Assembly (NCBI RefSeq): GCF_007954625.1
Contig: NZ_CP042420.1
Location: 814,501 to 878,500, forward strand
DNA length: 64,000 nucleotides
From: Leuconostoc lactis
GTDB lineage: Bacteria; Bacillota; Bacilli; Lactobacillales; Lactobacillaceae
Direction of reading: 5' to 3'
In this document: piece by piece, positions 1 through 64,000 of the stretch
How the letters are laid out: each line of letters begins with the position of its first letter
How positions within the stretch are numbered: the stretch's first letter is position 1
Translations under genes and position numbers: made by a program
Notes under the pieces: model-generated
Told to the model about the DNA's origin: nothing
The model's input: the letters and a program-made list of their open reading frames with translations, nothing else
Database searches by the model: none

Positions 1-41
1 AATAAAATTGATACCTTTATTATACGCACTCTGAAGAAATT

Positions 42-71
42 TTGCGTGCTATGACGTATTTTGCGTATAAT
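42..71 (+). promoter_or_regulatory. Promoter of the ferredoxin-NADP reductase gene
   Basis: A -35-like TTGCGT at 42-47 and a perfect TATAAT at 66-71 are separated by 18 nt. Transcription would begin near 78, leaving about 50 nt of leader. That leader contains the SD-hairpin element described next. Confidence 0.55.
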
Positions 72-93
72 AAACTTTAAATACATTAGCGTT

Positions 94-129
94 GAAAGGA
101 TGTGCGGGTCAAGCGCACAGTTTAAACAA
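94..129 (+). promoter_or_regulatory. SD followed by a hairpin before the reductase start
   Basis: GAAAGGA at 94-100 is the only SD-like run. It is followed at once by TGTGCG (101-106) pairing with CGCACA (114-119), and then by 10 nt without an SD before ATG 130. If the 6-bp hairpin forms, the SD is brought close to the start. A 7-codon GTG mini-ORF (102-125) also ends 4 nt before the ATG. This is one of six such sites in the window. Confidence 0.5.
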
Positions 130-1155
130 ATGACACAAGAACCATACGATATTGCCATTATTGGCGGTGGCCCAGTGGGCATGTTTGCAGCTTTTTATGC
201 GAGCTTACGTGACATTAAGGTCGTTTTGATTGAGAGCTTGGCCATACTAGGCGGTCAAGTGATGTCCTTATATCCTGAAAAACGTATTCTTGATGTGGCG
301 GGCTTTCCAGGTGTGAAAGGGGCAGACTTTATTGCAGCCTTAGACCAGCAGTTAGGCATGTTTCCCGTCGATGTGAAGTTAAATACGACGGTGACCAATG
401 TTGAACAAGCAACCGACTTATTTCATTTGGCGACGAGTCAAGGGGAAACCATTCAAGCTAAAACGGTGATTATCACGACTGGAAAGGGTGCCTTTGAACC
501 ACGGAAAATGCAAGTTGATGGGGTAGAGGATCTGGTGGGTCAAGGCGTGCATTATTTTGTGACGCAACCACAAGTTTTTAAAAATCGCCACATTGCGATT
601 GCTGGCGGTGGGGATTCAGCAGTTGATATGGCGGTTATGTTCAATGATATCGCTGCCTCAACGCGTTTGATTCATCGTCGAGAAACTTTTCGTGCGATGG
701 AACAAAGTGTTAACGCGTTGAACGCCTCGGACGTTATCCAAGAAACACCCCAAAAAATCGTGGCAATTGAGAAGTTGGCAGATGGGCAATTACAGTTGAC
801 ATTAGCGCATGTGAAAGACGACCAAAAAAACCATGTTATCCTGGTTGATGATTTGATGATTAACTATGGTTTTATTTCGGAACGTCAAACGATCGAAAGT
901 TGGGCGATTCAACCCGCATTGTCTGGGAACGGTTTTGCGGTTGATCAGGAAATGCGGACTAATATTCCTGGTGTTTTTGCAATTGGGGATGCCAACCACT
1001 ATGCTGGGAAAGCTGATTTAATTGCGGTCGGGTTTGGTGAGGCACCAACCGCTGTCAATGCGGCTATTCGTTACTTTGATCCCCATCGTGGCGGCCCTGT
1101 ACATTCCAGTTCATTGACGTTAAAAACGGATGATTTAGGCCCTGAGCCAAAATAA
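130..1155 (+). CDS. Ferredoxin-NADP(+) reductase, thioredoxin reductase-like (YumC type)
   Basis: Cytoplasmic FAD/NADPH flavoprotein of 341 aa that would pass electrons between NADPH and ferredoxin or flavodoxin. An N-terminal FAD Rossmann motif GGGPVG (about residues 13-18) and a central NADPH-binding GGGDSAVD are visible. The C-terminal FAD motif IGDANHYAGK is followed by GFGEA. No CxxC redox pair of true thioredoxin reductase is present, which supports the YumC-type call. ATG 130 is chosen because homologues begin just before the YDIAIIGGGP strand. An in-frame ATG at 100 overlaps the SD and would add ten atypical residues. The gene is monocistronic, convergent with the nuclease gene, and shares its terminator. 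Confidence 0.88.
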   Translation: MTQEPYDIAIIGGGPVGMFAAFYASLRDIKVVLIESLAILGGQVMSLYPEKRILDVAGFPGVKGADFIAALDQQLGMFPVDVKLNTTVTNVEQATDLFHLATSQGETIQAKTVIITTGKGAFEPRKMQVDGVEDLVGQGVHYFVTQPQVFKNRHIAIAGGGDSAVDMAVMFNDIAASTRLIHRRETFRAMEQSVNALNASDVIQETPQKIVAIEKLADGQLQLTLAHVKDDQKNHVILVDDLMINYGFISERQTIESWAIQPALSGNGFAVDQEMRTNIPGVFAIGDANHYAGKADLIAVGFGEAPTAVNAAIRYFDPHRGGPVHSSSLTLKTDDLGPEPK

Positions 1156-1182
1156 AAAGCAGCCAAACTTGGCTACTTTTTA
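1152..1182. terminator. Bidirectional intrinsic terminator
   Basis: AGCCAA/TTGGCT hairpin flanked by A-rich and T-rich tracts on both sides (AAAAAGC and CTTTTTATTT). It lies between two convergent genes and can end both. Confidence 0.75.
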
Positions 1183-2061
1183 TTTCACATGATTTTGGAT
1201 CGTGACTTTACCAGTTTGATAATCAATCGTGATCCCAGGCTGGACGTTGAAAATCCAGTAATTTAAGTTTAACGTTTTTCCGTTGTCTTGCACAGATTTG
1301 GCCATATAATGGACACCACGCGCAATGCGTTCAGTGCCAACATACAAGGGGGTAACTTGCCCACGAATTTTGATGTTAGGGTGTTGATTGATGGCTTGAC
1401 GGATATCATCCTCAGGTACGAGTTGACCAGGATAAGCGTTTTGAACACGTGTCCCGGCAATCATATTTTCCGTCACCATGGTTGGCATTCCAAAAAACTG
1501 GTAGCCGACAAGATGAGACTTGTTCCATAACGCTTGTTTGCCTTTGCCAAGTTTGACGTTGGGATTGCGGTGGTAGCCACCGACCCATTTCGTGCCATCA
1601 AACCGATCATTGATGAACCAGCCAGAGGGTCTGACTTGATAGTCAATTGTGTCCGGTCGTGGCGTTACCTTATTAATAGCGTCACGACTGGCCACAAAGT
1701 TGGCTTGTTGGGTACGGCCAAGTGCGTCTAATGGTGATAGACTCAAACCATCCACTGGGCGTAGCTTAGAGCCATGTGAAGGAAAGGTTTCCTGCATCTC
1801 GGCGGGTGTAAAAGTGGCCTTATTTTGATTAATATGCACAAGGTCACCGTCTAGCGTGCCATCCCATTGCAAGTTCAGCAAGGCTTGGTTGTCGGGTGCT
1901 GAAACCGTCGCATATTTGGATTGTTGGGTTGTTGGAACTGGGTGTTGGGTTTGATTATTTTGCCAAAGATAAAAGCCGATCAGTAGTAATAAGATAACTG
2001 ATCCAATCAACTGTTGTTTAGGGGATGGGTTTTGTCGTCGCGTTGTGCGTTTTCTAGCCAT
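1180..2061 (-). CDS. DNA/RNA non-specific endonuclease, EndA/DNA-entry nuclease-like
   Basis: A 293-aa nuclease with an N-terminal membrane anchor (about residues 18-34, LIGSVILLLLIGFYLW), so the catalytic domain should face outward. The beta-beta-alpha metal nuclease core shows KSHLVGYQF, where His is the expected general base, followed by AGTRVQNAYPGQ with the metal-binding Asn region. This corresponds to the DRGH region of streptococcal EndA, which degrades one strand of incoming DNA during transformation. A role in DNA uptake or nutrient scavenging is inferred. The window also carries coiA. SD GGAGA lies 6 nt before the ATG. Confidence 0.8.
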   Translation of the reverse strand: MARKRTTRRQNPSPKQQLIGSVILLLLIGFYLWQNNQTQHPVPTTQQSKYATVSAPDNQALLNLQWDGTLDGDLVHINQNKATFTPAEMQETFPSHGSKLRPVDGLSLSPLDALGRTQQANFVASRDAINKVTPRPDTIDYQVRPSGWFINDRFDGTKWVGGYHRNPNVKLGKGKQALWNKSHLVGYQFFGMPTMVTENMIAGTRVQNAYPGQLVPEDDIRQAINQHPNIKIRGQVTPLYVGTERIARGVHYMAKSVQDNGKTLNLNYWIFNVQPGITIDYQTGKVTIQNHVK

Positions 2062-2142
2062 GATTATTCTCCATTTTGAAGCTCATAACAGCATATCATT
2101 TTTCTACAAAAATGAAAAACAGTGCGGCAAACATCAGCTGAA

Positions 2143-2877
2143 CTAAAAAGTCATGGCGTTTAAGAAGCGTTGAATCCGCGGATCATGTGCTTGGAAAAAA
2201 CCGGCTGACGGGCCATCATAACCTATTTTACCATCTTCCATGAAAATGATTTTATCGGCAACGGCTTGCGCAAATGCTAAATTATGGGTGACAATCACCA
2301 TGGATTTCTTTTGATCAGCGAGATCGCGTAAGACACGTAAGACTTGGGCTTCTAACTCAGGATCCAACGCACTGGTAGGTTCGTCAAGTAGCAGGTAATC
2401 GGGCTGCATAGCCAAGGCGCGGAGAATGGCGACGCGTTGTTGTTGCCCACCGGATAGTTGATACGGATAGCGGGGAGCGAGGGCGGCCATATCAAATTGG
2501 GTCAACAGGCTGTTGGCTTGTGCAGTCGCTTGATCGGCTGGGATGCCCTTGACTTTAATCGGCCCTTGGGTGAGGTTTTTAAGTACCGTTAAGTGGGTAA
2601 ATAAAGCTTTTTCTTGGAAAACCATGCCAAAATGCTGCCGAACGGCTAATAATTTTGGTGCGGTTAGTGGCTGACTCAAATCAAGCGTCTGTTCGCCAAT
2701 GGTTAAAGTACCAGACGTTGGTTGCGCTAATAGATTTAAAGTGCGCAGCAGCGTTGATTTACCCGAGCCAGATGGTCCAAGAATGACGGTTGTTTGTTCA
2801 GCGGGAAAAGTTGTGGATACTTGATCTAAGGCGCGGCGGTCGCCATATTGTTGGACTAAATTTTTGACAGTAATCAT
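2143..2877 (-). CDS. Polar amino acid ABC transporter ATP-binding protein
   Basis: A 244-aa ABC ATPase: Walker [10 protein letters not shown] near residue 34, Q-loop VFQEKALF, signature LSGGQQQR, Walker [12 protein letters not shown] and the H-loop IVTHN. It is most like the GlnQ/TcyC group of amino acid importers. Its ATG overlaps the permease stop by 4 nt (ATGA), so translation is probably coupled. It is the last gene of the binding protein-permease-ATPase operon that starts behind the attenuator at 4446-4637. Confidence 0.88.
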   Translation of the reverse strand: MITVKNLVQQYGDRRALDQVSTTFPAEQTTVILGPSGSGKSTLLRTLNLLAQPTSGTLTIGEQTLDLSQPLTAPKLLAVRQHFGMVFQEKALFTHLTVLKNLTQGPIKVKGIPADQATAQANSLLTQFDMAALAPRYPYQLSGGQQQRVAILRALAMQPDYLLLDEPTSALDPELEAQVLRVLRDLADQKKSMVIVTHNLAFAQAVADKIIFMEDGKIGYDGPSAGFFQAHDPRIQRFLNAMTF

Positions 2878-3572
2878 TGGGCAAACCTCGATGTATAGCG
2901 TTCTAACTGATGTTGGGCAATCGATAAAATGGTGGTGAAGACGGCATAAACAAATGCAGCCAAGATGTACATGGTCAGAATCTGATAATTTTCAGCAGCA
3001 ATTTGTTGACTGAGGTAAAACATTTCCACAATGGTAATCACGCTGGCGAGTGAGGTATCCTTCAACAAACCGATTAAAGCATTGCTTAACGGTGGGATTG
3101 AAATCCGCGCTGCTTGTGGCAAAATGACATCCGCAAAGACTTGCCAGCGATTCATCCCCAATGATTCAGCAGCTTCAATTTGGACACGAGGGACCGACGA
3201 AATCGCAGCACGGACACTTTCCGAGGCATAGGCCCCCGTATTAAGGGAGAAAACGGTAATCGCTGATAGCCAAGCGTTGGCAAAGAGTGTCACATGTGCG
3301 CTGGGGAGGCCGTAAAACACAATAAATAATTGCACAATCATGGGTGTTGATCGAAAAAGCCACACGTAAAAGCCGGCAATGACTTTAAGTCCCCGCAGTA
3401 GCAAGCGCGGAATCGGCGCTGCTGGCAACTTGGCTAAACGAATGAGCGCCGTGATGACGGCAAATACAAGTGCTAAAGCAAATGATATGACGGTTAGTGG
3501 TAACGTATAAATTAATGCGGCCCGAAAAAGTTGGGGCAGATATTGGCCGGCGAGGGGGATAAAATCAGACAT
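2874..3572 (-). CDS. Polar amino acid ABC transporter permease
   Basis: A 232-aa integral membrane protein of the HisM/GlnP permease family. There are about five hydrophobic segments and the family EAA loop (EAAESLGMNRWQVFADVILP), which docks on the ATPase. The SD AAAGGA is 10 nt before the ATG. The gene sits between its binding protein and ATPase, and the pattern resembles cystine (Tcy) importers. Substrate is inferred from family and context only. Confidence 0.86.
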   Translation of the reverse strand: MSDFIPLAGQYLPQLFRAALIYTLPLTVISFALALVFAVITALIRLAKLPAAPIPRLLLRGLKVIAGFYVWLFRSTPMIVQLFIVFYGLPSAHVTLFANAWLSAITVFSLNTGAYASESVRAAISSVPRVQIEAAESLGMNRWQVFADVILPQAARISIPPLSNALIGLLKDTSLASVITIVEMFYLSQQIAAENYQILTMYILAAFVYAVFTTILSIAQHQLERYTSRFAQ

Positions 3573-3634
3573 GGGTAGGGTTCCTTTTAGCGACGATTTG
3601 GTTCAATTAACGTTTGAGCCGTGAACCGGTTGGT

Positions 3635-4426
3635 TTATGGCTGGGTGAGATCAGTATTGAAGTATTTGCGTGACAATTTTTTGAGCGTGCCATCAGCTTG
3701 TAAGTCTTTCAGGGCATTATTAATGGCCTTTTGAAGGGCTGTATTTTGTTTGTTAAGCAGTGGTGCGGCTGGTGTTGCAGGACTTTCTTGGCTTAAATCA
3801 ACGGCTGTTGTGGCAGCGTCAGGATTGGCTTTTTTCCATGTGGCATAAGCGCCTAAGTCATTGAGTGCGCCGTCAGCGCGCTTGGTTGTCACTAAATTCA
3901 TGGCTTCGGTCATACCAGGGACAGCAACAATGTCAGCACCGCTTTTTTTAGCAAGGGCACCAAAGTTCGAAGTCGTTGATTGTGCCATCTTTTTACCTTT
4001 AAGATCAGCTAACGTGTTGAGATGGGGTTCATCGGTACGCTTGATGAGGACCGTTTTAGCATATAGATATGGTGTGGCAAATAAGTAAGCTTTTTGACGC
4101 TCTGGGGTGATACCGACATCGTTGAAAACGACATCATAACGTTTAGCACCAAGGCCTGCAATGAGCGAATCCCACTTTGTTTGGACGTATTTGGGTTTCA
4201 AACCGAGCTTTTTAGCAATGGCAGTTGATAAGTCCACTTCAAAGCCGGTTAATTGGCCGTTTTGACGGTAAGAAAATGGCGCAAAAGTCCCTTCTAATCC
4301 GATAGTTAGCGTGCCAGGGGTGATCGTTTGTGAGGCTTCCTTTGGCCGGGCTTGATGTTGGGTGAGGCCGATAGCTAAGCCGGCTACAACAACGAGGCTG
4401 GCGACGATGATGATGATTTTTTTCAT
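3635..4426 (-). CDS. Amino acid (probably cystine) ABC transporter substrate-binding protein
   Basis: A 263-aa periplasmic-binding-fold protein (SBP family 3) with TLTIGLEGTFAPFSYRQNG at the start of the mature domain, the FEVDL strand and the conserved RYDVVFNDVGITPER segment. The N-terminus is a hydrophobic segment (residues 3-21) without the lipobox Cys normal for Gram-positive binding proteins, so it is probably anchored by an uncleaved signal. The TcyA/FliY-like sequence suggests cystine. It is the first gene of its operon, with an SD AGGAGA 8 nt upstream of the ATG. Expression should be set by the leader-peptide attenuator upstream. Confidence 0.82.
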   Translation of the reverse strand: MKKIIIIVASLVVVAGLAIGLTQHQARPKEASQTITPGTLTIGLEGTFAPFSYRQNGQLTGFEVDLSTAIAKKLGLKPKYVQTKWDSLIAGLGAKRYDVVFNDVGITPERQKAYLFATPYLYAKTVLIKRTDEPHLNTLADLKGKKMAQSTTSNFGALAKKSGADIVAVPGMTEAMNLVTTKRADGALNDLGAYATWKKANPDAATTAVDLSQESPATPAAPLLNKQNTALQKAINNALKDLQADGTLKKLSRKYFNTDLTQP

Positions 4427-4445
4427 TTTGCTTCTCCTGTGGGCA

Positions 4446-4484
4446 AATAAAAAGCGCCAACTAGTGAAATACCTAGTTGGCGCT
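4446..4484 (-). terminator. Leader terminator (attenuator) of the cystine-type transporter operon
   Basis: On the minus strand, AGCGCCAACTAG (4484-4473) pairs perfectly with CTAGTTGGCGCT (4464-4453) and is followed by a T-rich tract. It lies between the operon promoter and the first gene. TGGCGCT at 4548-4542, inside the leader peptide gene, can pair with the 5' arm and would act as an antiterminator. Confidence 0.75.
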
Positions 4485-4533
4485 GCGTTAGTCCGTATGA
4501 TAGTTTGATCAAATGTATGTCAAAATACCGGTG

Positions 4534-4587
4534 CTAAACAAAGCGCCAGTGTGAGCAATATTCAGTTGCTACGATTAACTTTAACAT
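4534..4587 (-). CDS. Leader peptide of the transporter attenuator (17 aa)
   Basis: ATG at 4587 follows a strong SD, GGAGG at 4597-4593, with 5-nt spacing. It encodes MLKLIVATEYCSHWRFV and stops with TAG at 4536-4534. The Trp-Arg-Phe codons contain TGGCGCT, which can pair either with the downstream AGCACCGG or with the 5' arm of the leader terminator. The single Cys codon (4557-4555) sits just before this switch. This suggests that translation controls readthrough into a cystine-type importer. The regulatory logic (ON or OFF when stalled) cannot be settled by eye. Confidence 0.55.
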   Translation of the reverse strand: MLKLIVATEYCSHWRFV

Positions 4588-4608
4588 AACATCCTCCAAA
4601 ACAACCTC

Positions 4609-4637
4609 ATTCTAGCGATGATTCAAACACTTGTCAA
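4609..4637 (-). promoter_or_regulatory. Promoter of the cystine-type transporter operon
   Basis: On the minus strand, consensus TTGACA (4637-4632) and TAGAAT (4614-4609) are separated by exactly 17 nt. The predicted start near 4602 puts the leader-peptide SD only a few nucleotides from the 5' end. Confidence 0.75.
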
Positions 4638-4644
4638 TGTTTTT

Positions 4645-5307
4645 TTACTTTGTTAGTTCCCATTCGGCCTTAAACTGGTCTAGGAAGTCTAACATGAATT
4701 GATGCCGGGTTTCGGCTATTTGACGGGATGTATCGGTGTTGAGGTGCGCTTTAATGTGTAACAATTTTTCGTAAAAATGATTAATTGTTGTACCGTCAGT
4801 TTGTCGATACTGCGTCTTGTTATGAATCGTGCGTGGGGGAATTGTCGGATCGTAGAGCACACGGTTTTTCACAGCACCATAGGTGATGGTGCGGGCAATC
4901 GCAATGGCGCCGATGGCCTCAAGGCGGTCGGCATCTTGAACGATTTGGCCGTTGATGTCTAGTGGCGCTGCTTGACCAGCTAGTGTCTTTGACCATGACA
5001 TATTGTCAATAATATGAAAAATTTGTGTCTGAACGCGAGGTGATACTGCAATGGTGGTCAAAAAATCAGCCAGTGCGTTTTTGGCTGCGACCACTTCGGC
5101 TGGCGTGTCAAATAATTTATCATCGTAGACATCATGCAATAAAGCAGCGGCTTGTACGATAAACGGATCTGCAGTTGGTTCTTGAGCTAAAATTTTGTTG
5201 GCTAAGCCAACTACGCGGTCAATGTGGTCAACACTATGGCCGGATTGATCAGCAGCTAAGGCTTGCTGCATATAATGGGTAATTTGGGTGAGTTGCGACA
5301 TCGACAT
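4645..5307 (-). CDS. HD-domain phosphohydrolase (YpgQ-like)
   Basis: A 220-aa HD-superfamily metal-dependent hydrolase. The metal ligands are visible as HSVDH near residue 24, ALLHDVYDD (HD pair) near residue 69, and a later QDADRLEAIGA. B. subtilis YpgQ of the same type releases pyrophosphate from nucleotides, but the substrate here is not known. An AGGAGG SD stands 8 nt before the ATG. The gene is separate from its neighbours. Confidence 0.75.
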   Translation of the reverse strand: MSMSQLTQITHYMQQALAADQSGHSVDHIDRVVGLANKILAQEPTADPFIVQAAALLHDVYDDKLFDTPAEVVAAKNALADFLTTIAVSPRVQTQIFHIIDNMSWSKTLAGQAAPLDINGQIVQDADRLEAIGAIAIARTITYGAVKNRVLYDPTIPPRTIHNKTQYRQTDGTTINHFYEKLLHIKAHLNTDTSRQIAETRHQFMLDFLDQFKAEWELTK

Positions 5308-5519
5308 AAAATGGCCTCCTGTTTAACCGAACGGTAATTCTTTTTACTTTAGCATTTTGGCTAAGATTTGCATAGCTAGACCAGCGGCACAACCCGTTGG
5401 AAAACAACCTTAAAAAACTATGAAATGCGGTTGAAATTCGTTATAATTAGCATAGTAAAGACTGCCTCATACGGCCAAAGTCACGTGACAAAACACGCGA
5501 ATTAGAAAGAGAGACTCAT

Positions 5520-7643
5520 ATGTCAGAACCAAATAACGTCTTGTTTAATACAGCTAATCTCACCGATTCAGCTGTCATTTACGACAAGTTTTCCAAAGCG
5601 GAACAACAATTTTCTGTGAAGAAAGATCAAACTTTTTATATCACAACGCCGATTTACTACCCATCTGGGAAGTTACAATTGGGTAATACTTATACGACTG
5701 TGTTAGCTGATGCCGCAGCACGTTACCACCGTTTGCTTGGTGAAGATGTGTTCTTTTTGACTGGGACCGACGAACATGGTCTTAAGATCCAACAAAAAGC
5801 GAAAGCAGCCGGTGTATCCGAAATTGCCTATTTGGATGGGATGGCCGAACAGATTAAAGCACTCTGGCAATTGATGGATATTTCCTATGATGACTTTATT
5901 CGGACAACAGAACCACGCCATGAAAAAGCCGTGCAAAAAATCTTTACGACATTGCTTGAAAAGGGTGATATTTACAAGGGTGAATATGAAGGATGGTATT
6001 CTGTTTCCGATGAAGAATACTTTACTGAATCACAATTAGCAGAAGTTTATCGTGATGAAAATGGTCAGGTAACAGGCGGGAAAGCCCCTTCTGGTCACGA
6101 AGTTGAATTAGTCAAAGAAGAAGCGTACTTCTTTAAGATGAGCAAGTACGCTGATTGGCTACTTGATTATTACAAGACGCACCCAGAATTTATTCAACCA
6201 GAAGCACGCATGAATGAAATGATTAACAATTTCATTGCGCCTGGTTTGGAAGATTTGGCTGTGACGCGAACGGCTGTTGATTGGGGTATTCCTGTACCAG
6301 GGGATGAAAAGCACGTCATCTATGTGTGGATTGATGCCTTGTCAAACTATATTACGGCTTTGGGCTACGATACTGACGATACGGCGCTGTTTGATAAGTT
6401 ATGGCCAGCCAATGTGCAATTGGTGGGGAAGGAAATTGTTCGCTTCCACACGATTTACTGGCCAATTATGTTACACGCCTTGGGCATTGATTTGCCAAAG
6501 ACGATCATCGGTCATGGTTGGTTAGTCATGAAAGACGGCAAGATGTCAAAGTCAAAGGGAAATGTGATTTACCCTGAAGTGCTTGAAGAACGTTATGGCT
6601 TGGATGCCGTACGTTACTATTTGCTACGCGCGATGCCATTTGGTAATGATGGGGTCTTTACACCAGAAGACTTCGTTGCCCGTGTGAACTTTGATTTGGC
6701 CAATGATTTGGGTAACTTGCTCAATCGCACAGTGGCCATGATTAACAAGTATGAAAACGGGATTGTGCCAGAATTGCATACTGGTAAGACCGACTTTGAC
6801 GAAGGGTTGGTTCAAACAATTGAAGCGGCGATTGTTGATTACAACAAGCATTTCCAAGCGATGCGAACAGCTGATGCCTTAGAAAGTGTTTGGACAATTA
6901 TTCGCCGTGCTAATAAGTACATCGATGAAACACAACCATGGGTTTTGGCTAAGGATGAGACGCAAAAGGCTGTGTTATCAAATGTCATGGCCCATTTGGC
7001 TGGGGCTTTGCGTGTGGCAGCTGTCTTGTTACAACCGGTTTTGACGCAAGCACCAAAGAAAATTTACGAACAGTTAGGCTTTGACTACCCTGAAAACGGT
7101 GTGAAAATTGCTGGTTTGACTTTTGGTAAGTTGCCAACGGGTGGTCAAGTGGTGAAGAAGGGTGAACCAATTTTCCCACGTCAAGATGTCGACGCTGAAG
7201 TGGCCTTTATTTCAGGTCTGGTGTCAAAAGACACCAAGGGTAAGGGCCGTGCTGCCAAGGAAGCAGCTAAGAAGGCAGCCGCTGAAGCCGAAGCAGCCGC
7301 AGAACCAGCCCGTGAATTGATTACTTATGATGATTTTGCGAAAGTCGAAATTTTGGCAGCTAAAATTACGGCTGGTGAACTTGTTGAAAAATCTGACAAG
7401 TTGTTGAAGTTCACGCTCGATGATGGCTCAGGTAAGCCACGTCAAATTTTGTCAGGTATTCGCAAGTGGTATGCTGATCCAGCTGTATTGGTTGGGAAAA
7501 CAGTTGCGATTGTGGCGAACATGAAACCACGTAAGATGGCGGGTGAAGTTTCGGAAGGTATGATTTTGTCAGCGGAGAAAAACGACATTGTCACGGTAAC
7601 AATCTTGCCAGACACGATTGAACCTGGTTCAGGAATCGAATAA
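5520..7643 (+). CDS. metG: Methionyl-tRNA synthetase
   Basis: Cytoplasmic class I synthetase of 707 aa that charges tRNA-Met. After an unusual extension of about 38 residues comes the catalytic Rossmann fold starting FYITTPIYYPSGKL. The HIGH signature position reads QLGN (residues 53-56). KMSKS is intact (GKMSKSKGN, about residue 340). An anticodon-binding helical domain follows, then an Ala/Lys-rich linker near 575-595. A C-terminal EMAPII-like tRNA-binding domain (YDDFAKVEILAAKI) ends the protein. The ATG is preceded by the purine-rich GAAAGAGAGA. A possible -10 TATAAT is at 5442-5447. The gene stands alone with a strong terminator. Confidence 0.93.
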   Translation: MSEPNNVLFNTANLTDSAVIYDKFSKAEQQFSVKKDQTFYITTPIYYPSGKLQLGNTYTTVLADAAARYHRLLGEDVFFLTGTDEHGLKIQQKAKAAGVSEIAYLDGMAEQIKALWQLMDISYDDFIRTTEPRHEKAVQKIFTTLLEKGDIYKGEYEGWYSVSDEEYFTESQLAEVYRDENGQVTGGKAPSGHEVELVKEEAYFFKMSKYADWLLDYYKTHPEFIQPEARMNEMINNFIAPGLEDLAVTRTAVDWGIPVPGDEKHVIYVWIDALSNYITALGYDTDDTALFDKLWPANVQLVGKEIVRFHTIYWPIMLHALGIDLPKTIIGHGWLVMKDGKMSKSKGNVIYPEVLEERYGLDAVRYYLLRAMPFGNDGVFTPEDFVARVNFDLANDLGNLLNRTVAMINKYENGIVPELHTGKTDFDEGLVQTIEAAIVDYNKHFQAMRTADALESVWTIIRRANKYIDETQPWVLAKDETQKAVLSNVMAHLAGALRVAAVLLQPVLTQAPKKIYEQLGFDYPENGVKIAGLTFGKLPTGGQVVKKGEPIFPRQDVDAEVAFISGLVSKDTKGKGRAAKEAAKKAAAEAEAAAEPARELITYDDFAKVEILAAKITAGELVEKSDKLLKFTLDDGSGKPRQILSGIRKWYADPAVLVGKTVAIVANMKPRKMAGEVSEGMILSAEKNDIVTVTILPDTIEPGSGIE

Positions 7644-7731
7644 TTGGTCTGTACGATCGCTGGCCGCGTGCAATTTTGTGTCATGGCAGCCATTTTGAAG
7701 TGAAGCGCTCACATTAATGTACATTTATTCA

Positions 7732-7770
7732 CAACCACTCACGTGATTAGCAGGTGAGTGGTTGTTTTTT
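7732..7770 (+). terminator. Intrinsic terminator after metG
   Basis: Perfect 11-bp stem CAACCACTCAC (7732-7742) / GTGAGTGGTTG (7754-7764) followed by six T. It closes the metG transcript before the gap control region. Confidence 0.85.
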
Positions 7771-7822
7771 GATAAAGGATGTTAGCTATCGGTAACCGTA
7801 TTTTAGGCATAAATTTTGTGAT

Positions 7823-7860
7823 TTTATGAACGAATACAAGTGCTTCTATTCGCTCATAAA
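7823..7860. promoter_or_regulatory. 38-bp inverted repeat upstream of gap, probable operator
   Basis: TTTATGAACGAATA (7823-7836) and TATTCGCTCATAAA (7847-7860) form 14-bp arms with one mismatch around a 10-bp centre, CAAGTGCTTC. The right arm covers the -35 position of the gap promoter. The centre lies about 43 bp before the predicted start, typical for a dimeric regulator. It does not resemble the direct-repeat CggR operator of Bacillus. Confidence 0.6.
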
Positions 7861-7869
7861 CCAACTTTG

Positions 7870-7878
7870 TGCTATAAT
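7870..7878 (+). promoter_or_regulatory. Extended -10 promoter of gap
   Basis: TGCTATAAT combines the TGn extension with a consensus -10 (TATAAT 7873-7878). No good -35 is seen because that position is occupied by the inverted-repeat arm. Transcription would start near 7885. Confidence 0.7.
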
Positions 7879-7922
7879 ATTGGTGTTGACATAAGTCAAA
7901 AATTTTTGGAGGATCTAAACAC

Positions 7923-8942
7923 ATGACTGTTAAGATTGGTATTAACGGATTTGGACGTATTGGCCGTTTGGCTTTCCGTCGTATTCTTGAATTGTCAGAC
8001 ACAGCTTCAGACATCGAAGTTGTTGCAATTAACGATTTGACTTCACCAGAAATGTTGGCATACTTGTTGAAGTATGACTCAATTCACGGTGTATTGAAGG
8101 CTGATGTTTCATCTGATGAAACTGGTATTATCGTTAACGGTAAGCACTACACAGTTTACGCAGAACGCAACGCAGCTGACTTGAAGTGGGTTGAAAACGA
8201 TGGTGTTGAATATGTATTGGAAGCTACTGGTTTCTATACTTCAGCCGAAAAGTCACAAGCTCACTTGGATGCCGGTGCCAAGAAGGTTTTGATTTCAGCA
8301 CCAGCTGGTAAGGTTCCTACAGTTGTTTACGGTGTTAACCAAGACATCTTGAAGCCAGAAGACACAATCGTTTCTGCTGGTTCATGCACAACGCAATCAT
8401 TGGCACCTATGGCAAATGCTTTGTCAAAGGAATTCGGTGTTAAGACTGGTTTGATGTTGACAGTCCACGCTTACACAGCTTCACAAAGCTTGCAAGATGG
8501 TCCTAAGACTTCAAACTTCGCAAAGCGTCAAGCTAACCGCGATGCTGCATCAAACTCATTGCCACACTCATCAGGTGCTGCCAAGGCTATCGGTCTTGTT
8601 GTGCCTGAATTGGATGGTAAGTTGACTGGTTCAGCTATCCGTGTCCCAGTACCTGCTGGTTCAATTACTGAATTGTCAGTAATCTTGGACAAGGAAGTAA
8701 CTGTTGACGAAGTGAACGCAGCAATGAAGAAGTACGAATCAGACTCATTTGGTTACAACGGTGATGGTTTGGTTTCAACTGATATCATTGGTGACACACA
8801 CGGTACAGTCTTTGATCCAACACAAACTGAAATCGTTTCAGGTGACGGTGCACAACTTGTTAAGGTTGCTGCATGGTACGATAACGAATACGGTTTCACT
8901 TCAAACATGATCCGTACATTGTTGTACTTCGCAACTTTGTAA
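7923..8942 (+). CDS. gap: Glyceraldehyde-3-phosphate dehydrogenase
   Basis: Cytoplasmic glycolytic enzyme of 339 aa that oxidises glyceraldehyde-3-phosphate to 1,3-bisphosphoglycerate with NAD+. It shows the N-terminal [13 protein letters not shown] dinucleotide fold and the catalytic Cys155 in [12 protein letters not shown]. The usual family string is SCTTNC, so Asn and the second Cys are replaced here. The C-terminal [12 protein letters not shown] motif is intact. Codon use is strongly biased to a few codons (GGT, TTG, AAG, TCA), as expected for a very highly expressed gene. SD GGAGG lies 10 nt before the ATG. It is monocistronic: no cggR, pgk or tpi adjoin it. Confidence 0.95.
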
Positions 8943-8960
8943 GATAAATCGCAATTTTCA

Positions 8961-8982
8961 AACCTGCTTCGGCAGGTTTTTT
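8961..8982 (+). terminator. Intrinsic terminator after gap
   Basis: AACCTGC / GCAGGTT stem with a UUCG tetraloop (8968-8971) and a T tract. Confidence 0.85.
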
Positions 8983-9050
8983 GCGTTCTAACAGTCTTTT
9001 CAACGGATTTATGCTATACTTTATTCAGTAATTTGAAAGAGGATTCGCGT

Positions 9051-9860
9051 GTGAAGGTTGCATTTTCGTCTGACAATCATTTTGATTTAAATAAAATAGA
9101 TGTTCAACGGGCCATGCATGTGCAGGCACTTTATTTATTGAACCAAAATGTCACATTGTATGTGATTGCCGGAGACTTGTTTAATGATTTTGAACAATCA
9201 TTGGCTTTTGCACGTGACATGCAGACCGCTTTGGCTGATAAAATCCAAATTCGATTTTTAGCAGGTAACCATGACATGGGGCGCGGCGTCACTTATGACG
9301 AATTGGAAAGTGATTTAGATCCGCTATACTTCCATAATAAATTTATTGATTTGACACCGGATGTGCGCTTAATTGGTAATAACGGTTGGTATAATTACGA
9401 TTTTGTGGGTCAAGATTATACAACAGAACAAATTTTGCAGTTTAAAAACAATTTCTGGTTCGACCGTCGGATTCAACAACCAGTCTCAGATCAGGAACGT
9501 TTTGACCGTAATATGGCGCAATTACAAGCACAATTTGATGCCGCAGATCGGAAGCAAACCGTGGTGGTGTCACACTTTGTGCCACGAACAGATTATATTA
9601 AACGCTTTCCATATGGCAATACACGGCTGGATATGGCAAATGCGTTATTAGGGAGTCAAGCGCTCGGGGATAAACTGGACCAATCATATACGATTAATAC
9701 GATTACTGGGCATCTTCACGTGCATCCAGCACCGTTGAAGGTTGGGAATAATACGTATTATAATGCTGCTGTTGGGTACAACACGGCACGTGTTCATGAG
9801 TGGGCAAGTGATGATTTCATTACAGAGTGGCAAAATCGCTTGGTTATCCTTGAATTTTAA
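9051..9860 (+). CDS. Metallophosphoesterase (calcineurin-like)
   Basis: A 269-aa cytoplasmic binuclear-metal phosphoesterase. The family motifs appear in order: FSSDNHFD (D-x-H type), AGDLFND (GDxxx), LAGNHDMG (GNHD), VVSHFVP and TGHLHVHP (GHxH). GTG 9051 is chosen because AAAGAGG lies 7 nt upstream and homology begins at KVAFSSDNH. A longer TTG start at 9033 would overlap that SD. An extended -10 TGCTATACT ends at 9020. Substrate unknown. Confidence 0.8.
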   Translation: MKVAFSSDNHFDLNKIDVQRAMHVQALYLLNQNVTLYVIAGDLFNDFEQSLAFARDMQTALADKIQIRFLAGNHDMGRGVTYDELESDLDPLYFHNKFIDLTPDVRLIGNNGWYNYDFVGQDYTTEQILQFKNNFWFDRRIQQPVSDQERFDRNMAQLQAQFDAADRKQTVVVSHFVPRTDYIKRFPYGNTRLDMANALLGSQALGDKLDQSYTINTITGHLHVHPAPLKVGNNTYYNAAVGYNTARVHEWASDDFITEWQNRLVILEF

Positions 9861-9862
9861 GG

Positions 9863-9884
9863 CACGCAGTGGCGTGTTTTTTTT
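9863..9884 (+). terminator. Intrinsic terminator after the phosphoesterase gene
   Basis: CACGC (9863-9867) / GCGTG (9872-9876) stem followed by eight T, just upstream of the fab promoter. Confidence 0.7.
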
Positions 9885-9899
9885 ATTTTCAAGAATTAG

Positions 9900-9929
9900 T
9901 TTGACTATCGAAATAAATCGTGCGATAAT
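9900..9929 (+). promoter_or_regulatory. fab operon promoter with FabT box 1
   Basis: TTGACT (9901-9906) and GATAAT (9924-9929) are 17 nt apart, with TGC before the -10. TTTGACTATCGAA (9900-9912) fits the streptococcal FabT-type palindrome (TTTGA-N3-TCAAA class). It overlaps the -35, so bound FabT would block RNA polymerase. Confidence 0.7.
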
Positions 9930-9944
9930 TTCAATATTAGATAT

Positions 9945-9957
9945 TTCGATAGTCGAA
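9945..9957 (+). promoter_or_regulatory. FabT box 2
   Basis: TTCGATAGTCGAA is a perfect palindrome (TTCGA-TAG-TCGAA). Together with a flanking base it is nearly the reverse complement of box 1. It sits just downstream of the expected transcription start, with centres about 45 bp apart. Confidence 0.65.
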
Positions 9958-9966
9958 GTATTAGAC

Positions 9967-10044
9967 GAAAGGAAAAGCGCTCAAGTGAGGCCGTTATTGC
10001 AATCAGGTAATATTGGCAACGGATCGGAAGCGCACTGAAGACTT
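9967..10044 (+). promoter_or_regulatory. SD, extended hairpin and mini-ORF before the first fabZ-like gene
   Basis: GAAAGGAAAA (9967-9976) is the only clear SD in the leader. GCGCT (9977-9981) can pair with AGCGC (10029-10033), with inner CCGTT (9991-9995) / AACGG (10018-10022). 11 nt remain before ATG 10045. A GTG-started 17-codon ORF (9985-10038) ends 6 nt before the ATG. Either looping-out or translational coupling could serve the start. Confidence 0.45.
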
Positions 10045-10491
10045 ATGCCAGTTCTCACAACAACCGAAATTATGGCACTGATTCCGAATCGTTATCCAAT
10101 CTTGTATATGGATTACGTTGAAGAAATGGTGCCAGATGAATCGATTGTCGCTGTTAAAAATGTGACAATTAATGAACAGTTTTTCCAAGGACATTTCCCT
10201 GGTAATCCAGTGATGCCAGGCGTCTTGATTATTGAATCACTCGCTCAAGCAGCCTCGATCTTAATTTTGTCATCCCCACAATTTAAAGGGAAGACAGCCT
10301 ACATGACGGGTATCGATGATGCCAAGTTTAAAAAGATGGTTGTGCCGGGCGATGTGTTGAAGTTACATGTGACATTTGGTAAGTTACGCGCCAACATGGG
10401 TAGCGTATTGGTTGAAGCTAAAGTTGATGGGAAGACAGCAACCTCTGCCGAATTGATGTTTGTTGTTTCGCCAGATGAAAAAGATGAATGA
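10045..10491 (+). CDS. 3-hydroxyacyl-ACP dehydratase FabZ-like (possible FabN dehydratase/isomerase)
   Basis: A 148-aa hot-dog fold dehydratase with the catalytic His in GHFPGNP and the Glu in IIESLAQ. It removes water from 3-hydroxyacyl-ACP in the elongation cycle. A second FabZ lies later in the operon (16801). This copy occupies the place where pneumococcus has fabM, and no fabM is seen, so it may be the FabN-type enzyme that also isomerises trans-2 to cis-3 for unsaturated fatty acids. That function is inferred from position. FabZ and FabN cannot be told apart by eye. First gene of the FabT-controlled operon. Confidence 0.82.
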   Translation: MPVLTTTEIMALIPNRYPILYMDYVEEMVPDESIVAVKNVTINEQFFQGHFPGNPVMPGVLIIESLAQAASILILSSPQFKGKTAYMTGIDDAKFKKMVVPGDVLKLHVTFGKLRANMGSVLVEAKVDGKTATSAELMFVVSPDEKDE

Positions 10492-10942
10492 AGCCGTTAC
10501 ATTAGAATTTGAAGAATTAAATAGTGAACTCGTCGATGTGTTTAATAATGTGATGTGGATTGAAGAAGCCGCGTTAAAGCAAAGTGATTTTTCAGATATT
10601 ACGTTAAAAGATATGCATACAATCGATGCCATATCTATGTATTCTGAAAAAAGTGCCTCACAAGTCGCGAAGATGATCCACTTAACGCCCAGCGCAATGA
10701 CAACTGCCATTGATAAGCTCGTTGAAAAAGGATATGTTGAGCGGCGTCGGTCTAATAAGGATCGTCGGGTGGTTCGCCTTGGGCTGACCCATAAAGGGCG
10801 GGTTGTGTATCGTGCCCACCAAGGATTCCATCGTGATTTGGCACACAATTTGCTAAAAGATATGCAACCCAGTGAAATGGATACGGTAAAGCGTGCCATT
10901 CATAATTTGGTGAGTTATCTTGCAAACGTTATTAAGCAGTAA
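10484..10942 (+). CDS. fabT: MarR-family fatty acid synthesis repressor FabT
   Basis: A 152-aa winged-helix regulator. The HTH lies around SASQVAKMIHLTPSAMTTAI and the wing around RRRSNKDRRVV. The position directly before fabH in a fab/acc operon is that of fabT in streptococci and lactococci, where the acyl-ACP-bound protein represses the operon. Two fitting palindromes are at the operon promoter (9900-9912, 9945-9957). The start overlaps the fabZ stop. ATG 10475 is an alternative, and neither has a strong SD. Confidence 0.85.
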   Translation: MNEAVTLEFEELNSELVDVFNNVMWIEEAALKQSDFSDITLKDMHTIDAISMYSEKSASQVAKMIHLTPSAMTTAIDKLVEKGYVERRRSNKDRRVVRLGLTHKGRVVYRAHQGFHRDLAHNLLKDMQPSEMDTVKRAIHNLVSYLANVIKQ

Positions 10943-10953
10943 AAAGGGGAGTT

Positions 10954-11925
10954 ATGGAACACTTAAAAATCGTGGCCTCGGCGCGTCAAGTGCCTAGCCG
11001 CCTGGTGACGAATGACGAATTGAGTACCATGATGGAGACCAACGATGATTGGATCTATACGAGGACAGGGATTCGTCAACGTCAAGTGGTGACCACGGAA
11101 AATACGAGCGATTTAGCCATTCAAGTGGCTGAGCAGTTACTGGCAAAGGCCCAAGTATCTGCTGAAAGTTTGGACTTTATTGTTGTCAGTACGATGTCAC
11201 CAGACAGTTTGTCACCAAGTACGGCTGCCATTGTCCAAGGCGCGATTGGGGCCAATCAAGCCTTTGCGTTTGATTTGAGTGCCGCTTGCTCGGGGCTGGT
11301 TTATGGCATGAGCGTGGCCTCAAGTCTATTGTCAACCCGATACCGTCGTGGTTTGGTGATTGGCGCCGAAGTCTTATCAAAGCTCGTGGATTGGCAAGAC
11401 CGCACGACGGCCGTGTTGTTTGGCGATGGCGCCGCTGGTGTACTTGTTGAGACAACAGATGAAGCGATTGGGCTACTGAGTGAAGAGTTGCGGACATTTG
11501 GTGATAAGGGCGATAACTTAGTGGCTGGCCGCTTTGGTAATGCCAACCCGTTTTCGGGTGACATTACACCAGCAGATCCTTACTTCCACCAAAACGGCCG
11601 TGAGGTGTATAACTTTGCAACGCGCGAAGTGCCGGATGCGCTAGCAGCAGCGTTGGCCAAAGCGCAACTCTCAGCAGATGATGTGGATTATTATTTGTTA
11701 CATCAGGCCAATGCGCGTATTGTGTCAACAATTGCCAAACGTTTTGGGCAACCAGAAACCAAGTTCCCAACCAATATGGCCAGCAACGGTAACACGAGCG
11801 CGGCTAGCATTGGGATTCTCTTGGATGAATTGGTTGAATCAGGCCAAGTGCATGCCGGTCAAACCATTGCTTTAGTAGGTTTTGGTGGTGGCTTGACGGT
11901 GGGTGCGCAAATTTGGAAAATTTAA
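10954..11925 (+). CDS. fabH: 3-oxoacyl-ACP synthase III
   Basis: KAS III, 323 aa, which starts chains by condensing acetyl-CoA with malonyl-ACP. The catalytic triad is visible: Cys112 in SAACSGLVYG, His250 in LLHQANARI and Asn in NMASNGNTSAAS. The SD AAGGGGAG is close to the ATG. It follows fabT by 11 nt and precedes acpP, as in other FabT operons. Confidence 0.94.
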   Translation: MEHLKIVASARQVPSRLVTNDELSTMMETNDDWIYTRTGIRQRQVVTTENTSDLAIQVAEQLLAKAQVSAESLDFIVVSTMSPDSLSPSTAAIVQGAIGANQAFAFDLSAACSGLVYGMSVASSLLSTRYRRGLVIGAEVLSKLVDWQDRTTAVLFGDGAAGVLVETTDEAIGLLSEELRTFGDKGDNLVAGRFGNANPFSGDITPADPYFHQNGREVYNFATREVPDALAAALAKAQLSADDVDYYLLHQANARIVSTIAKRFGQPETKFPTNMASNGNTSAASIGILLDELVESGQVHAGQTIALVGFGGGLTVGAQIWKI

Positions 11926-11933
11926 ACAACATC

Positions 11934-11951
11934 GGTGTAGTCGGCTGCACC
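11934..11951 (+). other. Intercistronic hairpin before acpP
   Basis: GGTGTAG / CTGCACC 7-bp stem with loop TCGG and no T tract, so not a terminator. With the hairpin at 12247-12268 it brackets acpP and could mark processing or protect a short acpP mRNA. Confidence 0.45.
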
Positions 11952-11998
11952 GCAAAAATCTAACGAAAATACTGAAAAAATACTAGGAGACGAACACT

Positions 11999-12238
11999 AT
12001 GACAGATGCAGAAATTTTTGACAAGGTTAAGGAAATTTTGGTTGACCAATTTGATTTGGAAGAAGACGAAGTGTCATTAACAACTGACTTGACAAATGAC
12101 ATCGATGCCGATTCTTTGGACTTGTTTGAAGTTTTGAACCGTGTCGAAGACGACTTTGACATCAAGTTGGCCGTTGCTGAAGACATCAAGACAACCCAAG
12201 ACTTGGTTGACAAGGTTAAAGAACAATTGGCAGCTTAA
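11999..12238 (+). CDS. acpP: Acyl carrier protein
   Basis: A 79-aa acidic helical carrier. The phosphopantetheine site is Ser39 in DADSLDLFE. It ferries intermediates between all the Fab enzymes encoded around it. It has a good SD (TAGGAGA). Its codon use is more biased than that of its operon neighbours, consistent with a need for many copies. Confidence 0.95.
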   Translation: MTDAEIFDKVKEILVDQFDLEEDEVSLTTDLTNDIDADSLDLFEVLNRVEDDFDIKLAVAEDIKTTQDLVDKVKEQLAA

Positions 12239-12246
12239 TGTGACAG

Positions 12247-12268
12247 GTGATCATGATTGAATGGTCAC
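12247..12268 (+). other. Intercistronic hairpin after acpP
   Basis: GTGATCA (12247-12253) pairs with TGGTCAC (12262-12268), 7 bp including one G-U, without a T tract. Probable RNA stabiliser or processing element in the fab transcript. Confidence 0.4.
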
Positions 12269-12301
12269 GTACATAGTATACGAGTTAAAAAGGAAAATAA
12301 A

Positions 12302-13267
12302 ATGGTAGTAAACGTAGAGAACCCGCTTTTTAAAAAACTTGGCATGAAGTATCCCATCGTTGAAGGTGGGATGACTTGGGCTGGTACCGGTGCATTGGCT
12401 GCAGCAATTTCTGAAGCGGGTGGTTTAGGCTTTATCGGTACCGGTTATTGGCACGGTGAAGATGTCCGTAAAGAAATCAAACGCGTCAAGGCATTGACGG
12501 ATAAGCCATTTGGTGTCAACGTGATGCTTTTGAGTCGCCATATTCGGGAAGTCTTTGACGTTATCATTGAAGAAGGCGTGAAAGTGGTTGCTACAGGAGC
12601 GGGTGATCCGTCACCATTCTTGGATGAACTACACGCGGCAGGTATTATTGTGATGCCGGTTGTGCCTTCTGTGTCATTGGCTAAGATGATGGAAAAGAAG
12701 GGTGTCGATGCCGTGATTGCTGAAGGGATGGAATCTGGTGGGCATATCGGTATGTTGACAACGATGACGTTGGTACCACAAGTAGTCGATGCCGTTGATA
12801 TTCCAGTGATTGCTGCTGGTGGTATTGGCGATGGTCGTGGTGTTGCCGCAGCCTTCATGTTAGGTGCTGCTGGTGCCCAAATGGGGACGCGTTTCTTGAC
12901 GGCAACAGAATCTGAAATTCACCCGAACTTTAAAGAAAAAATCATTAAAGCCAAGGATATTGACACGATTGTTACCGGCCAACTCATGGGTAATCGTGCA
13001 CGTGTTTTGAAGAATAAGATGGCCAAGAATTTCGTTAAAAACGAAGTCTTTGAAATCCAAAAAGAAAAGCCAGATGCGGCCGCAATTGAAAAGTTGGAAT
13101 CCGGTACTTTACGTCGCGCTGTTCAAGAAGGTGACAAAGAGGGCGGCGCTTTCATGGCTGGTCAAATCTCTGGTTTGATCAAAGATGAAAAGCCAGCCGC
13201 CCAAATTCTGTCTGACATTTGGGCAGAAGCAACTGACTTGATGGGTATTGAAAATACAACATTGTAA
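12302..13267 (+). CDS. fabK: Enoyl-ACP reductase II (FMN-dependent)
   Basis: A 321-aa TIM-barrel flavoprotein that reduces trans-2-enoyl-ACP, the last step of each cycle. Typical FabK features are EGGMTWAGTG near the N-terminus, GGLGFIGTG, AEGMESGGHIG and the FMN phosphate region AAGGIGDGRGVAAAFMLGA. FabK is the triclosan-resistant alternative to FabI. ATG 12302 has AAAAGGAAAA upstream. The longer frame from 12257 is not supported. Confidence 0.92.
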   Translation: MVVNVENPLFKKLGMKYPIVEGGMTWAGTGALAAAISEAGGLGFIGTGYWHGEDVRKEIKRVKALTDKPFGVNVMLLSRHIREVFDVIIEEGVKVVATGAGDPSPFLDELHAAGIIVMPVVPSVSLAKMMEKKGVDAVIAEGMESGGHIGMLTTMTLVPQVVDAVDIPVIAAGGIGDGRGVAAAFMLGAAGAQMGTRFLTATESEIHPNFKEKIIKAKDIDTIVTGQLMGNRARVLKNKMAKNFVKNEVFEIQKEKPDAAAIEKLESGTLRRAVQEGDKEGGAFMAGQISGLIKDEKPAAQILSDIWAEATDLMGIENTTL

Positions 13268-13309
13268 CCACAGCGCTGACACGTCAGCAAATTTTACATG
13301 GGGACTAAT

Positions 13310-14254
13310 ATGAAATTAGGTATCTTATTTAGCGGTCAAGGCGCGCAAAAAGCTGGCATGGGTGCCGACTTATACGCAGCATTGCCCGCTTACCGTGACA
13401 CAATTGACCAAGCGTCAGCCATCTTAGGCTATGATTTACAAGCTGTGGCCAATGACGAAACAAAAATCACGCAAACAGCTTACGCACAACCTGCTATTTT
13501 GGCGATGAGCAACGCGATTATTAACGCATTAGGTGAGAATTTACCAATGCCAGTAGCCGGGTTGGGCTTGAGCTTGGGTGAATATTCGGCGTTGACTGCC
13601 AGTGGGGCTATGGGATTTGAACAAGCCGTGGCGATTATCAAAGACCGTGGCATCTACATGCAGACAGTCGGTGCGGCGAATCCAGGTAAGATGGTTGCCG
13701 TGATGGGTGATGATCAAGCGTTGGTAGAAGATGTGTTGACATCATTGCAGGCAGCAGGCAAGCAAGTTTACCCAGCCAACTATAATACGTTTGCGCAACT
13801 GGTCATTGGTGGTGTGGCTGAAGATGTTGATGAGGCCATGGCAGCCTTAACTGAAGCAGGTATTCAACGACTCGTTGAATTACCCGTGTCAGGGGCCTTC
13901 CATACACCATTGTTAAAAGATGCAGCTGTGCAGTTGACAACACGTCTGGCGGGCGAAACTTTCAACGAGACCCAATATCCAGTTTATTCAAATACGACGG
14001 GGGCATTATTTACGGCTGACACGTTATTTGAAACACTGACAAAACAAATTATTTCACCCACTTACTTTGCGCAAGCAATGGAGAAAATGTTGGCTGATGG
14101 CGTCGATACATTTATTGAAGTTGGGCCATCAGACACGTTAATTAAATTCGCCAAGAAAATTGCACCAAAGGACGTCAAGCGTTACGCGATTACCGATATT
14201 GACAGTTTCAATGCGGTGCGTGATTTATTAGTTGCAGCAGGAAAGGAAGCCTAG
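13310..14254 (+). CDS. fabD: Malonyl-CoA:ACP transacylase
   Basis: A 314-aa transacylase loading malonyl groups onto ACP. It shows GILFSGQGAQ at the start, the nucleophile Ser in GLGLSLGEYSAL, and the catalytic His in GAFHTPLL. ATG 13310 is preferred over 13298, since the GGGG run then serves as SD. A small hairpin GCTGA/TCAGC lies in the gap from fabK. Confidence 0.93.
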   Translation: MKLGILFSGQGAQKAGMGADLYAALPAYRDTIDQASAILGYDLQAVANDETKITQTAYAQPAILAMSNAIINALGENLPMPVAGLGLSLGEYSALTASGAMGFEQAVAIIKDRGIYMQTVGAANPGKMVAVMGDDQALVEDVLTSLQAAGKQVYPANYNTFAQLVIGGVAEDVDEAMAALTEAGIQRLVELPVSGAFHTPLLKDAAVQLTTRLAGETFNETQYPVYSNTTGALFTADTLFETLTKQIISPTYFAQAMEKMLADGVDTFIEVGPSDTLIKFAKKIAPKDVKRYAITDIDSFNAVRDLLVAAGKEA

Positions 14255-14255
14255 T

Positions 14256-14987
14256 ATGATGGATTTCACAGATCAAACAGTGCTCGTTACTGGCTCATCG
14301 CGCGGTATTGGTTTGGCAATTGCCAAAGCCTTTGATGCTGCGGGCGCCCAAGTGATTTTACATGCGCGTTCAGCTATCGCGCCAGAAATTTTGGCTGAAT
14401 TTAAGCAGACACCGCAAACTTTGCAATTCGATATTGCGGATGCTGAAGCAGCTGAGGCTAGTATCAAGGCCTTATACAAGCAAGCAGATTTCCCTGGCAT
14501 TGATGTTTTGATTAACAATGCGGGTATTACCAAAGACCAATTGGCTATGGCTATGACGCCAGCTGATTTTGCTCAGGTCATTAATGTGAACTTGAATGGG
14601 ACATTTAATGTGACGCAACCAATCTTTAAGAAGATGATTCGTCAAAGACACGGGGCCATTGTGAACATGAGTTCCGTTATTGGATTAATGGGTAACATGG
14701 GGCAAACGAATTATGCTGCTTCAAAAGCAGGTATCATTGGTTTCACCAAGTCACTTGCCAAAGAAGGTGCCCGTCGTGGGATTCGTGTAAATGCGATTGC
14801 GCCAGGCATGATTATGTCTGATATGACGGCGGTTTTGCCAGAAGAAACGCAAGCGGAAATTTTGAAGAATATTCCCTTGTCACGGTTCGGTGAAGCCAGT
14901 GAAGTCGCTGAAGCAGCGCTTTTCTTAGCACATAGTTCCTACATTACAGGGCAAACATTGACTGTTGATGGCGGATTGTATATTTAA
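14256..14987 (+). CDS. fabG: 3-oxoacyl-ACP reductase
   Basis: A 243-aa short-chain dehydrogenase that reduces 3-ketoacyl-ACP with NADPH. It has the cofactor motif TGSSRGIG, NNAG near residue 88, and the Ser-Tyr-Lys active site (MSSVIG, NYAASKAG). The SD GAAAGGA overlaps the end of fabD. ATGATG gives two adjacent possible starts (14256 or 14259). Confidence 0.94.
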   Translation: MMDFTDQTVLVTGSSRGIGLAIAKAFDAAGAQVILHARSAIAPEILAEFKQTPQTLQFDIADAEAAEASIKALYKQADFPGIDVLINNAGITKDQLAMAMTPADFAQVINVNLNGTFNVTQPIFKKMIRQRHGAIVNMSSVIGLMGNMGQTNYAASKAGIIGFTKSLAKEGARRGIRVNAIAPGMIMSDMTAVLPEETQAEILKNIPLSRFGEASEVAEAALFLAHSSYITGQTLTVDGGLYI

Positions 14988-15002
14988 TTAAAGGAGAACA
15001 AC

Positions 15003-16265
15003 ATGACACGAGTAGTCATTACTGGTCTTGGTGCCGTAACCCCACTTGGAAATGATACAGAAACATTTTTGAATGGTATCTTCAATGAAGAAATCGGGAT
15101 TAAGCCAATTACAAAGTTCGATGCCACAGAAACAGGGATTACGGTCGCTGGCCAAGTTGATGGATTTGACCCAGCAAAACGTGTGGGCAAGCGTGATGCA
15201 CGTAAGTTGGATTTGTTCTCGCAATACGCCATTGATGCTGCTGACCAAGCATTGGAAAATGCTGGTTTGAAAGCACCTGAAGGGTCAGAAAATCCAACGA
15301 CTGTCCAAGACCCAAATCGTTTTGGGGTTATTCTTGGTAATGGTATCGGTGGTTTGACCACGATTCAGGAACAAGTGATTAAAATGCATGACAAGGGACC
15401 ACAACGCGTGAGCCCATTGTTCGTGCCTGAATCAATTCCAAACATGGTGTCTGGTAACGTGTCATTGCGTTTTGGCGCCAAAGGGGTAAACTATACGGTG
15501 GTGACTGCTTGTGCCTCTGCAACCAATGCCATTGGGGAAGCCTTTTGGCGTATCCAATCAGGTAAAGCGGATGTGATGTTGACGGGTGGTTCAGAAGCGA
15601 CAGTTAATGAAATTGGGATTGCTGGTTTCGCAGCTTTGACAGCGTTGTCAACGGAAACAGATCCGACTGAAGCGTCAAAGCCATTTGATAAGAATCGCCA
15701 TGGTTTCGTCCTTGGTGAAGGGTCAGGTATTTTGGTGATTGAAAGCCTTGAACACGCGCAAGCACGCGGGGCCAACATCTTGGCAGAAGTTGTCGGTTAT
15801 GGGGCATCATCTGATGCTTATCACATGACATCACCATCACCTGATGGTGAAGGTGCAGCACGTGCCATGCGCGATGCACTTCGCGATGCCGATTTGCAAC
15901 CTGAAAAGATTTCATATATCAACGCGCATGGCACAGCTACCGGCGCTAACGATTCTGGCGAAGCGCATGCGATTGCCACAGTGTTTGGTGCTAACAATGT
16001 TCCTGTCTCATCAACTAAGGGGATGACGGGTCATTTGCTTGGTGCGGCTGGTGCGATTGAAGCGTTGGTTTCAGTTGGCGCCCTTGTTCGCGGCGAAATG
16101 CCAGTCAACGTTGGTGTGGACGAACAAGATGATGACACAAAGTTGGTCAACTTGGTCTCAACTGCGACAAAACACACTGCACCTGAATATGTATTGAGTG
16201 CAAATTATGGTTTTGGTGGGCACAACGCTGCAGTCATTTTCAAAAACTGGCACGAAGAGGCTTAA
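15003..16265 (+). CDS. fabF: 3-oxoacyl-ACP synthase II
   Basis: A 420-aa elongating condensing enzyme: nucleophile Cys170 in VTACASATNAIG, and catalytic histidines in NAHGTATG and MTGHLLGAAG. Strong SD AAAGGAG before the ATG. It is the only KAS I/II gene in the window, so it probably extends both saturated and unsaturated chains. Confidence 0.94.
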   Translation: MTRVVITGLGAVTPLGNDTETFLNGIFNEEIGIKPITKFDATETGITVAGQVDGFDPAKRVGKRDARKLDLFSQYAIDAADQALENAGLKAPEGSENPTTVQDPNRFGVILGNGIGGLTTIQEQVIKMHDKGPQRVSPLFVPESIPNMVSGNVSLRFGAKGVNYTVVTACASATNAIGEAFWRIQSGKADVMLTGGSEATVNEIGIAGFAALTALSTETDPTEASKPFDKNRHGFVLGEGSGILVIESLEHAQARGANILAEVVGYGASSDAYHMTSPSPDGEGAARAMRDALRDADLQPEKISYINAHGTATGANDSGEAHAIATVFGANNVPVSSTKGMTGHLLGAAGAIEALVSVGALVRGEMPVNVGVDEQDDDTKLVNLVSTATKHTAPEYVLSANYGFGGHNAAVIFKNWHEEA

Positions 16266-16268
16266 TTC

Positions 16269-16721
16269 ATGAGTTTAAATATCGATGAAATCCGCAGTTT
16301 GATGGCGGATCTAGAAAATAGTTCATTACGTGAATTTCAAATTACTGACGGTGATTTTAGTTTGCATTTGTCAAAAAATGACAATGCAGCGATTGTCGCA
16401 CCAGCACTCGCTGCTGCAGCAGAATCAGTGACAGTTAACGATACCCCTAACGAACATCCATTGGCCAAACCAGTGGCAGCGGGGGTCGAAATTGTTGCCC
16501 CAATGGTTGGGACAGTGTATTTGCAACCAAAGCCAGAAGCGCCAATGTTTAAACAAGTTGGTGACAAGGTAGCGGTTGGCGAAACAGTGGCAGTGATTGA
16601 AGCGATGAAACTGATGACAGAAATTCATAGTGAAGTTGCTGGCACAATTGCCGAAGTTTTGGTGGAGAACGAAGAAGTGGTGGACTATAACAAGCCACTT
16701 TATATCGTGACACCAGCATAA
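16269..16721 (+). CDS. accB: Acetyl-CoA carboxylase biotin carboxyl carrier protein
   Basis: A 150-aa carrier. An N-terminal helix region and a variable linker precede the biotinyl domain, with Lys114 in IEAMKLMTE as the biotin site. It starts 3 nt after fabF, with GAAGAGG upstream. It shuttles carboxybiotin between AccC and AccD-AccA encoded downstream. Confidence 0.93.
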   Translation: MSLNIDEIRSLMADLENSSLREFQITDGDFSLHLSKNDNAAIVAPALAAAAESVTVNDTPNEHPLAKPVAAGVEIVAPMVGTVYLQPKPEAPMFKQVGDKVAVGETVAVIEAMKLMTEIHSEVAGTIAEVLVENEEVVDYNKPLYIVTPA

Positions 16722-16754
16722 TTTAAGCGGATTTTTCCGCGTACATACCTGAAT

Positions 16755-16800
16755 AGGAGGAAAGGCATACAGTAATTGGTGCTGTATGTTTAATAGACAC
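16755..16800 (+). promoter_or_regulatory. SD followed by a hairpin before fabZ
   Basis: A very strong SD (AGGAGGAAAGG, 16755-16765) is followed directly by CATACAG (16766-16772) pairing with CTGTATG (16782-16788), then 12 nt without an SD before ATG 16801. An in-frame ATG at 16786 lies inside the stem. Same architecture as at 94, 9967, 18695, 41555 and 47663. Confidence 0.55.
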
Positions 16801-17232
16801 ATGAGCGTACTAAATACCCAACAAATTATGGACATCATCCCGCATCGTTATCCGATGTTGATGTTGGATACGGTTGAAGAATTGGTGCCGGGTGAACGTG
16901 CCGTGGCTTACAAGAATATTTCAATCAATGAAGAAATTTTCCAAGGTCATTTTCCAGGGAATCCAACATTTCCAGGTGCGTTAACCGTTGAAGCCTTGGC
17001 CCAAACGGGTGCCGTTGCGCTCTTGTCGATGCCGGAGTATAAAGGGAAAACAGCTTACTTTGGTGGTATCAAGAAGGCGCGTTATCGTCAAATGGTACGC
17101 CCTGGTGATCGTTTGCGTCTGGAAGTCACAATTGATCGTTTGCGTGGGCCAATTGGGACAGGTAAAGGCATTGTGTGGATTGGTGACAAGAAAGCAACAA
17201 CTGCTGAATTGACATTCATCATTGGAGATTAA
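16801..17232 (+). CDS. fabZ: 3-hydroxyacyl-ACP dehydratase FabZ
   Basis: A 143-aa hot-dog dehydratase, the standard FabZ of LAB fab operons lying between accB and accC. Catalytic His is in GHFPGNP and Glu in TVEALAQTG. The start MSVLNTQQIM matches the family N-terminus, so the upstream ATG at 16786 is not preferred. The SD is remote and separated by a hairpin. Confidence 0.92.
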   Translation: MSVLNTQQIMDIIPHRYPMLMLDTVEELVPGERAVAYKNISINEEIFQGHFPGNPTFPGALTVEALAQTGAVALLSMPEYKGKTAYFGGIKKARYRQMVRPGDRLRLEVTIDRLRGPIGTGKGIVWIGDKKATTAELTFIIGD

Positions 17233-17234
17233 TT

Positions 17235-18611
17235 GTGTTTAAAAAAGTATTGGTTGCCAACCGTGGTGAAATTGCGGTTCGTATCATCCGAACATTAAAA
17301 GAAATGGGTATTGGATCAGTGGCGATTTATTCGACTGCTGATAAGGATAGCCTACATGTTCAAATCGCTGATGAAGCTATCGCTGTCGGTGGGCCAAAGC
17401 CAAAAGATTCTTATTTGAACATGAAAAATATTTTGAGCGCCGCACTTCTTTCTGGGGCAGAAGCCATCCATCCAGGTTACGGCTTCTTAGCTGAAAATGC
17501 GCTGTTTGCCGAAATGGTCGGTGAGGTCGGGATTAAATGGATCGGTCCACGACCAGAAACCATCGAATTAATGGGTAATAAAGCGAATGCCCGTGAAGAA
17601 ATGCGCCGCGCTGGGGTGCCTGTCATTCCAGGGTCTGAAGGGTTTATTCGAGATTTTGACGAAGCTAAGACTGTGGCTGATCGCATTGGCTATCCTTTGT
17701 TGCTCAAGGCTGCTGCTGGTGGTGGTGGTAAAGGGATGCGCTTTGTTTACGGCGAAGATGAGCTCTCAGATAAATTTGATGATGCGCAAAATGAAGCCCG
17801 TGCTGCTTTTGGCGATGACCATATGTATATCGAAAAGGTCATGGAACGCGTGCGACATATTGAAATGCAATTGTTGCGCGATGAGAATGGCCATGTGATT
17901 TATTTGCCTGAACGTAATTGTTCTTTGCAACGTAATAACCAAAAAGTGTTAGAAGAATCACCAGCAACTGGTGTGACGCCAGCGATGCGTGCTGAATTGG
18001 GTGACATTGTGACCCGCGCTGCCCAAGCTTTGGGTTATGTCAATACTGGTACGATTGAATTTTTACAAGATCATGAAGGCGCCTTTTATTTCATGGAAAT
18101 GAACACGCGAATTCAAGTGGAGCATCCCGTTTCTGAAATGGTCACCGGTCTAGATTTGATTAAATTACAGATTGCTGTGGCCGCTGGGGAAGATTTGCCA
18201 GTGACGCAAGATGATGTACAAGTACAAGGACATTCGATTGAAGTACGTTTGACGGCTGAACAGCCAGAAAATCATTTTGCACCTAGTGCTGGGACAGTTG
18301 ACTTTGTCTTTTTACCAACTGGTGGGCCTGGTATTCGTATTGATTCGGCATTGTTTAATGGTGATAAAATCCAACCATTCTATGATTCAATGATTGGCAA
18401 GTTGATTGTTCATGGTGCTGATCGTGCGCAAGCGATGGCCAAGATGCGTCGAATTGTGGATGAAACGGTAATACGTGGGGTCGCCACGAGCCGTGCCTTC
18501 CAACAGGCATTGTTAGCTGATCCACAAGTACAACGTGGCGAATTTGATACACGTTACCTAGAAAGTGACTTTTTACCACGCTGGCTTGACAGTTTGCCAG
18601 CGACTGAATAA
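17235..18611 (+). CDS. accC: Acetyl-CoA carboxylase, biotin carboxylase subunit
   Basis: A 458-aa ATP-grasp enzyme that carboxylates biotin on AccB. N-terminal VLVANRGEIAVRIIR, ATP lid KAAAGGGGKGMR, catalytic region EMNTRIQVEHPVSEM. GTG start with GGAGA upstream, 2 nt after fabZ. Confidence 0.95.
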   Translation: MFKKVLVANRGEIAVRIIRTLKEMGIGSVAIYSTADKDSLHVQIADEAIAVGGPKPKDSYLNMKNILSAALLSGAEAIHPGYGFLAENALFAEMVGEVGIKWIGPRPETIELMGNKANAREEMRRAGVPVIPGSEGFIRDFDEAKTVADRIGYPLLLKAAAGGGGKGMRFVYGEDELSDKFDDAQNEARAAFGDDHMYIEKVMERVRHIEMQLLRDENGHVIYLPERNCSLQRNNQKVLEESPATGVTPAMRAELGDIVTRAAQALGYVNTGTIEFLQDHEGAFYFMEMNTRIQVEHPVSEMVTGLDLIKLQIAVAAGEDLPVTQDDVQVQGHSIEVRLTAEQPENHFAPSAGTVDFVFLPTGGPGIRIDSALFNGDKIQPFYDSMIGKLIVHGADRAQAMAKMRRIVDETVIRGVATSRAFQQALLADPQVQRGEFDTRYLESDFLPRWLDSLPATE

Positions 18612-18614
18612 ACA

Positions 18615-18680
18615 ATAATACCGCGTATGGCCGACATATGCGGTATTATCATATTAGTGCCATATGCAGTTCTGGACTGC
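18615..18680 (+). other. Paired hairpins in the accC-accD spacer
   Basis: ATAATACCGCGTAT (18615-18628) pairs with ATATGCGGTATTAT (18636-18649), 14 bp with one G-U. It has no T tract, so it is unlikely to be a simple terminator. A second hairpin GCAGT/ACTGC follows (18666-18680). The 136-nt spacer is the longest in the operon and may uncouple accD-accA from the genes upstream. Confidence 0.5.
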
Positions 18681-18694
18681 TAAGTAAAGTGATT

Positions 18695-18747
18695 AGGAGG
18701 CATGTGTCCCATCTTGTGAGTTTGAGGTGTTGGGGCACGGGATAAAG
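18695..18747 (+). promoter_or_regulatory. SD followed by a hairpin before accD
   Basis: AGGAGG (18695-18700), then GTGTCCC (18704-18710) pairing with GGGGCAC (18732-18738), then 9 nt before ATG 18748. A GTG mini-ORF of 13 codons (18704-18745) ends 2 nt before the ATG. Confidence 0.5.
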
Positions 18748-19587
18748 ATGGATTTATACGATAATCAAAAATCAACCGCTAAAATTAAGCGGGATGCATC
18801 AGTCAATGAACGCATCCCAGATGGGCTTTTCTTAGCTTGCCCTTATTGCGGTGTTCAAATGTATAATAAACAATTGGGGCCGTTTCGTGTGTGTGCGCAC
18901 TGTGGCTATGGTTTCCGTTTACAAGCGCAAGAACGCGTCGACTTGCTCACGCAATCATTTGAAGAAATGGATGCCGACATTGAAATGACAACACCGGAAT
19001 TTCCTGGTTATGCGGATAAACTAGCGCGTGCGAAATCACAAACAGGTTTAGGCGAATCTGTATTGACCGGGGTGGCCACGATTGAAAATGAAAAAGTGGC
19101 ACTAGGGGTCATGGATTCTTATTTCATGATGGGGTCATTGGGATCAATGACTGGTGAAAAAATCACCCGTTTGTTTGAATACGCGACGGATAAAAAGTTA
19201 CCAGTGGTATTATTCACGGCCTCTGGTGGCGCGCGCATGCAAGAAGGCATTAATTCTTTGATGCAAATGGCCAAAGTGTCAGCGGCAGTGGCGGCACATC
19301 AAGAAGCAGGCCTACTTTATTTGGTCGTACTGACAGATCCAACAACGGGTGGGGTAACGGCTAGTTTCGCCATGCAAGGAGATATTACGTTAGCTGAACC
19401 GCATGCTTTAGTTGGCTTTGCTGGTGCGCGCGTGATTGAATCAACAATTCATGAGAAACTACCAAAGGACTTTCAGCGTGTCGAAACGTTATTAGAAAAT
19501 GGCTTTGTTGATCAAATCGTGCCCCGACCTGAACTTGGGCCAATCATTGCTAAGTTGGTGAGGTTACATCGGGTGTCGGAGGTATAA
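18748..19587 (+). CDS. accD: Acetyl-CoA carboxylase, carboxyltransferase beta subunit
   Basis: A 279-aa subunit that, with AccA, moves CO2 from biotin to acetyl-CoA. The N-terminal zinc ribbon is complete (CPYCG then CAHCG), followed by the crotonase-like carboxyltransferase core with SGGARMQEG and GGVTASFAMQGD. ATG 18748 matches the usual start a short distance before the zinc ribbon. Confidence 0.94.
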   Translation: MDLYDNQKSTAKIKRDASVNERIPDGLFLACPYCGVQMYNKQLGPFRVCAHCGYGFRLQAQERVDLLTQSFEEMDADIEMTTPEFPGYADKLARAKSQTGLGESVLTGVATIENEKVALGVMDSYFMMGSLGSMTGEKITRLFEYATDKKLPVVLFTASGGARMQEGINSLMQMAKVSAAVAAHQEAGLLYLVVLTDPTTGGVTASFAMQGDITLAEPHALVGFAGARVIESTIHEKLPKDFQRVETLLENGFVDQIVPRPELGPIIAKLVRLHRVSEV

Positions 19588-19588
19588 C

Positions 19589-20389
19589 ATGGCAGTCAAT
19601 ATTGGATTAAAATTATTTAAGCATGAATTAACGCCAGCCGAAGTGGTGAAAAAGTCACGCGAAGATCGCTTTTTGGCGCGTGAAATTATTGATGGTATTT
19701 TTACGGATTTTGTTGAACTGCATGGCGATCGTTTGAGTGGGGATGACATGTCGGTGATTGGCGGCATTGCGGCCTTAAATGGCAAGCCAGTGACTGTTAT
19801 TGCCATTGATAAGGGTGTTGATATTCAAGATAAGTTGAGCAAACGCAATGGCTCGCCTGAACCATGGGGCTATCGCAAAGCACAACGCTTGATGCAACAG
19901 GCCAACAAGTTTCATCGCCCAATTGTGACGTTTATTAACACGCCAGGGGCATTTCCAGGTAAAACGGCGGAAGCGCAAGGCCAAGGCGAAGCGATTGCCA
20001 AGTCCATTTTAGAATCTATGAAATTGACGGTGCCAATGATCGCCATTATTTATGGTGAAGGTGGTTCTGGTGGCGCTTTGGCATTGGCGACGAGTGATCA
20101 AGTCTGGATGTTCCAAAACGCGACGTATTCCATTTTGTCACCGGAAGGTTTTGCATCTATTTTATGGAAAGATAGTAAGCGTGCCGATGAGGCCGCTGCT
20201 GTCATGGGCATCACGGCTAAGGATCTTTTGGAAAAGGGTGTGATTGAATATATTATTCCCGAATCACGCAATCATCCGCGTGTCTTTAATTTGATTCGTC
20301 AGCGGTTAGATGATGAATTTGCTCGGTTAAATGGGTTAACGCCAGAAGAATTACTTAAGCAAAGACGTGCACGTTTTAGAGCGTTTTAA
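19589..20389 (+). CDS. accA: Acetyl-CoA carboxylase, carboxyltransferase alpha subunit
   Basis: A 266-aa partner of AccD. It shows TFINTPGAFPGKTAEAQGQ, then EGGSGGALALATSDQVWM, the oxyanion-hole region. It begins 1 nt after accD with SD CGGAGG. It is a short form lacking the long N-terminal helix of E. coli AccA, as in streptococci. Last gene of the operon, followed by a terminator. Confidence 0.94.
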   Translation: MAVNIGLKLFKHELTPAEVVKKSREDRFLAREIIDGIFTDFVELHGDRLSGDDMSVIGGIAALNGKPVTVIAIDKGVDIQDKLSKRNGSPEPWGYRKAQRLMQQANKFHRPIVTFINTPGAFPGKTAEAQGQGEAIAKSILESMKLTVPMIAIIYGEGGSGGALALATSDQVWMFQNATYSILSPEGFASILWKDSKRADEAAAVMGITAKDLLEKGVIEYIIPESRNHPRVFNLIRQRLDDEFARLNGLTPEELLKQRRARFRAF

Positions 20390-20402
20390 TATGGTATAAT
20401 AA

Positions 20403-20430
20403 AAATACTGACGGCTGTCAGTATTTTTAT
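20403..20430 (+). terminator. Terminator of the fab/acc operon
   Basis: AAATACTGAC / GTCAGTATTT stem with loop GGCT and a T tract. A TATAAT at 20395-20400 lies just before it and could be a promoter for ssrA or chance. Confidence 0.75.
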
Positions 20431-20453
20431 TTGTTGCGCGAGCAGCTTAAATT

Positions 20454-20809
20454 GGGGTCGTTTTTGGAATTCGACAGGCTGTTTAGGGCATGGACTGCGC
20501 TTCGCCATCCGGGCGTTAAAACGGGCAGACATTTTAACTGCAAAAAACGAAAACTCTTTCGCAATCGCTGCCTAAAAACCAGTGATGCGTAACTTAATCT
20601 TGGTAGCTGGCGTCTGAGATTAGGTCATAAAAAGTCAGATCGCGTCGTTGCTTAGATTCGGAACAGCGGCGTTAAATGAATCGAGTTAGTGATTGATGTT
20701 AGCCTCGTGTTGTGGCGGAATTAATCATGAAACTTAAGTGACAACACTATAAGCGTAGAGGTTCATGTACCGGGCAGTTTGGACAGGGGTTCGACTCCCC
20801 TCGGCTCCA
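20454..20809 (+). ncRNA. ssrA: Transfer-messenger RNA (tmRNA)
   Basis: About 356 nt. The 5' end GGGGTCG pairs with 3' CGGCTCC, and the 3' half ends with a tRNA-like T arm (GGGGTTCGACTCCCC). The tag reading frame starts with GCA at 20540 and reads AKNENSFAIAA, ending at TAA 20573-20575. It rescues stalled ribosomes and tags their products for proteolysis. CCA is not encoded, and the discriminator A is 20809. Confidence 0.95.
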
Positions 20810-20813
20810 TATT

Positions 20814-20851
20814 AGCGGTGATACTAGGAATACTGGTATCATCGCTTTTTT
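20814..20851 (+). terminator. Terminator of ssrA
   Basis: AGCGGTGATAC (20814-20824) / GTATCATCGCT (20836-20846), 11 bp with one G-U, followed by a T tract. Confidence 0.8.
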
Positions 20852-20934
20852 CATGTAAAACATTGATATGACAGTATTTTCAGTGTATACAAGCGTATCA
20901 AAAAGTATAAGAGAAAATAAAAAAATAAGCACCA

Positions 20935-20955
20935 TTTGCTACAAATTTGCTACAA
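20935..20955 (+). repeat. Direct repeat TTTGCTACAA x2, possible old attachment region
   Basis: Two exact 10-bp copies (20935-20944 and 20946-20955) one helical turn apart, about 130 bp beyond the 3' end of ssrA. That gene is a favoured target of phage and island integrases. No integrase gene is present. Confidence 0.35.
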
Positions 20956-20979
20956 GGTACTTAATTCTGATAATGCTTT

Positions 20980-21004
20980 GGCGTTCTTGGATGAGCGCCT
21001 TTTC
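20980..21004 (+). terminator. Terminator-like hairpin in the ssrA-csp spacer
   Basis: GGCGTTC (20980-20986) / GAGCGCC (20993-20999), 7 bp with one G-U, followed by TTTTCTT. No intact gene precedes it, so it may belong to the decayed element. Confidence 0.5.
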
Positions 21005-21115
21005 TTATAATTTCGATTTCATTAAATTGCATGGTATTTCAAGCAAAATAACACAAATAACAACAGCTGAAAAATGGTAAAACTACGGGACAAATTTAGA
21101 CATTACCGACCTATT

Positions 21116-21158
21116 AAAAGCGTTAGAAGACTGAGTATTGGTTATCTGGTGCTTTTTT
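21116..21158 (+). terminator. Weak terminator-like hairpin upstream of csp
   Basis: AAAAGCGTTAG pairs with CTGGTGCTTTT (three G-U pairs) and is followed by T residues. It overlaps the end of the possible pseudogene and precedes the csp leader. About 140 nt from here to the csp start holds no gene. Confidence 0.4.
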
Positions 21159-21301
21159 ATTTGCTATTAGTTGTGATACGTGTTACAGTTAATGAGTAAT
21201 AAAGTTTTTGATTTTGATTTCTCTTTTCTTGAAGGACATTCAGTACCAATTATTTAAATTACAAATAAAGATTGGTGAATGCACCAAAGGAGAAACATAT
21301 A

Positions 21302-21502
21302 ATGGAAACAGGCACAGTAAAGTGGTTTAATGGCGACAAGGGTTTTGGATTTATCACACGTGAAAATGGTGATGATGTCTTTGCTCACTTCTCAGCTATT
21401 CAAAGCAATGGCTTCAAAACACTTGATGAAGGTCAATCAGTGACTTTCGATGTTGAAAGTGGCGATCGCGGTTTGCAAGCCACTAATATCGTTAAAGCTT
21501 AA
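21302..21502 (+). CDS. Cold shock protein, CspA family
   Basis: A 66-aa single-stranded nucleic acid chaperone. RNP1 KGFGFIT and RNP2 VFAHFSAI are intact, and the N-terminus TGTVKWFN is typical. ATG 21302 lies 8 nt after AAAGGAG. The in-frame start at 21272 would cover that SD. A long untranslated leader is likely, as in other cold shock genes. Confidence 0.94.
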
Positions 21503-21510
21503 TAAATATA

Positions 21511-21533
21511 AAGCTCACTAATGTGGGCTTTTT
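21511..21533 (+). terminator. Terminator after csp
   Basis: AAGCTCAC / GTGGGCTT, 8 bp with one G-U, loop TAAT, T tract. Confidence 0.75.
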
Positions 21534-21550
21534 AATTTAATCAATATATA

Positions 21551-21590
21551 AACAGCTCGACTAGATTAATTTCTGGTCGAGCTGTTTTAT
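21551..21590 (+). terminator. Second terminator after csp
   Basis: AACAGCTCGACTAG (21551-21564) / CTGGTCGAGCTGTT (21573-21586), 14 bp with one G-U, then TTTATTAT. A strong back-up to the first hairpin. Confidence 0.75.
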
Positions 21591-21696
21591 TATCTTCAAA
21601 GTCTTTTAGCGTGATATCTGGCATATTTGTAAGCACTTCATTAATGTTTATTATTTATTGATAAACGGTAGAAGTATTGCGTTATGTTGGTTTATG

Positions 21697-21783
21697 TTAT
21701 AGCACAATAGCATGTATTAAGTAACCAACTACTAGGCCAATTAGTATACCAATTCCAATACGTCAAAATAATTTTTTACCCAT
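21697..21783 (-). pseudogene. Small membrane-peptide frame with an internal stop
   Basis: On the minus strand an ATG reads MGKKLF, then TGA, then RIGIGILIGLVVGYLIHAIVL and TAA. The second part is a clean Gly-rich transmembrane helix. Either a one-codon inactivation of a small membrane protein or chance. No strong SD is seen. The rest of 21591-21877 shows nothing else convincing. Confidence 0.25.
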
Positions 21784-21877
21784 TGTTGAGGACGCCTTTA
21801 TATGGTTAGAAACAACCCACTCATCATATAGACAGTCAGATGTTATCTCGAAAATTGACACGATGTTAAGAGCAAAC

Positions 21878-21914
21878 AAAAAACGTACCTGAGCGGAAAC
21901 CAGTACGTTTTTTT
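21878..21914. terminator. Terminator-like hairpin between csp region and VTT gene
   Basis: AAACGTAC (21881-21888) / GTACGTTT (21903-21910) flanked by A and T runs, so it could act in both directions. It lies just past the end of the minus-strand VTT gene. Confidence 0.6.
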
Positions 21915-21963
21915 ATCGTATTAATATGATGCATAAGCTGTGAAAAAATTTTAGGTTTTACGG

Positions 21964-22638
21964 TTACGACAGTGTTTGCTGCTGACGCTTCTTGAGACGT
22001 AACAGGATAACGGCAATAATGCCGACAGCGAGCACAGCTAAGACGACTTTTAGTTCTGGTGTACTGTGACCACGGAAGATGGCATCGCCACCAACACTGA
22101 GTAACACCGCAGAGGGGATGCTGCCGATAAACATTGATAAATAGGTTACTTTATCAGGCAATTTAAGCTTATTAGCGGTGTAATTCACGATAAACATCGG
22201 GATGATGGGGATCATATATGAAATCGTTAAAATGATTGCGGGATGTTTAGCGGAAGAGATGAATCGTACCCATCGGTTTTTCGTATGTGGCTTAGATAGA
22301 ATCTTAAAATGGCTGATGAGAATAAAAGATAAACTATTACCAGTAAAGGTACCGATGATATTTAATAAAATACCAATGGCGGGACCAAAATAGACACCGA
22401 TTAAAACGCCGACCATTGATGTTGGCACACCAGGAATCAGACAGAAAAGTGCCAAGGTAGCAGTTAATAGAAAGGCCGTAGTAATACCATGTGAACGAAT
22501 TTGCGCACGAATGTCTGCCGCAGGCGTATGGGGGTTAATTAATGAGAGAACGTCAGGATATAGATTTTTAGTTAATAACAATAACAAAATGATTGTGATG
22601 GCACCAACTAAAATACTGACTATAGTCTTTTTTTTCAC
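21964..22638 (-). CDS. VTT-domain (TVP38/DedA-like) membrane protein
   Basis: A 224-aa membrane protein with about five or six hydrophobic segments. The VTT-domain core is visible as FCLIPGVPTSMVGVLIGVYFG, then GNSLSFILI, and a C-terminal basic tail RLKKRQQQ. DedA/TVP38 proteins are linked to lipid scrambling and envelope homeostasis. The exact role here is not known. GTG start with AGAAAGGA 10 nt upstream. Confidence 0.78.
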   Translation of the reverse strand: MKKKTIVSILVGAITIILLLLLTKNLYPDVLSLINPHTPAADIRAQIRSHGITTAFLLTATLALFCLIPGVPTSMVGVLIGVYFGPAIGILLNIIGTFTGNSLSFILISHFKILSKPHTKNRWVRFISSAKHPAIILTISYMIPIIPMFIVNYTANKLKLPDKVTYLSMFIGSIPSAVLLSVGGDAIFRGHSTPELKVVLAVLAVGIIAVILLRLKKRQQQTLS

Positions 22639-22684
22639 AACAGCTTAATCCTTTCTGAGTTATTGCGCTGTGGGACAAGGCGAG

Positions 22685-23575
22685 TTAATCGGCATTTAAT
22701 TGCTTTGCCGTAACCGCCGCTAGGGATTCAATTAAATCAATGCCTTGATCTTTGGTAGCGTTGCCGTTTGTTAAGACAGCAATGGTATAGTTACTATTCT
22801 TGGTTTTGACGTGTCCAATTGTATTCACCACCCAACCGTTATCGAGTGCCAACCAGCCATTTTTAAGTTCAACTTGTGCATTGTCAGCGAGTTCGCTACT
22901 CATGCCCCAAGCTTGGTCGGGGGCGACATTTGCCATGAGTTGCAAGACATAATTGCGATCTGCTTGATCGAGTGGGGATTTGGTGCCATAAGCCAATGCA
23001 TTTAATAATTTGATTTGATCGGCTGCAGTTGTCGTTGATAGTCCCCAAGCAGCCGTGCTCATTTTGGTATGGGTCATGCCGAGTTGATTAAAAAGGCGAT
23101 TGGGCGCTGTGTAACCACCTTGATAAGTATTTAATAAAGTGGTCGTGGCCTCATTGTCAGATAAGGTGATCATGTCTTGCGCAAGGGTTTGCTCATTAGC
23201 GGACAATGAGGTGTTGTTGTCTTCGTGGTTATTTAATAAGTTAGCCAAAACAGCCACTTTAATGATACTAGCGGTGTAATAGGTTGCGGACGTGTTATTG
23301 CTGAAAGCGGTGGTCTGGTCAGTTTTGTGGTTATAGACTGCAATGTTAACGTTAGCGTCTTGATCTGTGAGGATATCTTGCCATTGCTGCTTTAATTCAG
23401 AGTCTGGTTGGTGCGTTAATTGTTCAGACAACGAGACAACGGGTTTGATCAATGATTCAAGGAATCCTTTACCAACAGCCTGATAAACCAGGATACCACT
23501 TAGGATGACTAGCATGAGAATGGTGAATCGGACACCTTTTTTTAACTTGGGTCTTTTTTGCTTACGGAGGGTCAT
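22685..23575 (-). CDS. Serine hydrolase, class A beta-lactamase-like fold
   Basis: A 296-aa protein with an N-terminal membrane anchor (about residues 17-34) and an extracytoplasmic beta-lactamase/transpeptidase-like domain. The active-site motifs are S-x-x-K as SIIK, SDN as LSDNEATTT, and KNGW in the KTG position. Many LAB carry such proteins without being beta-lactam resistant, so a cell-wall role is as likely. No clear SD before the ATG. Confidence 0.75.
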   Translation of the reverse strand: MTLRKQKRPKLKKGVRFTILMLVILSGILVYQAVGKGFLESLIKPVVSLSEQLTHQPDSELKQQWQDILTDQDANVNIAVYNHKTDQTTAFSNNTSATYYTASIIKVAVLANLLNNHEDNNTSLSANEQTLAQDMITLSDNEATTTLLNTYQGGYTAPNRLFNQLGMTHTKMSTAAWGLSTTTAADQIKLLNALAYGTKSPLDQADRNYVLQLMANVAPDQAWGMSSELADNAQVELKNGWLALDNGWVVNTIGHVKTKNSNYTIAVLTNGNATKDQGIDLIESLAAVTAKQLNAD

Positions 23576-23955
23576 AAAATCAATTTTACATTTCTAAAGT
23601 AGTTGCAGTATGAGACGTAACATGACGTCAAATAACATATACCCATCATAACAAATATTTAGAGAACCTGTCAGAGAATTGTGCGTGCTAACGCCTCGTG
23701 CGCCCTGCGTGAAGCGAAACTAACTGATGTCGCAAAAAGATTATGTACGCACTCAAAGGAGTGCTTGTTGTTTATTTTTGTCTGGCATACCAGTCAGCTT
23801 GAAAAATGGCGTAACGGTCGGTGTCGACCCATTGACCATTATAGAATATCTCATGCTTGAAAACGTATAAGAGGGGGAGCAGTAGGTGATTTAAAAATGT
23901 TAAAAGTGTTAGAAATGTTATATCATAGTTATAAAATGAGAAGAGGGTATGACAG
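23576..23955. other. 380-nt spacer without a convincing gene
   Basis: It contains a hairpin GCACTC-AAAG-GAGTGC (23749-23764) followed by TTGTTGTTT. A minus-strand frame ends ...GQWVDTDRYAIFQADW-type residues at 23772 but has no SD. The promoter of the GNAT gene must lie in its last 60 nt (AT-rich, TATAAA at 23930-23935). Confidence 0.4.
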
Positions 23956-24411
23956 ATGACAAAACGAGTTGGACGCTTAACTGCGGTAGATATCACAGCT
24001 GCTGCGCAATTATATCAAACGGTATTTTCCCAAGCACCATGGTTTGAAACGCATGCTTTATCTGACGTGAGCCAATATATCTCACGCTTACTGGCAATGA
24101 ACACTAATCGTTGCTATGCAATTTGGGAAGCAAAACAACTTATCGGGGTGGCCTTAGGCTTTTCTAAGCCGTGGCATCGTGGGGTAGAATACCAGTTATT
24201 AGACTTATTTGTAGCTGCTGATCAACAAAAAAAGGGTGTCGGCACCCTTTTGCTTGAAATGATTAAAGCCGATTTATCAGCGGCCGATATCCCGCATATC
24301 ATATTAGAAACTGAAGAGGGGACACCAGCTGAACAATTTTATTATCACAATGGTTTCACATTGCAACCCGACCAACGTGCGTTGACGTTGGTCAGTACGA
24401 CAGCACGTTAA
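23956..24411 (+). CDS. GNAT-family N-acetyltransferase
   Basis: A 151-aa acetyl-CoA-dependent acetyltransferase. Motif A is LFVAADQQKKGVGTLLLEM (Q/R-x-x-G-x-G). The later EEGTPAEQFYYHNGF is the usual C-terminal beta-bulge region. SD GAGAAGAGGG is upstream. Substrate unknown. Confidence 0.8.
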   Translation: MTKRVGRLTAVDITAAAQLYQTVFSQAPWFETHALSDVSQYISRLLAMNTNRCYAIWEAKQLIGVALGFSKPWHRGVEYQLLDLFVAADQQKKGVGTLLLEMIKADLSAADIPHIILETEEGTPAEQFYYHNGFTLQPDQRALTLVSTTAR

Positions 24412-24425
24412 TCTTTGATGCGACT

Positions 24426-24764
24426 TTAATAGCTGTTATTAATGAGTGTTGAGAGCATTGTCACAAAAAAGAAGACATAAAGTATGCCAAGAATCACTGC
24501 GATAATGAATTGGACAAGTCCGGCCCGATTCCAAGTCGCTTGAACGGCTTTAAAAGTGTCAACATCTTGGTAATCACCCTTTTGCCAAGCCCATTCGTTG
24601 CCTTTGAACCCACAGACAAATACCCAAACGAGATTGAAGACAGGGATGAGACAAAGTAGTGGTAGGTAGGTTTTATTGCCAATGCCCCAAAAGATATTGT
24701 AAATAAATGCCCCCCAGTTCCAACCGCGTATTTCTTCAGGCACTGTTTTACCATTTTCATTCAT
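24426..24764 (-). CDS. Small membrane protein of unknown function
   Basis: A 112-aa protein with two hydrophobic segments (TYLPLLCLIPVFNLVWVFVC and a C-terminal one). Between them is a Trp-rich motif (GWNWGAFIYNIFWGIGNK, FKGNEWAWQ) shared by a family of LAB membrane proteins, some labelled ribonuclease G by error. ATG 24764 follows GGGGGAA by 7 nt. The longer frame to 24878 covers the leader. Transcribed away from tetR and may share its operator. Confidence 0.6.
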   Translation of the reverse strand: MNENGKTVPEEIRGWNWGAFIYNIFWGIGNKTYLPLLCLIPVFNLVWVFVCGFKGNEWAWQKGDYQDVDTFKAVQATWNRAGLVQFIIAVILGILYVFFFVTMLSTLINNSY

Positions 24765-24902
24765 GATCAAATTCCCCCTATATATAGCTTGTTCTGTGGG
24801 ATAACCCACGTCAATCATTGCTTCTAGCATAACAAAACACTCAGAAAAGTGGTAGGCAAACACCCTGAAAATTTCCATTATGGTATTTTAAGTATTTTTT
24901 CT

Positions 24903-24932
24903 ATTATAAAACGAAACGTATCGTTTTATAAT
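24903..24932. promoter_or_regulatory. 30-bp palindromic operator with nested divergent -10 boxes
   Basis: Fourteen of 15 base pairs are symmetric. TATAAT occurs at 24927-24932 on the plus strand and, by symmetry, at 24908-24903 on the minus strand. It lies 22 nt before the TetR gene. A repressor bound here would shut both directions. Confidence 0.6.
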
Positions 24933-24953
24933 TAACCCTAACAGGAGGGTACA

Positions 24954-25541
24954 ATGCATAATCCCAGTACACAAGATAAATCAGTCGGCCGCCCACGTAG
25001 CGAAGCGGCCAAAACAGCCATTATCCAAGCGACCATATCATTATTAGAGACGGTGCCGTTTTCGAACTTGACGATTGAAGCCATTGCGAAACAATCAGGT
25101 GTGAGTAAAGCAACAATTTATCGTTGGTGGCCAAATAAGGAAGCCTTACTCTTTGCGGCCTTTTTACACGTCACCACAGTTGACGTTAATTTTGATCCAG
25201 CATTATCAATTGCGGATAACTTCCGCCAAGTGATTGGGGACCTTGTGGTCATCTTAAATCAGCCACTTGGTCGCGCCTTAATTACCGTTTTAATTGATCA
25301 ACCTGACCGCGTGACTGCTTTTCAAACGACATTTTTTGAAGTCAAACGCTGCGCAGCAAAGCAACTCTTAACAGCTGGTCAAGCGCAGCACGTGATTAAG
25401 CCTGATATTGATCTGGATAAGGCATTGGATATGTTATTTGGCGCAGTTTATCTGAGAGTATTTTTGTATACAGAGGTTGTAGATACGGACTATATTGATG
25501 CAGTGATTGCCGCATTTATGCAAGGCATTCGACAGGATTAA
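24954..25541 (+). CDS. TetR/AcrR-family transcriptional regulator
   Basis: A 195-aa repressor. The N-terminal HTH region is FSNLTIEAIAKQSGVSKATIYRWW, and the C-terminal half is a helical ligand domain. SD ACAGGAGGG before the ATG. It probably controls itself, the adjoining esterase and perhaps the divergent membrane gene through the palindrome just upstream. Ligand unknown. Confidence 0.85.
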   Translation: MHNPSTQDKSVGRPRSEAAKTAIIQATISLLETVPFSNLTIEAIAKQSGVSKATIYRWWPNKEALLFAAFLHVTTVDVNFDPALSIADNFRQVIGDLVVILNQPLGRALITVLIDQPDRVTAFQTTFFEVKRCAAKQLLTAGQAQHVIKPDIDLDKALDMLFGAVYLRVFLYTEVVDTDYIDAVIAAFMQGIRQD

Positions 25542-25561
25542 GACGAGAAAGGTCGTGTCAC

Positions 25562-26923
25562 ATGACAGATGAATTGGTTGTACAGGTTACCCAAGGGCAG
25601 TTACTTGGGACAAAAGAAGGCCAAACGCACGCATTTTACGATATCCCTTATGGACAATTCGCAGGACGCTTTAAGTATGTTGCAGCACCAAATACTTGGG
25701 AAGGGACACGACTGGCGACCAAGCCCGGCCCAATATTCAACCAAGATATTAACCGCTTGGGGCCGGTGATGGGGAGCAAACCTGAAGAAAAAAATCAGTC
25801 CGAAGATGCTTTTCGTTTAAATGTGTGGACGACTGGTTCACACACGAAAAAACCAGTGCTTTTTTGGATTCATGGTGGGGGCTTTTTGACCGGTGGTGGC
25901 GCACTTCCTTGGTATAACGGGCAAAATTTGGCTGAAAATGGCGATATTGTGGTGGTCACCGTTAATTATCGATTAGGCGCCTTGGGCCATCTCTATCAAC
26001 CAGGGGTTGCGGATGACAATTTGGCACTCCATGATTTAATCACGGCCTTAACCTGGGTCAAGGACAACATCGCGGTTTTTGGTGGCGATCCAGAACAGAT
26101 TACGGTGGCGGGGCAATCGGTGGGTGCTTGGTATACGTTAGCCCTATTTGCATCCCCAATGGCCAGTCAATTGATCAATCGGATTGGTTTATTGAGTTTT
26201 CCAGGGGCAGCTGAGCCGTTAACCAAAGAAAAAGCGGCGATGTTAACGGCTATTTTACTTGCGCAACTGGGCTTAGATGATCCGGCTGAATTGACACAAG
26301 TGCCAGTTGAAAAGATTGTGACAGCGCAGGGTGCCGTGGCATTAGAAATGCAAAGACGGACCGGCGATCCGGTACCAACGGGCTTTTATCCGTATGTCGA
26401 TGGGCACATTATCACTGGTTCTATCATGCAAGGTGCGTTGGACCGCGCCAATGCTAAGACACAACTCTTTGTTGGTACCACAACCAATGAAACGACTGCT
26501 TTTTTCCAACAGCCAGAGGTGAAAAAACAAGCCAATTACTTCGATATGGTGCAAAAAACAACGACTGATATTTTCCAAATCCCAACGCAAGCGTTAGTTA
26601 CTGGATTTGCGTCTCAACAAGCGCCAAGCTATCTTTATGAGATGGCGTTTGCCGCCAAAGACCCCCTGATGTTGGCTTGTCATTGTATTGATTTACCGTT
26701 TATTTTTAACAATTTTGCCGAATGGGATAATGCACCGATGCTGGCCGATTTGGACACAAGCAAGGCTTATCCGCTCGCGGCGCACATGCAAGCTTATTTC
26801 ACGCAGTTTGTGAAAACAGGAAACCCAAATCAAGAAGACCAGCTCGATTGGCCGCAGGTTGCATCCAATCACCCAGCAAAAATCGTCTTCAATCAAGTCA
26901 TCACCGTTGAAAAACTCACGTAA
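25562..26923 (+). CDS. Type B carboxylesterase
   Basis: A 453-aa alpha/beta hydrolase. Oxyanion motif HGGGFLTGGG, SEDAFRLNVW, and the nucleophile elbow GQSVG, where the usual form is GESAG. The charge-relay acid lies in the TTNETTAF region. It hydrolyses esters, substrate unknown. It starts 21 nt after the tetR stop and is probably cotranscribed with it. Confidence 0.84.
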   Translation: MTDELVVQVTQGQLLGTKEGQTHAFYDIPYGQFAGRFKYVAAPNTWEGTRLATKPGPIFNQDINRLGPVMGSKPEEKNQSEDAFRLNVWTTGSHTKKPVLFWIHGGGFLTGGGALPWYNGQNLAENGDIVVVTVNYRLGALGHLYQPGVADDNLALHDLITALTWVKDNIAVFGGDPEQITVAGQSVGAWYTLALFASPMASQLINRIGLLSFPGAAEPLTKEKAAMLTAILLAQLGLDDPAELTQVPVEKIVTAQGAVALEMQRRTGDPVPTGFYPYVDGHIITGSIMQGALDRANAKTQLFVGTTTNETTAFFQQPEVKKQANYFDMVQKTTTDIFQIPTQALVTGFASQQAPSYLYEMAFAAKDPLMLACHCIDLPFIFNNFAEWDNAPMLADLDTSKAYPLAAHMQAYFTQFVKTGNPNQEDQLDWPQVASNHPAKIVFNQVITVEKLT

Positions 26924-26965
26924 GCAGTCGTTGATGGGCGATAAATCAAACCTATTTTTTGGAAC

Positions 26966-26990
26966 GCATCGATTGAGATGCTTTTTTTTT
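26966..26990 (+). terminator. Terminator after the esterase gene
   Basis: GCATC / GATGC stem with a 6-nt loop and nine T. Confidence 0.65.
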
Positions 26991-27000
26991 GTTGGCAATA

Positions 27001-27042
27001 AAAAAGTGATCATCTGCTACATAAGACATAGCAGATGATCAC
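27001..27042 (-). terminator. Strong terminator of the minus-strand membrane gene
   Basis: Perfect 14-bp stem GTGATCATCTGCTA (27006-27019) / TAGCAGATGATCAC (27029-27042), followed on the minus strand by TTTTTT. Confidence 0.85.
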
Positions 27043-27044
27043 GG

Positions 27045-27539
27045 TTAATCAATTGACGGGTACTTCACTTTTAAATTATTGAATAAGTAGTCAATGGCTG
27101 GCCGAACGATAAAAAAGAAGACGGGGACAGCAACGAAAAATGTTTTGGCCCAGTTACCAAAGTAGCCAGGAATAAAGTAAGGGTAAAGTTGACGATGGGT
27201 TTCAGTTAAAATGACCATCATGACCGAAACATTACCGGCAATTACGAGAACTGGAATTGAAACGTGTCTTGGCACAACTGTCGTGAAGTGCTTCGGAAAA
27301 TAATTATGTAGCTTTAACACGAGTGGCAATGTCACATAAGTGCGTAAGCAGTAGATGAATAACACAGCGAGTGGGTAAACTTTTAAAATCGTCATCACGA
27401 TGGGCCATGACAAACCGAAGCGAATAATCGTATTGTAGCTCAACATGATCATCACCATCGTACTCAGCAGTACGATGGCCACTGTATTAGGGTGATGCAA
27501 AATTCTAAACAAGAATTTTTGAAGTAGGGGGACTGGCAT
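27045..27539 (-). CDS. Four-helix membrane protein of unknown function
   Basis: A 164-aa protein with about four transmembrane segments arranged as two similar pairs. Each pair has a polar/basic stretch followed by a helix (for example the segment after VVPRHVS). This repeats the layout of DUF2798-type proteins, but I cannot confirm the family. SD AAAGGAAA before the ATG. Confidence 0.6.
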   Translation of the reverse strand: MPVPLLQKFLFRILHHPNTVAIVLLSTMVMIMLSYNTIIRFGLSWPIVMTILKVYPLAVLFIYCLRTYVTLPLVLKLHNYFPKHFTTVVPRHVSIPVLVIAGNVSVMMVILTETHRQLYPYFIPGYFGNWAKTFFVAVPVFFFIVRPAIDYLFNNLKVKYPSID

Positions 27540-27792
27540 AAAACGTTTCCTTTATTTGAGATATTGTGGTCTTGATACGGTGTTTGGCCAGGATACGTTG
27601 ATAAGCATTTGGTGCGACCCTAATTGATTATGCACGTGCAACATTGGTTATTTCACTGATAATTCAGACCTATCTATCATATCAAAAAGACCAACCAAGA
27701 TAAAGCTGTTTGTGCATCACTATTGTTGTTTCGCGCTTTTTTCGATATGCTAGGGGTAACACATAAAAACCAAAGTAAGGGAGGCTTACAGC

Positions 27793-28206
27793 ATGAATGA
27801 AAAAACAACTTTTTCGGACTTTGAACGTGAAGCCATGCGCGAACGCGCAGCAGAATTGCGTCGGACGAAGAATACTGAAGCTGATTTATTGGAAAAAATT
27901 GCGGAAATGACCGACGAGGAAGCACGTTTGGCACTAAAAATACATGAGATTGTGACAACGACTGCGCCGGAACTGAAACCCAAAACATGGTATGGTATGC
28001 CAGCCTATGCCAATTCGCAAGGCAAAACGGTATTATTTTTCCAACCGGCAACGAAGTTTAAAGCCCGTTATTCAACGTTGGGCTTTAACGATGCGGCGCA
28101 ATTAGATGAGACGGCGATGTGGCCAACAGCTTATGCCATCACAGAATTAACGCCAGCTGTGGCAACACAGATTGAAACATTAGTCAAAAAAAGTGTTGGC
28201 CGTTAA
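27793..28206 (+). CDS. DUF1801/YdhG-like protein
   Basis: A 137-aa soluble protein. The DUF1801 core is visible as KTWYGMPAYANSQGKTVLFF, then FNDAAQLDETAMWPTAYAI. Related B. subtilis YdhG/FraH-type proteins have been linked to iron delivery, but no function is shown. A Glu/Arg-rich N-terminal helix precedes it. SD GGGAGG. Confidence 0.7.
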   Translation: MNEKTTFSDFEREAMRERAAELRRTKNTEADLLEKIAEMTDEEARLALKIHEIVTTTAPELKPKTWYGMPAYANSQGKTVLFFQPATKFKARYSTLGFNDAAQLDETAMWPTAYAITELTPAVATQIETLVKKSVGR

Positions 28207-28234
28207 AAAAGCACAGCGTATGCTGTGCTTTTTT
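28205..28234. terminator. Bidirectional terminator
   Basis: AAAAAAGCACAGC / GCTGTGCTTTTTT with loop GTAT, between convergent genes. It can serve both. Confidence 0.85.
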
Positions 28235-28517
28235 AAGGCTTTTTATTGATTTCTTCAAAGTCGCCTTCAAATGTGTTGGGGTCTTCGGGCGCGCGGGGTG
28301 GTTTGATGAAGCGAATGCGGATCCAAAAGGCTAACGCAAACAGCAACAACAAGCCAACAATCGCAAAGAAGTTTTTGATTACAAAACTGACTACCAAAAT
28401 CAAAACAATGGCTAAAAGTAAACGGGGGATGATCCCGAATGTGTTTGTAAATAAGAATGCGATAAAATAAATCCCGAGAAAGATAATGATGAATGGGATT
28501 AACAGAAAGCTTAACAT
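28233..28517 (-). CDS. Small membrane protein of unknown function
   Basis: A 94-aa protein with two or three very hydrophobic segments and an acidic C-terminal tail (FEGDFEEINKKP). SD TTGGAGGAA before the ATG. It lies 28 nt downstream of rnhC on the same strand, probably in one transcript. No family recognised. Confidence 0.6.
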   Translation of the reverse strand: MLSFLLIPFIIIFLGIYFIAFLFTNTFGIIPRLLLAIVLILVVSFVIKNFFAIVGLLLLFALAFWIRIRFIKPPRAPEDPNTFEGDFEEINKKP

Positions 28518-28545
28518 TGTTATTCCTCCAAAAATTCAGTTTCAA

Positions 28546-29478
28546 TTAGCGCCGTAATTTTTGCGCCTTTTGGGTGTTAGCAAAATGCACCTTGGCAAAA
28601 TGGTTTAAATCCAGACCACGATCAAGTAATTGCGCAGCAGCTTCATCGGCCTGATGGCCTGCCCCAATGGGTAATGGTATGCCGGCTTCTTCACTTAATT
28701 TAGCCATGCTGTCAAGTTCAACAACGCGGGCTAAAATTGAGGCTGCAGCCACACTTAAATGATACTGTTCGCCCTTCGTGGTGAAATGGACGTTGTCTTT
28801 GATGATTGGGGATTGCTGGGCTTGGGTTAAATACTTGAAATAAGTACTGGCTTGCGCAAATTGGTCAATGAGAATGGCATCAGGGGTTGTTGGGGCAATT
28901 TTTGCTAGAACTTTACCGAGAACAAAATTATGTGAAATCGCCTTCATTTGATTCACATTGTTGGTCGGTTGCATTTGATTATACTTTTCCGGCATTAAAT
29001 TCACAACATGATGCGGTAAATTGGCGATGATTTCGGGCGCGATTTGTCGCATTTTAGCATCGGTTAATGTTTTAGAATCAGCGATTCCCAGTTGTCGCAC
29101 CCAAGCAAGCTGGTCTTTTGGGACGTAGACTGCTGCAGTGGTGAGTGGTCCAAAATAAGCGCCCGCGCCAACTTCATCAGAGCCTAAAACGGACCAATTG
29201 GCAAACCCTTGGGGAATATTGACACCAGGCGTTGTCGCTTGTTTACCGGTTGCTTGGCGGGTGGTGTTTTGTTGTGCCGGTGTTTGCCAGCGGGCTGCTT
29301 CTTGGGCATAATTTGCCCCTTGGAACATGACTTTACCCGAGCGATATGCGGTGATGGTCGTGGGGCCTTTTTTAGCGACAAAAATAGCGCCAGTGGGTTG
29401 TTTGCCCGTCGCCATGTTGGCGTAGTAATCGGTGATTTTTTTTAATTGTGTTGGGGTCACTTGAATAACAGTTTGCAT
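28546..29478 (-). CDS. rnhC: Ribonuclease HIII
   Basis: A 310-aa enzyme that cuts RNA in RNA/DNA hybrids. The N-terminal TBP-like substrate-binding domain is followed by the catalytic core [13 protein letters not shown], then ADSKTL, ILIDQFA and the [11 protein letters not shown] region. The family string is usually GTGDYFGP. The core Asp-Glu is kept. ATG 29478 is chosen because the ATG at 29487 is part of the -10 box. Transcription would then start at about the A of the start codon. Confidence 0.88.
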
Positions 29479-29485
29479 ACTAGTC

Positions 29486-29494
29486 ATTATAGCA
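29486..29494 (-). promoter_or_regulatory. Extended -10 promoter of rnhC
   Basis: On the minus strand, TGCTATAAT ends 7 nt before ATG 29478, so the message would be leaderless or nearly so. No good SD exists. Confidence 0.5.
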
Positions 29495-29551
29495 GTTTTG
29501 ACCGCCTGAAATATGGTGTATAATGGATGAGATATTATAAGGATAAAAATA

Positions 29552-29956
29552 ATGGCTTATCAAAACGAGAAACGACAATATCGGGCAAATTTAGCCGGTA
29601 AAAATTATACAATTTCTGGGCACGCGAGCTTGCCACATTTTAAGGCAACGGAAACACTGTTTAACAAGCAAATGACGCAAATTAAAACAGTTGCCCCAAA
29701 GCTTGCGCCCGTTGACCAACTGACACTGTTGACATTTAACGCGCTGTCAGACCAGCTTTACAAACAGGCAGAAGTCGATGCGTTGCAACAACAAGTGGCG
29801 AAATTAGAGGCAGAAATTGCGCAACTGCAGCAAGCACCAAAGACTACGGCTAAACGCACACCACGTAATGCGATTAGCTCAATTATTGATGATGCCAAGC
29901 AGGAAAGTCACGCGCGGACGACAGATAAATTATTTAAACAAGGGACAAACACATGA
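29552..29956 (+). CDS. zapA: Cell division protein ZapA
   Basis: A 134-aa protein. An N-terminal ZapA domain ([17 protein letters not shown]) is followed by a coiled coil (about residues 70-95, rich in Gln/Glu/Ala) and a basic tail. ZapA cross-links FtsZ filaments at midcell. SD AAGGA. Divergent from rnhC, with TATAAT at 29519-29524. It overlaps cvpA by 4 nt, the standard Firmicute order zapA-cvpA-mutS2. Confidence 0.85.
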
Positions 29957-30474
29957 TTTTACTTGGGATTGCCATCATTTTTGTGCTACTCTGGTTGATT
30001 TCGGGCTACCGTCATGGGTTCGTTAACGGCCTGTTGCGTTTAGCATTGTGGGTTGTTGTGTGGTACATTGCCATTAAGTTTGCGCAACCGTTTGGCCAGT
30101 TTTTGTCACGTTTTCTGGCGGGGCAGTTTGTGCGTACTACGGTGCCGCAAGATGTTGTGAGTCACGGCTCACAATTTTTAGGTTCAGGCATTGCGTTTAG
30201 TTTATTGCTCATCCTAGGTGGGACAGTCAGCCATTTTGTACTGCGATCTTTGCACGTTATCCGGCATATCCCAATATTAGGCTGGGTTGATGGCGTTTTA
30301 GGGGCATTGTTGTATGGTGTGATTGGGGTTGTGATTGCCTTTTTTGCCCTCCAAGTGCTCTCGGTTGTCCCTGATGTGTGGATCCAAGATCAATTTTTAA
30401 GCACACCATTGTTGAACCAATTGCTGGATGGCGTGCCGTTTTTTGCAGAGCAGATTTATCACTGGTGGCTATAA
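29953..30474 (+). CDS. CvpA-family membrane protein
   Basis: A 173-aa protein with four hydrophobic segments. The CvpA family is named after colicin V production, but its function in Gram-positive bacteria is unresolved. It sits between zapA and mutS2 as in other Firmicutes, and its ATG overlaps the zapA stop (ATGA). Confidence 0.82.
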   Translation: MILLGIAIIFVLLWLISGYRHGFVNGLLRLALWVVVWYIAIKFAQPFGQFLSRFLAGQFVRTTVPQDVVSHGSQFLGSGIAFSLLLILGGTVSHFVLRSLHVIRHIPILGWVDGVLGALLYGVIGVVIAFFALQVLSVVPDVWIQDQFLSTPLLNQLLDGVPFFAEQIYHWWL

Positions 30475-30532
30475 ATGACCTACCTGATGACACGGTAAAC
30501 TATTGAATCAGAACGGGGGCGTATCAAAATTT

Positions 30533-32938
30533 ATGAATAAAAAAGTTTTAACAACACTTGAATATGACAAAATCAAAGCGCAGTTACAGGACTTTTTAGC
30601 GACACCAGTTGGGCGTCAAGAGGCTGACCAATTACAACCGGAAACGGATGTAACAGTCATTAACGCTTGGCTACAAGAAACGGCAGATGGTGTTTTAATT
30701 GACCGCTTAAAAGGTGGGATTCCTTTGGCCAAGTTGGCGGATATTACCCCACATTTGAAGCGTTTGAAGATCAATGCGAGCCTGAGTGCCACTGAATTGT
30801 CAGAGTTTAGTACCGTTTTACGGAATACGAATGCGATTGCGCACTTTTTTGAACAAATGGCGGATGAAGCGATTGGGGATTCCCTACAAGTTTTGCCGGA
30901 ACAAGCGGCTAACTTAGCGACATTGCCAACGTTAACCCAGCAAATCGAAATCGCAATTGATGCTACCGGCCGCATTAATGATGAGGCTTCATTTGACTTG
31001 AAAGCAATTCGTGGCAAGATTACTGGTAACGAACAGGCCGTTAAAACGAAGATGCAAGGTTACACGCGGGGGAAAACCGCGCAGTATCTCAGTGATCCGA
31101 TTGTGACCATTCGGGCAGACCGCTATGTGTTACCGGTCAAGGCCGAATATCGTAGTCAATTTGGTGGCGTGGTGCATGACCAAAGTCAAACGGGTCAAAC
31201 GCTTTATATTGAGCCACAGGCAGTGGTTGAACTCAATAATAAATTGAGTGAACTGCGCGTTAAAGAACAAGCCGAAGAGCAACGTGTACTGCAAGAATTG
31301 TCAGCTGCGTTAGCCCCATACACCGAGGAAATTGCCCGTAATGTGGCTATTTTGGGTCATTTTGATTTTGTGAATGCTAAGGCACGTTTGGCGGCACGTT
31401 TAGATGCGATGCAACCGGTTGTGGATCCAGACAATCATGTGGCTTTGCAACAAGCATGGCATCCCTTATTGGACAAACACGTGGCGGTCGCTAACGATAT
31501 TGTTTTAGGCGAAGATTATAAGGCCATTATCATTACAGGACCAAACACCGGTGGTAAGACGATTACCATCAAAACCTTAGGTTTATTACAATTGATGGCG
31601 CAATCTGGCTTGTTTATTACGACGAAGCGACCATCGACAGTGGGCGTTTTCCACGAAGTCTTTGCCGATATTGGGGATGAACAGTCAATTGAACAGAGTT
31701 TATCCACATTTAGTTCGCATATGGCTAATATTGTGTCGATGTTAGACCAAATTGATGATAAGACATTGGTAATTTTTGATGAATTAGGAGCAGGAACTGA
31801 TCCGGCCGAAGGTGCCGCATTGGCTATCGCCATTTTGGATAAAGTGGCAAGTTTGGGTGCCTATGTAATTGCCACGACGCACTATCCAGAACTAAAACTC
31901 TATGGTTATAACCGGCCAGAAACACTAAACGCTTCAATGGTCTTTGATGTGGAAACGTTGAAGCCAACCTATCAATTCTTGATGGGCGTACCGGGACAAT
32001 CAAATGCCTTAGCGATTGCTAAGCGGTTGGGCTTTGGGGATGATGTGATTGGTGCAGCGACGGCCTTAACGGATGAATCTGATCAGGATCTGAATCAGAT
32101 GATTGCTGATTTGGTCGCGCAGCGTGAGGCGGTTAAACAACATGATGCCGAGCTGACGATGCAACTGAAGTCAACAGCTGAGCAAGCGGAAGCTCTGGCT
32201 GCCAAAGAGGCACAGTTAGAGCGTGACCGTGCACGGATTGTGCTTGATGCTAAAAACGAAGCCAACCATATTGTGGCCGCGACGAAAAAACAAGCTGAAC
32301 AACTCATTTCAGAGATTCGTAAGGAACGTTTGAATGCCGGCCAGCAGACTGGCAAGTTAAGTGAACAAGACTTGCAAGCTAAAAAAGCGGCGTTGGATAA
32401 GCTTCGCCAAAATGATAGTTTGGAAAAAAATAAGGTGTTGCAAAAGGCTAAGCGCGCCAAGCAATTGGCTGCTGGCGATGAGATTGTCGTGCAATCTTAT
32501 GGGCAACAGGGAACGCTGGTTAAGCGACACAGTAATGGTCAATGGGAAGTTGAGATGGGCATCTTGAAGATGCTGGTTGATGAAGACGATATTGTGAAGA
32601 CCGAAGCCACGACCAAGGCTCAAAAAACGAAGCAAAAGAAAAAACAACAAAAAATTGTCAAAACAACGACAGCGGGTGGTTCAGCTCGTGTGTCAGCGCG
32701 ATCAAGCTTGGACTTACGTGGCGTACGCTATGAAGCGGCTTTGACGGAGTTGGATCGTTACCTTGATCAAGCCGTATTGGCGAATTTAGGTGCGGTAGAA
32801 ATCATCCACGGCAAAGGGACAGGTGCGTTGCGTAAGGGCGTGACAGAGTTCTTACGGTCAGATCGCCGCGTCAAATCCTTCCGTTTTGCTAATGCGAATG
32901 CTGGTGGTGATGGTGCTACAATTGCCGAATTGGCATAA
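30533..32938 (+). CDS. mutS2: Endonuclease MutS2
   Basis: A 801-aa ATPase with an N-terminal lever/clamp helical region and Walker A GPNTGGKT near residue 335. The ABC-type Walker B is LVIFDELGAGTDP, followed by TTHYPELK. A long coiled coil (about 520-640) leads to a C-terminal Smr nuclease domain with SLDLRGVRYEAAL and IIHGKGTGALRKGV. It acts in ribosome collision rescue and suppression of recombination, not in mismatch repair. ATG 30533 is about 15 nt from a GGGGG run, a weak SD. Confidence 0.93.
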   Translation: MNKKVLTTLEYDKIKAQLQDFLATPVGRQEADQLQPETDVTVINAWLQETADGVLIDRLKGGIPLAKLADITPHLKRLKINASLSATELSEFSTVLRNTNAIAHFFEQMADEAIGDSLQVLPEQAANLATLPTLTQQIEIAIDATGRINDEASFDLKAIRGKITGNEQAVKTKMQGYTRGKTAQYLSDPIVTIRADRYVLPVKAEYRSQFGGVVHDQSQTGQTLYIEPQAVVELNNKLSELRVKEQAEEQRVLQELSAALAPYTEEIARNVAILGHFDFVNAKARLAARLDAMQPVVDPDNHVALQQAWHPLLDKHVAVANDIVLGEDYKAIIITGPNTGGKTITIKTLGLLQLMAQSGLFITTKRPSTVGVFHEVFADIGDEQSIEQSLSTFSSHMANIVSMLDQIDDKTLVIFDELGAGTDPAEGAALAIAILDKVASLGAYVIATTHYPELKLYGYNRPETLNASMVFDVETLKPTYQFLMGVPGQSNALAIAKRLGFGDDVIGAATALTDESDQDLNQMIADLVAQREAVKQHDAELTMQLKSTAEQAEALAAKEAQLERDRARIVLDAKNEANHIVAATKKQAEQLISEIRKERLNAGQQTGKLSEQDLQAKKAALDKLRQNDSLEKNKVLQKAKRAKQLAAGDEIVVQSYGQQGTLVKRHSNGQWEVEMGILKMLVDEDDIVKTEATTKAQKTKQKKKQQKIVKTTTAGGSARVSARSSLDLRGVRYEAALTELDRYLDQAVLANLGAVEIIHGKGTGALRKGVTEFLRSDRRVKSFRFANANAGGDGATIAELA

Positions 32939-32954
32939 ATTTATCAGTCAAAAT

Positions 32955-32988
32955 AAGTTGGGGTATCTGTTGATACCGCAGCTTTTTT
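32955..32988 (+). terminator. Terminator of zapA-cvpA-mutS2
   Basis: AAGTTG-G-GGTATC pairs with GATACC-G-CAGCTT around TGTT, one G-G mismatch, followed by a T tract. Confidence 0.75.
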
Positions 32989-33124
32989 GATTGGATATCA
33001 TTTATCCCTCATGGGATGTGTTAAAATTAGTATTACGCATGACGATTGTTTTGAATCACAAAAAGTGGTTTAAAACCAGTCATTTTAATGATAAAAGCTG
33101 ATAGATAAGTGTTAAGAGGTGTGT

Positions 33125-33967
33125 ATGCCAGAATTACCAGAAGTTGAAACGGTCCGTCGTGGCTTAGAAAAATTAATTATTGGTAGTCAAATTACCCAAG
33201 TGAAGTTACCTTATCCAAAGGTCATTACCGGTGATTCACAAGCCTTTATCACAGGGGTGCGCAATGCGCATTTTACGGCGATTGATCGTCGCGGAAAATA
33301 TTTACTCTTGCGGTTATCAAATGGGCATACCATTGTCTCGCACCTGCGTATGGAAGGGCAATATTCGGTTGAACCGATTGATGCAACGCCACATAAGCAT
33401 ACGGAAATTATTTTTGAACTCGCTGATGATCGGGTGTTATTCTACAATGATACGCGCCGGTTTGGGCGCATGGTGCTAGCGACAACCAATCAGGAAACGC
33501 TGGCTGTGCCAGCTTTGGGCAAGCTTGGCCCTGAACCAACAGCGCAAGACCTGACCTTAGCAGATATGGTAGCAAAATTTGCCCGTTCCAAAAAACCAGT
33601 GAAATCGTTTTTGTTGGATCAAACGCAAATTGCTGGTATTGGCAATATTTATGCCGATGAGGTCTTATGGCAAAGTAAGATTCATCCAGAAACACCAGCC
33701 AACCTGTTGTCGGAAATGCAATTAGCGACTTTGCGACAAAATATCATTTCAGAGATGGCACGCGCTATTGCACATCATGGCACAACGGTCCACAGTTTTA
33801 GCAATGTTTTTGGCGAGGTTGGTCAATTTCAAAATGAATTGCAGGCCTATGGTCGCGTTGATCAGCCGTGCCTACGCTGTGGTACCCCGTTAGTTAAAAT
33901 TAAAGTCGGCCAACGTGGCACGACTTTTTGCCCAGTTTGTCAAATTAAACAAGAACCAACGACATAG
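33125..33967 (+). CDS. mutM: Formamidopyrimidine-DNA glycosylase (Fpg)
   Basis: A 280-aa repair glycosylase/AP lyase for oxidised purines. Mature PELPEVETV gives the catalytic Pro and Glu right after Met, which fixes the start at 33125. Also seen are the Lys-containing HKHTEI region, the helix-two-turn-helix with GIGNIYADEVLW, and the C-terminal zinc finger (C-x2-C ... C-x2-C). SD AGAGG lies 6 nt upstream. Confidence 0.95.
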   Translation: MPELPEVETVRRGLEKLIIGSQITQVKLPYPKVITGDSQAFITGVRNAHFTAIDRRGKYLLLRLSNGHTIVSHLRMEGQYSVEPIDATPHKHTEIIFELADDRVLFYNDTRRFGRMVLATTNQETLAVPALGKLGPEPTAQDLTLADMVAKFARSKKPVKSFLLDQTQIAGIGNIYADEVLWQSKIHPETPANLLSEMQLATLRQNIISEMARAIAHHGTTVHSFSNVFGEVGQFQNELQAYGRVDQPCLRCGTPLVKIKVGQRGTTFCPVCQIKQEPTT

Positions 33968-33975
33968 GAGAAATA

Positions 33976-34707
33976 ATGAATTCAACAGAACCAATTAGTA
34001 TTCGTGAAGTTAAGCGTGAAGCACAGGCGCTCTACCGTGGCCGCTATCGTACGGCCATTAAAATCAATATTATCCCAATTATTTTAAGTATCTTATCTGT
34101 TTACACGATTAGTTTAGCCGCCTATACTTTCTGGGGCTTTGCAACGGCGCCCTCACCACAGGTGGCAGACAGCGCTTCGGCGGTATCACAGATTAATGAT
34201 ACGATTGAAAATATTTTGAGTAGTGCGATTGAGATGATGTTTATTTGGACCACCAGTTGGACATTAATTGACTGGTTTGAAAAGCCGTTAGCACGGCCAA
34301 CGCTCAAAGAGACGTTCCAAATTTTTCGTCGTGGTAATGTTTTTCACACGTTTTTGTTAACAATTGTGCAAAGTGTCTTGCTCTTTTTGTGGACGTTACT
34401 CTTTGTGATTCCAGGCATCATTAAGTTGTTCGCTTATTCGCAAACTTATTTTGCTTATAAGATTGATCTTGAAAATGGGACGCGTCAGCGCCAGTTGACA
34501 GATTATATCACGATTAGCCGCCGTGTCATGAACGGCCGTAAGTGGGAACTTTTTCTGCTTGAATTAAGTTTTATTGGCTGGCACTTACTCGGTATTTTGA
34601 CGGCTGGCTTGGCTTACATTTACGTTGTACCCTATTTGAATGCAACGCGGGTCGCTTATTCACGTCATTTGTTTACCATGACATTGGCTAAGCGTGGTGA
34701 ACAATAA
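33976..34707 (+). CDS. DUF975 membrane protein
   Basis: A 243-aa integral membrane protein. It has a cytoplasmic basic N-terminus (REVKREAQALYRGRYRTAIK), four to six hydrophobic segments, and the DUF975 signature ending PYLNATRVAYS. Function unknown. It is 8 nt after mutM and overlaps coaE by one base (TAATG), so it is in the mutM-coaE-dnaB-dnaI operon. Confidence 0.75.
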   Translation: MNSTEPISIREVKREAQALYRGRYRTAIKINIIPIILSILSVYTISLAAYTFWGFATAPSPQVADSASAVSQINDTIENILSSAIEMMFIWTTSWTLIDWFEKPLARPTLKETFQIFRRGNVFHTFLLTIVQSVLLFLWTLLFVIPGIIKLFAYSQTYFAYKIDLENGTRQRQLTDYITISRRVMNGRKWELFLLELSFIGWHLLGILTAGLAYIYVVPYLNATRVAYSRHLFTMTLAKRGEQ

Positions 34708-35327
34708 TGTTAATTGTGGGACTGACAGGTGGCATTGCTACTGGTAAATCAACAGTAAGTGCGCAGCTGCGCGCGGCAGGTTTCCCCGTTGTTGATGCTG
34801 ATATTGTGGCGCGGGAGGTTGTTGAGCCCGGAACACATACGTTAGAAGCACTGAAACTCGCATTTGGTGCTGGGATCATTGACAATGGGGTACTTAATCG
34901 TCAGCTACTCGGTGAACGTGTTTTCAACAATCCAGCGGAACTGTCTCGTTTAAATCGCATTATCCAACCCGCTATTAGTTCTGCCATGTCAGATAAAATC
35001 AACTTTTGGCGGCAACAACAGACACCGATTTTAATTTTAGATGTGCCACTGTTATTTGAACGTGGTTATCATCAACAAAATCGTGTCGATAAAATTGTCG
35101 TTGTCACCGCAGAGGAAGCTGTGCAGTTAGCACGGTTACAAGCGCGTGATCAGCTAGACGTCCAACAAGCGCAGGCCCGCATGCAGTCACAGATGCCGTT
35201 GGCTGAGAAAGTCGCCCAGGCCGACTACGTGATTGATAATAATGGGGATCAAGCGCAACTGACTGCCCAAGTCCAAGCACTCATCACTGAATTAAAGGAA
35301 CTTGCACCAAAATATGACGCAAATTAA
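34707..35327 (+). CDS. coaE: Dephospho-CoA kinase
   Basis: A 206-aa P-loop kinase for the last step of CoA synthesis. P-loop GLTGGIATGKST, VVDADIVAREVV, and LILDVPLLFERG. The start overlaps the previous stop. CoA supply links this cluster to the fatty acid operon only loosely. Confidence 0.94.
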   Translation: MLIVGLTGGIATGKSTVSAQLRAAGFPVVDADIVAREVVEPGTHTLEALKLAFGAGIIDNGVLNRQLLGERVFNNPAELSRLNRIIQPAISSAMSDKINFWRQQQTPILILDVPLLFERGYHQQNRVDKIVVVTAEEAVQLARLQARDQLDVQQAQARMQSQMPLAEKVAQADYVIDNNGDQAQLTAQVQALITELKELAPKYDAN

Positions 35328-36651
35328 TGAGACAATTGAATTTCATGCATCAGCAGGGGTTTTCGTTCAGAGCGATCATTTGATTACAGCTGATGATTTG
35401 TCGCGGGTTTTTAACTTGTATTTACCATTCATCGGTGCAACAAGTTACGCTTTGTATCATTTATTGGTTAATGAATTACCCTTTGCCCAAGAACAAGTAA
35501 CGCGGCAAGACCATAATTTTATTATTGATAGTTTGAACATTAGCCTGCCCAATTTTGTTAAATTTAGACGACGCCTTGAAGCGGCAGGATTAATCAAAAC
35601 CTTATATCAGCGTGACGCACTTGGTGAAGTATATGGTTATCGACTATTGACGCCTTTGACGGCGGACAAATTCTTTAAGGAACAGCTGTTGGCCGGTTTA
35701 CTGTACAAGTTTGTTGGCGAAGACCGGTATCTCACCTTACAAAAGCGCTACGATGTTCAAGGACAAGTGGCACTGGCTGGTGAAGACATTTCTGCGCGTT
35801 TCTTGCAGGTATTTCAAAATCAAAACGATGTGAGCGTGCCAACCACGCCACTCGCTTATCAGGAGCCTGTTGTGCGCGCCGAACCAGTGACGTTTGCGTT
35901 TGAGACATTTGCCGACATGGTGCGTGGCGTGTCGGCGACACATTTGCAACAGCAACGGAATTTCTTGGTGGCGATGCATTTGACGTATGGTGTGGACGAA
36001 GTGACGTTAGCTGGGATTGTTAATCAAAGTGTCACACTCGATACACATGAAATTAATCCGCAAGAAGTTCAGCGCTTACTGCGGCAACAAACTGCGCCAC
36101 GTCCGCAATCGGTTGACAAGTTAGTCGCAACAGCATCAGACGTACCTGAAATTAAAAATGCCGAGGCACGCGCTTTGATTGCCATTGCGCGAGAGACCCC
36201 AGCACAAGAATTTCTGGCCTATGTTAAAACAACGCTTAAAAATGGGCTTGTCCTGAAAAATGAACGAGATGTTGTTGATTATTTGATTGCCCGAAGTGTT
36301 CTGCCAGTTGCCGTGGTCAATATTTTAGTCCATTATGTGTTGATTGGTTTGCAAAATGATAACCTCAAGCCAGCCTTAGTGACGACGATTGCTGATTCTT
36401 GGACACAAAATCAGGTCGATTCACCAGAAAAAGCGTTGATTCAAATTCAACAACACCAGCAAGCAACTCAAGCACGGCAAGAAAAGCGCTTTAGTCGCCA
36501 ACAAAAGCCGCAAAAGACAACGCCAAAATTCGTGAAGCCAGTACCAAGCATAGCCACTTCAGCCGCCGATACGACAGCCAATCCATCAGTCAGCACCGAT
36601 GATGTAGCGGCCGCATTGGCTAAATTAAAGAATATAAAGACGAAGAATTAA
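35314..36651 (+). CDS. dnaB: Replication initiation and membrane attachment protein DnaB
   Basis: A 445-aa helicase-loading co-factor of the Firmicute DnaB/DnaD type, not the hexameric helicase. DnaD-like domains lie in the middle and second half (EFLAYVKTTLKNGLVLKNE), followed by a low-complexity Gln/Lys-rich tail. It precedes dnaI, as in B. subtilis. ATG 35314 lies within the end of coaE. AAAGGAA is about 14 nt away. Confidence 0.85.
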   Translation: MTQINETIEFHASAGVFVQSDHLITADDLSRVFNLYLPFIGATSYALYHLLVNELPFAQEQVTRQDHNFIIDSLNISLPNFVKFRRRLEAAGLIKTLYQRDALGEVYGYRLLTPLTADKFFKEQLLAGLLYKFVGEDRYLTLQKRYDVQGQVALAGEDISARFLQVFQNQNDVSVPTTPLAYQEPVVRAEPVTFAFETFADMVRGVSATHLQQQRNFLVAMHLTYGVDEVTLAGIVNQSVTLDTHEINPQEVQRLLRQQTAPRPQSVDKLVATASDVPEIKNAEARALIAIARETPAQEFLAYVKTTLKNGLVLKNERDVVDYLIARSVLPVAVVNILVHYVLIGLQNDNLKPALVTTIADSWTQNQVDSPEKALIQIQQHQQATQARQEKRFSRQQKPQKTTPKFVKPVPSIATSAADTTANPSVSTDDVAAALAKLKNIKTKN

Positions 36652-36652
36652 T

Positions 36653-37579
36653 ATGCAAAATTTATCTGACGTACTCAAACAGTTTCAACAAAAGTATCCT
36701 AAAATTGAAGACACCAAGTTGGCTGATATTGTCCAAAAGATTGCAGATGATGCGGATGTGCGGCAATTTTGGGCTGAGCATCAAGATGCGTTGCGGGCCG
36801 ATGCTTTTCAACTGAAAATGATGGATTTGTATGAATTTGTGCAACAGAAACAACGTATCGCCCGTGGGGAAAAAGCGCTTTATCCAGGCTATTATCCACA
36901 ATTGGAGATTGAAAAAGGCTATCCGCATGTCCGTTATGTGGCCAATGAAAAAACGGCGCAACAGCGGATGCAAGCAGAACGATTAACGGCCTATAAAATG
37001 CCCAAAGCCATTCGTCACGCTGATTTGCAAACGATTGCCACGGATCCTGGCCGTGCTGAAGTGATTACAGCAATTGTGGATATCTTGCCTAAATTGCTGG
37101 CACATCAAGACCACTATGTCCAAGGTTTGTATTTATACGGCGATTTTGGTGTGGGAAAAACCTATCTGATGGGCGCTTTGGCTAACGCATTAGCGGCTAA
37201 CAATATCGATGTGATGTTGATGCATTTCCCGTCATTTGCGGTAGATTTGAAGAATACGATTGGCAAGGATAATGCGGCACGGGAACGGCTACTTAACCAA
37301 GCTAAAACAGCAACGGTGTTGATCATTGATGATCTCGGTGCTGAAAACCTCAGTATGTGGATTCGTGATGATATTTTAGGTGTAATTTTAGAATATCGGA
37401 TGCAAAATGAGCTCACCACGTTTATCACCTCGAATTTTGATATGGCTGAACTGACGGCTTATTTAGCGGAAACGCGTGATGATCGTGATCCTGGTAAGGC
37501 GGCACGATTGATGCAGCGGATTCAATTCTTAACACGATTGGTGCCAGTCACTGGGAAAAATAGACGGTTAGAAAGATAA
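36653..37579 (+). CDS. dnaI: Primosomal protein DnaI (helicase loader)
   Basis: A 308-aa AAA+ ATPase. The N-terminal helicase-binding domain is followed by Walker A GDFGVGKTYL near residue 165, Walker B VLIIDDLGAE, and sensor TSNF. It loads the replicative helicase with DnaB/DnaD. Starts 1 nt after dnaB. Its stop overlaps the next start (TAATG). Confidence 0.92.
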   Translation: MQNLSDVLKQFQQKYPKIEDTKLADIVQKIADDADVRQFWAEHQDALRADAFQLKMMDLYEFVQQKQRIARGEKALYPGYYPQLEIEKGYPHVRYVANEKTAQQRMQAERLTAYKMPKAIRHADLQTIATDPGRAEVITAIVDILPKLLAHQDHYVQGLYLYGDFGVGKTYLMGALANALAANNIDVMLMHFPSFAVDLKNTIGKDNAARERLLNQAKTATVLIIDDLGAENLSMWIRDDILGVILEYRMQNELTTFITSNFDMAELTAYLAETRDDRDPGKAARLMQRIQFLTRLVPVTGKNRRLER

Positions 37580-38661
37580 TGTTACGACAGTCAGCAAAAA
37601 AATATGGTATCGTGTTGCTCGCCATTGTTGGTGTATGGTTTTTCCTGAGGCACGATGCATTTTTATATCAGGGACCAGTTGGTCAAGTCACACAAATGAC
37701 GGAAAAAGTGACGCAGGCCACCACCGATGAACACAATAATAGCGATACGATGATCACGCAACACTTAACGGTTGCTGTTTTGAATCGTCATCAAACGATT
37801 AAGTTGACGAATACGTACGCTGACTCGCAAGTCATCACGAATCGCTATCGTGTCGGGGATCAATTGCTGTTAGAAAATGTTGGCGGTAATATTCATATCT
37901 TATCTTTGAAACGTGATGCCTGGATTGGGGCTTTGGCCACCTTATTCATTGGGCTGCTGGTGATTTATAGTCGCTGGCGCGCCACGAGTTGGTTGTTGTT
38001 AAGCTTAGTGTTAAATGTTGTGTTGTTTGGTGTTGCCATTCATGTTGATATCCATGATAAAAATGCGAACGTCTTATTGGTCTTTAGTGTGCTGGCATTG
38101 GGCTTAGCCATTGCCAGTTTGGCTTTAGTCCTTGGGAAAACACTACAAATGACGTTAACGTTGCTGGCAACGGTTGTGACGACTGGCTTAACGATGCTCA
38201 TTTTGTTTGCCGTATTAGCGGTGACGCATGGCAAAGGGGTACATTTTGAAACTATGTCTTATGTGACACAACTGCCGAAATCAATTTTTATGGCGCAAAC
38301 CGTGATTGGTGTGTTGGGCGCGGTGATGGATGAAGCAGCTGATATTGTGGCGATGCAGTTTGGGATGCGACGCGAAAACGTGACGCGGCAATTCAGTGAT
38401 TACTGGCAGGCGGGCCTGTCAGTTGGTCGTGATATTATGGGTACCTTGGTCAACGTGCTCTTTATGATTTTTATCGCCGAGACGTTGCCAATGGTCTTTT
38501 TGATGTTGCGTAACGGCAATAACTGGGCGTACATTATGGATCAAATTATGAATCTTGGTATTTTGCAAACAGTCGTTTCCGGGATTGGAATTGTCTTAGC
38601 TGTGCCGGTGACGAGTGTGATTGTCGGTTGGGCGATGTCGCGAAAGGCGGTGAAGGCATGA
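37579..38661 (+). CDS. YibE/F-like membrane protein, first of pair
   Basis: A 360-aa protein with one N-terminal helix, an extracytoplasmic beta-rich region (about 35-110), then about seven transmembrane segments. The YibE/F signature is GVLGAVMDEAADIVAMQFGM followed by GRDIMGTLVNVLF. Function unknown; transport is suspected. Overlaps dnaI and the second YibE/F gene (ATGA). Confidence 0.78.
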   Translation: MLRQSAKKYGIVLLAIVGVWFFLRHDAFLYQGPVGQVTQMTEKVTQATTDEHNNSDTMITQHLTVAVLNRHQTIKLTNTYADSQVITNRYRVGDQLLLENVGGNIHILSLKRDAWIGALATLFIGLLVIYSRWRATSWLLLSLVLNVVLFGVAIHVDIHDKNANVLLVFSVLALGLAIASLALVLGKTLQMTLTLLATVVTTGLTMLILFAVLAVTHGKGVHFETMSYVTQLPKSIFMAQTVIGVLGAVMDEAADIVAMQFGMRRENVTRQFSDYWQAGLSVGRDIMGTLVNVLFMIFIAETLPMVFLMLRNGNNWAYIMDQIMNLGILQTVVSGIGIVLAVPVTSVIVGWAMSRKAVKA

Positions 38662-39434
38662 ATGCAATTGGGCTATTACTGCTCATTTTATTAGGCCTCA
38701 TGATTTTTGTGGGCCGTGGGCAAGGGGTCAAAGCGTTTATTGGCCTTATTTGTAATTTTTTTGCGATATTTATTCTCATCGTCTTAATTAATTGGCAATT
38801 TAATCCCTATGTTGTCATCAGTATCACAAGTCTCATTATTTTAGCGATTGCGATCTATTTAGGTGCTGATGACGTTGCGGTCACTAATATCGCCTTTAAA
38901 ACAAGTGTCATCGTCGTGGCCATTTTAATGCTACTGGCTAGTATCATGCAGTACTTTGGCCAATTTCAAGGCTTTACGACTGAAAATTCGGAAGAATTAG
39001 AAGGGCTGTCGATGACGGTTGGCCTATCATTTAGTCACATTGCCCTGGCCGTGATGGTTATTTCGGTACTGGGTGCCGTTGCAGAAGCGGCGATGGCGAT
39101 TGTGGCAGATTTAGCTGAAGTGGTGGAACGAACGCCAGATATGTCAGCCACAGGCTTGTACGGGCAAGCACGCATCATTGGTGGGCAAATTTTAGGAACG
39201 GCGATTAATACCCTATTTTTTGGCGTTTTAGGGGCTAATTTGCCACTTATTATTTGGTTTGTGCGTTTAAGATATCCGTTGGCAATGTTTTTTAATGCCA
39301 AGCTACTCATGGCGGAAGTTGTGACGATGTTGCTTGGGATGTTAGGCATTTTATTAAGTATTTGGATTGCAAGTTGGCTCGTCGTGCGAACGGCTATGCG
39401 ACAGCAAAAAGTAGGCATAACACATGATGAATGA
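38658..39434 (+). CDS. YibE/F-like membrane protein, second of pair
   Basis: A 258-aa protein with about seven transmembrane segments and the matching signature VLGAVAEAAMAIVADL, then IIGGQILGTAINTLFF. It presumably forms a heteromer with the preceding protein. ATG 38658 is preceded by GGTGAAGG. The next small gene overlaps its end by 11 nt. Confidence 0.78.
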   Translation: MNAIGLLLLILLGLMIFVGRGQGVKAFIGLICNFFAIFILIVLINWQFNPYVVISITSLIILAIAIYLGADDVAVTNIAFKTSVIVVAILMLLASIMQYFGQFQGFTTENSEELEGLSMTVGLSFSHIALAVMVISVLGAVAEAAMAIVADLAEVVERTPDMSATGLYGQARIIGGQILGTAINTLFFGVLGANLPLIIWFVRLRYPLAMFFNAKLLMAEVVTMLLGMLGILLSIWIASWLVVRTAMRQQKVGITHDE

Positions 39435-39729
39435 AACATTTAACTTAATTGAAGAAATTACGCGTCTAGATGGCTCAATTTATTTTGAATTGGGGAATAT
39501 TATGCATAATGGGCGGGCTGAGTATGCAGCGGAGCATGGCTACATTCAGCGTGTCCGCATTCTTAAGATGAATATTGCGCGATCAGCGAGTGTGGAAGCG
39601 TTGGAACAGTATATTAATACGCACTACAACCTGTTACCGTTGGAATATGACGGCTGGGAAGAGTGGGTACGGACACCCGAAATGGAAAAAGCCATGCAAC
39701 AAATTTTGCTCGAAAATAAATTAGGCTAA
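39424..39729 (+). CDS. Small soluble protein of unknown function
   Basis: A 101-aa acidic protein, no membrane segment, no recognised family. A second ATG follows directly at 39427. It overlaps the YibF-like gene and so is the last gene of this run, possibly translated by coupling. Confidence 0.55.
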   Translation: MMNETFNLIEEITRLDGSIYFELGNIMHNGRAEYAAEHGYIQRVRILKMNIARSASVEALEQYINTHYNLLPLEYDGWEEWVRTPEMEKAMQQILLENKLG

Positions 39730-39797
39730 AGCGCCAAATTTTGCGGTTAAGTCGTTTTAAGGTATAATAATTGCAGTAAATTTAAAGAGGAATAGTT

Positions 39798-40193
39798 ATG
39801 CGATCAGTATTTCATCAACCCGAAGCAGTCGTTTTAGCATCTAAACATCTTGTAGATGGCTCAGGAAAATTGCGCTGGGTTTATCGAGAGTTGGCACCAA
39901 CCACACCGCAAGATTCCGGCTGGTTTTTATTTGCCGACAATGATTCAGAGGCGTGGAACGCTGATCCAGCAAATTTTATGCCGTTGGTTATTGAGACAGC
40001 TTTAGCCATTGAACCGAGTTTGCGTCATATTTTAGATTTGCCGTATGGCACTGACTTAGTTTTGGATACACGACCCGGCGTTCAAGGTTGGTGGGATCCC
40101 AAAACGAAAACGCCAGTCTGGTTGGCTGATGGCTCAGTATCACCAAATATTCAAGTTGTCGCTGGTCAAGTCGTCGAAGACGACACAAAGTAG
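39798..40193 (+). CDS. DUF2185-like protein
   Basis: A 131-aa soluble protein. The DUF2185 pattern is visible: ASKHLVDGSGKLRWVYRE, GWFLFADNDSEAWNADPAN, and a final GTDLVLD...GWWDP. Some relatives are immunity-like. Function unknown. SD AAAGAGGAA. No terminator is seen before the tRNA promoter. Confidence 0.65.
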   Translation: MRSVFHQPEAVVLASKHLVDGSGKLRWVYRELAPTTPQDSGWFLFADNDSEAWNADPANFMPLVIETALAIEPSLRHILDLPYGTDLVLDTRPGVQGWWDPKTKTPVWLADGSVSPNIQVVAGQVVEDDTK

Positions 40194-40201
40194 CAAAAGA
40201 T

Positions 40202-40230
40202 TTGTAATTTTAGTGATTTTGACCTATAAT
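40202..40230 (+). promoter_or_regulatory. Promoter of tRNA-Cys
   Basis: TTGTAA (40202-40207), exactly 17 nt, TATAAT (40225-40230). A 75-nt leader follows with ACGTTGTT (40236-40243) pairing to AACAACGT (40291-40298), so the tRNA is made from a folded precursor. Confidence 0.7.
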
Positions 40231-40305
40231 AATAAACGTTGTTGTGTTTAAAAAAACGCAGCTGATTGATGTGTGAACATCATCGGTGTTAACAACGTCT
40301 ATCAT

Positions 40306-40376
40306 GGTAATATGGCCAAGTGGTAAGGCAACGGTCTGCAAAACCGTCATCGCCGGTTCGATTCCGGTTATTACCT
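40306..40376 (+). tRNA. tRNA-Cys (GCA)
   Basis: Acceptor GGTAATA pairs with TATTACC. The anticodon arm ACGGTCTGCAAAACCGT has anticodon GCA. T arm CCGGTTCGATTCCGG. CCA is not encoded. A small D arm (GCCAAGTGGTAAGGC) is present. Single tRNA with its own promoter and terminator. Confidence 0.95.
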
Positions 40377-40383
40377 TAATCAA

Positions 40384-40412
40384 AAAGGTTGCCAATATGG
40401 CAACCTTTTTTT
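40384..40412 (+). terminator. Terminator of tRNA-Cys
   Basis: AAGGTTGCC / GGCAACCTT with loop AATAT and a T tract. It also overlaps the end of the minus-strand glycosyltransferase gene and may serve it through its A run. Confidence 0.85.
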
Positions 40413-41394
40413 ATGTCGTTAATGCGGTTAAAGTGGCTTTGGTGTACTGACCTTGCTGGAGTTTTTCAGCAACGACGGCACCGTTGGCTTGCCAAGTTGA
40501 AAAATCTGCTGCGCTGACCAACGCTAATTTATCAGTGAGTTCCGATAAATGATTAATGGTAAAGCCAAGATTTTGGGTGGTAATCAGTTGCCCAATGGCA
40601 CTTTCCGACCAAGCAATTAAAGGTAAGCCAGCACGTAGATAGAGACTAGCTTTGTGGGGCGCGTTGTACTTGGTATAAGTTTGATAGGTTTTATCTTCAA
40701 AGTCGTCATCCCAAATCAGCCCAAAACCTTGTGTTAATTGATTAATGATCTCATCGGGGTCAAAATTACCCTGGTAGGCAATATTTTCGGGGAAATCAAC
40801 AGCGCGCCACTTTTTAGGTTTTGCACCAAATAACGTGATTGGGGCTGCGCGGTAAGTTTGCAGCCAGGGTGATTTTTGAAAAGTCCCCGCAAAATTGATT
40901 TGTGTACTAAAACGTGCCGGCGTGACATTAGCACCCAAATAATCAAATAAGGGTTGAATGATAAAATGATTGGTCAAACCAGCTGCCTGTAATCGTTGAC
41001 GCATCGCTTCGGAATGCACAATTAGTGTGTCATATTGTTTGAGGACGTCAAATTCCCACGGATCTAGCTTATTGAGGCGTAAGGGCTCAATATCATGAAT
41101 GACCAGCGCCCGCCGCACCTGTCGCTCTTGGAGCGTCGCCACAAATAACTGTTCAAATTGCGCACTCATGTAGGTGGGGAACTGATGGACCACAAGGTCG
41201 TTGGCTTTGACAGGGGCTAACCATTCCTGAATATGAGCGATAAGGGTTGCTTGATCAAAGCGGGTATCGTTATAGCGATACAGGGGTAAGCGTGTCCAGC
41301 CAACTGTTTGCGCAATGGTGGCATAATCAGCTTTAGCTTTCAAGGCACCAGGCGGCATCCAAGGTTCGATTGTTTGGGTAATAAAATTTGTCAT
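40411..41394 (-). CDS. Sugar transferase, Gtf3/galactofuranosyltransferase-like
   Basis: A 327-aa GT-B fold transferase. The N-terminal half has RRALVIHDIEPLRL and LIVHSEAMRQRL, and the C-terminal half has GFGLIWDDDF, YTKYNAPHKASLYLRAGLP and the nucleotide-sugar loop. This matches LAB accessory or beta-1,6-galactofuranosyl-type transferases acting on glycans or adhesins. Acceptor unknown. The minus-strand TAAAAT is very near the ATG, and no strong SD is present. Confidence 0.72.
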   Translation of the reverse strand: MTNFITQTIEPWMPPGALKAKADYATIAQTVGWTRLPLYRYNDTRFDQATLIAHIQEWLAPVKANDLVVHQFPTYMSAQFEQLFVATLQERQVRRALVIHDIEPLRLNKLDPWEFDVLKQYDTLIVHSEAMRQRLQAAGLTNHFIIQPLFDYLGANVTPARFSTQINFAGTFQKSPWLQTYRAAPITLFGAKPKKWRAVDFPENIAYQGNFDPDEIINQLTQGFGLIWDDDFEDKTYQTYTKYNAPHKASLYLRAGLPLIAWSESAIGQLITTQNLGFTINHLSELTDKLALVSAADFSTWQANGAVVAEKLQQGQYTKATLTALTT

Positions 41395-41409
41395 TGCTCT
41401 ATTTTACCA

Positions 41410-41422
41410 AAAACCGAACTTT
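41410..41422 (+). promoter_or_regulatory. PurBox 1
   Basis: AAAACCGAACTTT matches the Gram-positive PurR box AWWWCCGAACWWT at every position. It lies between the divergent glycosyltransferase and bmp genes. Confidence 0.55.
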
Positions 41423-41440
41423 TTTTCTGAATAAGTTGTA

Positions 41441-41486
41441 AAAAACGAACATAAAATGAAAATAAATTATATTGTTCGGGTATAAT
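41441..41486 (+). promoter_or_regulatory. Inverted PurBox pair and -10 of bmp
   Basis: A degenerate direct box (41441-41453, core ACGAAC) and an inverted box (41471-41483, ATTGTTCGGGTAT, one mismatch) are 17 nt apart, the spacing known for PurR box pairs. The second overlaps the -10 TATAAT (41481-41486). Suggests purine control of the nucleoside-binding gene. Confidence 0.5.
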
Positions 41487-41554
41487 TTTTGTTTTTAATC
41501 GTTTTTTCATGGTTGTATCAGATAAAAGTTGGATAATAAAGTTATCAAATATTT

Positions 41555-41596
41555 AGAGGAGATGTGTGGCTGTCTTCAGTCACACGTGGTAATATT
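41555..41596 (+). promoter_or_regulatory. SD followed by a hairpin before bmp
   Basis: AGAGGAGA (41555-41562), then GTGTGGCTG (41564-41572) pairing with CAGTCACAC (41577-41585), 9 bp with one G-U and loop TCTT, then 11 nt to ATG 41597. A GTG mini-ORF encoding MAVFSHTW (41566-41592) ends 4 nt before the ATG. Confidence 0.55.
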
Positions 41597-42658
41597 ATGC
41601 AACGTTCAGCACAAATTGGTATTGGTATTCTTGCAGTTGCCGTTATTGGTGGCGGTATCTATGCAGCAACACGTGGTGGTTCAACGACTTCAGGTAAGGA
41701 TAACTACACAGCTGCGCTGGTAACAGATGGCGGTGGTGTGGATGACCGTTCGTTCAACCAATCAGCTTGGAACGGTTTGAAGGCTTACGGTAAAGCCAAC
41801 AACTTGAAGCAAGGCACAACCGGTTATAACTATTTCCAAAGTTCGGATTCTTCTGATATTAAGACAAATTTGCAAACAGCCGTTAAAGGTGGGTATAAGT
41901 TAGTTTATGGTGTTGGTTTTGCTGCAGCACCAGCCATGAATACAGTGGCTAAGGCCAACCCTAAGACAAGCTTTGCTATTATTGATGCTGTTGTGCCAGA
42001 TAAAAACGTGGCCTCATTGATGTTTAAGTCTGAACAATCATCATATTTGGCTGGTGTGGCTGCAGCAAAGCAGACAAAGTCTAACACGGTTGGTTTCATC
42101 GGTGGTGTGCACGGTGATATCATCGACACATTTGAAGCCGGCTTCATTGCTGGGGTCAAGGCCACAAATCCAGATATTAAGATTATGACGCAATATGCTG
42201 ACTCATTTACAGATGCAGCCAAGGGTAAAACAATTGCCGCTTCAATGATTGCTGGTGGCGCTGACGTTATCTTCCAAGCTGCTGGTGGTACTGGGTCAGG
42301 TGTCTTTGCGGAAGCAAAGGCAACCGACCAAAAGTTGGCAGCTGACTCAGACAAGAAGGTTTGGGTCATCGGTGTTGATATGGATCAAAAGCGCGATGGG
42401 GATTATACAGACAAGGACAACAAGAAGTCAAACTTCACGTTGGTATCTGCTGTGAAGCGCGTTGATAATGCGGTTGAATCATTGACTAACCAAGGACGTG
42501 AAGGTAAGTTCCCTGGTGGTAAGACAATCACTTATGGTTTGAAGGAAAAGGGTGTTGGCTTGGCCAAGGATTCTGCTTCACCAGAAGTTTGGTCAGCAGT
42601 TGAAGCCGCACAAAAGAAGATTATTGCTGGTGACATTAAGGTACCCGTTCATCCTTAA
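41597..42658 (+). CDS. BMP-family nucleoside-binding protein (PnrA/BmpA-like)
   Basis: A 353-aa solute-binding protein for an ABC nucleoside importer. Family core DGGGVDDRSFNQSAWNGLK, then GGVHGDIIDTFEAGF and the nucleoside-pocket region AAGGTGSGVFAEA. The N-terminus is a hydrophobic segment (residues 6-22) without a lipobox Cys, so it is membrane-anchored or secreted rather than lipidated. Codon use is strongly biased, so expression should be high. The importer permease/ATPase genes are not in the window. Confidence 0.88.
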   Translation: MQRSAQIGIGILAVAVIGGGIYAATRGGSTTSGKDNYTAALVTDGGGVDDRSFNQSAWNGLKAYGKANNLKQGTTGYNYFQSSDSSDIKTNLQTAVKGGYKLVYGVGFAAAPAMNTVAKANPKTSFAIIDAVVPDKNVASLMFKSEQSSYLAGVAAAKQTKSNTVGFIGGVHGDIIDTFEAGFIAGVKATNPDIKIMTQYADSFTDAAKGKTIAASMIAGGADVIFQAAGGTGSGVFAEAKATDQKLAADSDKKVWVIGVDMDQKRDGDYTDKDNKKSNFTLVSAVKRVDNAVESLTNQGREGKFPGGKTITYGLKEKGVGLAKDSASPEVWSAVEAAQKKIIAGDIKVPVHP

Positions 42659-42675
42659 TTTAGAATAGACAAACA

Positions 42676-42705
42676 AAAGCTCAAAGCATTTGCTTGAGCT
42701 TTTTA
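42676..42705 (+). terminator. Terminator of bmp
   Basis: AAGCTCAA / TTGAGCTT with extra GC/GC pairs and a T tract. Confidence 0.8.
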
Positions 42706-42819
42706 TTTGCCAGTTGAGGGCGATATCTCGGCATGGCTTATAACGAACGTGATAATCATGTCATATAAGCTCACATAACATCACTGGACACAGGTTGGTT
42801 TTGATAGAATAAACTTATT

Positions 42820-44268
42820 ATGGAAAAGATGAAAAGATATTTGTTAATTGTGGCGATAGCTTTGCTATCGTTTGTCGGATTTGGACTCGACGCACATGCT
42901 GCTGAGAAGCCAAATTATGTGATTACAACGGACGCGACTTATCCGCCGTTTGATTTCCAAGATAAAAATGGCCAATATACTGGTATTGACCAAGAAATCT
43001 TGAAAACGATTGCTGAACGAGAAGGCTTTACTTATACGCTGAAGCCGATGAGCTTTAATTCAGCGACTCAATCAGTCGCCTCAGATCAAGCTGACGGTGT
43101 GATTGCGGGGATGTCCATCACCGATGAACGTAAGAAGGTCTTTGATTTTGGGACACCCTATTACCGTTCTGGTATTGGTTGGGCTGTTAAAAAAGGGTCA
43201 AACATCAAGTCACTAAAAGATTTGAAGGGAAAGACCGTTGCGATTAAGACAGGAACGTCTGGTGCAGACTATGCCTTGTCAATCCAAAAAAAGTATGGCT
43301 TTAAAGTGGTCTATTTCAATGATTCAGACACCCTTTATAATGATGTGATTAACGATAATTCGCAAGCTACTTTCGGTGATTTGCCAGTTATTCAATATGC
43401 CGTTAAAAACGGGACAGCCTTAAAGGTCATGAATCCAAAGTCACCAATTCAAGCGGGTTGGTATGGCTTTGCCGTTAAGAAAGGCAAGAATGCGCAGTTA
43501 CTTGCCGATTTCAATAAGGGCTTTGCAGCGATTAAAGAAGACGGGACTTACGATAAAATTGTTGCCAAGTATTTAGGTGCCAGTGCGGCAACCTTTACGG
43601 GTAGTAAGAAAGACAACGACACCGTATGGGGTATCTTAAAGTCTAACAAGATGGCCTTCCTCAAAGGACTATGGGAAACGATTGTGTTGACCGTCTTTGG
43701 GATTGTGTTGGCCTCAATTTGGGGTATTATTTTAGGTGTCATGGGCGTTAGCCAAAATGGCTTTGTTCGTGGTATTTCAAGTACAATTATTTATATTTTC
43801 CGTGGTTTGCCACTAATGGTCTTGGCCTTCTTCATTTACATTGGGTTGCCAGGGGTCATTGGTATGAAAATTCCGGCCGTGACAGCAGGGATTTTGACAT
43901 TGGTCTTAAATGAAGGGGCTTATACGGGTGCGTTCGTGCGTGGTGGATTTGAAGCCGTTGATCGCGGTCAGATGGAAGCAGCGCGTTCTTTGGGCTTGCC
44001 GTATAGCCGCGCGATGCGCCGTGTGATTATGCCACAAGGTATTCGGATTATGATTCCAAGTTTCATTAACCAATTTATTATTACCTTGAAGGATACATCA
44101 ATTTTGTCAGCCATTGGTATCTTGGAATTGACACAAACAGGTAGTTTGATTGTGTCACGTAATTCTCAAGGATTCCGCGTTTGGGCCATTGTCGCTGTGA
44201 TATACTTAATTGTGATTACGTTACTCACATGGTTGAGTAATTGGGTAGAAAAGAGGATTCACGCATGA
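42820..44268 (+). CDS. Amino acid ABC transporter, substrate-binding/permease fusion 1
   Basis: A 482-aa fusion: signal sequence (1-28), SBP family 3 domain (about 30-250, starting [19 protein letters not shown]) and a GlnP-type permease with four to five helices (about 275-480). The EAA loop reads [20 protein letters not shown]. Imports glutamine/glutamate-type amino acids. ATG 42829 is an alternative. A TGATAGAAT extended -10 at 42802-42810 would put the transcript start only a few nucleotides before 42820, so it may be nearly leaderless. It overlaps the ATPase start. Confidence 0.88.
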
Positions 44269-45017
44269 GTGATGCGCAAACAAAAGTAAAAGTCCATGTT
44301 GAAAATGTTAACAAGTCATACGGTGATAACCATGTCTTGCGAGATATTTCATTGGACGTGTCTGAAAATGAAGTGGTGGTCATGATTGGACCTTCAGGAT
44401 CAGGTAAGTCAACTTTCTTACGGATGTTGAATCAGTTAGAAACACCAGATAACGGCACGATCATTGTTGACGGCTTTAATATTTCTGATAAGGCAACGGA
44501 CATTAACAAAGTGCGTGAAAATATTGGGATGGTTTTCCAAAACTTTAACCTCTTTAATAATTACACAGTACTTGAAAATATCATGTTGGCACCGGTTGAA
44601 TTAGGCAAGTTAGACAAGGCAGCTGCCGAGAAGAAAGCCCGTGAATTACTAGAAACAGTTGGCTTGAGTGATAAAGCTGATATGTCAGTTAATTCATTAT
44701 CTGGTGGTCAAAAGCAACGTATTGCCATTGCCCGTGCGTTGGCCATGTCACCAGATATTATGTTGTTTGATGAACCAACATCAGCCTTGGATCCAGAAAT
44801 GGTCGGGGATGTGTTGAACGTCATGAAAGATCTAGCGGATTCTGGGATGACGATGATTATCGTGACACACGAAATGGGCTTTGCAAAACAAGTCGCCGAT
44901 CGTGTGGTTTTCTTTGAATCAGGTAAGATTCAAGAATCTGGCACACCAGAAGAAGTCTTTAATGCACCTAAAAATGCACGTTTGCAAGAATTTTTGAGCA
45001 AAGTCATGCAAGCCTAA
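44265..45017 (+). CDS. Amino acid ABC transporter ATP-binding protein
   Basis: A 250-aa GlnQ-type ATPase. Walker [11 protein letters not shown]-loop VFQNFNLF, signature LSGGQKQR, Walker [14 protein letters not shown]-loop IIVTHEM. SD AAGAGG. It overlaps fusion 1 (ATGA). It is the only ATPase between the two fusion genes, so it probably drives both. Confidence 0.92.
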
Positions 45018-45063
45018 TGGGTTTGATAGACAGTCTCACAATTGAACGTGCAGCAAACGATTG

Positions 45064-45092
45064 AAAAAGCCGACCGTTTGGTCGACTTTTTT
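45064..45092 (+). terminator. Terminator between glnQ-type gene and fusion 2
   Basis: AAAAG-C-CGACC pairs with GGTCG-A-CTTTT around GTTT, then T residues. It separates fusion 2 from the first two genes and may lower its transcription. No clear promoter is visible between them. Confidence 0.65.
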
Positions 45093-45114
45093 GTAATGTA
45101 GGAAGAGAATTTTA

Positions 45115-46560
45115 ATGATCATGTTAAAAAGATACATTTTAGGGCTGGCAACATTAGTCATGTTTTTTCTGCTAACGCCGATCGCGTCAGCTGATAAACC
45201 ACACTATACCATTACGACGGATGCAACTTATGCACCGTTTACTTTTCAAGATAAAAATAATCGTTATGTCGGCATTGAACAAGACATGATGAAAGCCATT
45301 GCCGAGCGGGAAGGGTTTACTTATACTATGAAGCCAATGAGCTTCAATTCTGCGGCGCAACTGGTTTCAAACGGACAAGCTGACGGGATTATTGCCGGTA
45401 TGTCTATTACACCAGAACGGCGTCAAGTGTATGACTTTTCAACCCCTTATTACAAAACGGGGGTGGCTTGGATTGTTAAAAAAGGCAGTAAAATTAAATC
45501 ACTGGCGGATTTAAAAGGGCAAACAGTGGCCTTAAAGACAGGGACAGCAGCGTCTGAATATGGGCTATCGCTACAGAAAAAATATGGTTTCCAGGTCAAA
45601 TATTTTAACGATACCGATACCATGTATAATGATGTGGCAGTTGGCAATTCGGCGGCCACATTTGAAGATATGCCAGTTATTCAATACGCGATTAAAAATG
45701 GTATGGCCTTAAAGGTCATGAATCCAGATCAACCTGGTAACGCAGGGTCTTATGGTTTCGCAGTTGAAAAAGGCAAGAACAAAGCACTTTTAGCGGCTTT
45801 TAATCGTGGTTTTGCTGCCATCAAAAAAGATGGCACGTACGATAAAATTGTGGCGAAGTATTTGGGTGCCCGGCAAGCAACGTTCTCTGGCACTAAGCGT
45901 GATAACAGTACTGTGCTTGGGATTTTGCGGACCAATAAGACAGCATTGCTCAACGGTTTGTGGCAGACGATTGTGTTGACCGTGATTGCGATTATTTTTG
46001 CCTCAATCTGGGGTATTTTACTCGGTATCATGGGCGTGAGTCAATTTGGCTGGGTGCGGGGAATTGCCACCACAATTATTTACATTTTCCGTGGCCTACC
46101 ATTGATGGTCTTAGCGTTCTTTATTTATATTGGGTTGCCTGGTTTAACTGGGGTGAAAATACCGGCCTTTACAGCGGGGATCATCACGCTGATTCTAAAT
46201 GAAGGCGCTTATACAGGAGCGTTTGTCCGTGGTGGCTTTGAAGCCGTTAACCGTGGGCAAATGGAAGCTGCGCGTTCGTTGGGTTTGTCTTATAGTCAGG
46301 CCATGCGTCGGGTCGTGATGCCACAAGGTCTCCGTATTATGGTGCCAAGTTTCATCAACCAATTCATTATTACCTTAAAAGATACGTCGATTCTATCAGC
46401 CATTGGGTTGCTCGAATTAACGCAGACAGGTTCTTTGATTGTGGCGCGTAATTCACAAGGTTTTCGTGTCTGGGCAATCATTGGGGTCATGTATCTCATT
46501 TTAATCACCTTGTTGACTTGGTTTAGTCGCTGGGTTGAAAAACGCATGACTGTAAAATAA
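45115..46560 (+). CDS. Amino acid ABC transporter, substrate-binding/permease fusion 2
   Basis: A 481-aa paralogue of the 42820 gene with the same layout (signal, YTITTDATYAPFTFQDKN, permease with [20 protein letters not shown]). The two are close relatives over their whole length but differ in the binding domain (for example GNAGSYGFAV against [10 protein letters not shown]), so a tandem duplication with changed substrate preference is likely. SD AGGAAGAGA. No ATPase of its own. Confidence 0.88.
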   Translation: MIMLKRYILGLATLVMFFLLTPIASADKPHYTITTDATYAPFTFQDKNNRYVGIEQDMMKAIAEREGFTYTMKPMSFNSAAQLVSNGQADGIIAGMSITPERRQVYDFSTPYYKTGVAWIVKKGSKIKSLADLKGQTVALKTGTAASEYGLSLQKKYGFQVKYFNDTDTMYNDVAVGNSAATFEDMPVIQYAIKNGMALKVMNPDQPGNAGSYGFAVEKGKNKALLAAFNRGFAAIKKDGTYDKIVAKYLGARQATFSGTKRDNSTVLGILRTNKTALLNGLWQTIVLTVIAIIFASIWGILLGIMGVSQFGWVRGIATTIIYIFRGLPLMVLAFFIYIGLPGLTGVKIPAFTAGIITLILNEGAYTGAFVRGGFEAVNRGQMEAARSLGLSYSQAMRRVVMPQGLRIMVPSFINQFIITLKDTSILSAIGLLELTQTGSLIVARNSQGFRVWAIIGVMYLILITLLTWFSRWVEKRMTVK

Positions 46561-46565
46561 ACATC

Positions 46566-46608
46566 AAAAACACCTCCTATTCGTATGATGAATAGGAGGT
46601 GTTTTTTT
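46566..46608 (+). terminator. Terminator whose 3' arm contains the coiA SD
   Basis: AAAAACACCTCCTATTC (46566-46582) pairs perfectly with GAATAGGAGGTGTTTTT (46590-46606), loop GTATGAT, T tract to 46608. The SD AGGAGGTG (46594-46601) lies entirely in the stem, 7 nt before the coiA ATG. The hairpin both ends the transporter mRNA and hides the coiA ribosome site. Confidence 0.8.
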
Positions 46609-47637
46609 ATGTTTATCGCACAAGACAAGCAAGGCACGTATGTGCAAGCTAACGTCGCTGGGACAAACGATGAGTTTTACTGTCCTGGTTGTTTGGCACC
46701 GGTCTACTTACGTCAGGGAGAGATTAAGCAACCACATTTTGCACATCGCGTGGGTGCGCAGTGCCACACTTTCTCAGACAATGAAACACCGCAACATTTG
46801 GCTGGGAAATTACAATTGGCAACCTACTGTCAAAAATTCGGGCAAGTCACTTTGGAAGCGGTTATTCCGGCTATTAACCAACGACCTGACATTTTAATCA
46901 CCCGTGCAGATCAGCGTATTACCATTGAGTACCAGTGTAGTCCGATCTCCCAGCAACGTTTAGATGAGCGGAATGCGGGCTACCGCCAACAACACATTAC
47001 CGTGATTTGGATTTTAGGCGCCACTTATTATCAGGCTAAAATGGCGCAACGCACGATTGTTAAATTTTTAGCCAATCAGCAGTTGTGCTTCTATTTACCT
47101 GATACGCAAAAATTTTACCATCGCGCCCATTTTGAAAAACCAGACTTTATTCGGGTTAATTACAGTGAAATTGTCAGCACGCAATTGTTGACAACAGTAC
47201 CAAAGCACAAACAACGCAGATTAGATGTGGTGCAACAAATTTACAAACTGCAACAACTCATCGCGCAAAAACGGGTGGATCAGCGCTTGATTGCCTATCT
47301 TTATTTGCAACAACGCTTATTATTGCAGGCACCGCTTTGGATTCATTTGGGGCAAACCTTTGGCCTGACAATCAGCAATTGGCAGTGGCGATTACAGAGT
47401 TTGTTAGTGTTAGAAAAAATTGGTGTTGGTCATGTTTTGCATCAGCAGGTGATGTTGGCCAAACTCAAGCCCTATGTTCTGGGAAATGCCACTTTTCAAC
47501 AAGAACAAGTGATGGCGCTCATGCAAGAAATGGTGGCGCAGCATTTTATTGTGCAGCGTGGGGCTTATTTCTTAGTTGTTGAATTACCGGTGTGGTATGG
47601 GTCGTTGCGACAAAAATTAGGTCAAGTGAGAAAATAG
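46609..47637 (+). CDS. coiA: Competence protein CoiA
   Basis: A 342-aa protein required for transformation in streptococci. It has an N-terminal zinc-ribbon-like region (FYCPGCLAPVYLR, FAHRVGAQCHTF). The nuclease-like core is VTLEAVIPAINQRPDILI with ITIEYQCSPIS (D...E-x-Q), followed by a helical C-terminus. CoiA is thought to promote recombination of incoming DNA. ATG 46609 is set by the AGGAGGTG SD. It precedes pepF, as coiA does in streptococci. Confidence 0.85.
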   Translation: MFIAQDKQGTYVQANVAGTNDEFYCPGCLAPVYLRQGEIKQPHFAHRVGAQCHTFSDNETPQHLAGKLQLATYCQKFGQVTLEAVIPAINQRPDILITRADQRITIEYQCSPISQQRLDERNAGYRQQHITVIWILGATYYQAKMAQRTIVKFLANQQLCFYLPDTQKFYHRAHFEKPDFIRVNYSEIVSTQLLTTVPKHKQRRLDVVQQIYKLQQLIAQKRVDQRLIAYLYLQQRLLLQAPLWIHLGQTFGLTISNWQWRLQSLLVLEKIGVGHVLHQQVMLAKLKPYVLGNATFQQEQVMALMQEMVAQHFIVQRGAYFLVVELPVWYGSLRQKLGQVRK

Positions 47638-47662
47638 TGATAAAATAAAGTATGATATTTTA

Positions 47663-47717
47663 AGAAGGGAATGTTAGTGTCCATCGATCATTTGAGCGAC
47701 ACTGACGCGTAATAATA
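47663..47717 (+). promoter_or_regulatory. SD followed by a hairpin before pepF
   Basis: AGAAGGGA (47663-47670), then GTTAGTGTC (47673-47681) pairing with GACACTGAC (47698-47706), 9 bp with one G-U, then 11 nt (no SD) to ATG 47718. A mini-ORF (ATG 47671 or GTG 47677) ends with TAA 47710-47712, 5 nt before the ATG. Confidence 0.55.
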
Positions 47718-49508
47718 ATGGCACAACTACAACGCGATGAAGTACCTGAAGAGTTAACTTGGGATTTGACCTCCATTTTTGCAACCGATGACGAGTGGGA
47801 AACAGCTTACGATGCTGTGCATCAAGGGGCACATGCTCTGAAGCAATTTGTGGGGCATGTTGGTGATTCAGCCCAAACGTTGCAAACAGCACTGGAAGCT
47901 GATCTTGATTTGGAACGTCAATTGGAAAAAGTCTACGTCTATGCGCACCAAATTTATGATCAAGATACGACGAATCAAAAATATGCCGCTTTTAATAGCC
48001 GTGCGCAAGCACTTTGGTCTGAAGTAAGTGAAGCAACAGCTTACTTCCAACCCGAAGTGCTTAATATTCCAGAAGAAACGTTGACAAACTATTTGAAGAC
48101 GGCAGGGTTACAACCTTACCAACATTTATTTGACCAAATTCTGGCGCAAAAGCCTTACACATTGCCAGCAGAACAGGAAGCACTTCTGGCCGGAGCTGGG
48201 GATATTTTTAATGCTTCAGAAAACACTTTTGGTGCGTTAGATAATTCCGACATGACGTTTGGGGATGTCCATACTGAAACGGGTGAAGTGGTGCCATTGA
48301 CAAATGGCCTTTACAGTCTGTTGTTGGAATCTAAGTCACGTGAATTGCGCCAAGAAGCGTTTGAAACATTGTACGATAGTTACATTGCCTTGCAAAACAC
48401 TTTCGCGTCAACGTTATCGTCACATGTCAAAGGTCATAATTATTTAGCTAAAGTGCGTCACTATCGCTCAGCACGGGAAGCAGCCATTCTACCACACAGC
48501 CTACCAACATCAGTGTTTGAAACGTTGCGTGAAACGGTTGATGCCAATTTGCCACTGTTGCATCGTTTTGTATCACTCCGTAAGCAAGTTTTGGGCGTTG
48601 ACGATATTCACTCATATGACCTCTACGTACCGTTAGTCGATGAGATTGATTTTGATGTCACGTATGACAAAGCCAAAGACATTGTGTTAGCCGCTTTGGC
48701 ACCATTAGGACCAGATTATATTGCCGTGGTTAAAAAGGCCTTTGACGAACGCTGGATTGATGTGGTGGAAAATAAGGGTAAGCGTACTGGTGCTTATTCG
48801 AGCGGCACATATGACACGAACCCATTTATTTTGTTAAATTGGCAAAATAACTTAAATAACGTTTACACTTTGGCCCATGAAATGGGGCACTCGGTGCATT
48901 CTTATTTGACCCGTCAAGCACAACCTTATCATTATGGTGATTACCCAATTTTCCTAGCTGAAATTGCATCAACAACCAATGAAAGCCTACTCACGGATTA
49001 TTTGTTAAAGACAAATGATGATCCAAAATTCCAAGCCTATGTGTTGAATCAATATCTTGATGGCTTTAAGGGCACGGTGTTCCGACAGACCCAATTTGCG
49101 GAATTTGAAGATTGGATTCATGAACAAAGTGCAGCTGGGGTGGCGTTAACAGCTGACGCGATGAGTACGTACTATGCGGCATTGAATCAAAAGTACTATG
49201 GCCCAGATCTCTTCCCAGATGAAGAAATCGCGTATGAATGGGCGCGTATTCCACATTTCTACTACAACTATTATGTCTATCAATATGCCACTGGTGAAGC
49301 CGCAGCGACGACTTTGGCTGATCGTATCTTGAATCAGAATGGGGCAGAAGCGTATAAAGACTACTTAAAGGCCGGTGCCTCAGACTATCCATTAGCCGTT
49401 ATCGGCCAAGCAGGGGTTGATATGACGCAAGCGGATTATTTGAAGGAAGCCTTTGGCGTGTTTGAAAAGCGTCTCGATCAGTTGACAGATTTGTTAGTTC
49501 ACAAGTAA
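47718..49508 (+). CDS. pepF: Oligoendopeptidase F
   Basis: A 596-aa cytoplasmic zinc metallopeptidase (M3B) that trims oligopeptides. The zinc motif HEMGH is at 387-391 (LAHEMGHSVHSYL), with the third ligand Glu in EIASTTNESLL. MAQLQRDEVPEELTWDL is the normal N-terminus, which fixes the ATG despite the missing local SD. It follows coiA by 80 nt. Confidence 0.94.
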   Translation: MAQLQRDEVPEELTWDLTSIFATDDEWETAYDAVHQGAHALKQFVGHVGDSAQTLQTALEADLDLERQLEKVYVYAHQIYDQDTTNQKYAAFNSRAQALWSEVSEATAYFQPEVLNIPEETLTNYLKTAGLQPYQHLFDQILAQKPYTLPAEQEALLAGAGDIFNASENTFGALDNSDMTFGDVHTETGEVVPLTNGLYSLLLESKSRELRQEAFETLYDSYIALQNTFASTLSSHVKGHNYLAKVRHYRSAREAAILPHSLPTSVFETLRETVDANLPLLHRFVSLRKQVLGVDDIHSYDLYVPLVDEIDFDVTYDKAKDIVLAALAPLGPDYIAVVKKAFDERWIDVVENKGKRTGAYSSGTYDTNPFILLNWQNNLNNVYTLAHEMGHSVHSYLTRQAQPYHYGDYPIFLAEIASTTNESLLTDYLLKTNDDPKFQAYVLNQYLDGFKGTVFRQTQFAEFEDWIHEQSAAGVALTADAMSTYYAALNQKYYGPDLFPDEEIAYEWARIPHFYYNYYVYQYATGEAAATTLADRILNQNGAEAYKDYLKAGASDYPLAVIGQAGVDMTQADYLKEAFGVFEKRLDQLTDLLVHK

Positions 49509-49580
49509 CCACATTGATCTGTCTTATGATACTGCCATGTTTATGGTAAAATGATAGGACAATAAATGGAGAACAACAAC

Positions 49581-49979
49581 ATGCAAACGACACCGCCCGA
49601 AGAATTAGTGGCTGTTGCGCTTGAAGCGCTTGACGAAACTTATACACCGTATTCACATTTTCCAGTGGGTGCTGCGTTATTGACAGCATCAGGCACTGTG
49701 TTTAAAGGGATTAACATCGAAAATGTCTCTTTTGGTCTCACCAATTGTGCAGAACGCACCGCTATTTTCAGTGCCATGGCTGCTGGTCATCGCCAGTTTG
49801 CTGGTTTAGTAGTTGCAGGGCGCACAAATGAGCCAATTGCCCCTTGTGGTGCATGTCGACAAGTCATGGTCGAACTTTTCCCATCCGACATGCCAATTTG
49901 GTTGATTAATGATACTGGCAAAAGTGTGCAAACGACGATTGCGGATTTAATGCCAGGGTCATTTAACGCACTGGCGTAG
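49581..49979 (+). CDS. cdd: Cytidine deaminase
   Basis: A 132-aa tetrameric-type cytidine deaminase. Zinc site TNCAERTA (Cys and catalytic Glu) and PCGACRQV. N-terminal YTPYSHFPVGAALLT. Converts cytidine to uridine in pyrimidine salvage. ATG 49581 follows GGAGA by 8 nt. The longer frame from 49566 covers the SD. TGGTAAAAT at about 49543-49551 is a likely -10. Confidence 0.93.
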   Translation: MQTTPPEELVAVALEALDETYTPYSHFPVGAALLTASGTVFKGINIENVSFGLTNCAERTAIFSAMAAGHRQFAGLVVAGRTNEPIAPCGACRQVMVELFPSDMPIWLINDTGKSVQTTIADLMPGSFNALA

Positions 49980-50025
49980 TATCGTGTTGATACATCGCTG
50001 AAAGCACTGACTTGAAGGAGAGCAT

Positions 50026-50949
50026 ATGCAAAAGCAAAAAGTACTCGTTTTTGACGGCACGGCACAAGCCGCAATTGATTATTTAAAGGCCCATGATTTA
50101 GAAGTCATTTCAAATCCGCAACAAACAGATGCCGATTTTCTTGCTGCAGCTGATGTAGATGCGGTGATTTTGATGATGCATCCGCTATCTGAGCAACTAT
50201 TATCACAGATGCCAAATCTTAAAGTGATTGCCCGTTATGGCGTGGGCTATGATAATGTTGATTTAGCTGATGCAACGGCACATGACATTGTTGTCACCAA
50301 TACGCCAGGGGCGAATGCAACGGCGGTTGCGGAAACGGCCGTCATGCATATGTTGATGGCTGGCCGTTACTTCTATCAGCAACGACAGAGCATTACTGAC
50401 CCCAACGTGCCAAATGGGACGGGTCAAGAAGTTTCGCATAAGACAGTCGGCATTATTGGTTTTGGTGCTATTGGTCAAAAAATTGATGAATTGCTGACTG
50501 GATTTGATGTCAACGTGTTAGCCTATGCCCGACATGATAAACCCGTCAAAAACGGCCGGATGGCCACACTAGATGAGATTTATACGACAGCAGACTATAT
50601 CATCTTGGCTTTGCCAGCAACGCCAGCAACGCAACATATGATTGATGCGGCTGTTTTCAAGAAAATGAAAAACAATGCCGTTTTGATTAATATTGCGCGT
50701 GGGGCAGTCGTGGACGAAGCGGCCTTAATTGCCGCATTGAAGACAGGTGAGATTGCTGGTGCGGGACTAGATGTGGTTACGGTTGAACCAGTTGCACCAG
50801 ATAATGAGTTATTGACGTTACCCAATGTTTTTGTCACACCACACGTGGCGGCAAAATCAGTTGAAGCGTTTGATGCGGTTGGTTTAGCAGCAGCACAAGA
50901 AGTTGTGCGTGTCTTAAACGGCGAAGAGCCAAAAAATCAAGTCAATTAA
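50026..50949 (+). CDS. D-2-hydroxyacid dehydrogenase (phosphoglycerate dehydrogenase-like)
   Basis: A 307-aa NAD-dependent dehydrogenase. NAD fold GIIGFGAIGQKI, catalytic Arg in INIARGAVVDEAAL, Glu in DVVTVEP, His in VFVTPHVAAKS. It lacks the C-terminal ACT domain of full SerA, so it could be a SerA-like or hydroxyisocaproate-type enzyme. SD AAGGAGAG. Stands 46 nt after cdd. Confidence 0.82.
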   Translation: MQKQKVLVFDGTAQAAIDYLKAHDLEVISNPQQTDADFLAAADVDAVILMMHPLSEQLLSQMPNLKVIARYGVGYDNVDLADATAHDIVVTNTPGANATAVAETAVMHMLMAGRYFYQQRQSITDPNVPNGTGQEVSHKTVGIIGFGAIGQKIDELLTGFDVNVLAYARHDKPVKNGRMATLDEIYTTADYIILALPATPATQHMIDAAVFKKMKNNAVLINIARGAVVDEAALIAALKTGEIAGAGLDVVTVEPVAPDNELLTLPNVFVTPHVAAKSVEAFDAVGLAAAQEVVRVLNGEEPKNQVN

Positions 50950-50987
50950 AAAAACACGTCGCCTTTTTAGGGCGACGTGTTTTTTAT
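50949..50987. terminator. Bidirectional terminator
   Basis: AAACACGTCGCC (50952-50963) / GGCGACGTGTTT (50971-50982) with A and T runs outside, between the dehydrogenase and the convergent LacI gene. Confidence 0.85.
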
Positions 50988-51958
50988 TCAGGTTTGTGTA
51001 ATGAAACAGGGAGCATGTCAAGATCTGGCAATGCTTCATGATTAATTTCAGCAAATAGGACGTCAATTAGACGTTGTGCTGCCTCATGGATTGGCTGCAC
51101 GATTGTTGGGAGATCGGGGTGCAACTGTTGGACAATTGGTGCACCGTCGTACCCTGCAACAATCACGTCCTCAGGGACACGAATATTTGCCCTGCGTAAC
51201 GCATTTTGTAGTTGGACAGCCATCATGTCATTATAAGCAAAGACACCATCTACTTTTTGGGTCACGATCAAGTTAACAATCTCTGCCATCTCTTCGGCAC
51301 TTGCAAATTCGTTAGAATTAGAATTGATATTGTGTTCGATTAACTGGCTTTTGTTGGCAATCGCATCCGAAAAGCCGACATAACGTTGTGCGGTTGGGGA
51401 TGCAGAAGGGTCATTGTCACATAACACTAGCAGATTTTTAGCCCCTTGAGAAACCAGATACTCGCCAATGAGGTAGCCACCGCGATAATTGTCTTCATGA
51501 ACAATCGGAATATTATCTGCTAAATGACGGTCATAGGCCACAATTGGCAGAAAGTTATCTTGATAACTAGCAATGCCGAGATTATGTGATGAGGTAATAA
51601 TACCTTCCACTTGGTTAGCTGCTAACATTTGCAAATATTGTTGTTCTTTTTCAATGTTATTGGCACTCGTCGCAATAATCACTTTGTAGCCTTTTTTAAA
51701 TAAGAGTTGTTCGATTTCGGTGGCTAAAGCGGTAAAAAATGGATTTTGAATGTTGGGGAAAATTAAACCGATAAATTGTGATGATTTACCTTGTAGTGAG
51801 CGCGCCATGGCATTTGGTTGGTAGTGCAACTCGCGCATGGCAGCATGAACTTTGTCGATCGTTTTTTGGCTCAAGGAACCGTAATTATTGATCACACGTG
51901 ATACTGTTGTAATTGAAACGCCGGCCAATTCGGCGACGTCACTTAATTTTGCAACCAT
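50984..51958 (-). CDS. LacI-family transcriptional regulator
   Basis: A 324-aa regulator. The HTH is LSDVAELAGVSITTVSRVIN, with the hinge helix PNAMARSLQGKSS and a sugar-binding-type core. It is divergent from the zinc dehydrogenase gene, whose promoter carries a LacI-type half-symmetric site over its -35, so it probably represses that gene and itself. Effector unknown. SD GGAGG. Confidence 0.88.
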   Translation of the reverse strand: MVAKLSDVAELAGVSITTVSRVINNYGSLSQKTIDKVHAAMRELHYQPNAMARSLQGKSSQFIGLIFPNIQNPFFTALATEIEQLLFKKGYKVIIATSANNIEKEQQYLQMLAANQVEGIITSSHNLGIASYQDNFLPIVAYDRHLADNIPIVHEDNYRGGYLIGEYLVSQGAKNLLVLCDNDPSASPTAQRYVGFSDAIANKSQLIEHNINSNSNEFASAEEMAEIVNLIVTQKVDGVFAYNDMMAVQLQNALRRANIRVPEDVIVAGYDGAPIVQQLHPDLPTIVQPIHEAAQRLIDVLFAEINHEALPDLDMLPVSLHKPE

Positions 51959-52025
51959 TGAAACCTCCGTTTACTGCTAAAAATTGTGTTGCATTTTTAA
52001 TCACTAAGCACATTCTATTATACAC

Positions 52026-52054
52026 TTTTTTGCAATAAAACTTTCAGCAAAAAA
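52026..52054. promoter_or_regulatory. Inverted repeat in the LacI/dehydrogenase divergent region
   Basis: TTTTTTGC (52026-52033) and GCAAAAAA (52047-52054) are perfect 8-bp arms 13 nt apart. It lies just upstream of the minus-strand TATAAT for lacI (rc of about 52017-52022). Confidence 0.45.
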
Positions 52055-52055
52055 A

Positions 52056-52094
52056 TTGATTAACGCTTGACAAATTATTTAAAAGGGTTAATAT
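52056..52094 (+). promoter_or_regulatory. Promoter and LacI-type operator of the dehydrogenase gene
   Basis: TTGACA (52067-52072) and TAATAT (52089-52094) are 16 nt apart. TTGATTAACGCTTGACAA (52056-52073), bounded by TTG and CAA with a central CG, overlaps the -35. The block AACGCTTGACA recurs in the fructokinase promoter. Confidence 0.55.
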
Positions 52095-52139
52095 GGTCTT
52101 ATAAGTTAAAAACATCACAAGTAAAACGGAGCGGAAAAC

Positions 52140-53156
52140 ATGGAAGCATTAGTGTTGACTGGTATTAAGTCACTGGAATTGAAAGAAATTGCACAACCCG
52201 AAATCAAGCCTGACGAAGTCAAGATTCATACAGCCTTTGCTGGTATTTGCGGGACAGACCATGCGTTATATGCTGGTTTGCCTGGTTCTGCACCAGCGGT
52301 CCCACCAATCGTCTTAGGTCACGAAAATTCAGGTGTGGTTGTTGAAGTTGGTTCAGAAGTCACAAACGTTAAGGTCGGTGACCGTGTGGCAGTTGATCCA
52401 AACATCTACTGCGGTCAATGCAAGTACTGCCGTACAGGGCGTCCAGAATTATGCGAACATCTCTCAGCTATTGGGGTGACGCGTGACGGTGGCTTTGAAG
52501 ACTACTTCACAGCACCTGCCTCAGTTGTTTACCCAATCCCAGACAATGTGTCATTGAAGGCTGCAGCTTTGGTTGAACCAATTTCTTGTGCCGTTCACGG
52601 TATTCAATTGTTGAAGGTATCACCATATCAAAAGGCACTTGTCATTGGTGATGGCTTCATGGGACAATTGTTTGTGCAAATTTTGCAGGCTTACGGCATT
52701 CACCAAGTTGATTTGGCTGGTATTGTGGATGAAAAGTTGGCCATGGCGAAAGATAAGTTTGGTGCAAAGCGCACGTTCAATACAATGGCAGGTGACAAGA
52801 TTCCTGATGGTGAATATGATGTTGTCATTGAAGCTGTCGGTTCACCAAAGACACAAGAAGCAGCCATTGAAGCTGCTGCGCGTGGTGGTCAAGTTTTGAT
52901 GTTTGGTGTCGGTGGTCCAGACGACACATTTGAAATGAACACTTATGAAGTTTTCCAAAAGCAATTGACAATTCAAGGCTCATTCATCAATCCAAATGCC
53001 TTTGAAGATTCATTGGCTTTGCTATCATCAGGCAAGGTAGATGTTGAACCTTTGATTTCACATGAATTGGACTATGCCACTGTTGAAGACTTCTTGAACG
53101 GCAAGCTTGGCGTAGTGTCAAAGGCTGTTGTGAAGGTTGGCGGCGAAGAAGCGTAA
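52140..53156 (+). CDS. Zinc-dependent medium-chain alcohol/polyol dehydrogenase
   Basis: A 338-aa MDR enzyme. Catalytic zinc Cys in AGICGTDH and HEN, structural zinc cysteines CGQCKYCRTGRPELC, NAD fold ALVIGDGFMGQ (one Gly position replaced). Similar to sorbitol, threonine or butanediol dehydrogenases; substrate not resolved. Codon use is highly biased, so expression when induced should be high. Controlled by the divergent LacI regulator by inference. Confidence 0.82.
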   Translation: MEALVLTGIKSLELKEIAQPEIKPDEVKIHTAFAGICGTDHALYAGLPGSAPAVPPIVLGHENSGVVVEVGSEVTNVKVGDRVAVDPNIYCGQCKYCRTGRPELCEHLSAIGVTRDGGFEDYFTAPASVVYPIPDNVSLKAAALVEPISCAVHGIQLLKVSPYQKALVIGDGFMGQLFVQILQAYGIHQVDLAGIVDEKLAMAKDKFGAKRTFNTMAGDKIPDGEYDVVIEAVGSPKTQEAAIEAAARGGQVLMFGVGGPDDTFEMNTYEVFQKQLTIQGSFINPNAFEDSLALLSSGKVDVEPLISHELDYATVEDFLNGKLGVVSKAVVKVGGEEA

Positions 53157-53183
53157 CCGGAAGACAGATCACGCGACAAAGTC

Positions 53184-53197
53184 ATCAACGCGTTGAT
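53184..53197. repeat. Perfect 14-bp palindrome between dehydrogenase and VOC genes
   Basis: ATCAACGCGTTGAT, 10 nt before the GGGGGG SD of the VOC gene. In DNA it could be a binding site. In RNA it could form a short hairpin with a small loop. Confidence 0.4.
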
Positions 53198-53212
53198 CGA
53201 GGGGGGGCAAAT

Positions 53213-53596
53213 ATGGCATTTTCAGATTATTATTCAGGTTTACAACACATCGGTATACCAACACATGATTTGGCAGCTGCGGAAGCTTTTTGGACAAAAT
53301 TAGGATTTACGAAAACTGGTGATTTTCCAGTTGGACAAGTCATCTTTATGCAACGTGATAATCTTGTGATTGAAACGTGGTACCAAGAAGTGGTTGCCAA
53401 TCAACCAGGCGCAATTAACCATATCTCATTGGACACGACAGATGCTGAGGCAGCTTTTGCGGCCGCAAAGGCTGAAGGTTTTGACCTGATTGATTCAGAA
53501 GTGCAACAATTAGCATTTTGGGACAAAGGGATTAAGTTCTTTAATATCCAAGGCCCAGATGCTGTCATTGTAGAATTTTGTGAAATTGTAAAATAA
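53213..53596 (+). CDS. VOC-family (glyoxalase-like) protein
   Basis: A 127-aa protein with two beta-alpha-beta-beta-beta modules. GLQHIGIPTHDLAAAEAFW begins the first and NHISLDTTDAEAAF the second, with metal-ligand-type His and Glu (GPDAVIVEFCE). Possible lyase, isomerase or dioxygenase; substrate unknown. It is 56 nt behind the zinc dehydrogenase and likely cotranscribed. Confidence 0.8.
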   Translation: MAFSDYYSGLQHIGIPTHDLAAAEAFWTKLGFTKTGDFPVGQVIFMQRDNLVIETWYQEVVANQPGAINHISLDTTDAEAAFAAAKAEGFDLIDSEVQQLAFWDKGIKFFNIQGPDAVIVEFCEIVK

Positions 53597-53629
53597 AAAA
53601 AGTTGGCGTAACGGCGCCAACTTTTTTTA
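53596..53629 (+). terminator. Terminator of the dehydrogenase-VOC unit
   Basis: AGTTGGCG (53601-53608) / CGCCAACT (53615-53622), loop TAACGG, seven T. Confidence 0.85.
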
Positions 53630-53718
53630 TTGCGTAGGATTGTGGTGGTGCTATCGTGTTTTCACATTTGTTTCTGAAAGGTACAAAAATACGATGAATT
53701 ATTTTCTAAAATTAATCC

Positions 53719-53778
53719 TGACGAACGCTTGACACTGGTGATTTAAATCGATTAAACTAATAATGTAAGCGCTTAACA
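53719..53778 (+). promoter_or_regulatory. Promoter and cre-like site upstream of fructokinase
   Basis: TTGACA (53729-53734) and TAAACT (53753-53758) are 18 nt apart. TGTAAGCGCTTAACA (53764-53778) contains the palindrome TAAGCGCTTA. It is close to a catabolite cre box but one base longer than consensus, and it sits at the expected +1. AACGCTTGACA (53724-53734) is shared with the dehydrogenase promoter. Confidence 0.5.
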
Positions 53779-54021
53779 AAACGATAAAATAAAGCAATGA
53801 TAGGACAATTTAACGTCACGACGTACTGTAAATGTTAACCACACATTTTAGTCAAGTTGTGGCGTGATTGTCAGTCTGTCTGGCAACGGGTGCGCCTTGT
53901 TTTGTCGCAACTGTGGACTTGGCGTCACCAGCCTGCGGCTTTTGATTGGGAGGCTACAGTCACAATGATCACCTTTGTTGTGTATACGTGTTTAAAGGGT
54001 GATCATTATGACAGCAAATGA
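53779..54021 (+). other. Structured leader upstream of fructokinase
   Basis: Several pairings are visible: CCACA/TGTGG inside TCACG/CGTGA (about 53817-53872), GGTGCGCC/GGCG-T-CACC (about 53890-53930), AGCCT/AGGCT (about 53930-53955), and AATGATCACC (53964-53973) / GGTGATCATT (53998-54007). A small ORF, MITFVVYTCLKGDHYDSK (53965-54021), follows GGGAGG at 53948-53953 and overlaps the last hairpin. No known riboswitch was recognised. Confidence 0.4.
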
Positions 54022-54051
54022 CTAAAACAGAGATAAGAAAAGAGAAAAAAC

Positions 54052-54918
54052 ATGGGACTATTAGGTGCAATTGAAGCAGGTGGAACGAAGTTTGTGGTGG
54101 CTGTTGCGGATGAAGACTTTAACATTGTCGATCGGACAGCATTCCCAACATTAGATGGCGAAAAGACGTTAGATCAGGTTGTTGCGTTCTTTGATCAATA
54201 TGATAACATCGATGCCATTGGGATTGCCGCCTTTGGGCCAATTGATATTGTGCCTGAATCAAAGACTTACGGTTATGTTCTCGACACGCCAAAACACGGC
54301 TGGTCAGGGTATGATTTCTTAGGTCGTATGAAGGCTTGGCGTGATATCCCTTATTACTGGACAACGGATGTTAATGGTGCTGGTTGGGCTGAGTTTACCA
54401 CAGGGGCTGCCAAAGACGTTGACAATATGGTGTATTTGACAGTTGGTACGGGTGTTGGTGCCGGTATTGTTTCTGGCGGACAACTTGTCAGTGGTTATGG
54501 CCACCCAGAAGCCGGTCACATCTTCTTACAAAAGCATCCAGAAGACACGTATGCAGGGCACTGCCCATTCCACGGTGCTAACTGTTTGGAAGGCTTGGCA
54601 GCTGGACCAGCTATCGAAGAACGCTGGGGCATGAGTGCCAAGGAAATTCCTGATGATCATTTGGCATGGCGCATGGAAGCCTTCTACTTGGCACAAGCGA
54701 TATTGGATTATACGATGATCTTGCGCCCAGAAAAGGTTGTGCTCGGTGGTGGCGTGCCACACCGTGAGATTCTTTTCCCCTTAATTCGGGAAAGCTTTGC
54801 GGAACAAATGAGCGATTATTTGGCAGTGCCACCATTGGATGACTATATTGTACCTGTGGCCAACGGGGACAATGCCGGTATCCTCGGTTGTTTCTATTTG
54901 GCGAAAACATTGCGATAA
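54052..54918 (+). CDS. ROK-family fructokinase
   Basis: A 288-aa sugar kinase. ATP/sugar motif GAIEAGGTKFVVAVAD, GTGVGAGIV, and the ROK zinc site around GHCPFHGANCLEGLAAGPA with His in PEAGH. Phosphorylates fructose (or a related hexose) from sucrose or free sugar. SD-like AGAGAAAA before the ATG. It has its own promoter and a long leader. Confidence 0.86.
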   Translation: MGLLGAIEAGGTKFVVAVADEDFNIVDRTAFPTLDGEKTLDQVVAFFDQYDNIDAIGIAAFGPIDIVPESKTYGYVLDTPKHGWSGYDFLGRMKAWRDIPYYWTTDVNGAGWAEFTTGAAKDVDNMVYLTVGTGVGAGIVSGGQLVSGYGHPEAGHIFLQKHPEDTYAGHCPFHGANCLEGLAAGPAIEERWGMSAKEIPDDHLAWRMEAFYLAQAILDYTMILRPEKVVLGGGVPHREILFPLIRESFAEQMSDYLAVPPLDDYIVPVANGDNAGILGCFYLAKTLR

Positions 54919-55002
54919 CCGTTACCTGTTTAACTACTTACTTTTTGTCAAGTTGCGCGCTTTGTGTTACTATGAACACATCAATAACTCAGAGGGAAAA
55001 TG

Positions 55003-55371
55003 ATGGCAAAATTAGCAGAACATACAGAGGATTTACTCTGCGAGAATTTCACCAATACATTTCAGATTTTAGGTCGTAAATGGAATGGCCTAATTATTGA
55101 GACGTTGCTTATTAGTGGACCAAAACGTTTCTTGGAATTGTCACGGGCGATTTCTGGCTGTTCTGACCGTGTGTTGGTTGAACGTCTGAAAGAACTTGAA
55201 GCGGTACAATTGGTTAACCGTGTGACTTATGAAAATTCTAGTCTCATTGAATATAAGCTTACCGAGTCTGGTGAAGCAATGCGTCCACTGATGGCAGCAA
55301 TTCATGAGTGGTCTGATCAATATAATAACGTGGCCAAGACAAAACATGACGACACAGACGCTTTAGCATGA
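55003..55371 (+). CDS. HxlR-family transcriptional regulator
   Basis: A 122-aa winged-helix regulator. Family core FQILGRKWNGLIIETLLISGPKRF, SDRVLVERLKELE and YKLTESGEAMRPLM. ATG 55003 (or 55000) follows GAGGGAAA. Signal and targets unknown; no divergent neighbour. A TGATATACT extended -10 overlaps its stop, facing the T-box region. Confidence 0.84.
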   Translation: MAKLAEHTEDLLCENFTNTFQILGRKWNGLIIETLLISGPKRFLELSRAISGCSDRVLVERLKELEAVQLVNRVTYENSSLIEYKLTESGEAMRPLMAAIHEWSDQYNNVAKTKHDDTDALA

Positions 55372-55396
55372 TATACTAGAGTTGTAATCTAGCGCG

Positions 55397-55434
55397 TTTT
55401 AGTGCTGTGCCGCTATGGCAAATAGTCACTAAAA
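55397..55434 (+). other. Hairpin between hxlR and the T-box
   Basis: TTTTAGTG (55397-55404) / CACTAAAA (55427-55434) with inner TGCC/GGCA. No T tract. Possibly a weak terminator or part of a longer leader. Confidence 0.4.
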
Positions 55435-55472
55435 TAGATGCTAAAACAGTAAAATATGTTTTAAACACGATG

Positions 55473-55688
55473 AATGACCTAGTAATGATAGAACAAATTT
55501 AGCGAGCAATACAGATTGGTGAAAGTATTGTATTTGCGTCTATGATGAATTTCAGTCAGGAGTGATTGGTTTAATCACCAACGTTTTGACAGCGTTATTG
55601 TCATTTAGAGCTGACGTTAGTCAGAAAATTGGGTGGTACCACGATCAGACGTCCCATGTTATCTCATGATAACATGGGACGTTTTTTA
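55473..55688 (+). promoter_or_regulatory. T-box riboswitch, Phe-specific, controlling pheST
   Basis: Stem I begins GACCTAGTAATGATAGA (AGTA bulge), with the distal TTGGTGAAAG loop. The specifier TTC (Phe) is at 55551-55553 in GAATTTCAG. The T-box GGGTGGTACCACG is at 55631-55643, and the terminator pairs ACGTCCCATGTTATC with GATAACATGGGACGT (loop TCAT, T tract to 55687). Uncharged tRNA-Phe would favour the antiterminator and turn pheST on. Confidence 0.9.
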
Positions 55689-55733
55689 TTCACGTGATTA
55701 AAACATCAGGCGTCGTATTGAAAGGAAATGATG

Positions 55734-56783
55734 ATGAGTTTAACTGAAGAACTAACAGCATTAAAGGCTTCAGCCGTAGAACGAATTAACGCCGCAGATG
55801 CAGATATTGAAGCGTTGCGCGTCAGTTTGCTGGGTAAAAAAGGCGAATTAACTGCTTTACTGAAGGGGATGAAGGACGTTGCGCCAGAAGACCGGAAAGC
55901 AGTCGGCGAAATTGGAAACGATGTACGCCAAACTATTACAGCTTTGTTGGCGGAAAAAAAGGCGGCCGCTGAAGCAGCAAAGCTTGAAGCGCAATTGGCA
56001 GCTGAAACGATTGATGTGACGTTGCCAGGTAGTGCACATGTTGTCGGACAACCCCATGTTTTGCAACAAATTATTGATGAAATTGAACAACATTTCTTAG
56101 GTTTAGGCTTTGAAGTGATTGATGATACCGTTGATTCACCGGAAGTTGAAACTGATGAATATAACTTTGAACGGGAAAACTTGCCAAAGGACCATCCGGC
56201 CAGAGATATGCAAGATACGTTCTATATTACGCCTGAAATCCTATTACGGACGCAAACGTCACCTGTACAATCCCGTTCATTAGAAAAGCACGACTTTTCA
56301 AAGGGACCACTTAAGATGATTGCGCCTGGAAAGGTTTATCGTCGTGATACGGATGATGCGACGCATTCACACCAATTCCATCAAGTTGAAGGGATGGTTG
56401 TGGGCGAAAACATCACGATGGCTGATTTGAAGGGCACTTTGCTCTCAATCATGCAAGCCTTGTTTGGCGAAAAGCATCAAATCCGGATGCGCCCATCATA
56501 TTTCCCATTTACTGAACCTTCGGTTGAAGTCGACGTATCTTGGAATGAAGTCACACCAGATACCAAGCCAGAAGATATTGAGTGGATTGAAGTGTTGGGT
56601 GCTGGGATGACGCATCCAAATGTTTTGCGCATGGACGGGATTGACCCAGAGAAGTATTCGGCGTTTGCCTTTGGCTTGGGCCCAGATCGTTTTGCGATGT
56701 TGAAATACGGTGTCGACGATATTCGTCAATTCTATTTGAACGATGTCCGTTTCTTGTCACAATTTAACCGAAAGGGGAACTAA
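55734..56783 (+). CDS. pheS: Phenylalanyl-tRNA synthetase alpha subunit
   Basis: A 349-aa class II synthetase catalytic subunit. The N-terminal coiled-coil tRNA arm is followed by the motif 2 and 3 regions ([21 protein letters not shown] and [17 protein letters not shown]). Three ATGs lie in a row. 55734 has the best spacing from AAAGGA. Pairs with PheT as (alpha-beta)2. Under T-box control. Confidence 0.94.
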
Positions 56784-56785
56784 AC

Positions 56786-59242
56786 ATGAAAACGAATTTA
56801 ACATGGTTAAATGATTATTTAGACCAAACCATTGCGTTAGATCAACAAGCGGTGGCGGATTTAGCTGAACAAGTCGCCCGCACGAGTGTTGAAGTTGATA
56901 GCGTGACAACACTGGCACAACAACAAGATGGTCTTGTTGTCGCCGAAGTCGTCAGTGTGGTACCACACCCTGATTCTGATCACATGGTTATCACGCAAGT
57001 CAATATTGGTGAACCTGAATTGGTACAAGTTGTGACAGGGGCACCTAACGTGGCCGTGGGTCAATTGGTTGTCCTTGCTAAAGTTGGGGCACACATTATT
57101 AATCGTGAATCAGGCGAATTAATGACGTTAACAGCCGCTAAGTTACGTGGTGAAATGTCTTATGGGATGTTGGTGGCCTTACAAGAAATTGGTTTTGACA
57201 ATAAAATTGCGCCGAAAGACTTTGAAGCTGGTATTTATGTCTTTGGACCCAATGATGGTGTGCAACCTGGTGATGATGCCTTAGTGGCGCTGGGAATGAC
57301 AGATCCCGTGTTGGATACTGATTTAACGCCTAATCGTGCGGATATGCTTTCAATGATTGGAACAGCGTATGAATTTGGGGCGATGTTAAAGCAACCAGTA
57401 ACTGAGCCAGCATTTGATTTAGTCGAATATGAGACGTTAGCACGTGATCAAGTTGATGTCGTGATTGAAGATGACACTTTGGCACCAAAGTATACTTTGC
57501 GCGTGGTGAACAACGTGACGGTTGGGGATTCACCACTCTGGCTGCAAAAAGCACTTTGGAATGCGGGTATGCGACCAATTAACAATATTGTTGATATTAC
57601 GAATTACATGATGTTGATGTATGGGCAACCTTTACATGCGTTTGATTTGGATAAGTTATCGGATAAAACCGTGCATGTGCGTCGTGCTAAAACAGCGGAA
57701 CAATTGGTGACGTTGGATGAGCAAACGCGTGATTTACGTGCGGGTGAAGACATCGTGATTACCACTGCTGATGAACCATTGATGCTTGCTGGTGTCATGG
57801 GTGGTGCCAGTTCAGAAGTTGATCATACGACACGACACATCGTTTTGGAAGGTGCTGTGTTTAATCCGAGTTTGGTGCGCGCGACGGCACGTCGTCATAA
57901 TTTGCATTCAGAAGCTTCGGCCCGCTTTGAACGTGGCGTGAACTGGGATGCAACCTTTACGGCTTTGGATCATGCTGCACAATTGGTTGATGAATTAGCC
58001 GGTGGCCAAGTGGCCCGTGGCCGAGTGGTTGCAGCTGATACGCCTTACGAAGAAATTGTGATGCCATTGACGGCGGCACGGGTGAATCAAATTCTTGGCA
58101 CAGCATTGACGCTAGCAGATATTGCTGCCATTTTTGATCAATTAGCCCTAGATTATCAAATTGAGGCGGACACCATTCAAGTAACTTTGCCAGCACGCCG
58201 GCCAGATTTGCGAATCGAAGCAGATTTGATTGAAGAAATTGCGCGCCTTTATGGTTATGACAATTTGCCTGTGACTTTGCCTTACGGGCCAACGACACCT
58301 GGTCACTTAACATTACGTCAGCGTCAAATTCGTGCAAGTCGTCGTATCATGGAAAGTTTGGGCTTGAACCAAGCAATTTCCTACGTCTTAACAACACCTG
58401 AAAAGGCGCAACAATTTGCCGAAAATCCTGGTGAAAAAGTTGTCGCCTTGGATTACCCAATGAGTTCAGATCGGACGACAGTGCGTCAAAATCTATTGGC
58501 GGGTCTATTAGAAGATGTTGTTTATAATGTCAATCATGGCGTGGCCGACGTGGCACTTTATGAACAAGGCCGTATTTTTATTGGAACTGACGACAGTACG
58601 CTGCCAACTGAAATGGAACATTTGGCTGGTGTTTTGACGGGCACACGTGCTACTTCAAGTTGGCAACAGGATAAAACGCAAAAGCCAGTTGACTTCTATG
58701 ATATGAAGGGAATTGTCGCTGAATATTTGGCCCAAATCGGCGTTGAAAATGTGCGTTATGAAGCGACAAAGCGCCACCAAAACATGCATCCTGGGCAAAC
58801 GGCTGATATTTACAGTGGCGATGTTTATCTTGGCTTTGTGGGTCAAATTCATCCTAAGGTGACACAAGCTCATAAGTTAGCACCGGTATTTGGGTTTGAA
58901 CTGAACTTGTTTGCAGTAATGTCACAAGTAACAGGGGACGTTGCCTATGCCCCAATCTCACGTTTCCCACAAATGCGACGCGATGCAGCGTTGTTGGTTG
59001 ATGAACACATTCAACATGCTGACATTGTCGCCCTTATTCGTGAAACAGCTGGTGACAAACTTGTGGACGTGCAATTATTTGATGTTTATACAGGGGATAA
59101 TTTGCCTGCCGGTAAGCGCTCATTAGCCTATACATTGACGTATCAAGACAATGATGAGACACTAGTTGAAGCAGAGGTTAACGCTGACTTTGAACGAGTA
59201 ACCAATGCATTAATCGCGCAACTTCATGTGGAAGTGCGTTAA
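56786..59242 (+). CDS. pheT: Phenylalanyl-tRNA synthetase beta subunit
   Basis: A 818-aa partner of PheS with the N-terminal tRNA-binding (EMAPII-like) domain VVAEVVSVVPHPDSDHM, B3/B4 editing region, B5, and the C-terminal ferredoxin-like anticodon domain (ISRFPQMRRDAALLVDE). SD AAAGGGGAA. 2 nt after pheS. Confidence 0.94.
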   Translation: MKTNLTWLNDYLDQTIALDQQAVADLAEQVARTSVEVDSVTTLAQQQDGLVVAEVVSVVPHPDSDHMVITQVNIGEPELVQVVTGAPNVAVGQLVVLAKVGAHIINRESGELMTLTAAKLRGEMSYGMLVALQEIGFDNKIAPKDFEAGIYVFGPNDGVQPGDDALVALGMTDPVLDTDLTPNRADMLSMIGTAYEFGAMLKQPVTEPAFDLVEYETLARDQVDVVIEDDTLAPKYTLRVVNNVTVGDSPLWLQKALWNAGMRPINNIVDITNYMMLMYGQPLHAFDLDKLSDKTVHVRRAKTAEQLVTLDEQTRDLRAGEDIVITTADEPLMLAGVMGGASSEVDHTTRHIVLEGAVFNPSLVRATARRHNLHSEASARFERGVNWDATFTALDHAAQLVDELAGGQVARGRVVAADTPYEEIVMPLTAARVNQILGTALTLADIAAIFDQLALDYQIEADTIQVTLPARRPDLRIEADLIEEIARLYGYDNLPVTLPYGPTTPGHLTLRQRQIRASRRIMESLGLNQAISYVLTTPEKAQQFAENPGEKVVALDYPMSSDRTTVRQNLLAGLLEDVVYNVNHGVADVALYEQGRIFIGTDDSTLPTEMEHLAGVLTGTRATSSWQQDKTQKPVDFYDMKGIVAEYLAQIGVENVRYEATKRHQNMHPGQTADIYSGDVYLGFVGQIHPKVTQAHKLAPVFGFELNLFAVMSQVTGDVAYAPISRFPQMRRDAALLVDEHIQHADIVALIRETAGDKLVDVQLFDVYTGDNLPAGKRSLAYTLTYQDNDETLVEAEVNADFERVTNALIAQLHVEVR

Positions 59243-59323
59243 AATCTTTTCTAATTAAATTTGAGTTAAGTCTGTTGGCACGGTATAATTGACAATGGAC
59301 TATAACGATTACAAGGAAACCTC

Positions 59324-60610
59324 ATGGCTAAAATAATTGTACACGGCGGCAAGCGCCTCCATGGTGAAGTCACAATTGGTGGCGCAAAAAACTCAACAGT
59401 TGCACTCATTCCAGCTGCTATTTTGGCGGATACACCAGTGACTTTTGATACTGTACCTCAAATTCTCGACGTGAAAAATTTGCAACTTATCTTGGATGCA
59501 ATGAATGTTCAGTCAAAATTTGAAAATGGCAATTTGGCCATTGATCCGACACAAATTGTGGAAAGTGATTTGCCAAGTGGCGCAATCAAGTCACTTCGCG
59601 CATCTTACTATTTCATGGGGGCCTTACTTGGTCGCTTTAACCGCGCAACGGTGACTTTCCCTGGTGGGGATAACTTGGGCCGACGTCCAATTGATCAACA
59701 CATTAAAGGTTTTGAAGCCCTTGGTGCCAAGGTAACGGAAAGCAACGATATTATCCATATTGATGCCACAGAAAACGGGCTAGTCGGCGCACGTATCGCT
59801 TTAGATACGGTTTCGGTTGGTGCGACAATCAATATTATTTTGGCTGCAGTGCGTGCTAAGGGTCAAACGATCATTGAAAACGCGGCGCGCGAACCAGAAA
59901 TTATTGATATTGCAACATTTTTGAATAACATGGGTGCCAACATCCGTGGTGTTGGAACGGATACCATTCGTATTTCAGGTGTGCCAACATTAAAGGCGAC
60001 AAACACCCATACGGTCATTCCTGATCGTATTGAAGCTGGTACTTATATGAGTATGGCGGCAGCTTTTGGTGATGGGGTAACGATTAAAAATGTCATTCCA
60101 GAACATTTGGAATCTTATACATCAAAGTTAATTGAAATGGGTGTGAATTTGGATATCGGTGAAGATGAGATTCACGTCTACCCATCAGACGCTTTACAAC
60201 CGGTTAATATTAAAACAATGCCTTATCCAGGCTTTGCTACTGATTTGCAACAGCCAATCACGCCACTATTACTGATGGCTGAAGGTGAAAGTGTCATTCA
60301 AGATACAATCTATCCAAAGCGCGTGAAGCATATTGCAGAGTTGCGTCGTATGGGTGGTGATATTGATTCTGAAAAGCCTGGTGAAATTCGGGTTAATCAT
60401 TCACCACGCCTTGTCGGTACAGATGTTGCTGCTGCCGAAATTCGCGCGGGTGCAGCCTTAGTGATTGCTGCGGTGATGGCCGATGGCGATACTGTGATTA
60501 ACGATGCTGATCATATTTTACGTGGCTATGATCGTATTCAAGAAAAGCTTGCTGGTCTAGGGGCTGATATTACGATTGAAGGCATTGATTTAATTAATTT
60601 GATGCCATAG
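59324..60610 (+). CDS. murA: UDP-N-acetylglucosamine 1-carboxyvinyltransferase
   Basis: A 428-aa enzyme for the first committed step of peptidoglycan synthesis. [13 protein letters not shown] at the N-terminus, and the active-site loop [17 protein letters not shown], where residue 116 is Asp. Most MurA have Cys here (PGGCAIG), the target of fosfomycin. Asp is known in naturally resistant MurA. The rest ([29 protein letters not shown]) is intact, so it should be active. Own promoter region after pheT. Confidence 0.92.
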
Positions 60611-60699
60611 TCTTGTAATTTCATACGGCACATGATAAACTGTATTAGTTATAAACTGACTCTGTGACAAAAGTCTCAGGGCGCTAAGGAGAAATGATT

Positions 60700-60966
60700 A
60701 TGCGAGCAGACATTCACCCAGAATACCGTCCAGTGGTTTTCCTTGATGCAACAACAGGTAAGAAGTTCTTGTCAGCTTCTACTGCAACATCAAACGACAC
60801 GACTGAATTTGAAGGTAAAGAATACCCAGTTATCCGTTTGGATATCACATCAGACTCACACCCATTCTACACAGGTAAGCAAAAGTTTACACAAGCCGAT
60901 GGTGCGGTCGACAAGTTCAACAAGAAGTTTGCTGGATTTGGTTTCAAGAACAACGAAGACAAGTAA
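60700..60966 (+). CDS. rpmE2: 50S ribosomal protein L31, type B
   Basis: An 88-aa zinc-free L31. [23 protein letters not shown] is typical of the B form, and no Cys pair is present. ATG 60700 stands 9 nt after AAGGAG. The ATG at 60694 is too close to the SD. Codon use is highly biased. Monocistronic with terminator. Confidence 0.94.
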
Positions 60967-60976
60967 TTGTTCTGAT

Positions 60977-61005
60977 AAAAGCGTTCACTTTGGTGAACGC
61001 TTTTA
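60977..61005 (+). terminator. Terminator of rpmE2
   Basis: AAAAGCGTTCAC / GTGAACGCTTTT with loop TTTG and a T tract. Confidence 0.85.
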
Positions 61006-61021
61006 TTTTTTAAAGCATAAA

Positions 61022-61090
61022 AAGAGAAAGGTTAGTAGTGCCATCATGACTGATTAAAGCGGGCGATGGGCTACTTGCAAGGTGGAGACG
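61022..61090 (+). promoter_or_regulatory. Hairpin leader of the rRNA methyltransferase gene
   Basis: GAGAAAGG (61024-61031), a hairpin GTAG..CCATC / GATGG.CTAC (61035-61074), then a second SD AAGGTGGAG directly before ATG 61091. It resembles the six SD-hairpin sites but has a usable local SD. Confidence 0.35.
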
Positions 61091-62467
61091 ATGCCACGAA
61101 CAATTTTGCCAGTAAAACTGCATGAACAACTGACGGTGACTGTCGATGATATCCGAATTGATGGGATGGGCATCGTCAATATTACCCCCACTTATCCGCT
61201 TTATGTCGCGGATGCGCTCCCAGGTGAAAAAATCACCATTGAAGTGACGCAAGTTGACAAATTCTCAGGCTATGCCAAGGTATTGCAACGCTTGGTGGCG
61301 TCAGATCAACGTCAAAATAGTGATCGCCAGTATCTAATCGATGCGGGTACAGCACCACTTGTGAATCTTAAGTACCAAGCACAACTTGATTTGAAACAAG
61401 CGCAAGTTCAACGGTTGTTTGCCCAACGTGGGCTTGACGTGACGGTCGCGCCAACCATTGGGATGGCGGATCCGACGTATTATCGCAATAAAACAATTGT
61501 GCCAGTTAAGTGGCAGAATGGCCATTTAACGAGCGGGTTTTATCGTCGTGGGACGCATGATTTAGTCCCCATGACGGACTATTTTGTCAATGATGCTAAA
61601 ATTGATCAAGCCATTGTTGTGGTACGCGATATCTTAGAAAAGTACCAAATTAGTGCGTTTGATCCGGATCGACAAACAGGTGCGATCCGCTATATTATGA
61701 TTCGACGTGGCTATTATTCACATGAGTTAATGGTTGTGCTCGTCTCAAACGACGCCACCATTCCGCATGAGGCAGATGTGATTGCGGCATTGCGCGCTGA
61801 ACTACCAGAATTAAAGAGTTTGATTTTTAACTTTAGCCCCAAAAAAGACTTTGTTTTGTTAAGCCCCAACAATCGGACATTATGGGGTGATGATGCAATT
61901 CATGATACGTTGCTCGGGTATCAATTTGTCATCGGACCAAATTCATTTTATCAAGTGAATCCGCAAACAACGGAAGTCCTCTATGATCTGGCAGCACAAA
62001 AAGCCCAGTTGCAGCCGACTGATACGGTCATTGATGCCTATTCAGGCATTGGCACGATTGGGATTACGGTAGCCAACCGTGTTAAGCAAGTCTTAGGTGT
62101 TGAAGTTGTGCCAGGCGCAGTGGCGGATGCACAACATAATATGCGGCTTAATGGGATTCAAAATGCCACATATTTGTTAGCTGATGCGCCAGAACAATTT
62201 AAAATCTGGGAAGCGGCACAACTACAGCCAGAAGTGGTCTTTGTTGATCCGCCTCGGCGTGGGTTAACAAGTGAATTAATTCAAGCAACCGTCGATATGG
62301 GGCCAGAACGCTTAGTTTATATTAGCTGCAACCCAGTCACTTTGGCGCGGGATGCCGCTGAAATTGTGCAAAAAGGCTATCAAATTGAAGGCCCAGTACA
62401 ACCAGTTGATCAATTTCCACAGACTTCCCATGTGGAAAGTATTACGGTCTTTAAGAAAAATTTCTAA
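61091..62467 (+). CDS. 23S rRNA (uracil-C5)-methyltransferase, RlmD/RlmCD-like
   Basis: A 458-aa SAM-dependent methyltransferase. The N-terminal TRAM domain is followed by a core with SAM site DAYSGIGTIGI. The nucleophile and base are in YISCNPVTLARD and VDPPRRGLTSEL. The [4Fe-4S] cysteines of RumA (CGGC region) are missing: that stretch reads DAGTAPLVNLKYQAQL. The Fe-S-free form seems to be shared with other LAB. Target uracil not certain. Confidence 0.85.
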   Translation: MPRTILPVKLHEQLTVTVDDIRIDGMGIVNITPTYPLYVADALPGEKITIEVTQVDKFSGYAKVLQRLVASDQRQNSDRQYLIDAGTAPLVNLKYQAQLDLKQAQVQRLFAQRGLDVTVAPTIGMADPTYYRNKTIVPVKWQNGHLTSGFYRRGTHDLVPMTDYFVNDAKIDQAIVVVRDILEKYQISAFDPDRQTGAIRYIMIRRGYYSHELMVVLVSNDATIPHEADVIAALRAELPELKSLIFNFSPKKDFVLLSPNNRTLWGDDAIHDTLLGYQFVIGPNSFYQVNPQTTEVLYDLAAQKAQLQPTDTVIDAYSGIGTIGITVANRVKQVLGVEVVPGAVADAQHNMRLNGIQNATYLLADAPEQFKIWEAAQLQPEVVFVDPPRRGLTSELIQATVDMGPERLVYISCNPVTLARDAAEIVQKGYQIEGPVQPVDQFPQTSHVESITVFKKNF

Positions 62468-62482
62468 TCAAGTCACGCGTGT

Positions 62483-62499
62483 GCGATAGATGCTATCGC
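62483..62499 (+). other. Hairpin before murF
   Basis: GCGATAG-ATG-CTATCGC, 7 bp with a 3-nt loop, upstream of the normal SD (TTGGAGA) of murF. Not a terminator. Confidence 0.4.
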
Positions 62500-62521
62500 T
62501 GGGGATATTTTTGGAGAACAC

Positions 62522-63847
62522 ATGGATTATTCAATAGCAAAAATTGGCGACATTTTAAACGCCGACATACAAGGTAGTGGCCAAGTCACAGGCGTGAGCT
62601 TTAACTCACGCCAAGTGGTGCCAGGGGATTTATTTGTGGCCTTAGTCGCTGATAACGATGGGCATCAGTACATTCAAGATGCCTTACAACGTGGTGCAGC
62701 AGCAGTTTTGGTTGATGATCAACACGACATTCCAAACGATGTGCCAGCCGTGATTGTGCCAGATACGCTGATTGCGCTGCAACAACTGGGGGCTTTTCGT
62801 CGCCAGGAGTTGAACCCTAAAGTGATTGCCATTACGGGCTCTAATGGGAAAACAACCACAAAGGATATGACGGCTGCGGTGATGGCAAAACGTTATAAAA
62901 CCTTTAAAACACCAGAAAATTTCAATAACGAGATTGGTGTACCGATGACGTTGTTGACCATGCCGGCTGATACAGAAGTGTTAGTTGTTGAACTGGGGAT
63001 GGATCGGCCAGGTCAATTAACGGCACTTTCCAAGCTGGTTGTGCCTGATGTGGCAATCATTACGATGATTGGCGAAGCGCATATCGAATTTTTCCAGACA
63101 CGCGCTAAGATTGCCCAAGCTAAATTGGAAATTGTGGCCGGTCTGAAACCAGATGGCGTGTTGTGTATTCCGTTTGATGAGCCGCTGTTAACGCAAGCGG
63201 ATGTTGCCCAACAAGTGGTGGTGTTTGGCGACGGTGTCTCGGCAGTTCAGGGCGATGCGACGACAACAACATTTACGTATCAAGAAATTCGATTTGCAAT
63301 TCCGTTAATTGGCGGTTATAATATTATGAATGCGCTCGCAGCAGTTTCAGCGGGTATCTTACTACATATTGATTTAGACGACGCCGTTGAGGCGCTACAA
63401 ACATTTGATTTGACTAAAAATCGCACAGAGCGACTCGTGACAGCACGCGGCGTGAATTTGATTAGTGATGTTTATAATTCAAATCCGACGGCCGTAGCAG
63501 CAGTTCTGGCGACATTAAAAGCAATACCGGCACCACACAAGTATGTTGTGCTGGGAGATATGTTAGAATTAGGCGAACAAGCAGCCACATTACATGCCAA
63601 TTTGGCCAAAGAAATTTTGGCAGCAAACGTGACTGGTGTTTACCTTGTTGGGCAATTGTTTACGGCAAATACAGCCCCAATTTTAGCGCCACACTTTGAT
63701 TCAGAGCACTTGCATTTATATGACACACATCAACTTGATGCACTTATTGCAGACCTTAAGACGTTAGGGGATGCAGGGGATGTGATCTTATTAAAAGCAA
63801 GTCATGGCATTCATCTAGAAAACGTTGTTAATGCATTAGTACAATAG
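62522..63847 (+). CDS. murF: UDP-N-acetylmuramoyl-tripeptide--D-alanyl-D-alanine ligase
   Basis: A 441-aa Mur ligase that adds D-Ala-D-Ala (or D-Ala-D-Lac) to the cytoplasmic precursor. ATP loop ITGSNGKTTTKD, then NFNNEIGVPMTLL, ELGMDRPGQ, and the C-terminal DVYNSNPTAV. SD TTGGAGA. It completes the precursor pathway begun by MurA. Confidence 0.93.
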   Translation: MDYSIAKIGDILNADIQGSGQVTGVSFNSRQVVPGDLFVALVADNDGHQYIQDALQRGAAAVLVDDQHDIPNDVPAVIVPDTLIALQQLGAFRRQELNPKVIAITGSNGKTTTKDMTAAVMAKRYKTFKTPENFNNEIGVPMTLLTMPADTEVLVVELGMDRPGQLTALSKLVVPDVAIITMIGEAHIEFFQTRAKIAQAKLEIVAGLKPDGVLCIPFDEPLLTQADVAQQVVVFGDGVSAVQGDATTTTFTYQEIRFAIPLIGGYNIMNALAAVSAGILLHIDLDDAVEALQTFDLTKNRTERLVTARGVNLISDVYNSNPTAVAAVLATLKAIPAPHKYVVLGDMLELGEQAATLHANLAKEILAANVTGVYLVGQLFTANTAPILAPHFDSEHLHLYDTHQLDALIADLKTLGDAGDVILLKASHGIHLENVVNALVQ

Positions 63848-63873
63848 TTGTTGTATTTTTGGGGGATGCAAAG

Positions 63874-64000
63874 TTGAAACGCACGCAACACAATACCAGG
63901 CGACGCCATTTATGGCATACTGGTATTTTGGTTATGTTACTGCTAGGTGTTGTTGGCCTATCGAGTTTGATTGCTTTGAGAACAACTGCTGATGCGAAGG
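63874..64000 (+). CDS. Membrane-anchored protein, partial
   Basis: TTG at 63874 follows GGGGGA. The first 42 residues visible have a basic cytoplasmic stretch (MKRTQHNTRRRH) and a transmembrane helix (LVMLLLGVVGLSSLIAL), then polar residues. The gene runs off the window end. Likely an extracytoplasmic protein with a signal anchor. Family cannot be told. Confidence 0.55.
   Translation, partial: MKRTQHNTRRRHLWHTGILVMLLLGVVGLSSLIALRTTADAK

Follow-up and report, generated by a model that had tools for sequence, protein, structure and literature searches.

A hairpin lies between the Shine-Dalgarno sequence (SD) and the start codon in a few percent of Leuconostoc genes, several of them housekeeping genes. 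Such sites are probably ribosome-binding sites (RBSs) with a folded, looped-out spacer, and judged by analogy they may best be read as counterparts of the looped-out spacers of phage T4 genes 38 and 25, here forming a lineage-wide chromosomal class.

A preliminary description of the window (the whole 64-kb stretch of Leuconostoc lactis DNA that was analysed) had proposed that six genes have their SD separated from the start codon by a hairpin of fixed geometry. Every SD, stem, loop, gap and start of these leaders was reproduced (Table 1). A stem-loop is an adequate description of five of the six; at the first fabZ-like gene, the 5-bp stem originally quoted is only the base of a multi-helix folded domain with a predicted dG of -20.1 kcal/mol. 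The spacing is as fixed as claimed among the six leaders and is looser in the wider class, as judged from the 22 strong cases described below. The claim that no convincing SD adjoins the ATG is softer for accD, where a weak GGGA-type stretch lies directly 5′ of the start codon.

Table 1. Elements of the six leaders with folded spacers, in window coordinates.
Feature	Coordinates	Strand	Remarks
Reductase SD, GAAAGGA	94..100	+	complementary to 16S 3′ end ...GGATCACCTCCTTTCT
Reductase spacer hairpin, 6-bp stem TGTGCG/CGCACA, 7-nt loop	101..119	+	
Thioredoxin-reductase-like gene	130..1155	+	ATG 10 nt 3′ of hairpin; model score below cut-off
First fabZ SD region, GAAAGGAAAA	9967..9976	+	
First fabZ folded spacer domain, 57 nt, base stem GCGCT/AGCGC	9977..10033	+	
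fabZ, first copy	10045..10491	+	ATG 11 nt 3′ of fold
Second fabZ SD, AGGAGGAAAGG	16755..16765	+	
Second fabZ spacer hairpin, CATACAG(TA)/(TG)CTGTATG, up to 9 bp	16766..16788	+	
fabZ, second copy	16801..17232	+	ATG 12 nt 3′ of hairpin
accD SD, AGGAGG	18695..18700	+	
accD spacer hairpin, GTGTCCC(A)/(T)GGGGCAC	18704..18738	+	
accD	18748..19587	+	ATG 9 nt 3′ of hairpin; score just below the model's cut-off
bmp-family gene SD, AGAGGAGA	41555..41562	+	
bmp spacer hairpin, GTGTGGCTG/CAGTCACAC, 4-nt loop	41564..41585	+	
bmp-family substrate-binding protein gene	41597..42658	+	ATG 11 nt 3′ of hairpin; below the model's cut-off
pepF SD, AGAAGGGA	47663..47670	+	
pepF spacer hairpin, GTTAGTGTC/GACACTGAC, 16-nt loop	47673..47706	+	
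pepF	47718..49508	+	ATG 11 nt 3′ of hairpin

The genome from which the window comes (G000) was sampled over 844 kb, with genes called by a simple codon-usage caller. A strict motif (SD, stem of at least 7 bp, 7-15 nt, ATG) occurred at 22 of 765 genes, against a mean of 2.9 and a maximum of 5 in 20 dinucleotide shuffles, and a relaxed one (stem of at least 6 bp, loop of up to 30 nt) at 34 of 765 (shuffle mean 6.8, maximum 9). We also applied a fold test to ATG starts having a strong SD only at a distance, in which a single domain had to begin at the SD and stop 7-16 nt short of the ATG. Of 79 eligible starts 34 folded in this manner, while 20 shuffles gave a mean of 6.45 and a maximum of 10. 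The later scans were confined to ATG starts and dropped those near the ends of stretches, leaving 633 starts for the 765 called genes in the fold test. The two lists of 34 are different but overlapping gene sets; the fold-test matches include ffh, parC and lysS, and at least one of them looks false (window position 55728, a T-box-like leader with a terminator-like stem). The recurrent class anticipated in the preliminary description, and its excess over shuffled leaders, are borne out by these scans, although the class remains a small minority of genes.

The geometry of the class was measured in 22 strong cases. Their SD-to-stem gap is 0-5 nt, in a scan that allowed -1 to 5, and their stem-to-ATG distance is 7-15 nt, where 7 to 15 was allowed. 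Along the chain, SD and ATG are 26-52 nt apart, compared with a canonical mode of 6; with the hairpin removed, the spacing falls to 7-13 nt in 18 of the 22 and to 7-20 nt in all, with a median of 11.5, ~5 nt above the canonical mode. The absence of a usable SD beside the AUG was a requirement built into the motif, fold and orthologue scans.

The fold test also gave an excess in other genomes: 19/35 eligible starts against a shuffle mean of 1.55 in G005, 7/16 against 1.30 in G002 and 3/10 against 0.20 in G018, with only 5/16 against 1.30 in G009. In lactis-like and gelidum-type genomes the excess is 5 to 12 fold. Counts in mesenteroides-type genomes are small (strict motif in G018, 2/181 against 0.75), and a Fructobacillus-type genus yielded only 3/205 against 1.10 in the strict test. 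Control Firmicutes showed a mild excess as well (12/71 against 5.35, maximum 9), so general leader composition may explain part of the signal. As to hairpin position, among SD-coupled hairpins with stems of at least 8 bp, 50 of 60 counts from 1250 Leuconostoc starts ended 6-17 nt ahead of the start codon, as did 5 of 23 counts from 995 control starts, a control set that includes a sister genus (g39) whose pepF leader has the fold.

The strongest test of the class took ten genes and looked at their orthologues from outside the lactis group, which were picked by gene only. Among 83 distinct distal-SD leaders 78 passed the fold test, with a shuffled expectation of 5.74 (maximum 11 in 50 shuffles). 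Together with the fold-test excess, this refutes chance or leader composition as the origin of the class, an explanation to which we assign a negligible probability despite the excess in control Firmicutes; single members may nevertheless be chance matches.

Stem sequences turn over among orthologous leaders while the fold is retained, which, along with the excess over shuffles, supports the proposed selection on structure, as far as can be judged from sequence comparison. A search for paired changes, which the preliminary description had put forward as a check, found pairing kept with both-sides changes in bmp, the second fabZ and secA. Consensus folds, built without hand-picked stems, had such changes at 8/8 pairs for bmp, 6/9 for the second fabZ and 5/6 for secA. 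For the second fabZ, 77 of 90 cells were paired, against 22 and 14 after a slide by one; for secA, 86 of 90, against 3 and 18 when slid. RNAalifold returned no consensus structure for the pepF, rluA-family or ffh leaders, probably because MAFFT could not register them. For the first fabZ, an arm-swap test gave p 0.34 from three distinct stems, of which its paralogue supplied two; this test is partly circular, and so are the fold z-scores, since stems had been chosen leader by leader for their complementarity. In a later arm test, the number of distinct stems was too low for the first fabZ (1) and the reductase (2).

Individual genes illustrate both persistence and replacement. The reductase hairpin is retained in the orthologous leaders L144 and L145. 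In place of the accD stem, L096 has CATGCCGAT/ATTGGCATG and L100 a stem of 13 bp; the stem of the second fabZ is altered in L115-L122 and L125. The ffh fold is enlarged to about 54-68 nt in G005, G006 and G008, with the tail still 12-14 nt. A fold lies between SD and ATG in 27 of 29 pepF leaders from Leuconostoc, Fructobacillus and two sister genera, the exceptions with an adjacent SD being L. fallax L176 and G058 L300; three outgroup leaders also have an adjacent SD. A plain SD at the same ATG is found in 6 of 19 species for bmp and, for the second fabZ, in L126-L129 and, by eye, in L123 and L124. The folded spacer described as shared by both fabZ paralogues is indeed common to them in the L. 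lactis genome and several relatives; in mesenteroides-type species both copies instead carry plain SDs (first copy, 6/6; second copy, 5/5 with a full leader; judged partly by eye), and the trait is thus not constant across the fabZ family. Plain SDs fill the role of the folded leader at orthologues, so that in principle a gene can do without the fold.

The orthologue table has 166 rows, of which 31 fall in neither class (hairpin or plain SD), many of them being longer or imperfect folds. Omitted were accD of G004 (partial), the reductase of L152 and L153 (no start), the second fabZ of G004 and G013, the first fabZ of seven genomes without a cut locus (L. lactis G000 included), and ffh, the rluA-family gene and secA of G004; for parC, 10 of 18 matched genomes were taken in. 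No SD was seen within the 75 nt read for accD in L098, L099 and L104. Of the 12 rows counted as hairpin leaders for the second fabZ, L124 shows a plain SD beside its ATG too and was probably misclassed.

If the true start adjoined the SD, encoding a longer protein or a short leader peptide, the hairpin would simply be coding sequence. Of 99 hairpin leaders, 33 do have some ATG, GTG or TTG at canonical distance, and at the reductase an in-frame ATG at position 100 overlaps the SD. Yet 63 of the 99 carry an in-frame stop between SD and ATG, none offers an open in-frame start at canonical distance, and orthologues with plain SDs use the same ATG. In the window, in-frame stops at 10036 and 47703 exclude upstream starts for the first fabZ and pepF. 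Upstream in-frame starts are rejected on these counts, as is the initiation beside the SD that the preliminary description had named as a refuting outcome, and we consider this explanation extremely improbable overall; single genes may have an out-of-frame leader peptide.

It is also very unlikely that the hairpins serve mRNA stability or processing, their nearness to the start being incidental. By eye, bmp, pepF and the reductase follow soon after promoter-like sequence, which speaks for this reading, but hairpin position is tied both to the SD and to the ATG. Moreover, in 12 of the 34 relaxed-motif genes the SD lies within 35 nt of a same-strand upstream gene, so that these are probably not transcript 5′ ends.

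A regulatory switch, in which the folded spacer allows initiation and its opening by heat, a helicase, an sRNA or a protein stops it, deserves somewhat more weight, though we think it unlikely. The anatomy permits it, as an opened stem would shift the SD out of range, and by eye many stems start TGTG-like and finish CACA-like. This impression is weak in the 22 strong cases; stems and loops have no shared sequence, the named genes have no common function, and an Rfam search of the window at gathering score found only tmRNA and one tRNA, with no match at the leaders. A DNA operator of the form TGTG...CACA was rejected because its two halves stand 3-23 nt apart in the strong cases, depending on the loop, and the bias is weak there. 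The stems differ, which rejects a shared sequence element or mobile repeat. Intrinsic terminators were discarded, as no T run follows the stem (tails of the 22 strong cases contain A 101, T 65, C 34, G 29), and an altered anti-SD was rejected because both 16S copies present in the sample end in ...GGATCACCTCCTTTCT at the 3′ side.

The RBS with a folded spacer is thus the reading we develop. We count the anatomy of the leaders, their excess over shuffles, hairpin position, retention of the fold with changed letters, the correctness of the start codon and the lineage distribution as its observed basis. In the proposed mechanism, the 30S subunit would pair with a strong SD 26-52 nt along the chain from the start codon, further in some orthologues, while the hairpin would remain folded outside the mRNA path. 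Looping it out would bring the effective SD-AUG distance to mostly 7-13 nt, and the steady ~7-15 unpaired nt that separate the AUG from the last pair would be the stretch that threads from the P site to the mRNA exit. Selection would then hold the pairing and the two junctions rather than the letters or length of the stem-loop. The sequences suggest that the fold itself keeps SD and start codon at a usable distance; we infer that the fold persists on the ribosome and that initiation depends on it, and it may have begun as a tolerated insertion that later became necessary.

In riboswitches and RNA thermometers with leader hairpins near the RBS, the SD is sequestered inside the structure. The Leuconostoc leaders leave it outside the fold and free, and such an element was rejected here because the fold starts 3′ of the SD. 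The structures of the E. coli thrS leader lie upstream of the SD, not between SD and AUG. In PMC3936740, they are treated as standby-site modules of a split ribosome-binding site, whose long hairpin the ribosome is reported to accommodate still folded. Accommodation without unfolding is the likeness to the Leuconostoc leaders. T4 genes 38 and 25 are closer. In these split or accommodated RBSs (Nivinskas 1999; Malys and Nivinskas 2009; both as covered by the review PMC3014915), the effective spacing is cut from 22 to 5 nt and from 27 to 11 nt by structure between SD and AUG, and that of gene 25 occurs in close T-even phages and is absent from more distant relatives. A distal SD, an intervening fold restoring short spacing and its conservation in relatives are common to both systems, with the qualifier that no usable SD lies beside the AUG here (accD being a partial case). 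T4 offers single phage genes, whereas Leuconostoc has, by extrapolation, tens of chromosomal genes per genome, with stem sequence turning over. We found no paper on SD-AUG hairpins as a genome-wide class or in Leuconostoc among the open-access PMC papers listed, which is not proof of absence.

A textbook curiosity of T4 would in this way become a genomic class with natural replicates, namely genes whose spacer is plain in one subclade but folded in another, and many unrelated stems preserving the geometry. These make directly testable how the initiating ribosome measures the SD-AUG distance, and provide a rule that RBS calculators and start-site predictors could take up.

More tentatively, and with considerable doubt, Leuconostoc and its sister genera might possess a second standing RBS architecture, in which several percent of genes are translated only once a sequence-free hairpin has folded correctly, the fold being an obligatory on-signal. 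If so, protein output would respond to anything that opens short hairpins, and the 30S subunit would routinely dock over a helix. Genes named under this reading are ffh, secA, parC, lysS, nusG and fatty-acid synthesis genes.

All six arrangements of the preliminary description, in which an SD is followed by a 0–3-nt gap, a stem-loop, 9–12 nt and an ATG, were reproduced in the window. The first fabZ-like leader keeps this arrangement, but its spacer is better called a folded domain of 57 nt than a simple hairpin. An NCBIfam search of the six downstream genes returned FabZ twice and PepF, an AccD match narrowly under cut-off, a BMP-type substrate-binding protein match under cut-off, and, for the reductase gene, a thioredoxin-reductase-like match scoring under the model cut-off. 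The window PepF shares 99% identity with its counterpart in L. lactis KCTC 3528 and 92% with the L. holzapfelii protein; judged from sequence, the host is a Leuconostoc close to L. lactis. Species names of compared genomes (G011, L. lactis; G007, L. holzapfelii; etc.) were inferred via matching PepF loci. In these two genomes the reductase-gene matches (L144/L145) contain internal stops, one TGA in G011 and two TAA in G007, a possible sign of gene decay in that subclade.

The frequency of such leaders was estimated in an 844-kb sample of the same genome (G000; the window and 39 further 20-kb blocks), where a codon-usage caller gave 765 genes and ordinary SD spacing has its mode at 6 nt from the last core G to the start. 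A strict motif (strong SD, stem of at least 7 bp, loop of at most 40, 7–15 nt, ATG, without an adjacent SD) was found at 22 of the 765 genes; 20 dinucleotide shuffles averaged 2.9 and gave at most 5. Counts elsewhere were 10/383 (1.8 shuffled) in gelidum-type G005, 5/189 (0.6) in G002, 5/169 (0.6) in G009, only 2/181 (0.75) in mesenteroides-type G018 and only 2/110 (0.55) in a pseudomesenteroides-type set; Fructobacillus-type genus g2 gave 3/205 (1.1), genus g39 1/178 (0.55), and a control set of other Firmicutes 9/1108 (6.1, maximum 11). The position of SD-coupled hairpins (stem of at least 8 bp) relative to the ATG is sharp: 50 of 60 counts from 1250 starts of four Leuconostoc genomes end 6–17 nt 5′ of it, versus 5 of 23 from 995 control starts, which include g39 (more than one count is possible per start).

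The folding test, independent of the simple stem, takes the minimum-energy structure of the full SD-to-ATG spacer; a leader passes if this is a single closed domain whose start lies no more than 7 nt beyond the SD and whose end lies 7–16 nt before the ATG. Among 633 ATG starts of G000, 460 have an adjacent SD, 79 a distal strong SD only and 94 neither. Thirty-four of the 79 passed, whereas 20 shuffles averaged 6.45 and never exceeded 10; the folded-spacer share is ~4% of ATG starts once the shuffled mean is subtracted. The proposed recurrent class exceeds shuffled leaders by both motif and fold. Passes in the other sets were 19/35 in G005 (shuffled mean 1.55, maximum 3), 7/16 in G002 (1.30, 3), 5/16 in G009 (1.30, 2), 3/10 in G018 (0.20, 1), 2/10 in the pseudomesenteroides-type set (0.35, 1), 7/16 in g2 (1.40, 3), 3/12 in g39 (1.05, 3) and 12/71 in other Firmicutes (5.35, 9). 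The leader at 55600–55728 (+) of the window, ahead of what we take to be pheS, has a long stem and then a T run, looks T-box-like by eye, and is likely a false positive of this test; Rfam at gathering threshold gave no match there.

Orthologous leaders were compared for ten genes in up to 19 Leuconostoc genomes. The 166 rows were scored as 99 hairpin, 36 canonical SD and 31 neither, many of the last being longer or imperfect folds on individual reading. The cleanest test uses only the 139 rows from beyond the lactis group, none of which was picked for its own fold. Forty of these have an adjacent SD, 5 lack a strong SD and 94 have a distal SD only. The 94 represent 83 distinct leaders, 78 of which passed the folding test (mean 5.74, maximum 11 in 50 shuffles).

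Folding-test passes among distinct distal-SD leaders outside the lactis group
Gene	Passes/leaders
pepF	10/14
first fabZ	5/5
bmp	7/7
accD	4/4
second fabZ	8/8
reductase	3/3
ffh	12/12
rluA-family	13/14
secA	12/12
parC	4/4

For secA, the scan found a stem in 14 of 18 rows. Of the four rows left, three were folded computationally, and these keep a 4+4-bp stem with one mismatch. A fold lies between SD and ATG in 19/19 Leuconostoc rows of pepF; in L014–L016 it is a 4-bp stem only, and in L003 the minimum-energy structure pairs part of the tail too.

The assigned start codons also proved right. Some ATG, GTG or TTG lies at canonical distance from the SD in 33 of the 99 hairpin leaders, an in-frame stop separates SD and ATG in 63, and an open in-frame start at canonical distance occurs in none. 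For the reductase, the ATG at 100 is in frame but overlaps the SD.

Leader comparison shows that stem letters turn over, most clearly in bmp, with hairpins in 13 of 19 species, 10 distinct stems, and a plain SD at the same ATG in the remaining six, all of mesenteroides type. RNAalifold on 11 bmp leaders predicted 8 pairs. At every one of them at least one sequence differs on both sides and nevertheless pairs, and a single cell overall is broken or gapped. When consensus folds were repeated by script with its own MAFFT alignment, 80/80 cells were paired for bmp (10 sequences; 18 and 11 when slid by one), 77/90 for the second fabZ (22 and 14) and 86/90 for secA (3 and 18). A consensus structure was absent for pepF, rluA-family and ffh, probably because these leaders were not aligned in register. 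In a between-species arm swap over 7 positions, own arms were 94–100% paired and foreign arms 39–56% in seven genes (pepF, bmp, accD, second fabZ, ffh, rluA-family, parC; permutation p 0.0002 to 0.015); secA gave 98 versus 76% (p 0.0064). This test is partly circular, each stem being picked for complementarity, and weight is therefore placed on the RNAalifold consensus folds and the folding test outside the lactis group. With the fold kept, letters changed and bmp pairs altered on both sides, the suggested selection on structure is supported.

When G000 is compared with L. holzapfelii, 7 of 9 genes show lower conservation in the hairpin than in either the upstream flank or the tail; the secA hairpin is 25/27 identical. 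In pepF (L001 versus L003 of L. holzapfelii) the upstream flank with the SD is 28/28 identical and the hairpin 22/40 aligned. Such near-wholesale stem replacement beside an identical flank may reflect template switching or a newly formed palindrome instead of double substitutions acquired step by step. It is less clearly visible in accD and rluA-family, whose flanks diverged too.

Across genera, a fold lies between SD and ATG in 27 of 29 pepF leaders, some near-identical, from Leuconostoc, Fructobacillus and two sister genera (the g39 hairpin, L296 and L302, was read by eye within the computed structure). The exceptions, L. fallax and a Fructobacillus-type genome (G058), have an adjacent SD, as do three outgroup leaders (two Oenococcus, one Ligilactobacillus) and 65 of 68 leaders of other genera (L178–L246 minus L. 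citreum L182). In the pepF tree the folded-spacer genera group together, with Oenococcus and Ligilactobacillus outside; not all forks are settled, and the L. fallax branch is long. Outside this lineage, Pontibacillus yanchengensis (L209:16378 +) has an isolated leader composed of an SD, an 11-bp hairpin, 12 nt and an ATG. A leader TCCCTTC...GAAGGGA recurs in Pontibacillus and Aquibacillus (L194, L196, L209, L213); its 3′ arm is itself SD-like, 9–10 nt before the ATG, and the whole resembles a regulatory leader that sequesters its SD.

Looping out of the spacer hairpin is the simplest account of these leaders. In 22 strong cases the chain spacing is 26 to 52 nt; with the hairpin removed it is 7–13 in 18 and reaches up to 20. 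The ffh folds of G005, G006 and G008 span ~54–68 nt, and the unpaired tail is still 12–14 nt. The tail would form the single-stranded run from P site to mRNA exit, the hairpin would sit immediately outside the exit, and the SD helix would lie further out; translational dependence on the fold is putative. An insertion may first have been tolerated and later become necessary, which would account for free sequence drift under fixed geometry. According to the T4 review PMC3014915, phage genes 38 and 25 follow the same principle: their effective spacings are 5 and 11 nt, respectively, and destabilising the structure reduces initiation. The present leaders work like that phage arrangement, but for a class of this kind spread through a bacterial lineage, with plain-SD orthologues as controls, we found no description in the open-access literature searched. 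The pattern is real, conserved and more general than first noted.

Of the 20 proteins run through NCBIfam, six come from the window and 14 are sampled cases. Among these sampled proteins are ffh, parC, secA, lysS, purR, uppP, tgt, aroC, an RluA-family pseudouridine synthase, nusG and thymidine kinase; L049 matched no NCBIfam family, and no pathway is shared. In 12 of the 34 genes of the motif-based list the SD lies at most 35 nt from an upstream same-strand gene, so the element is not restricted to transcript 5′ ends. Apparently the same gene, whose protein (presumably Asp23-like) starts MAIKI, carries a folded spacer in both G000 (L055:618 +) and Fructobacillus-type G115 (L280:19561 -).
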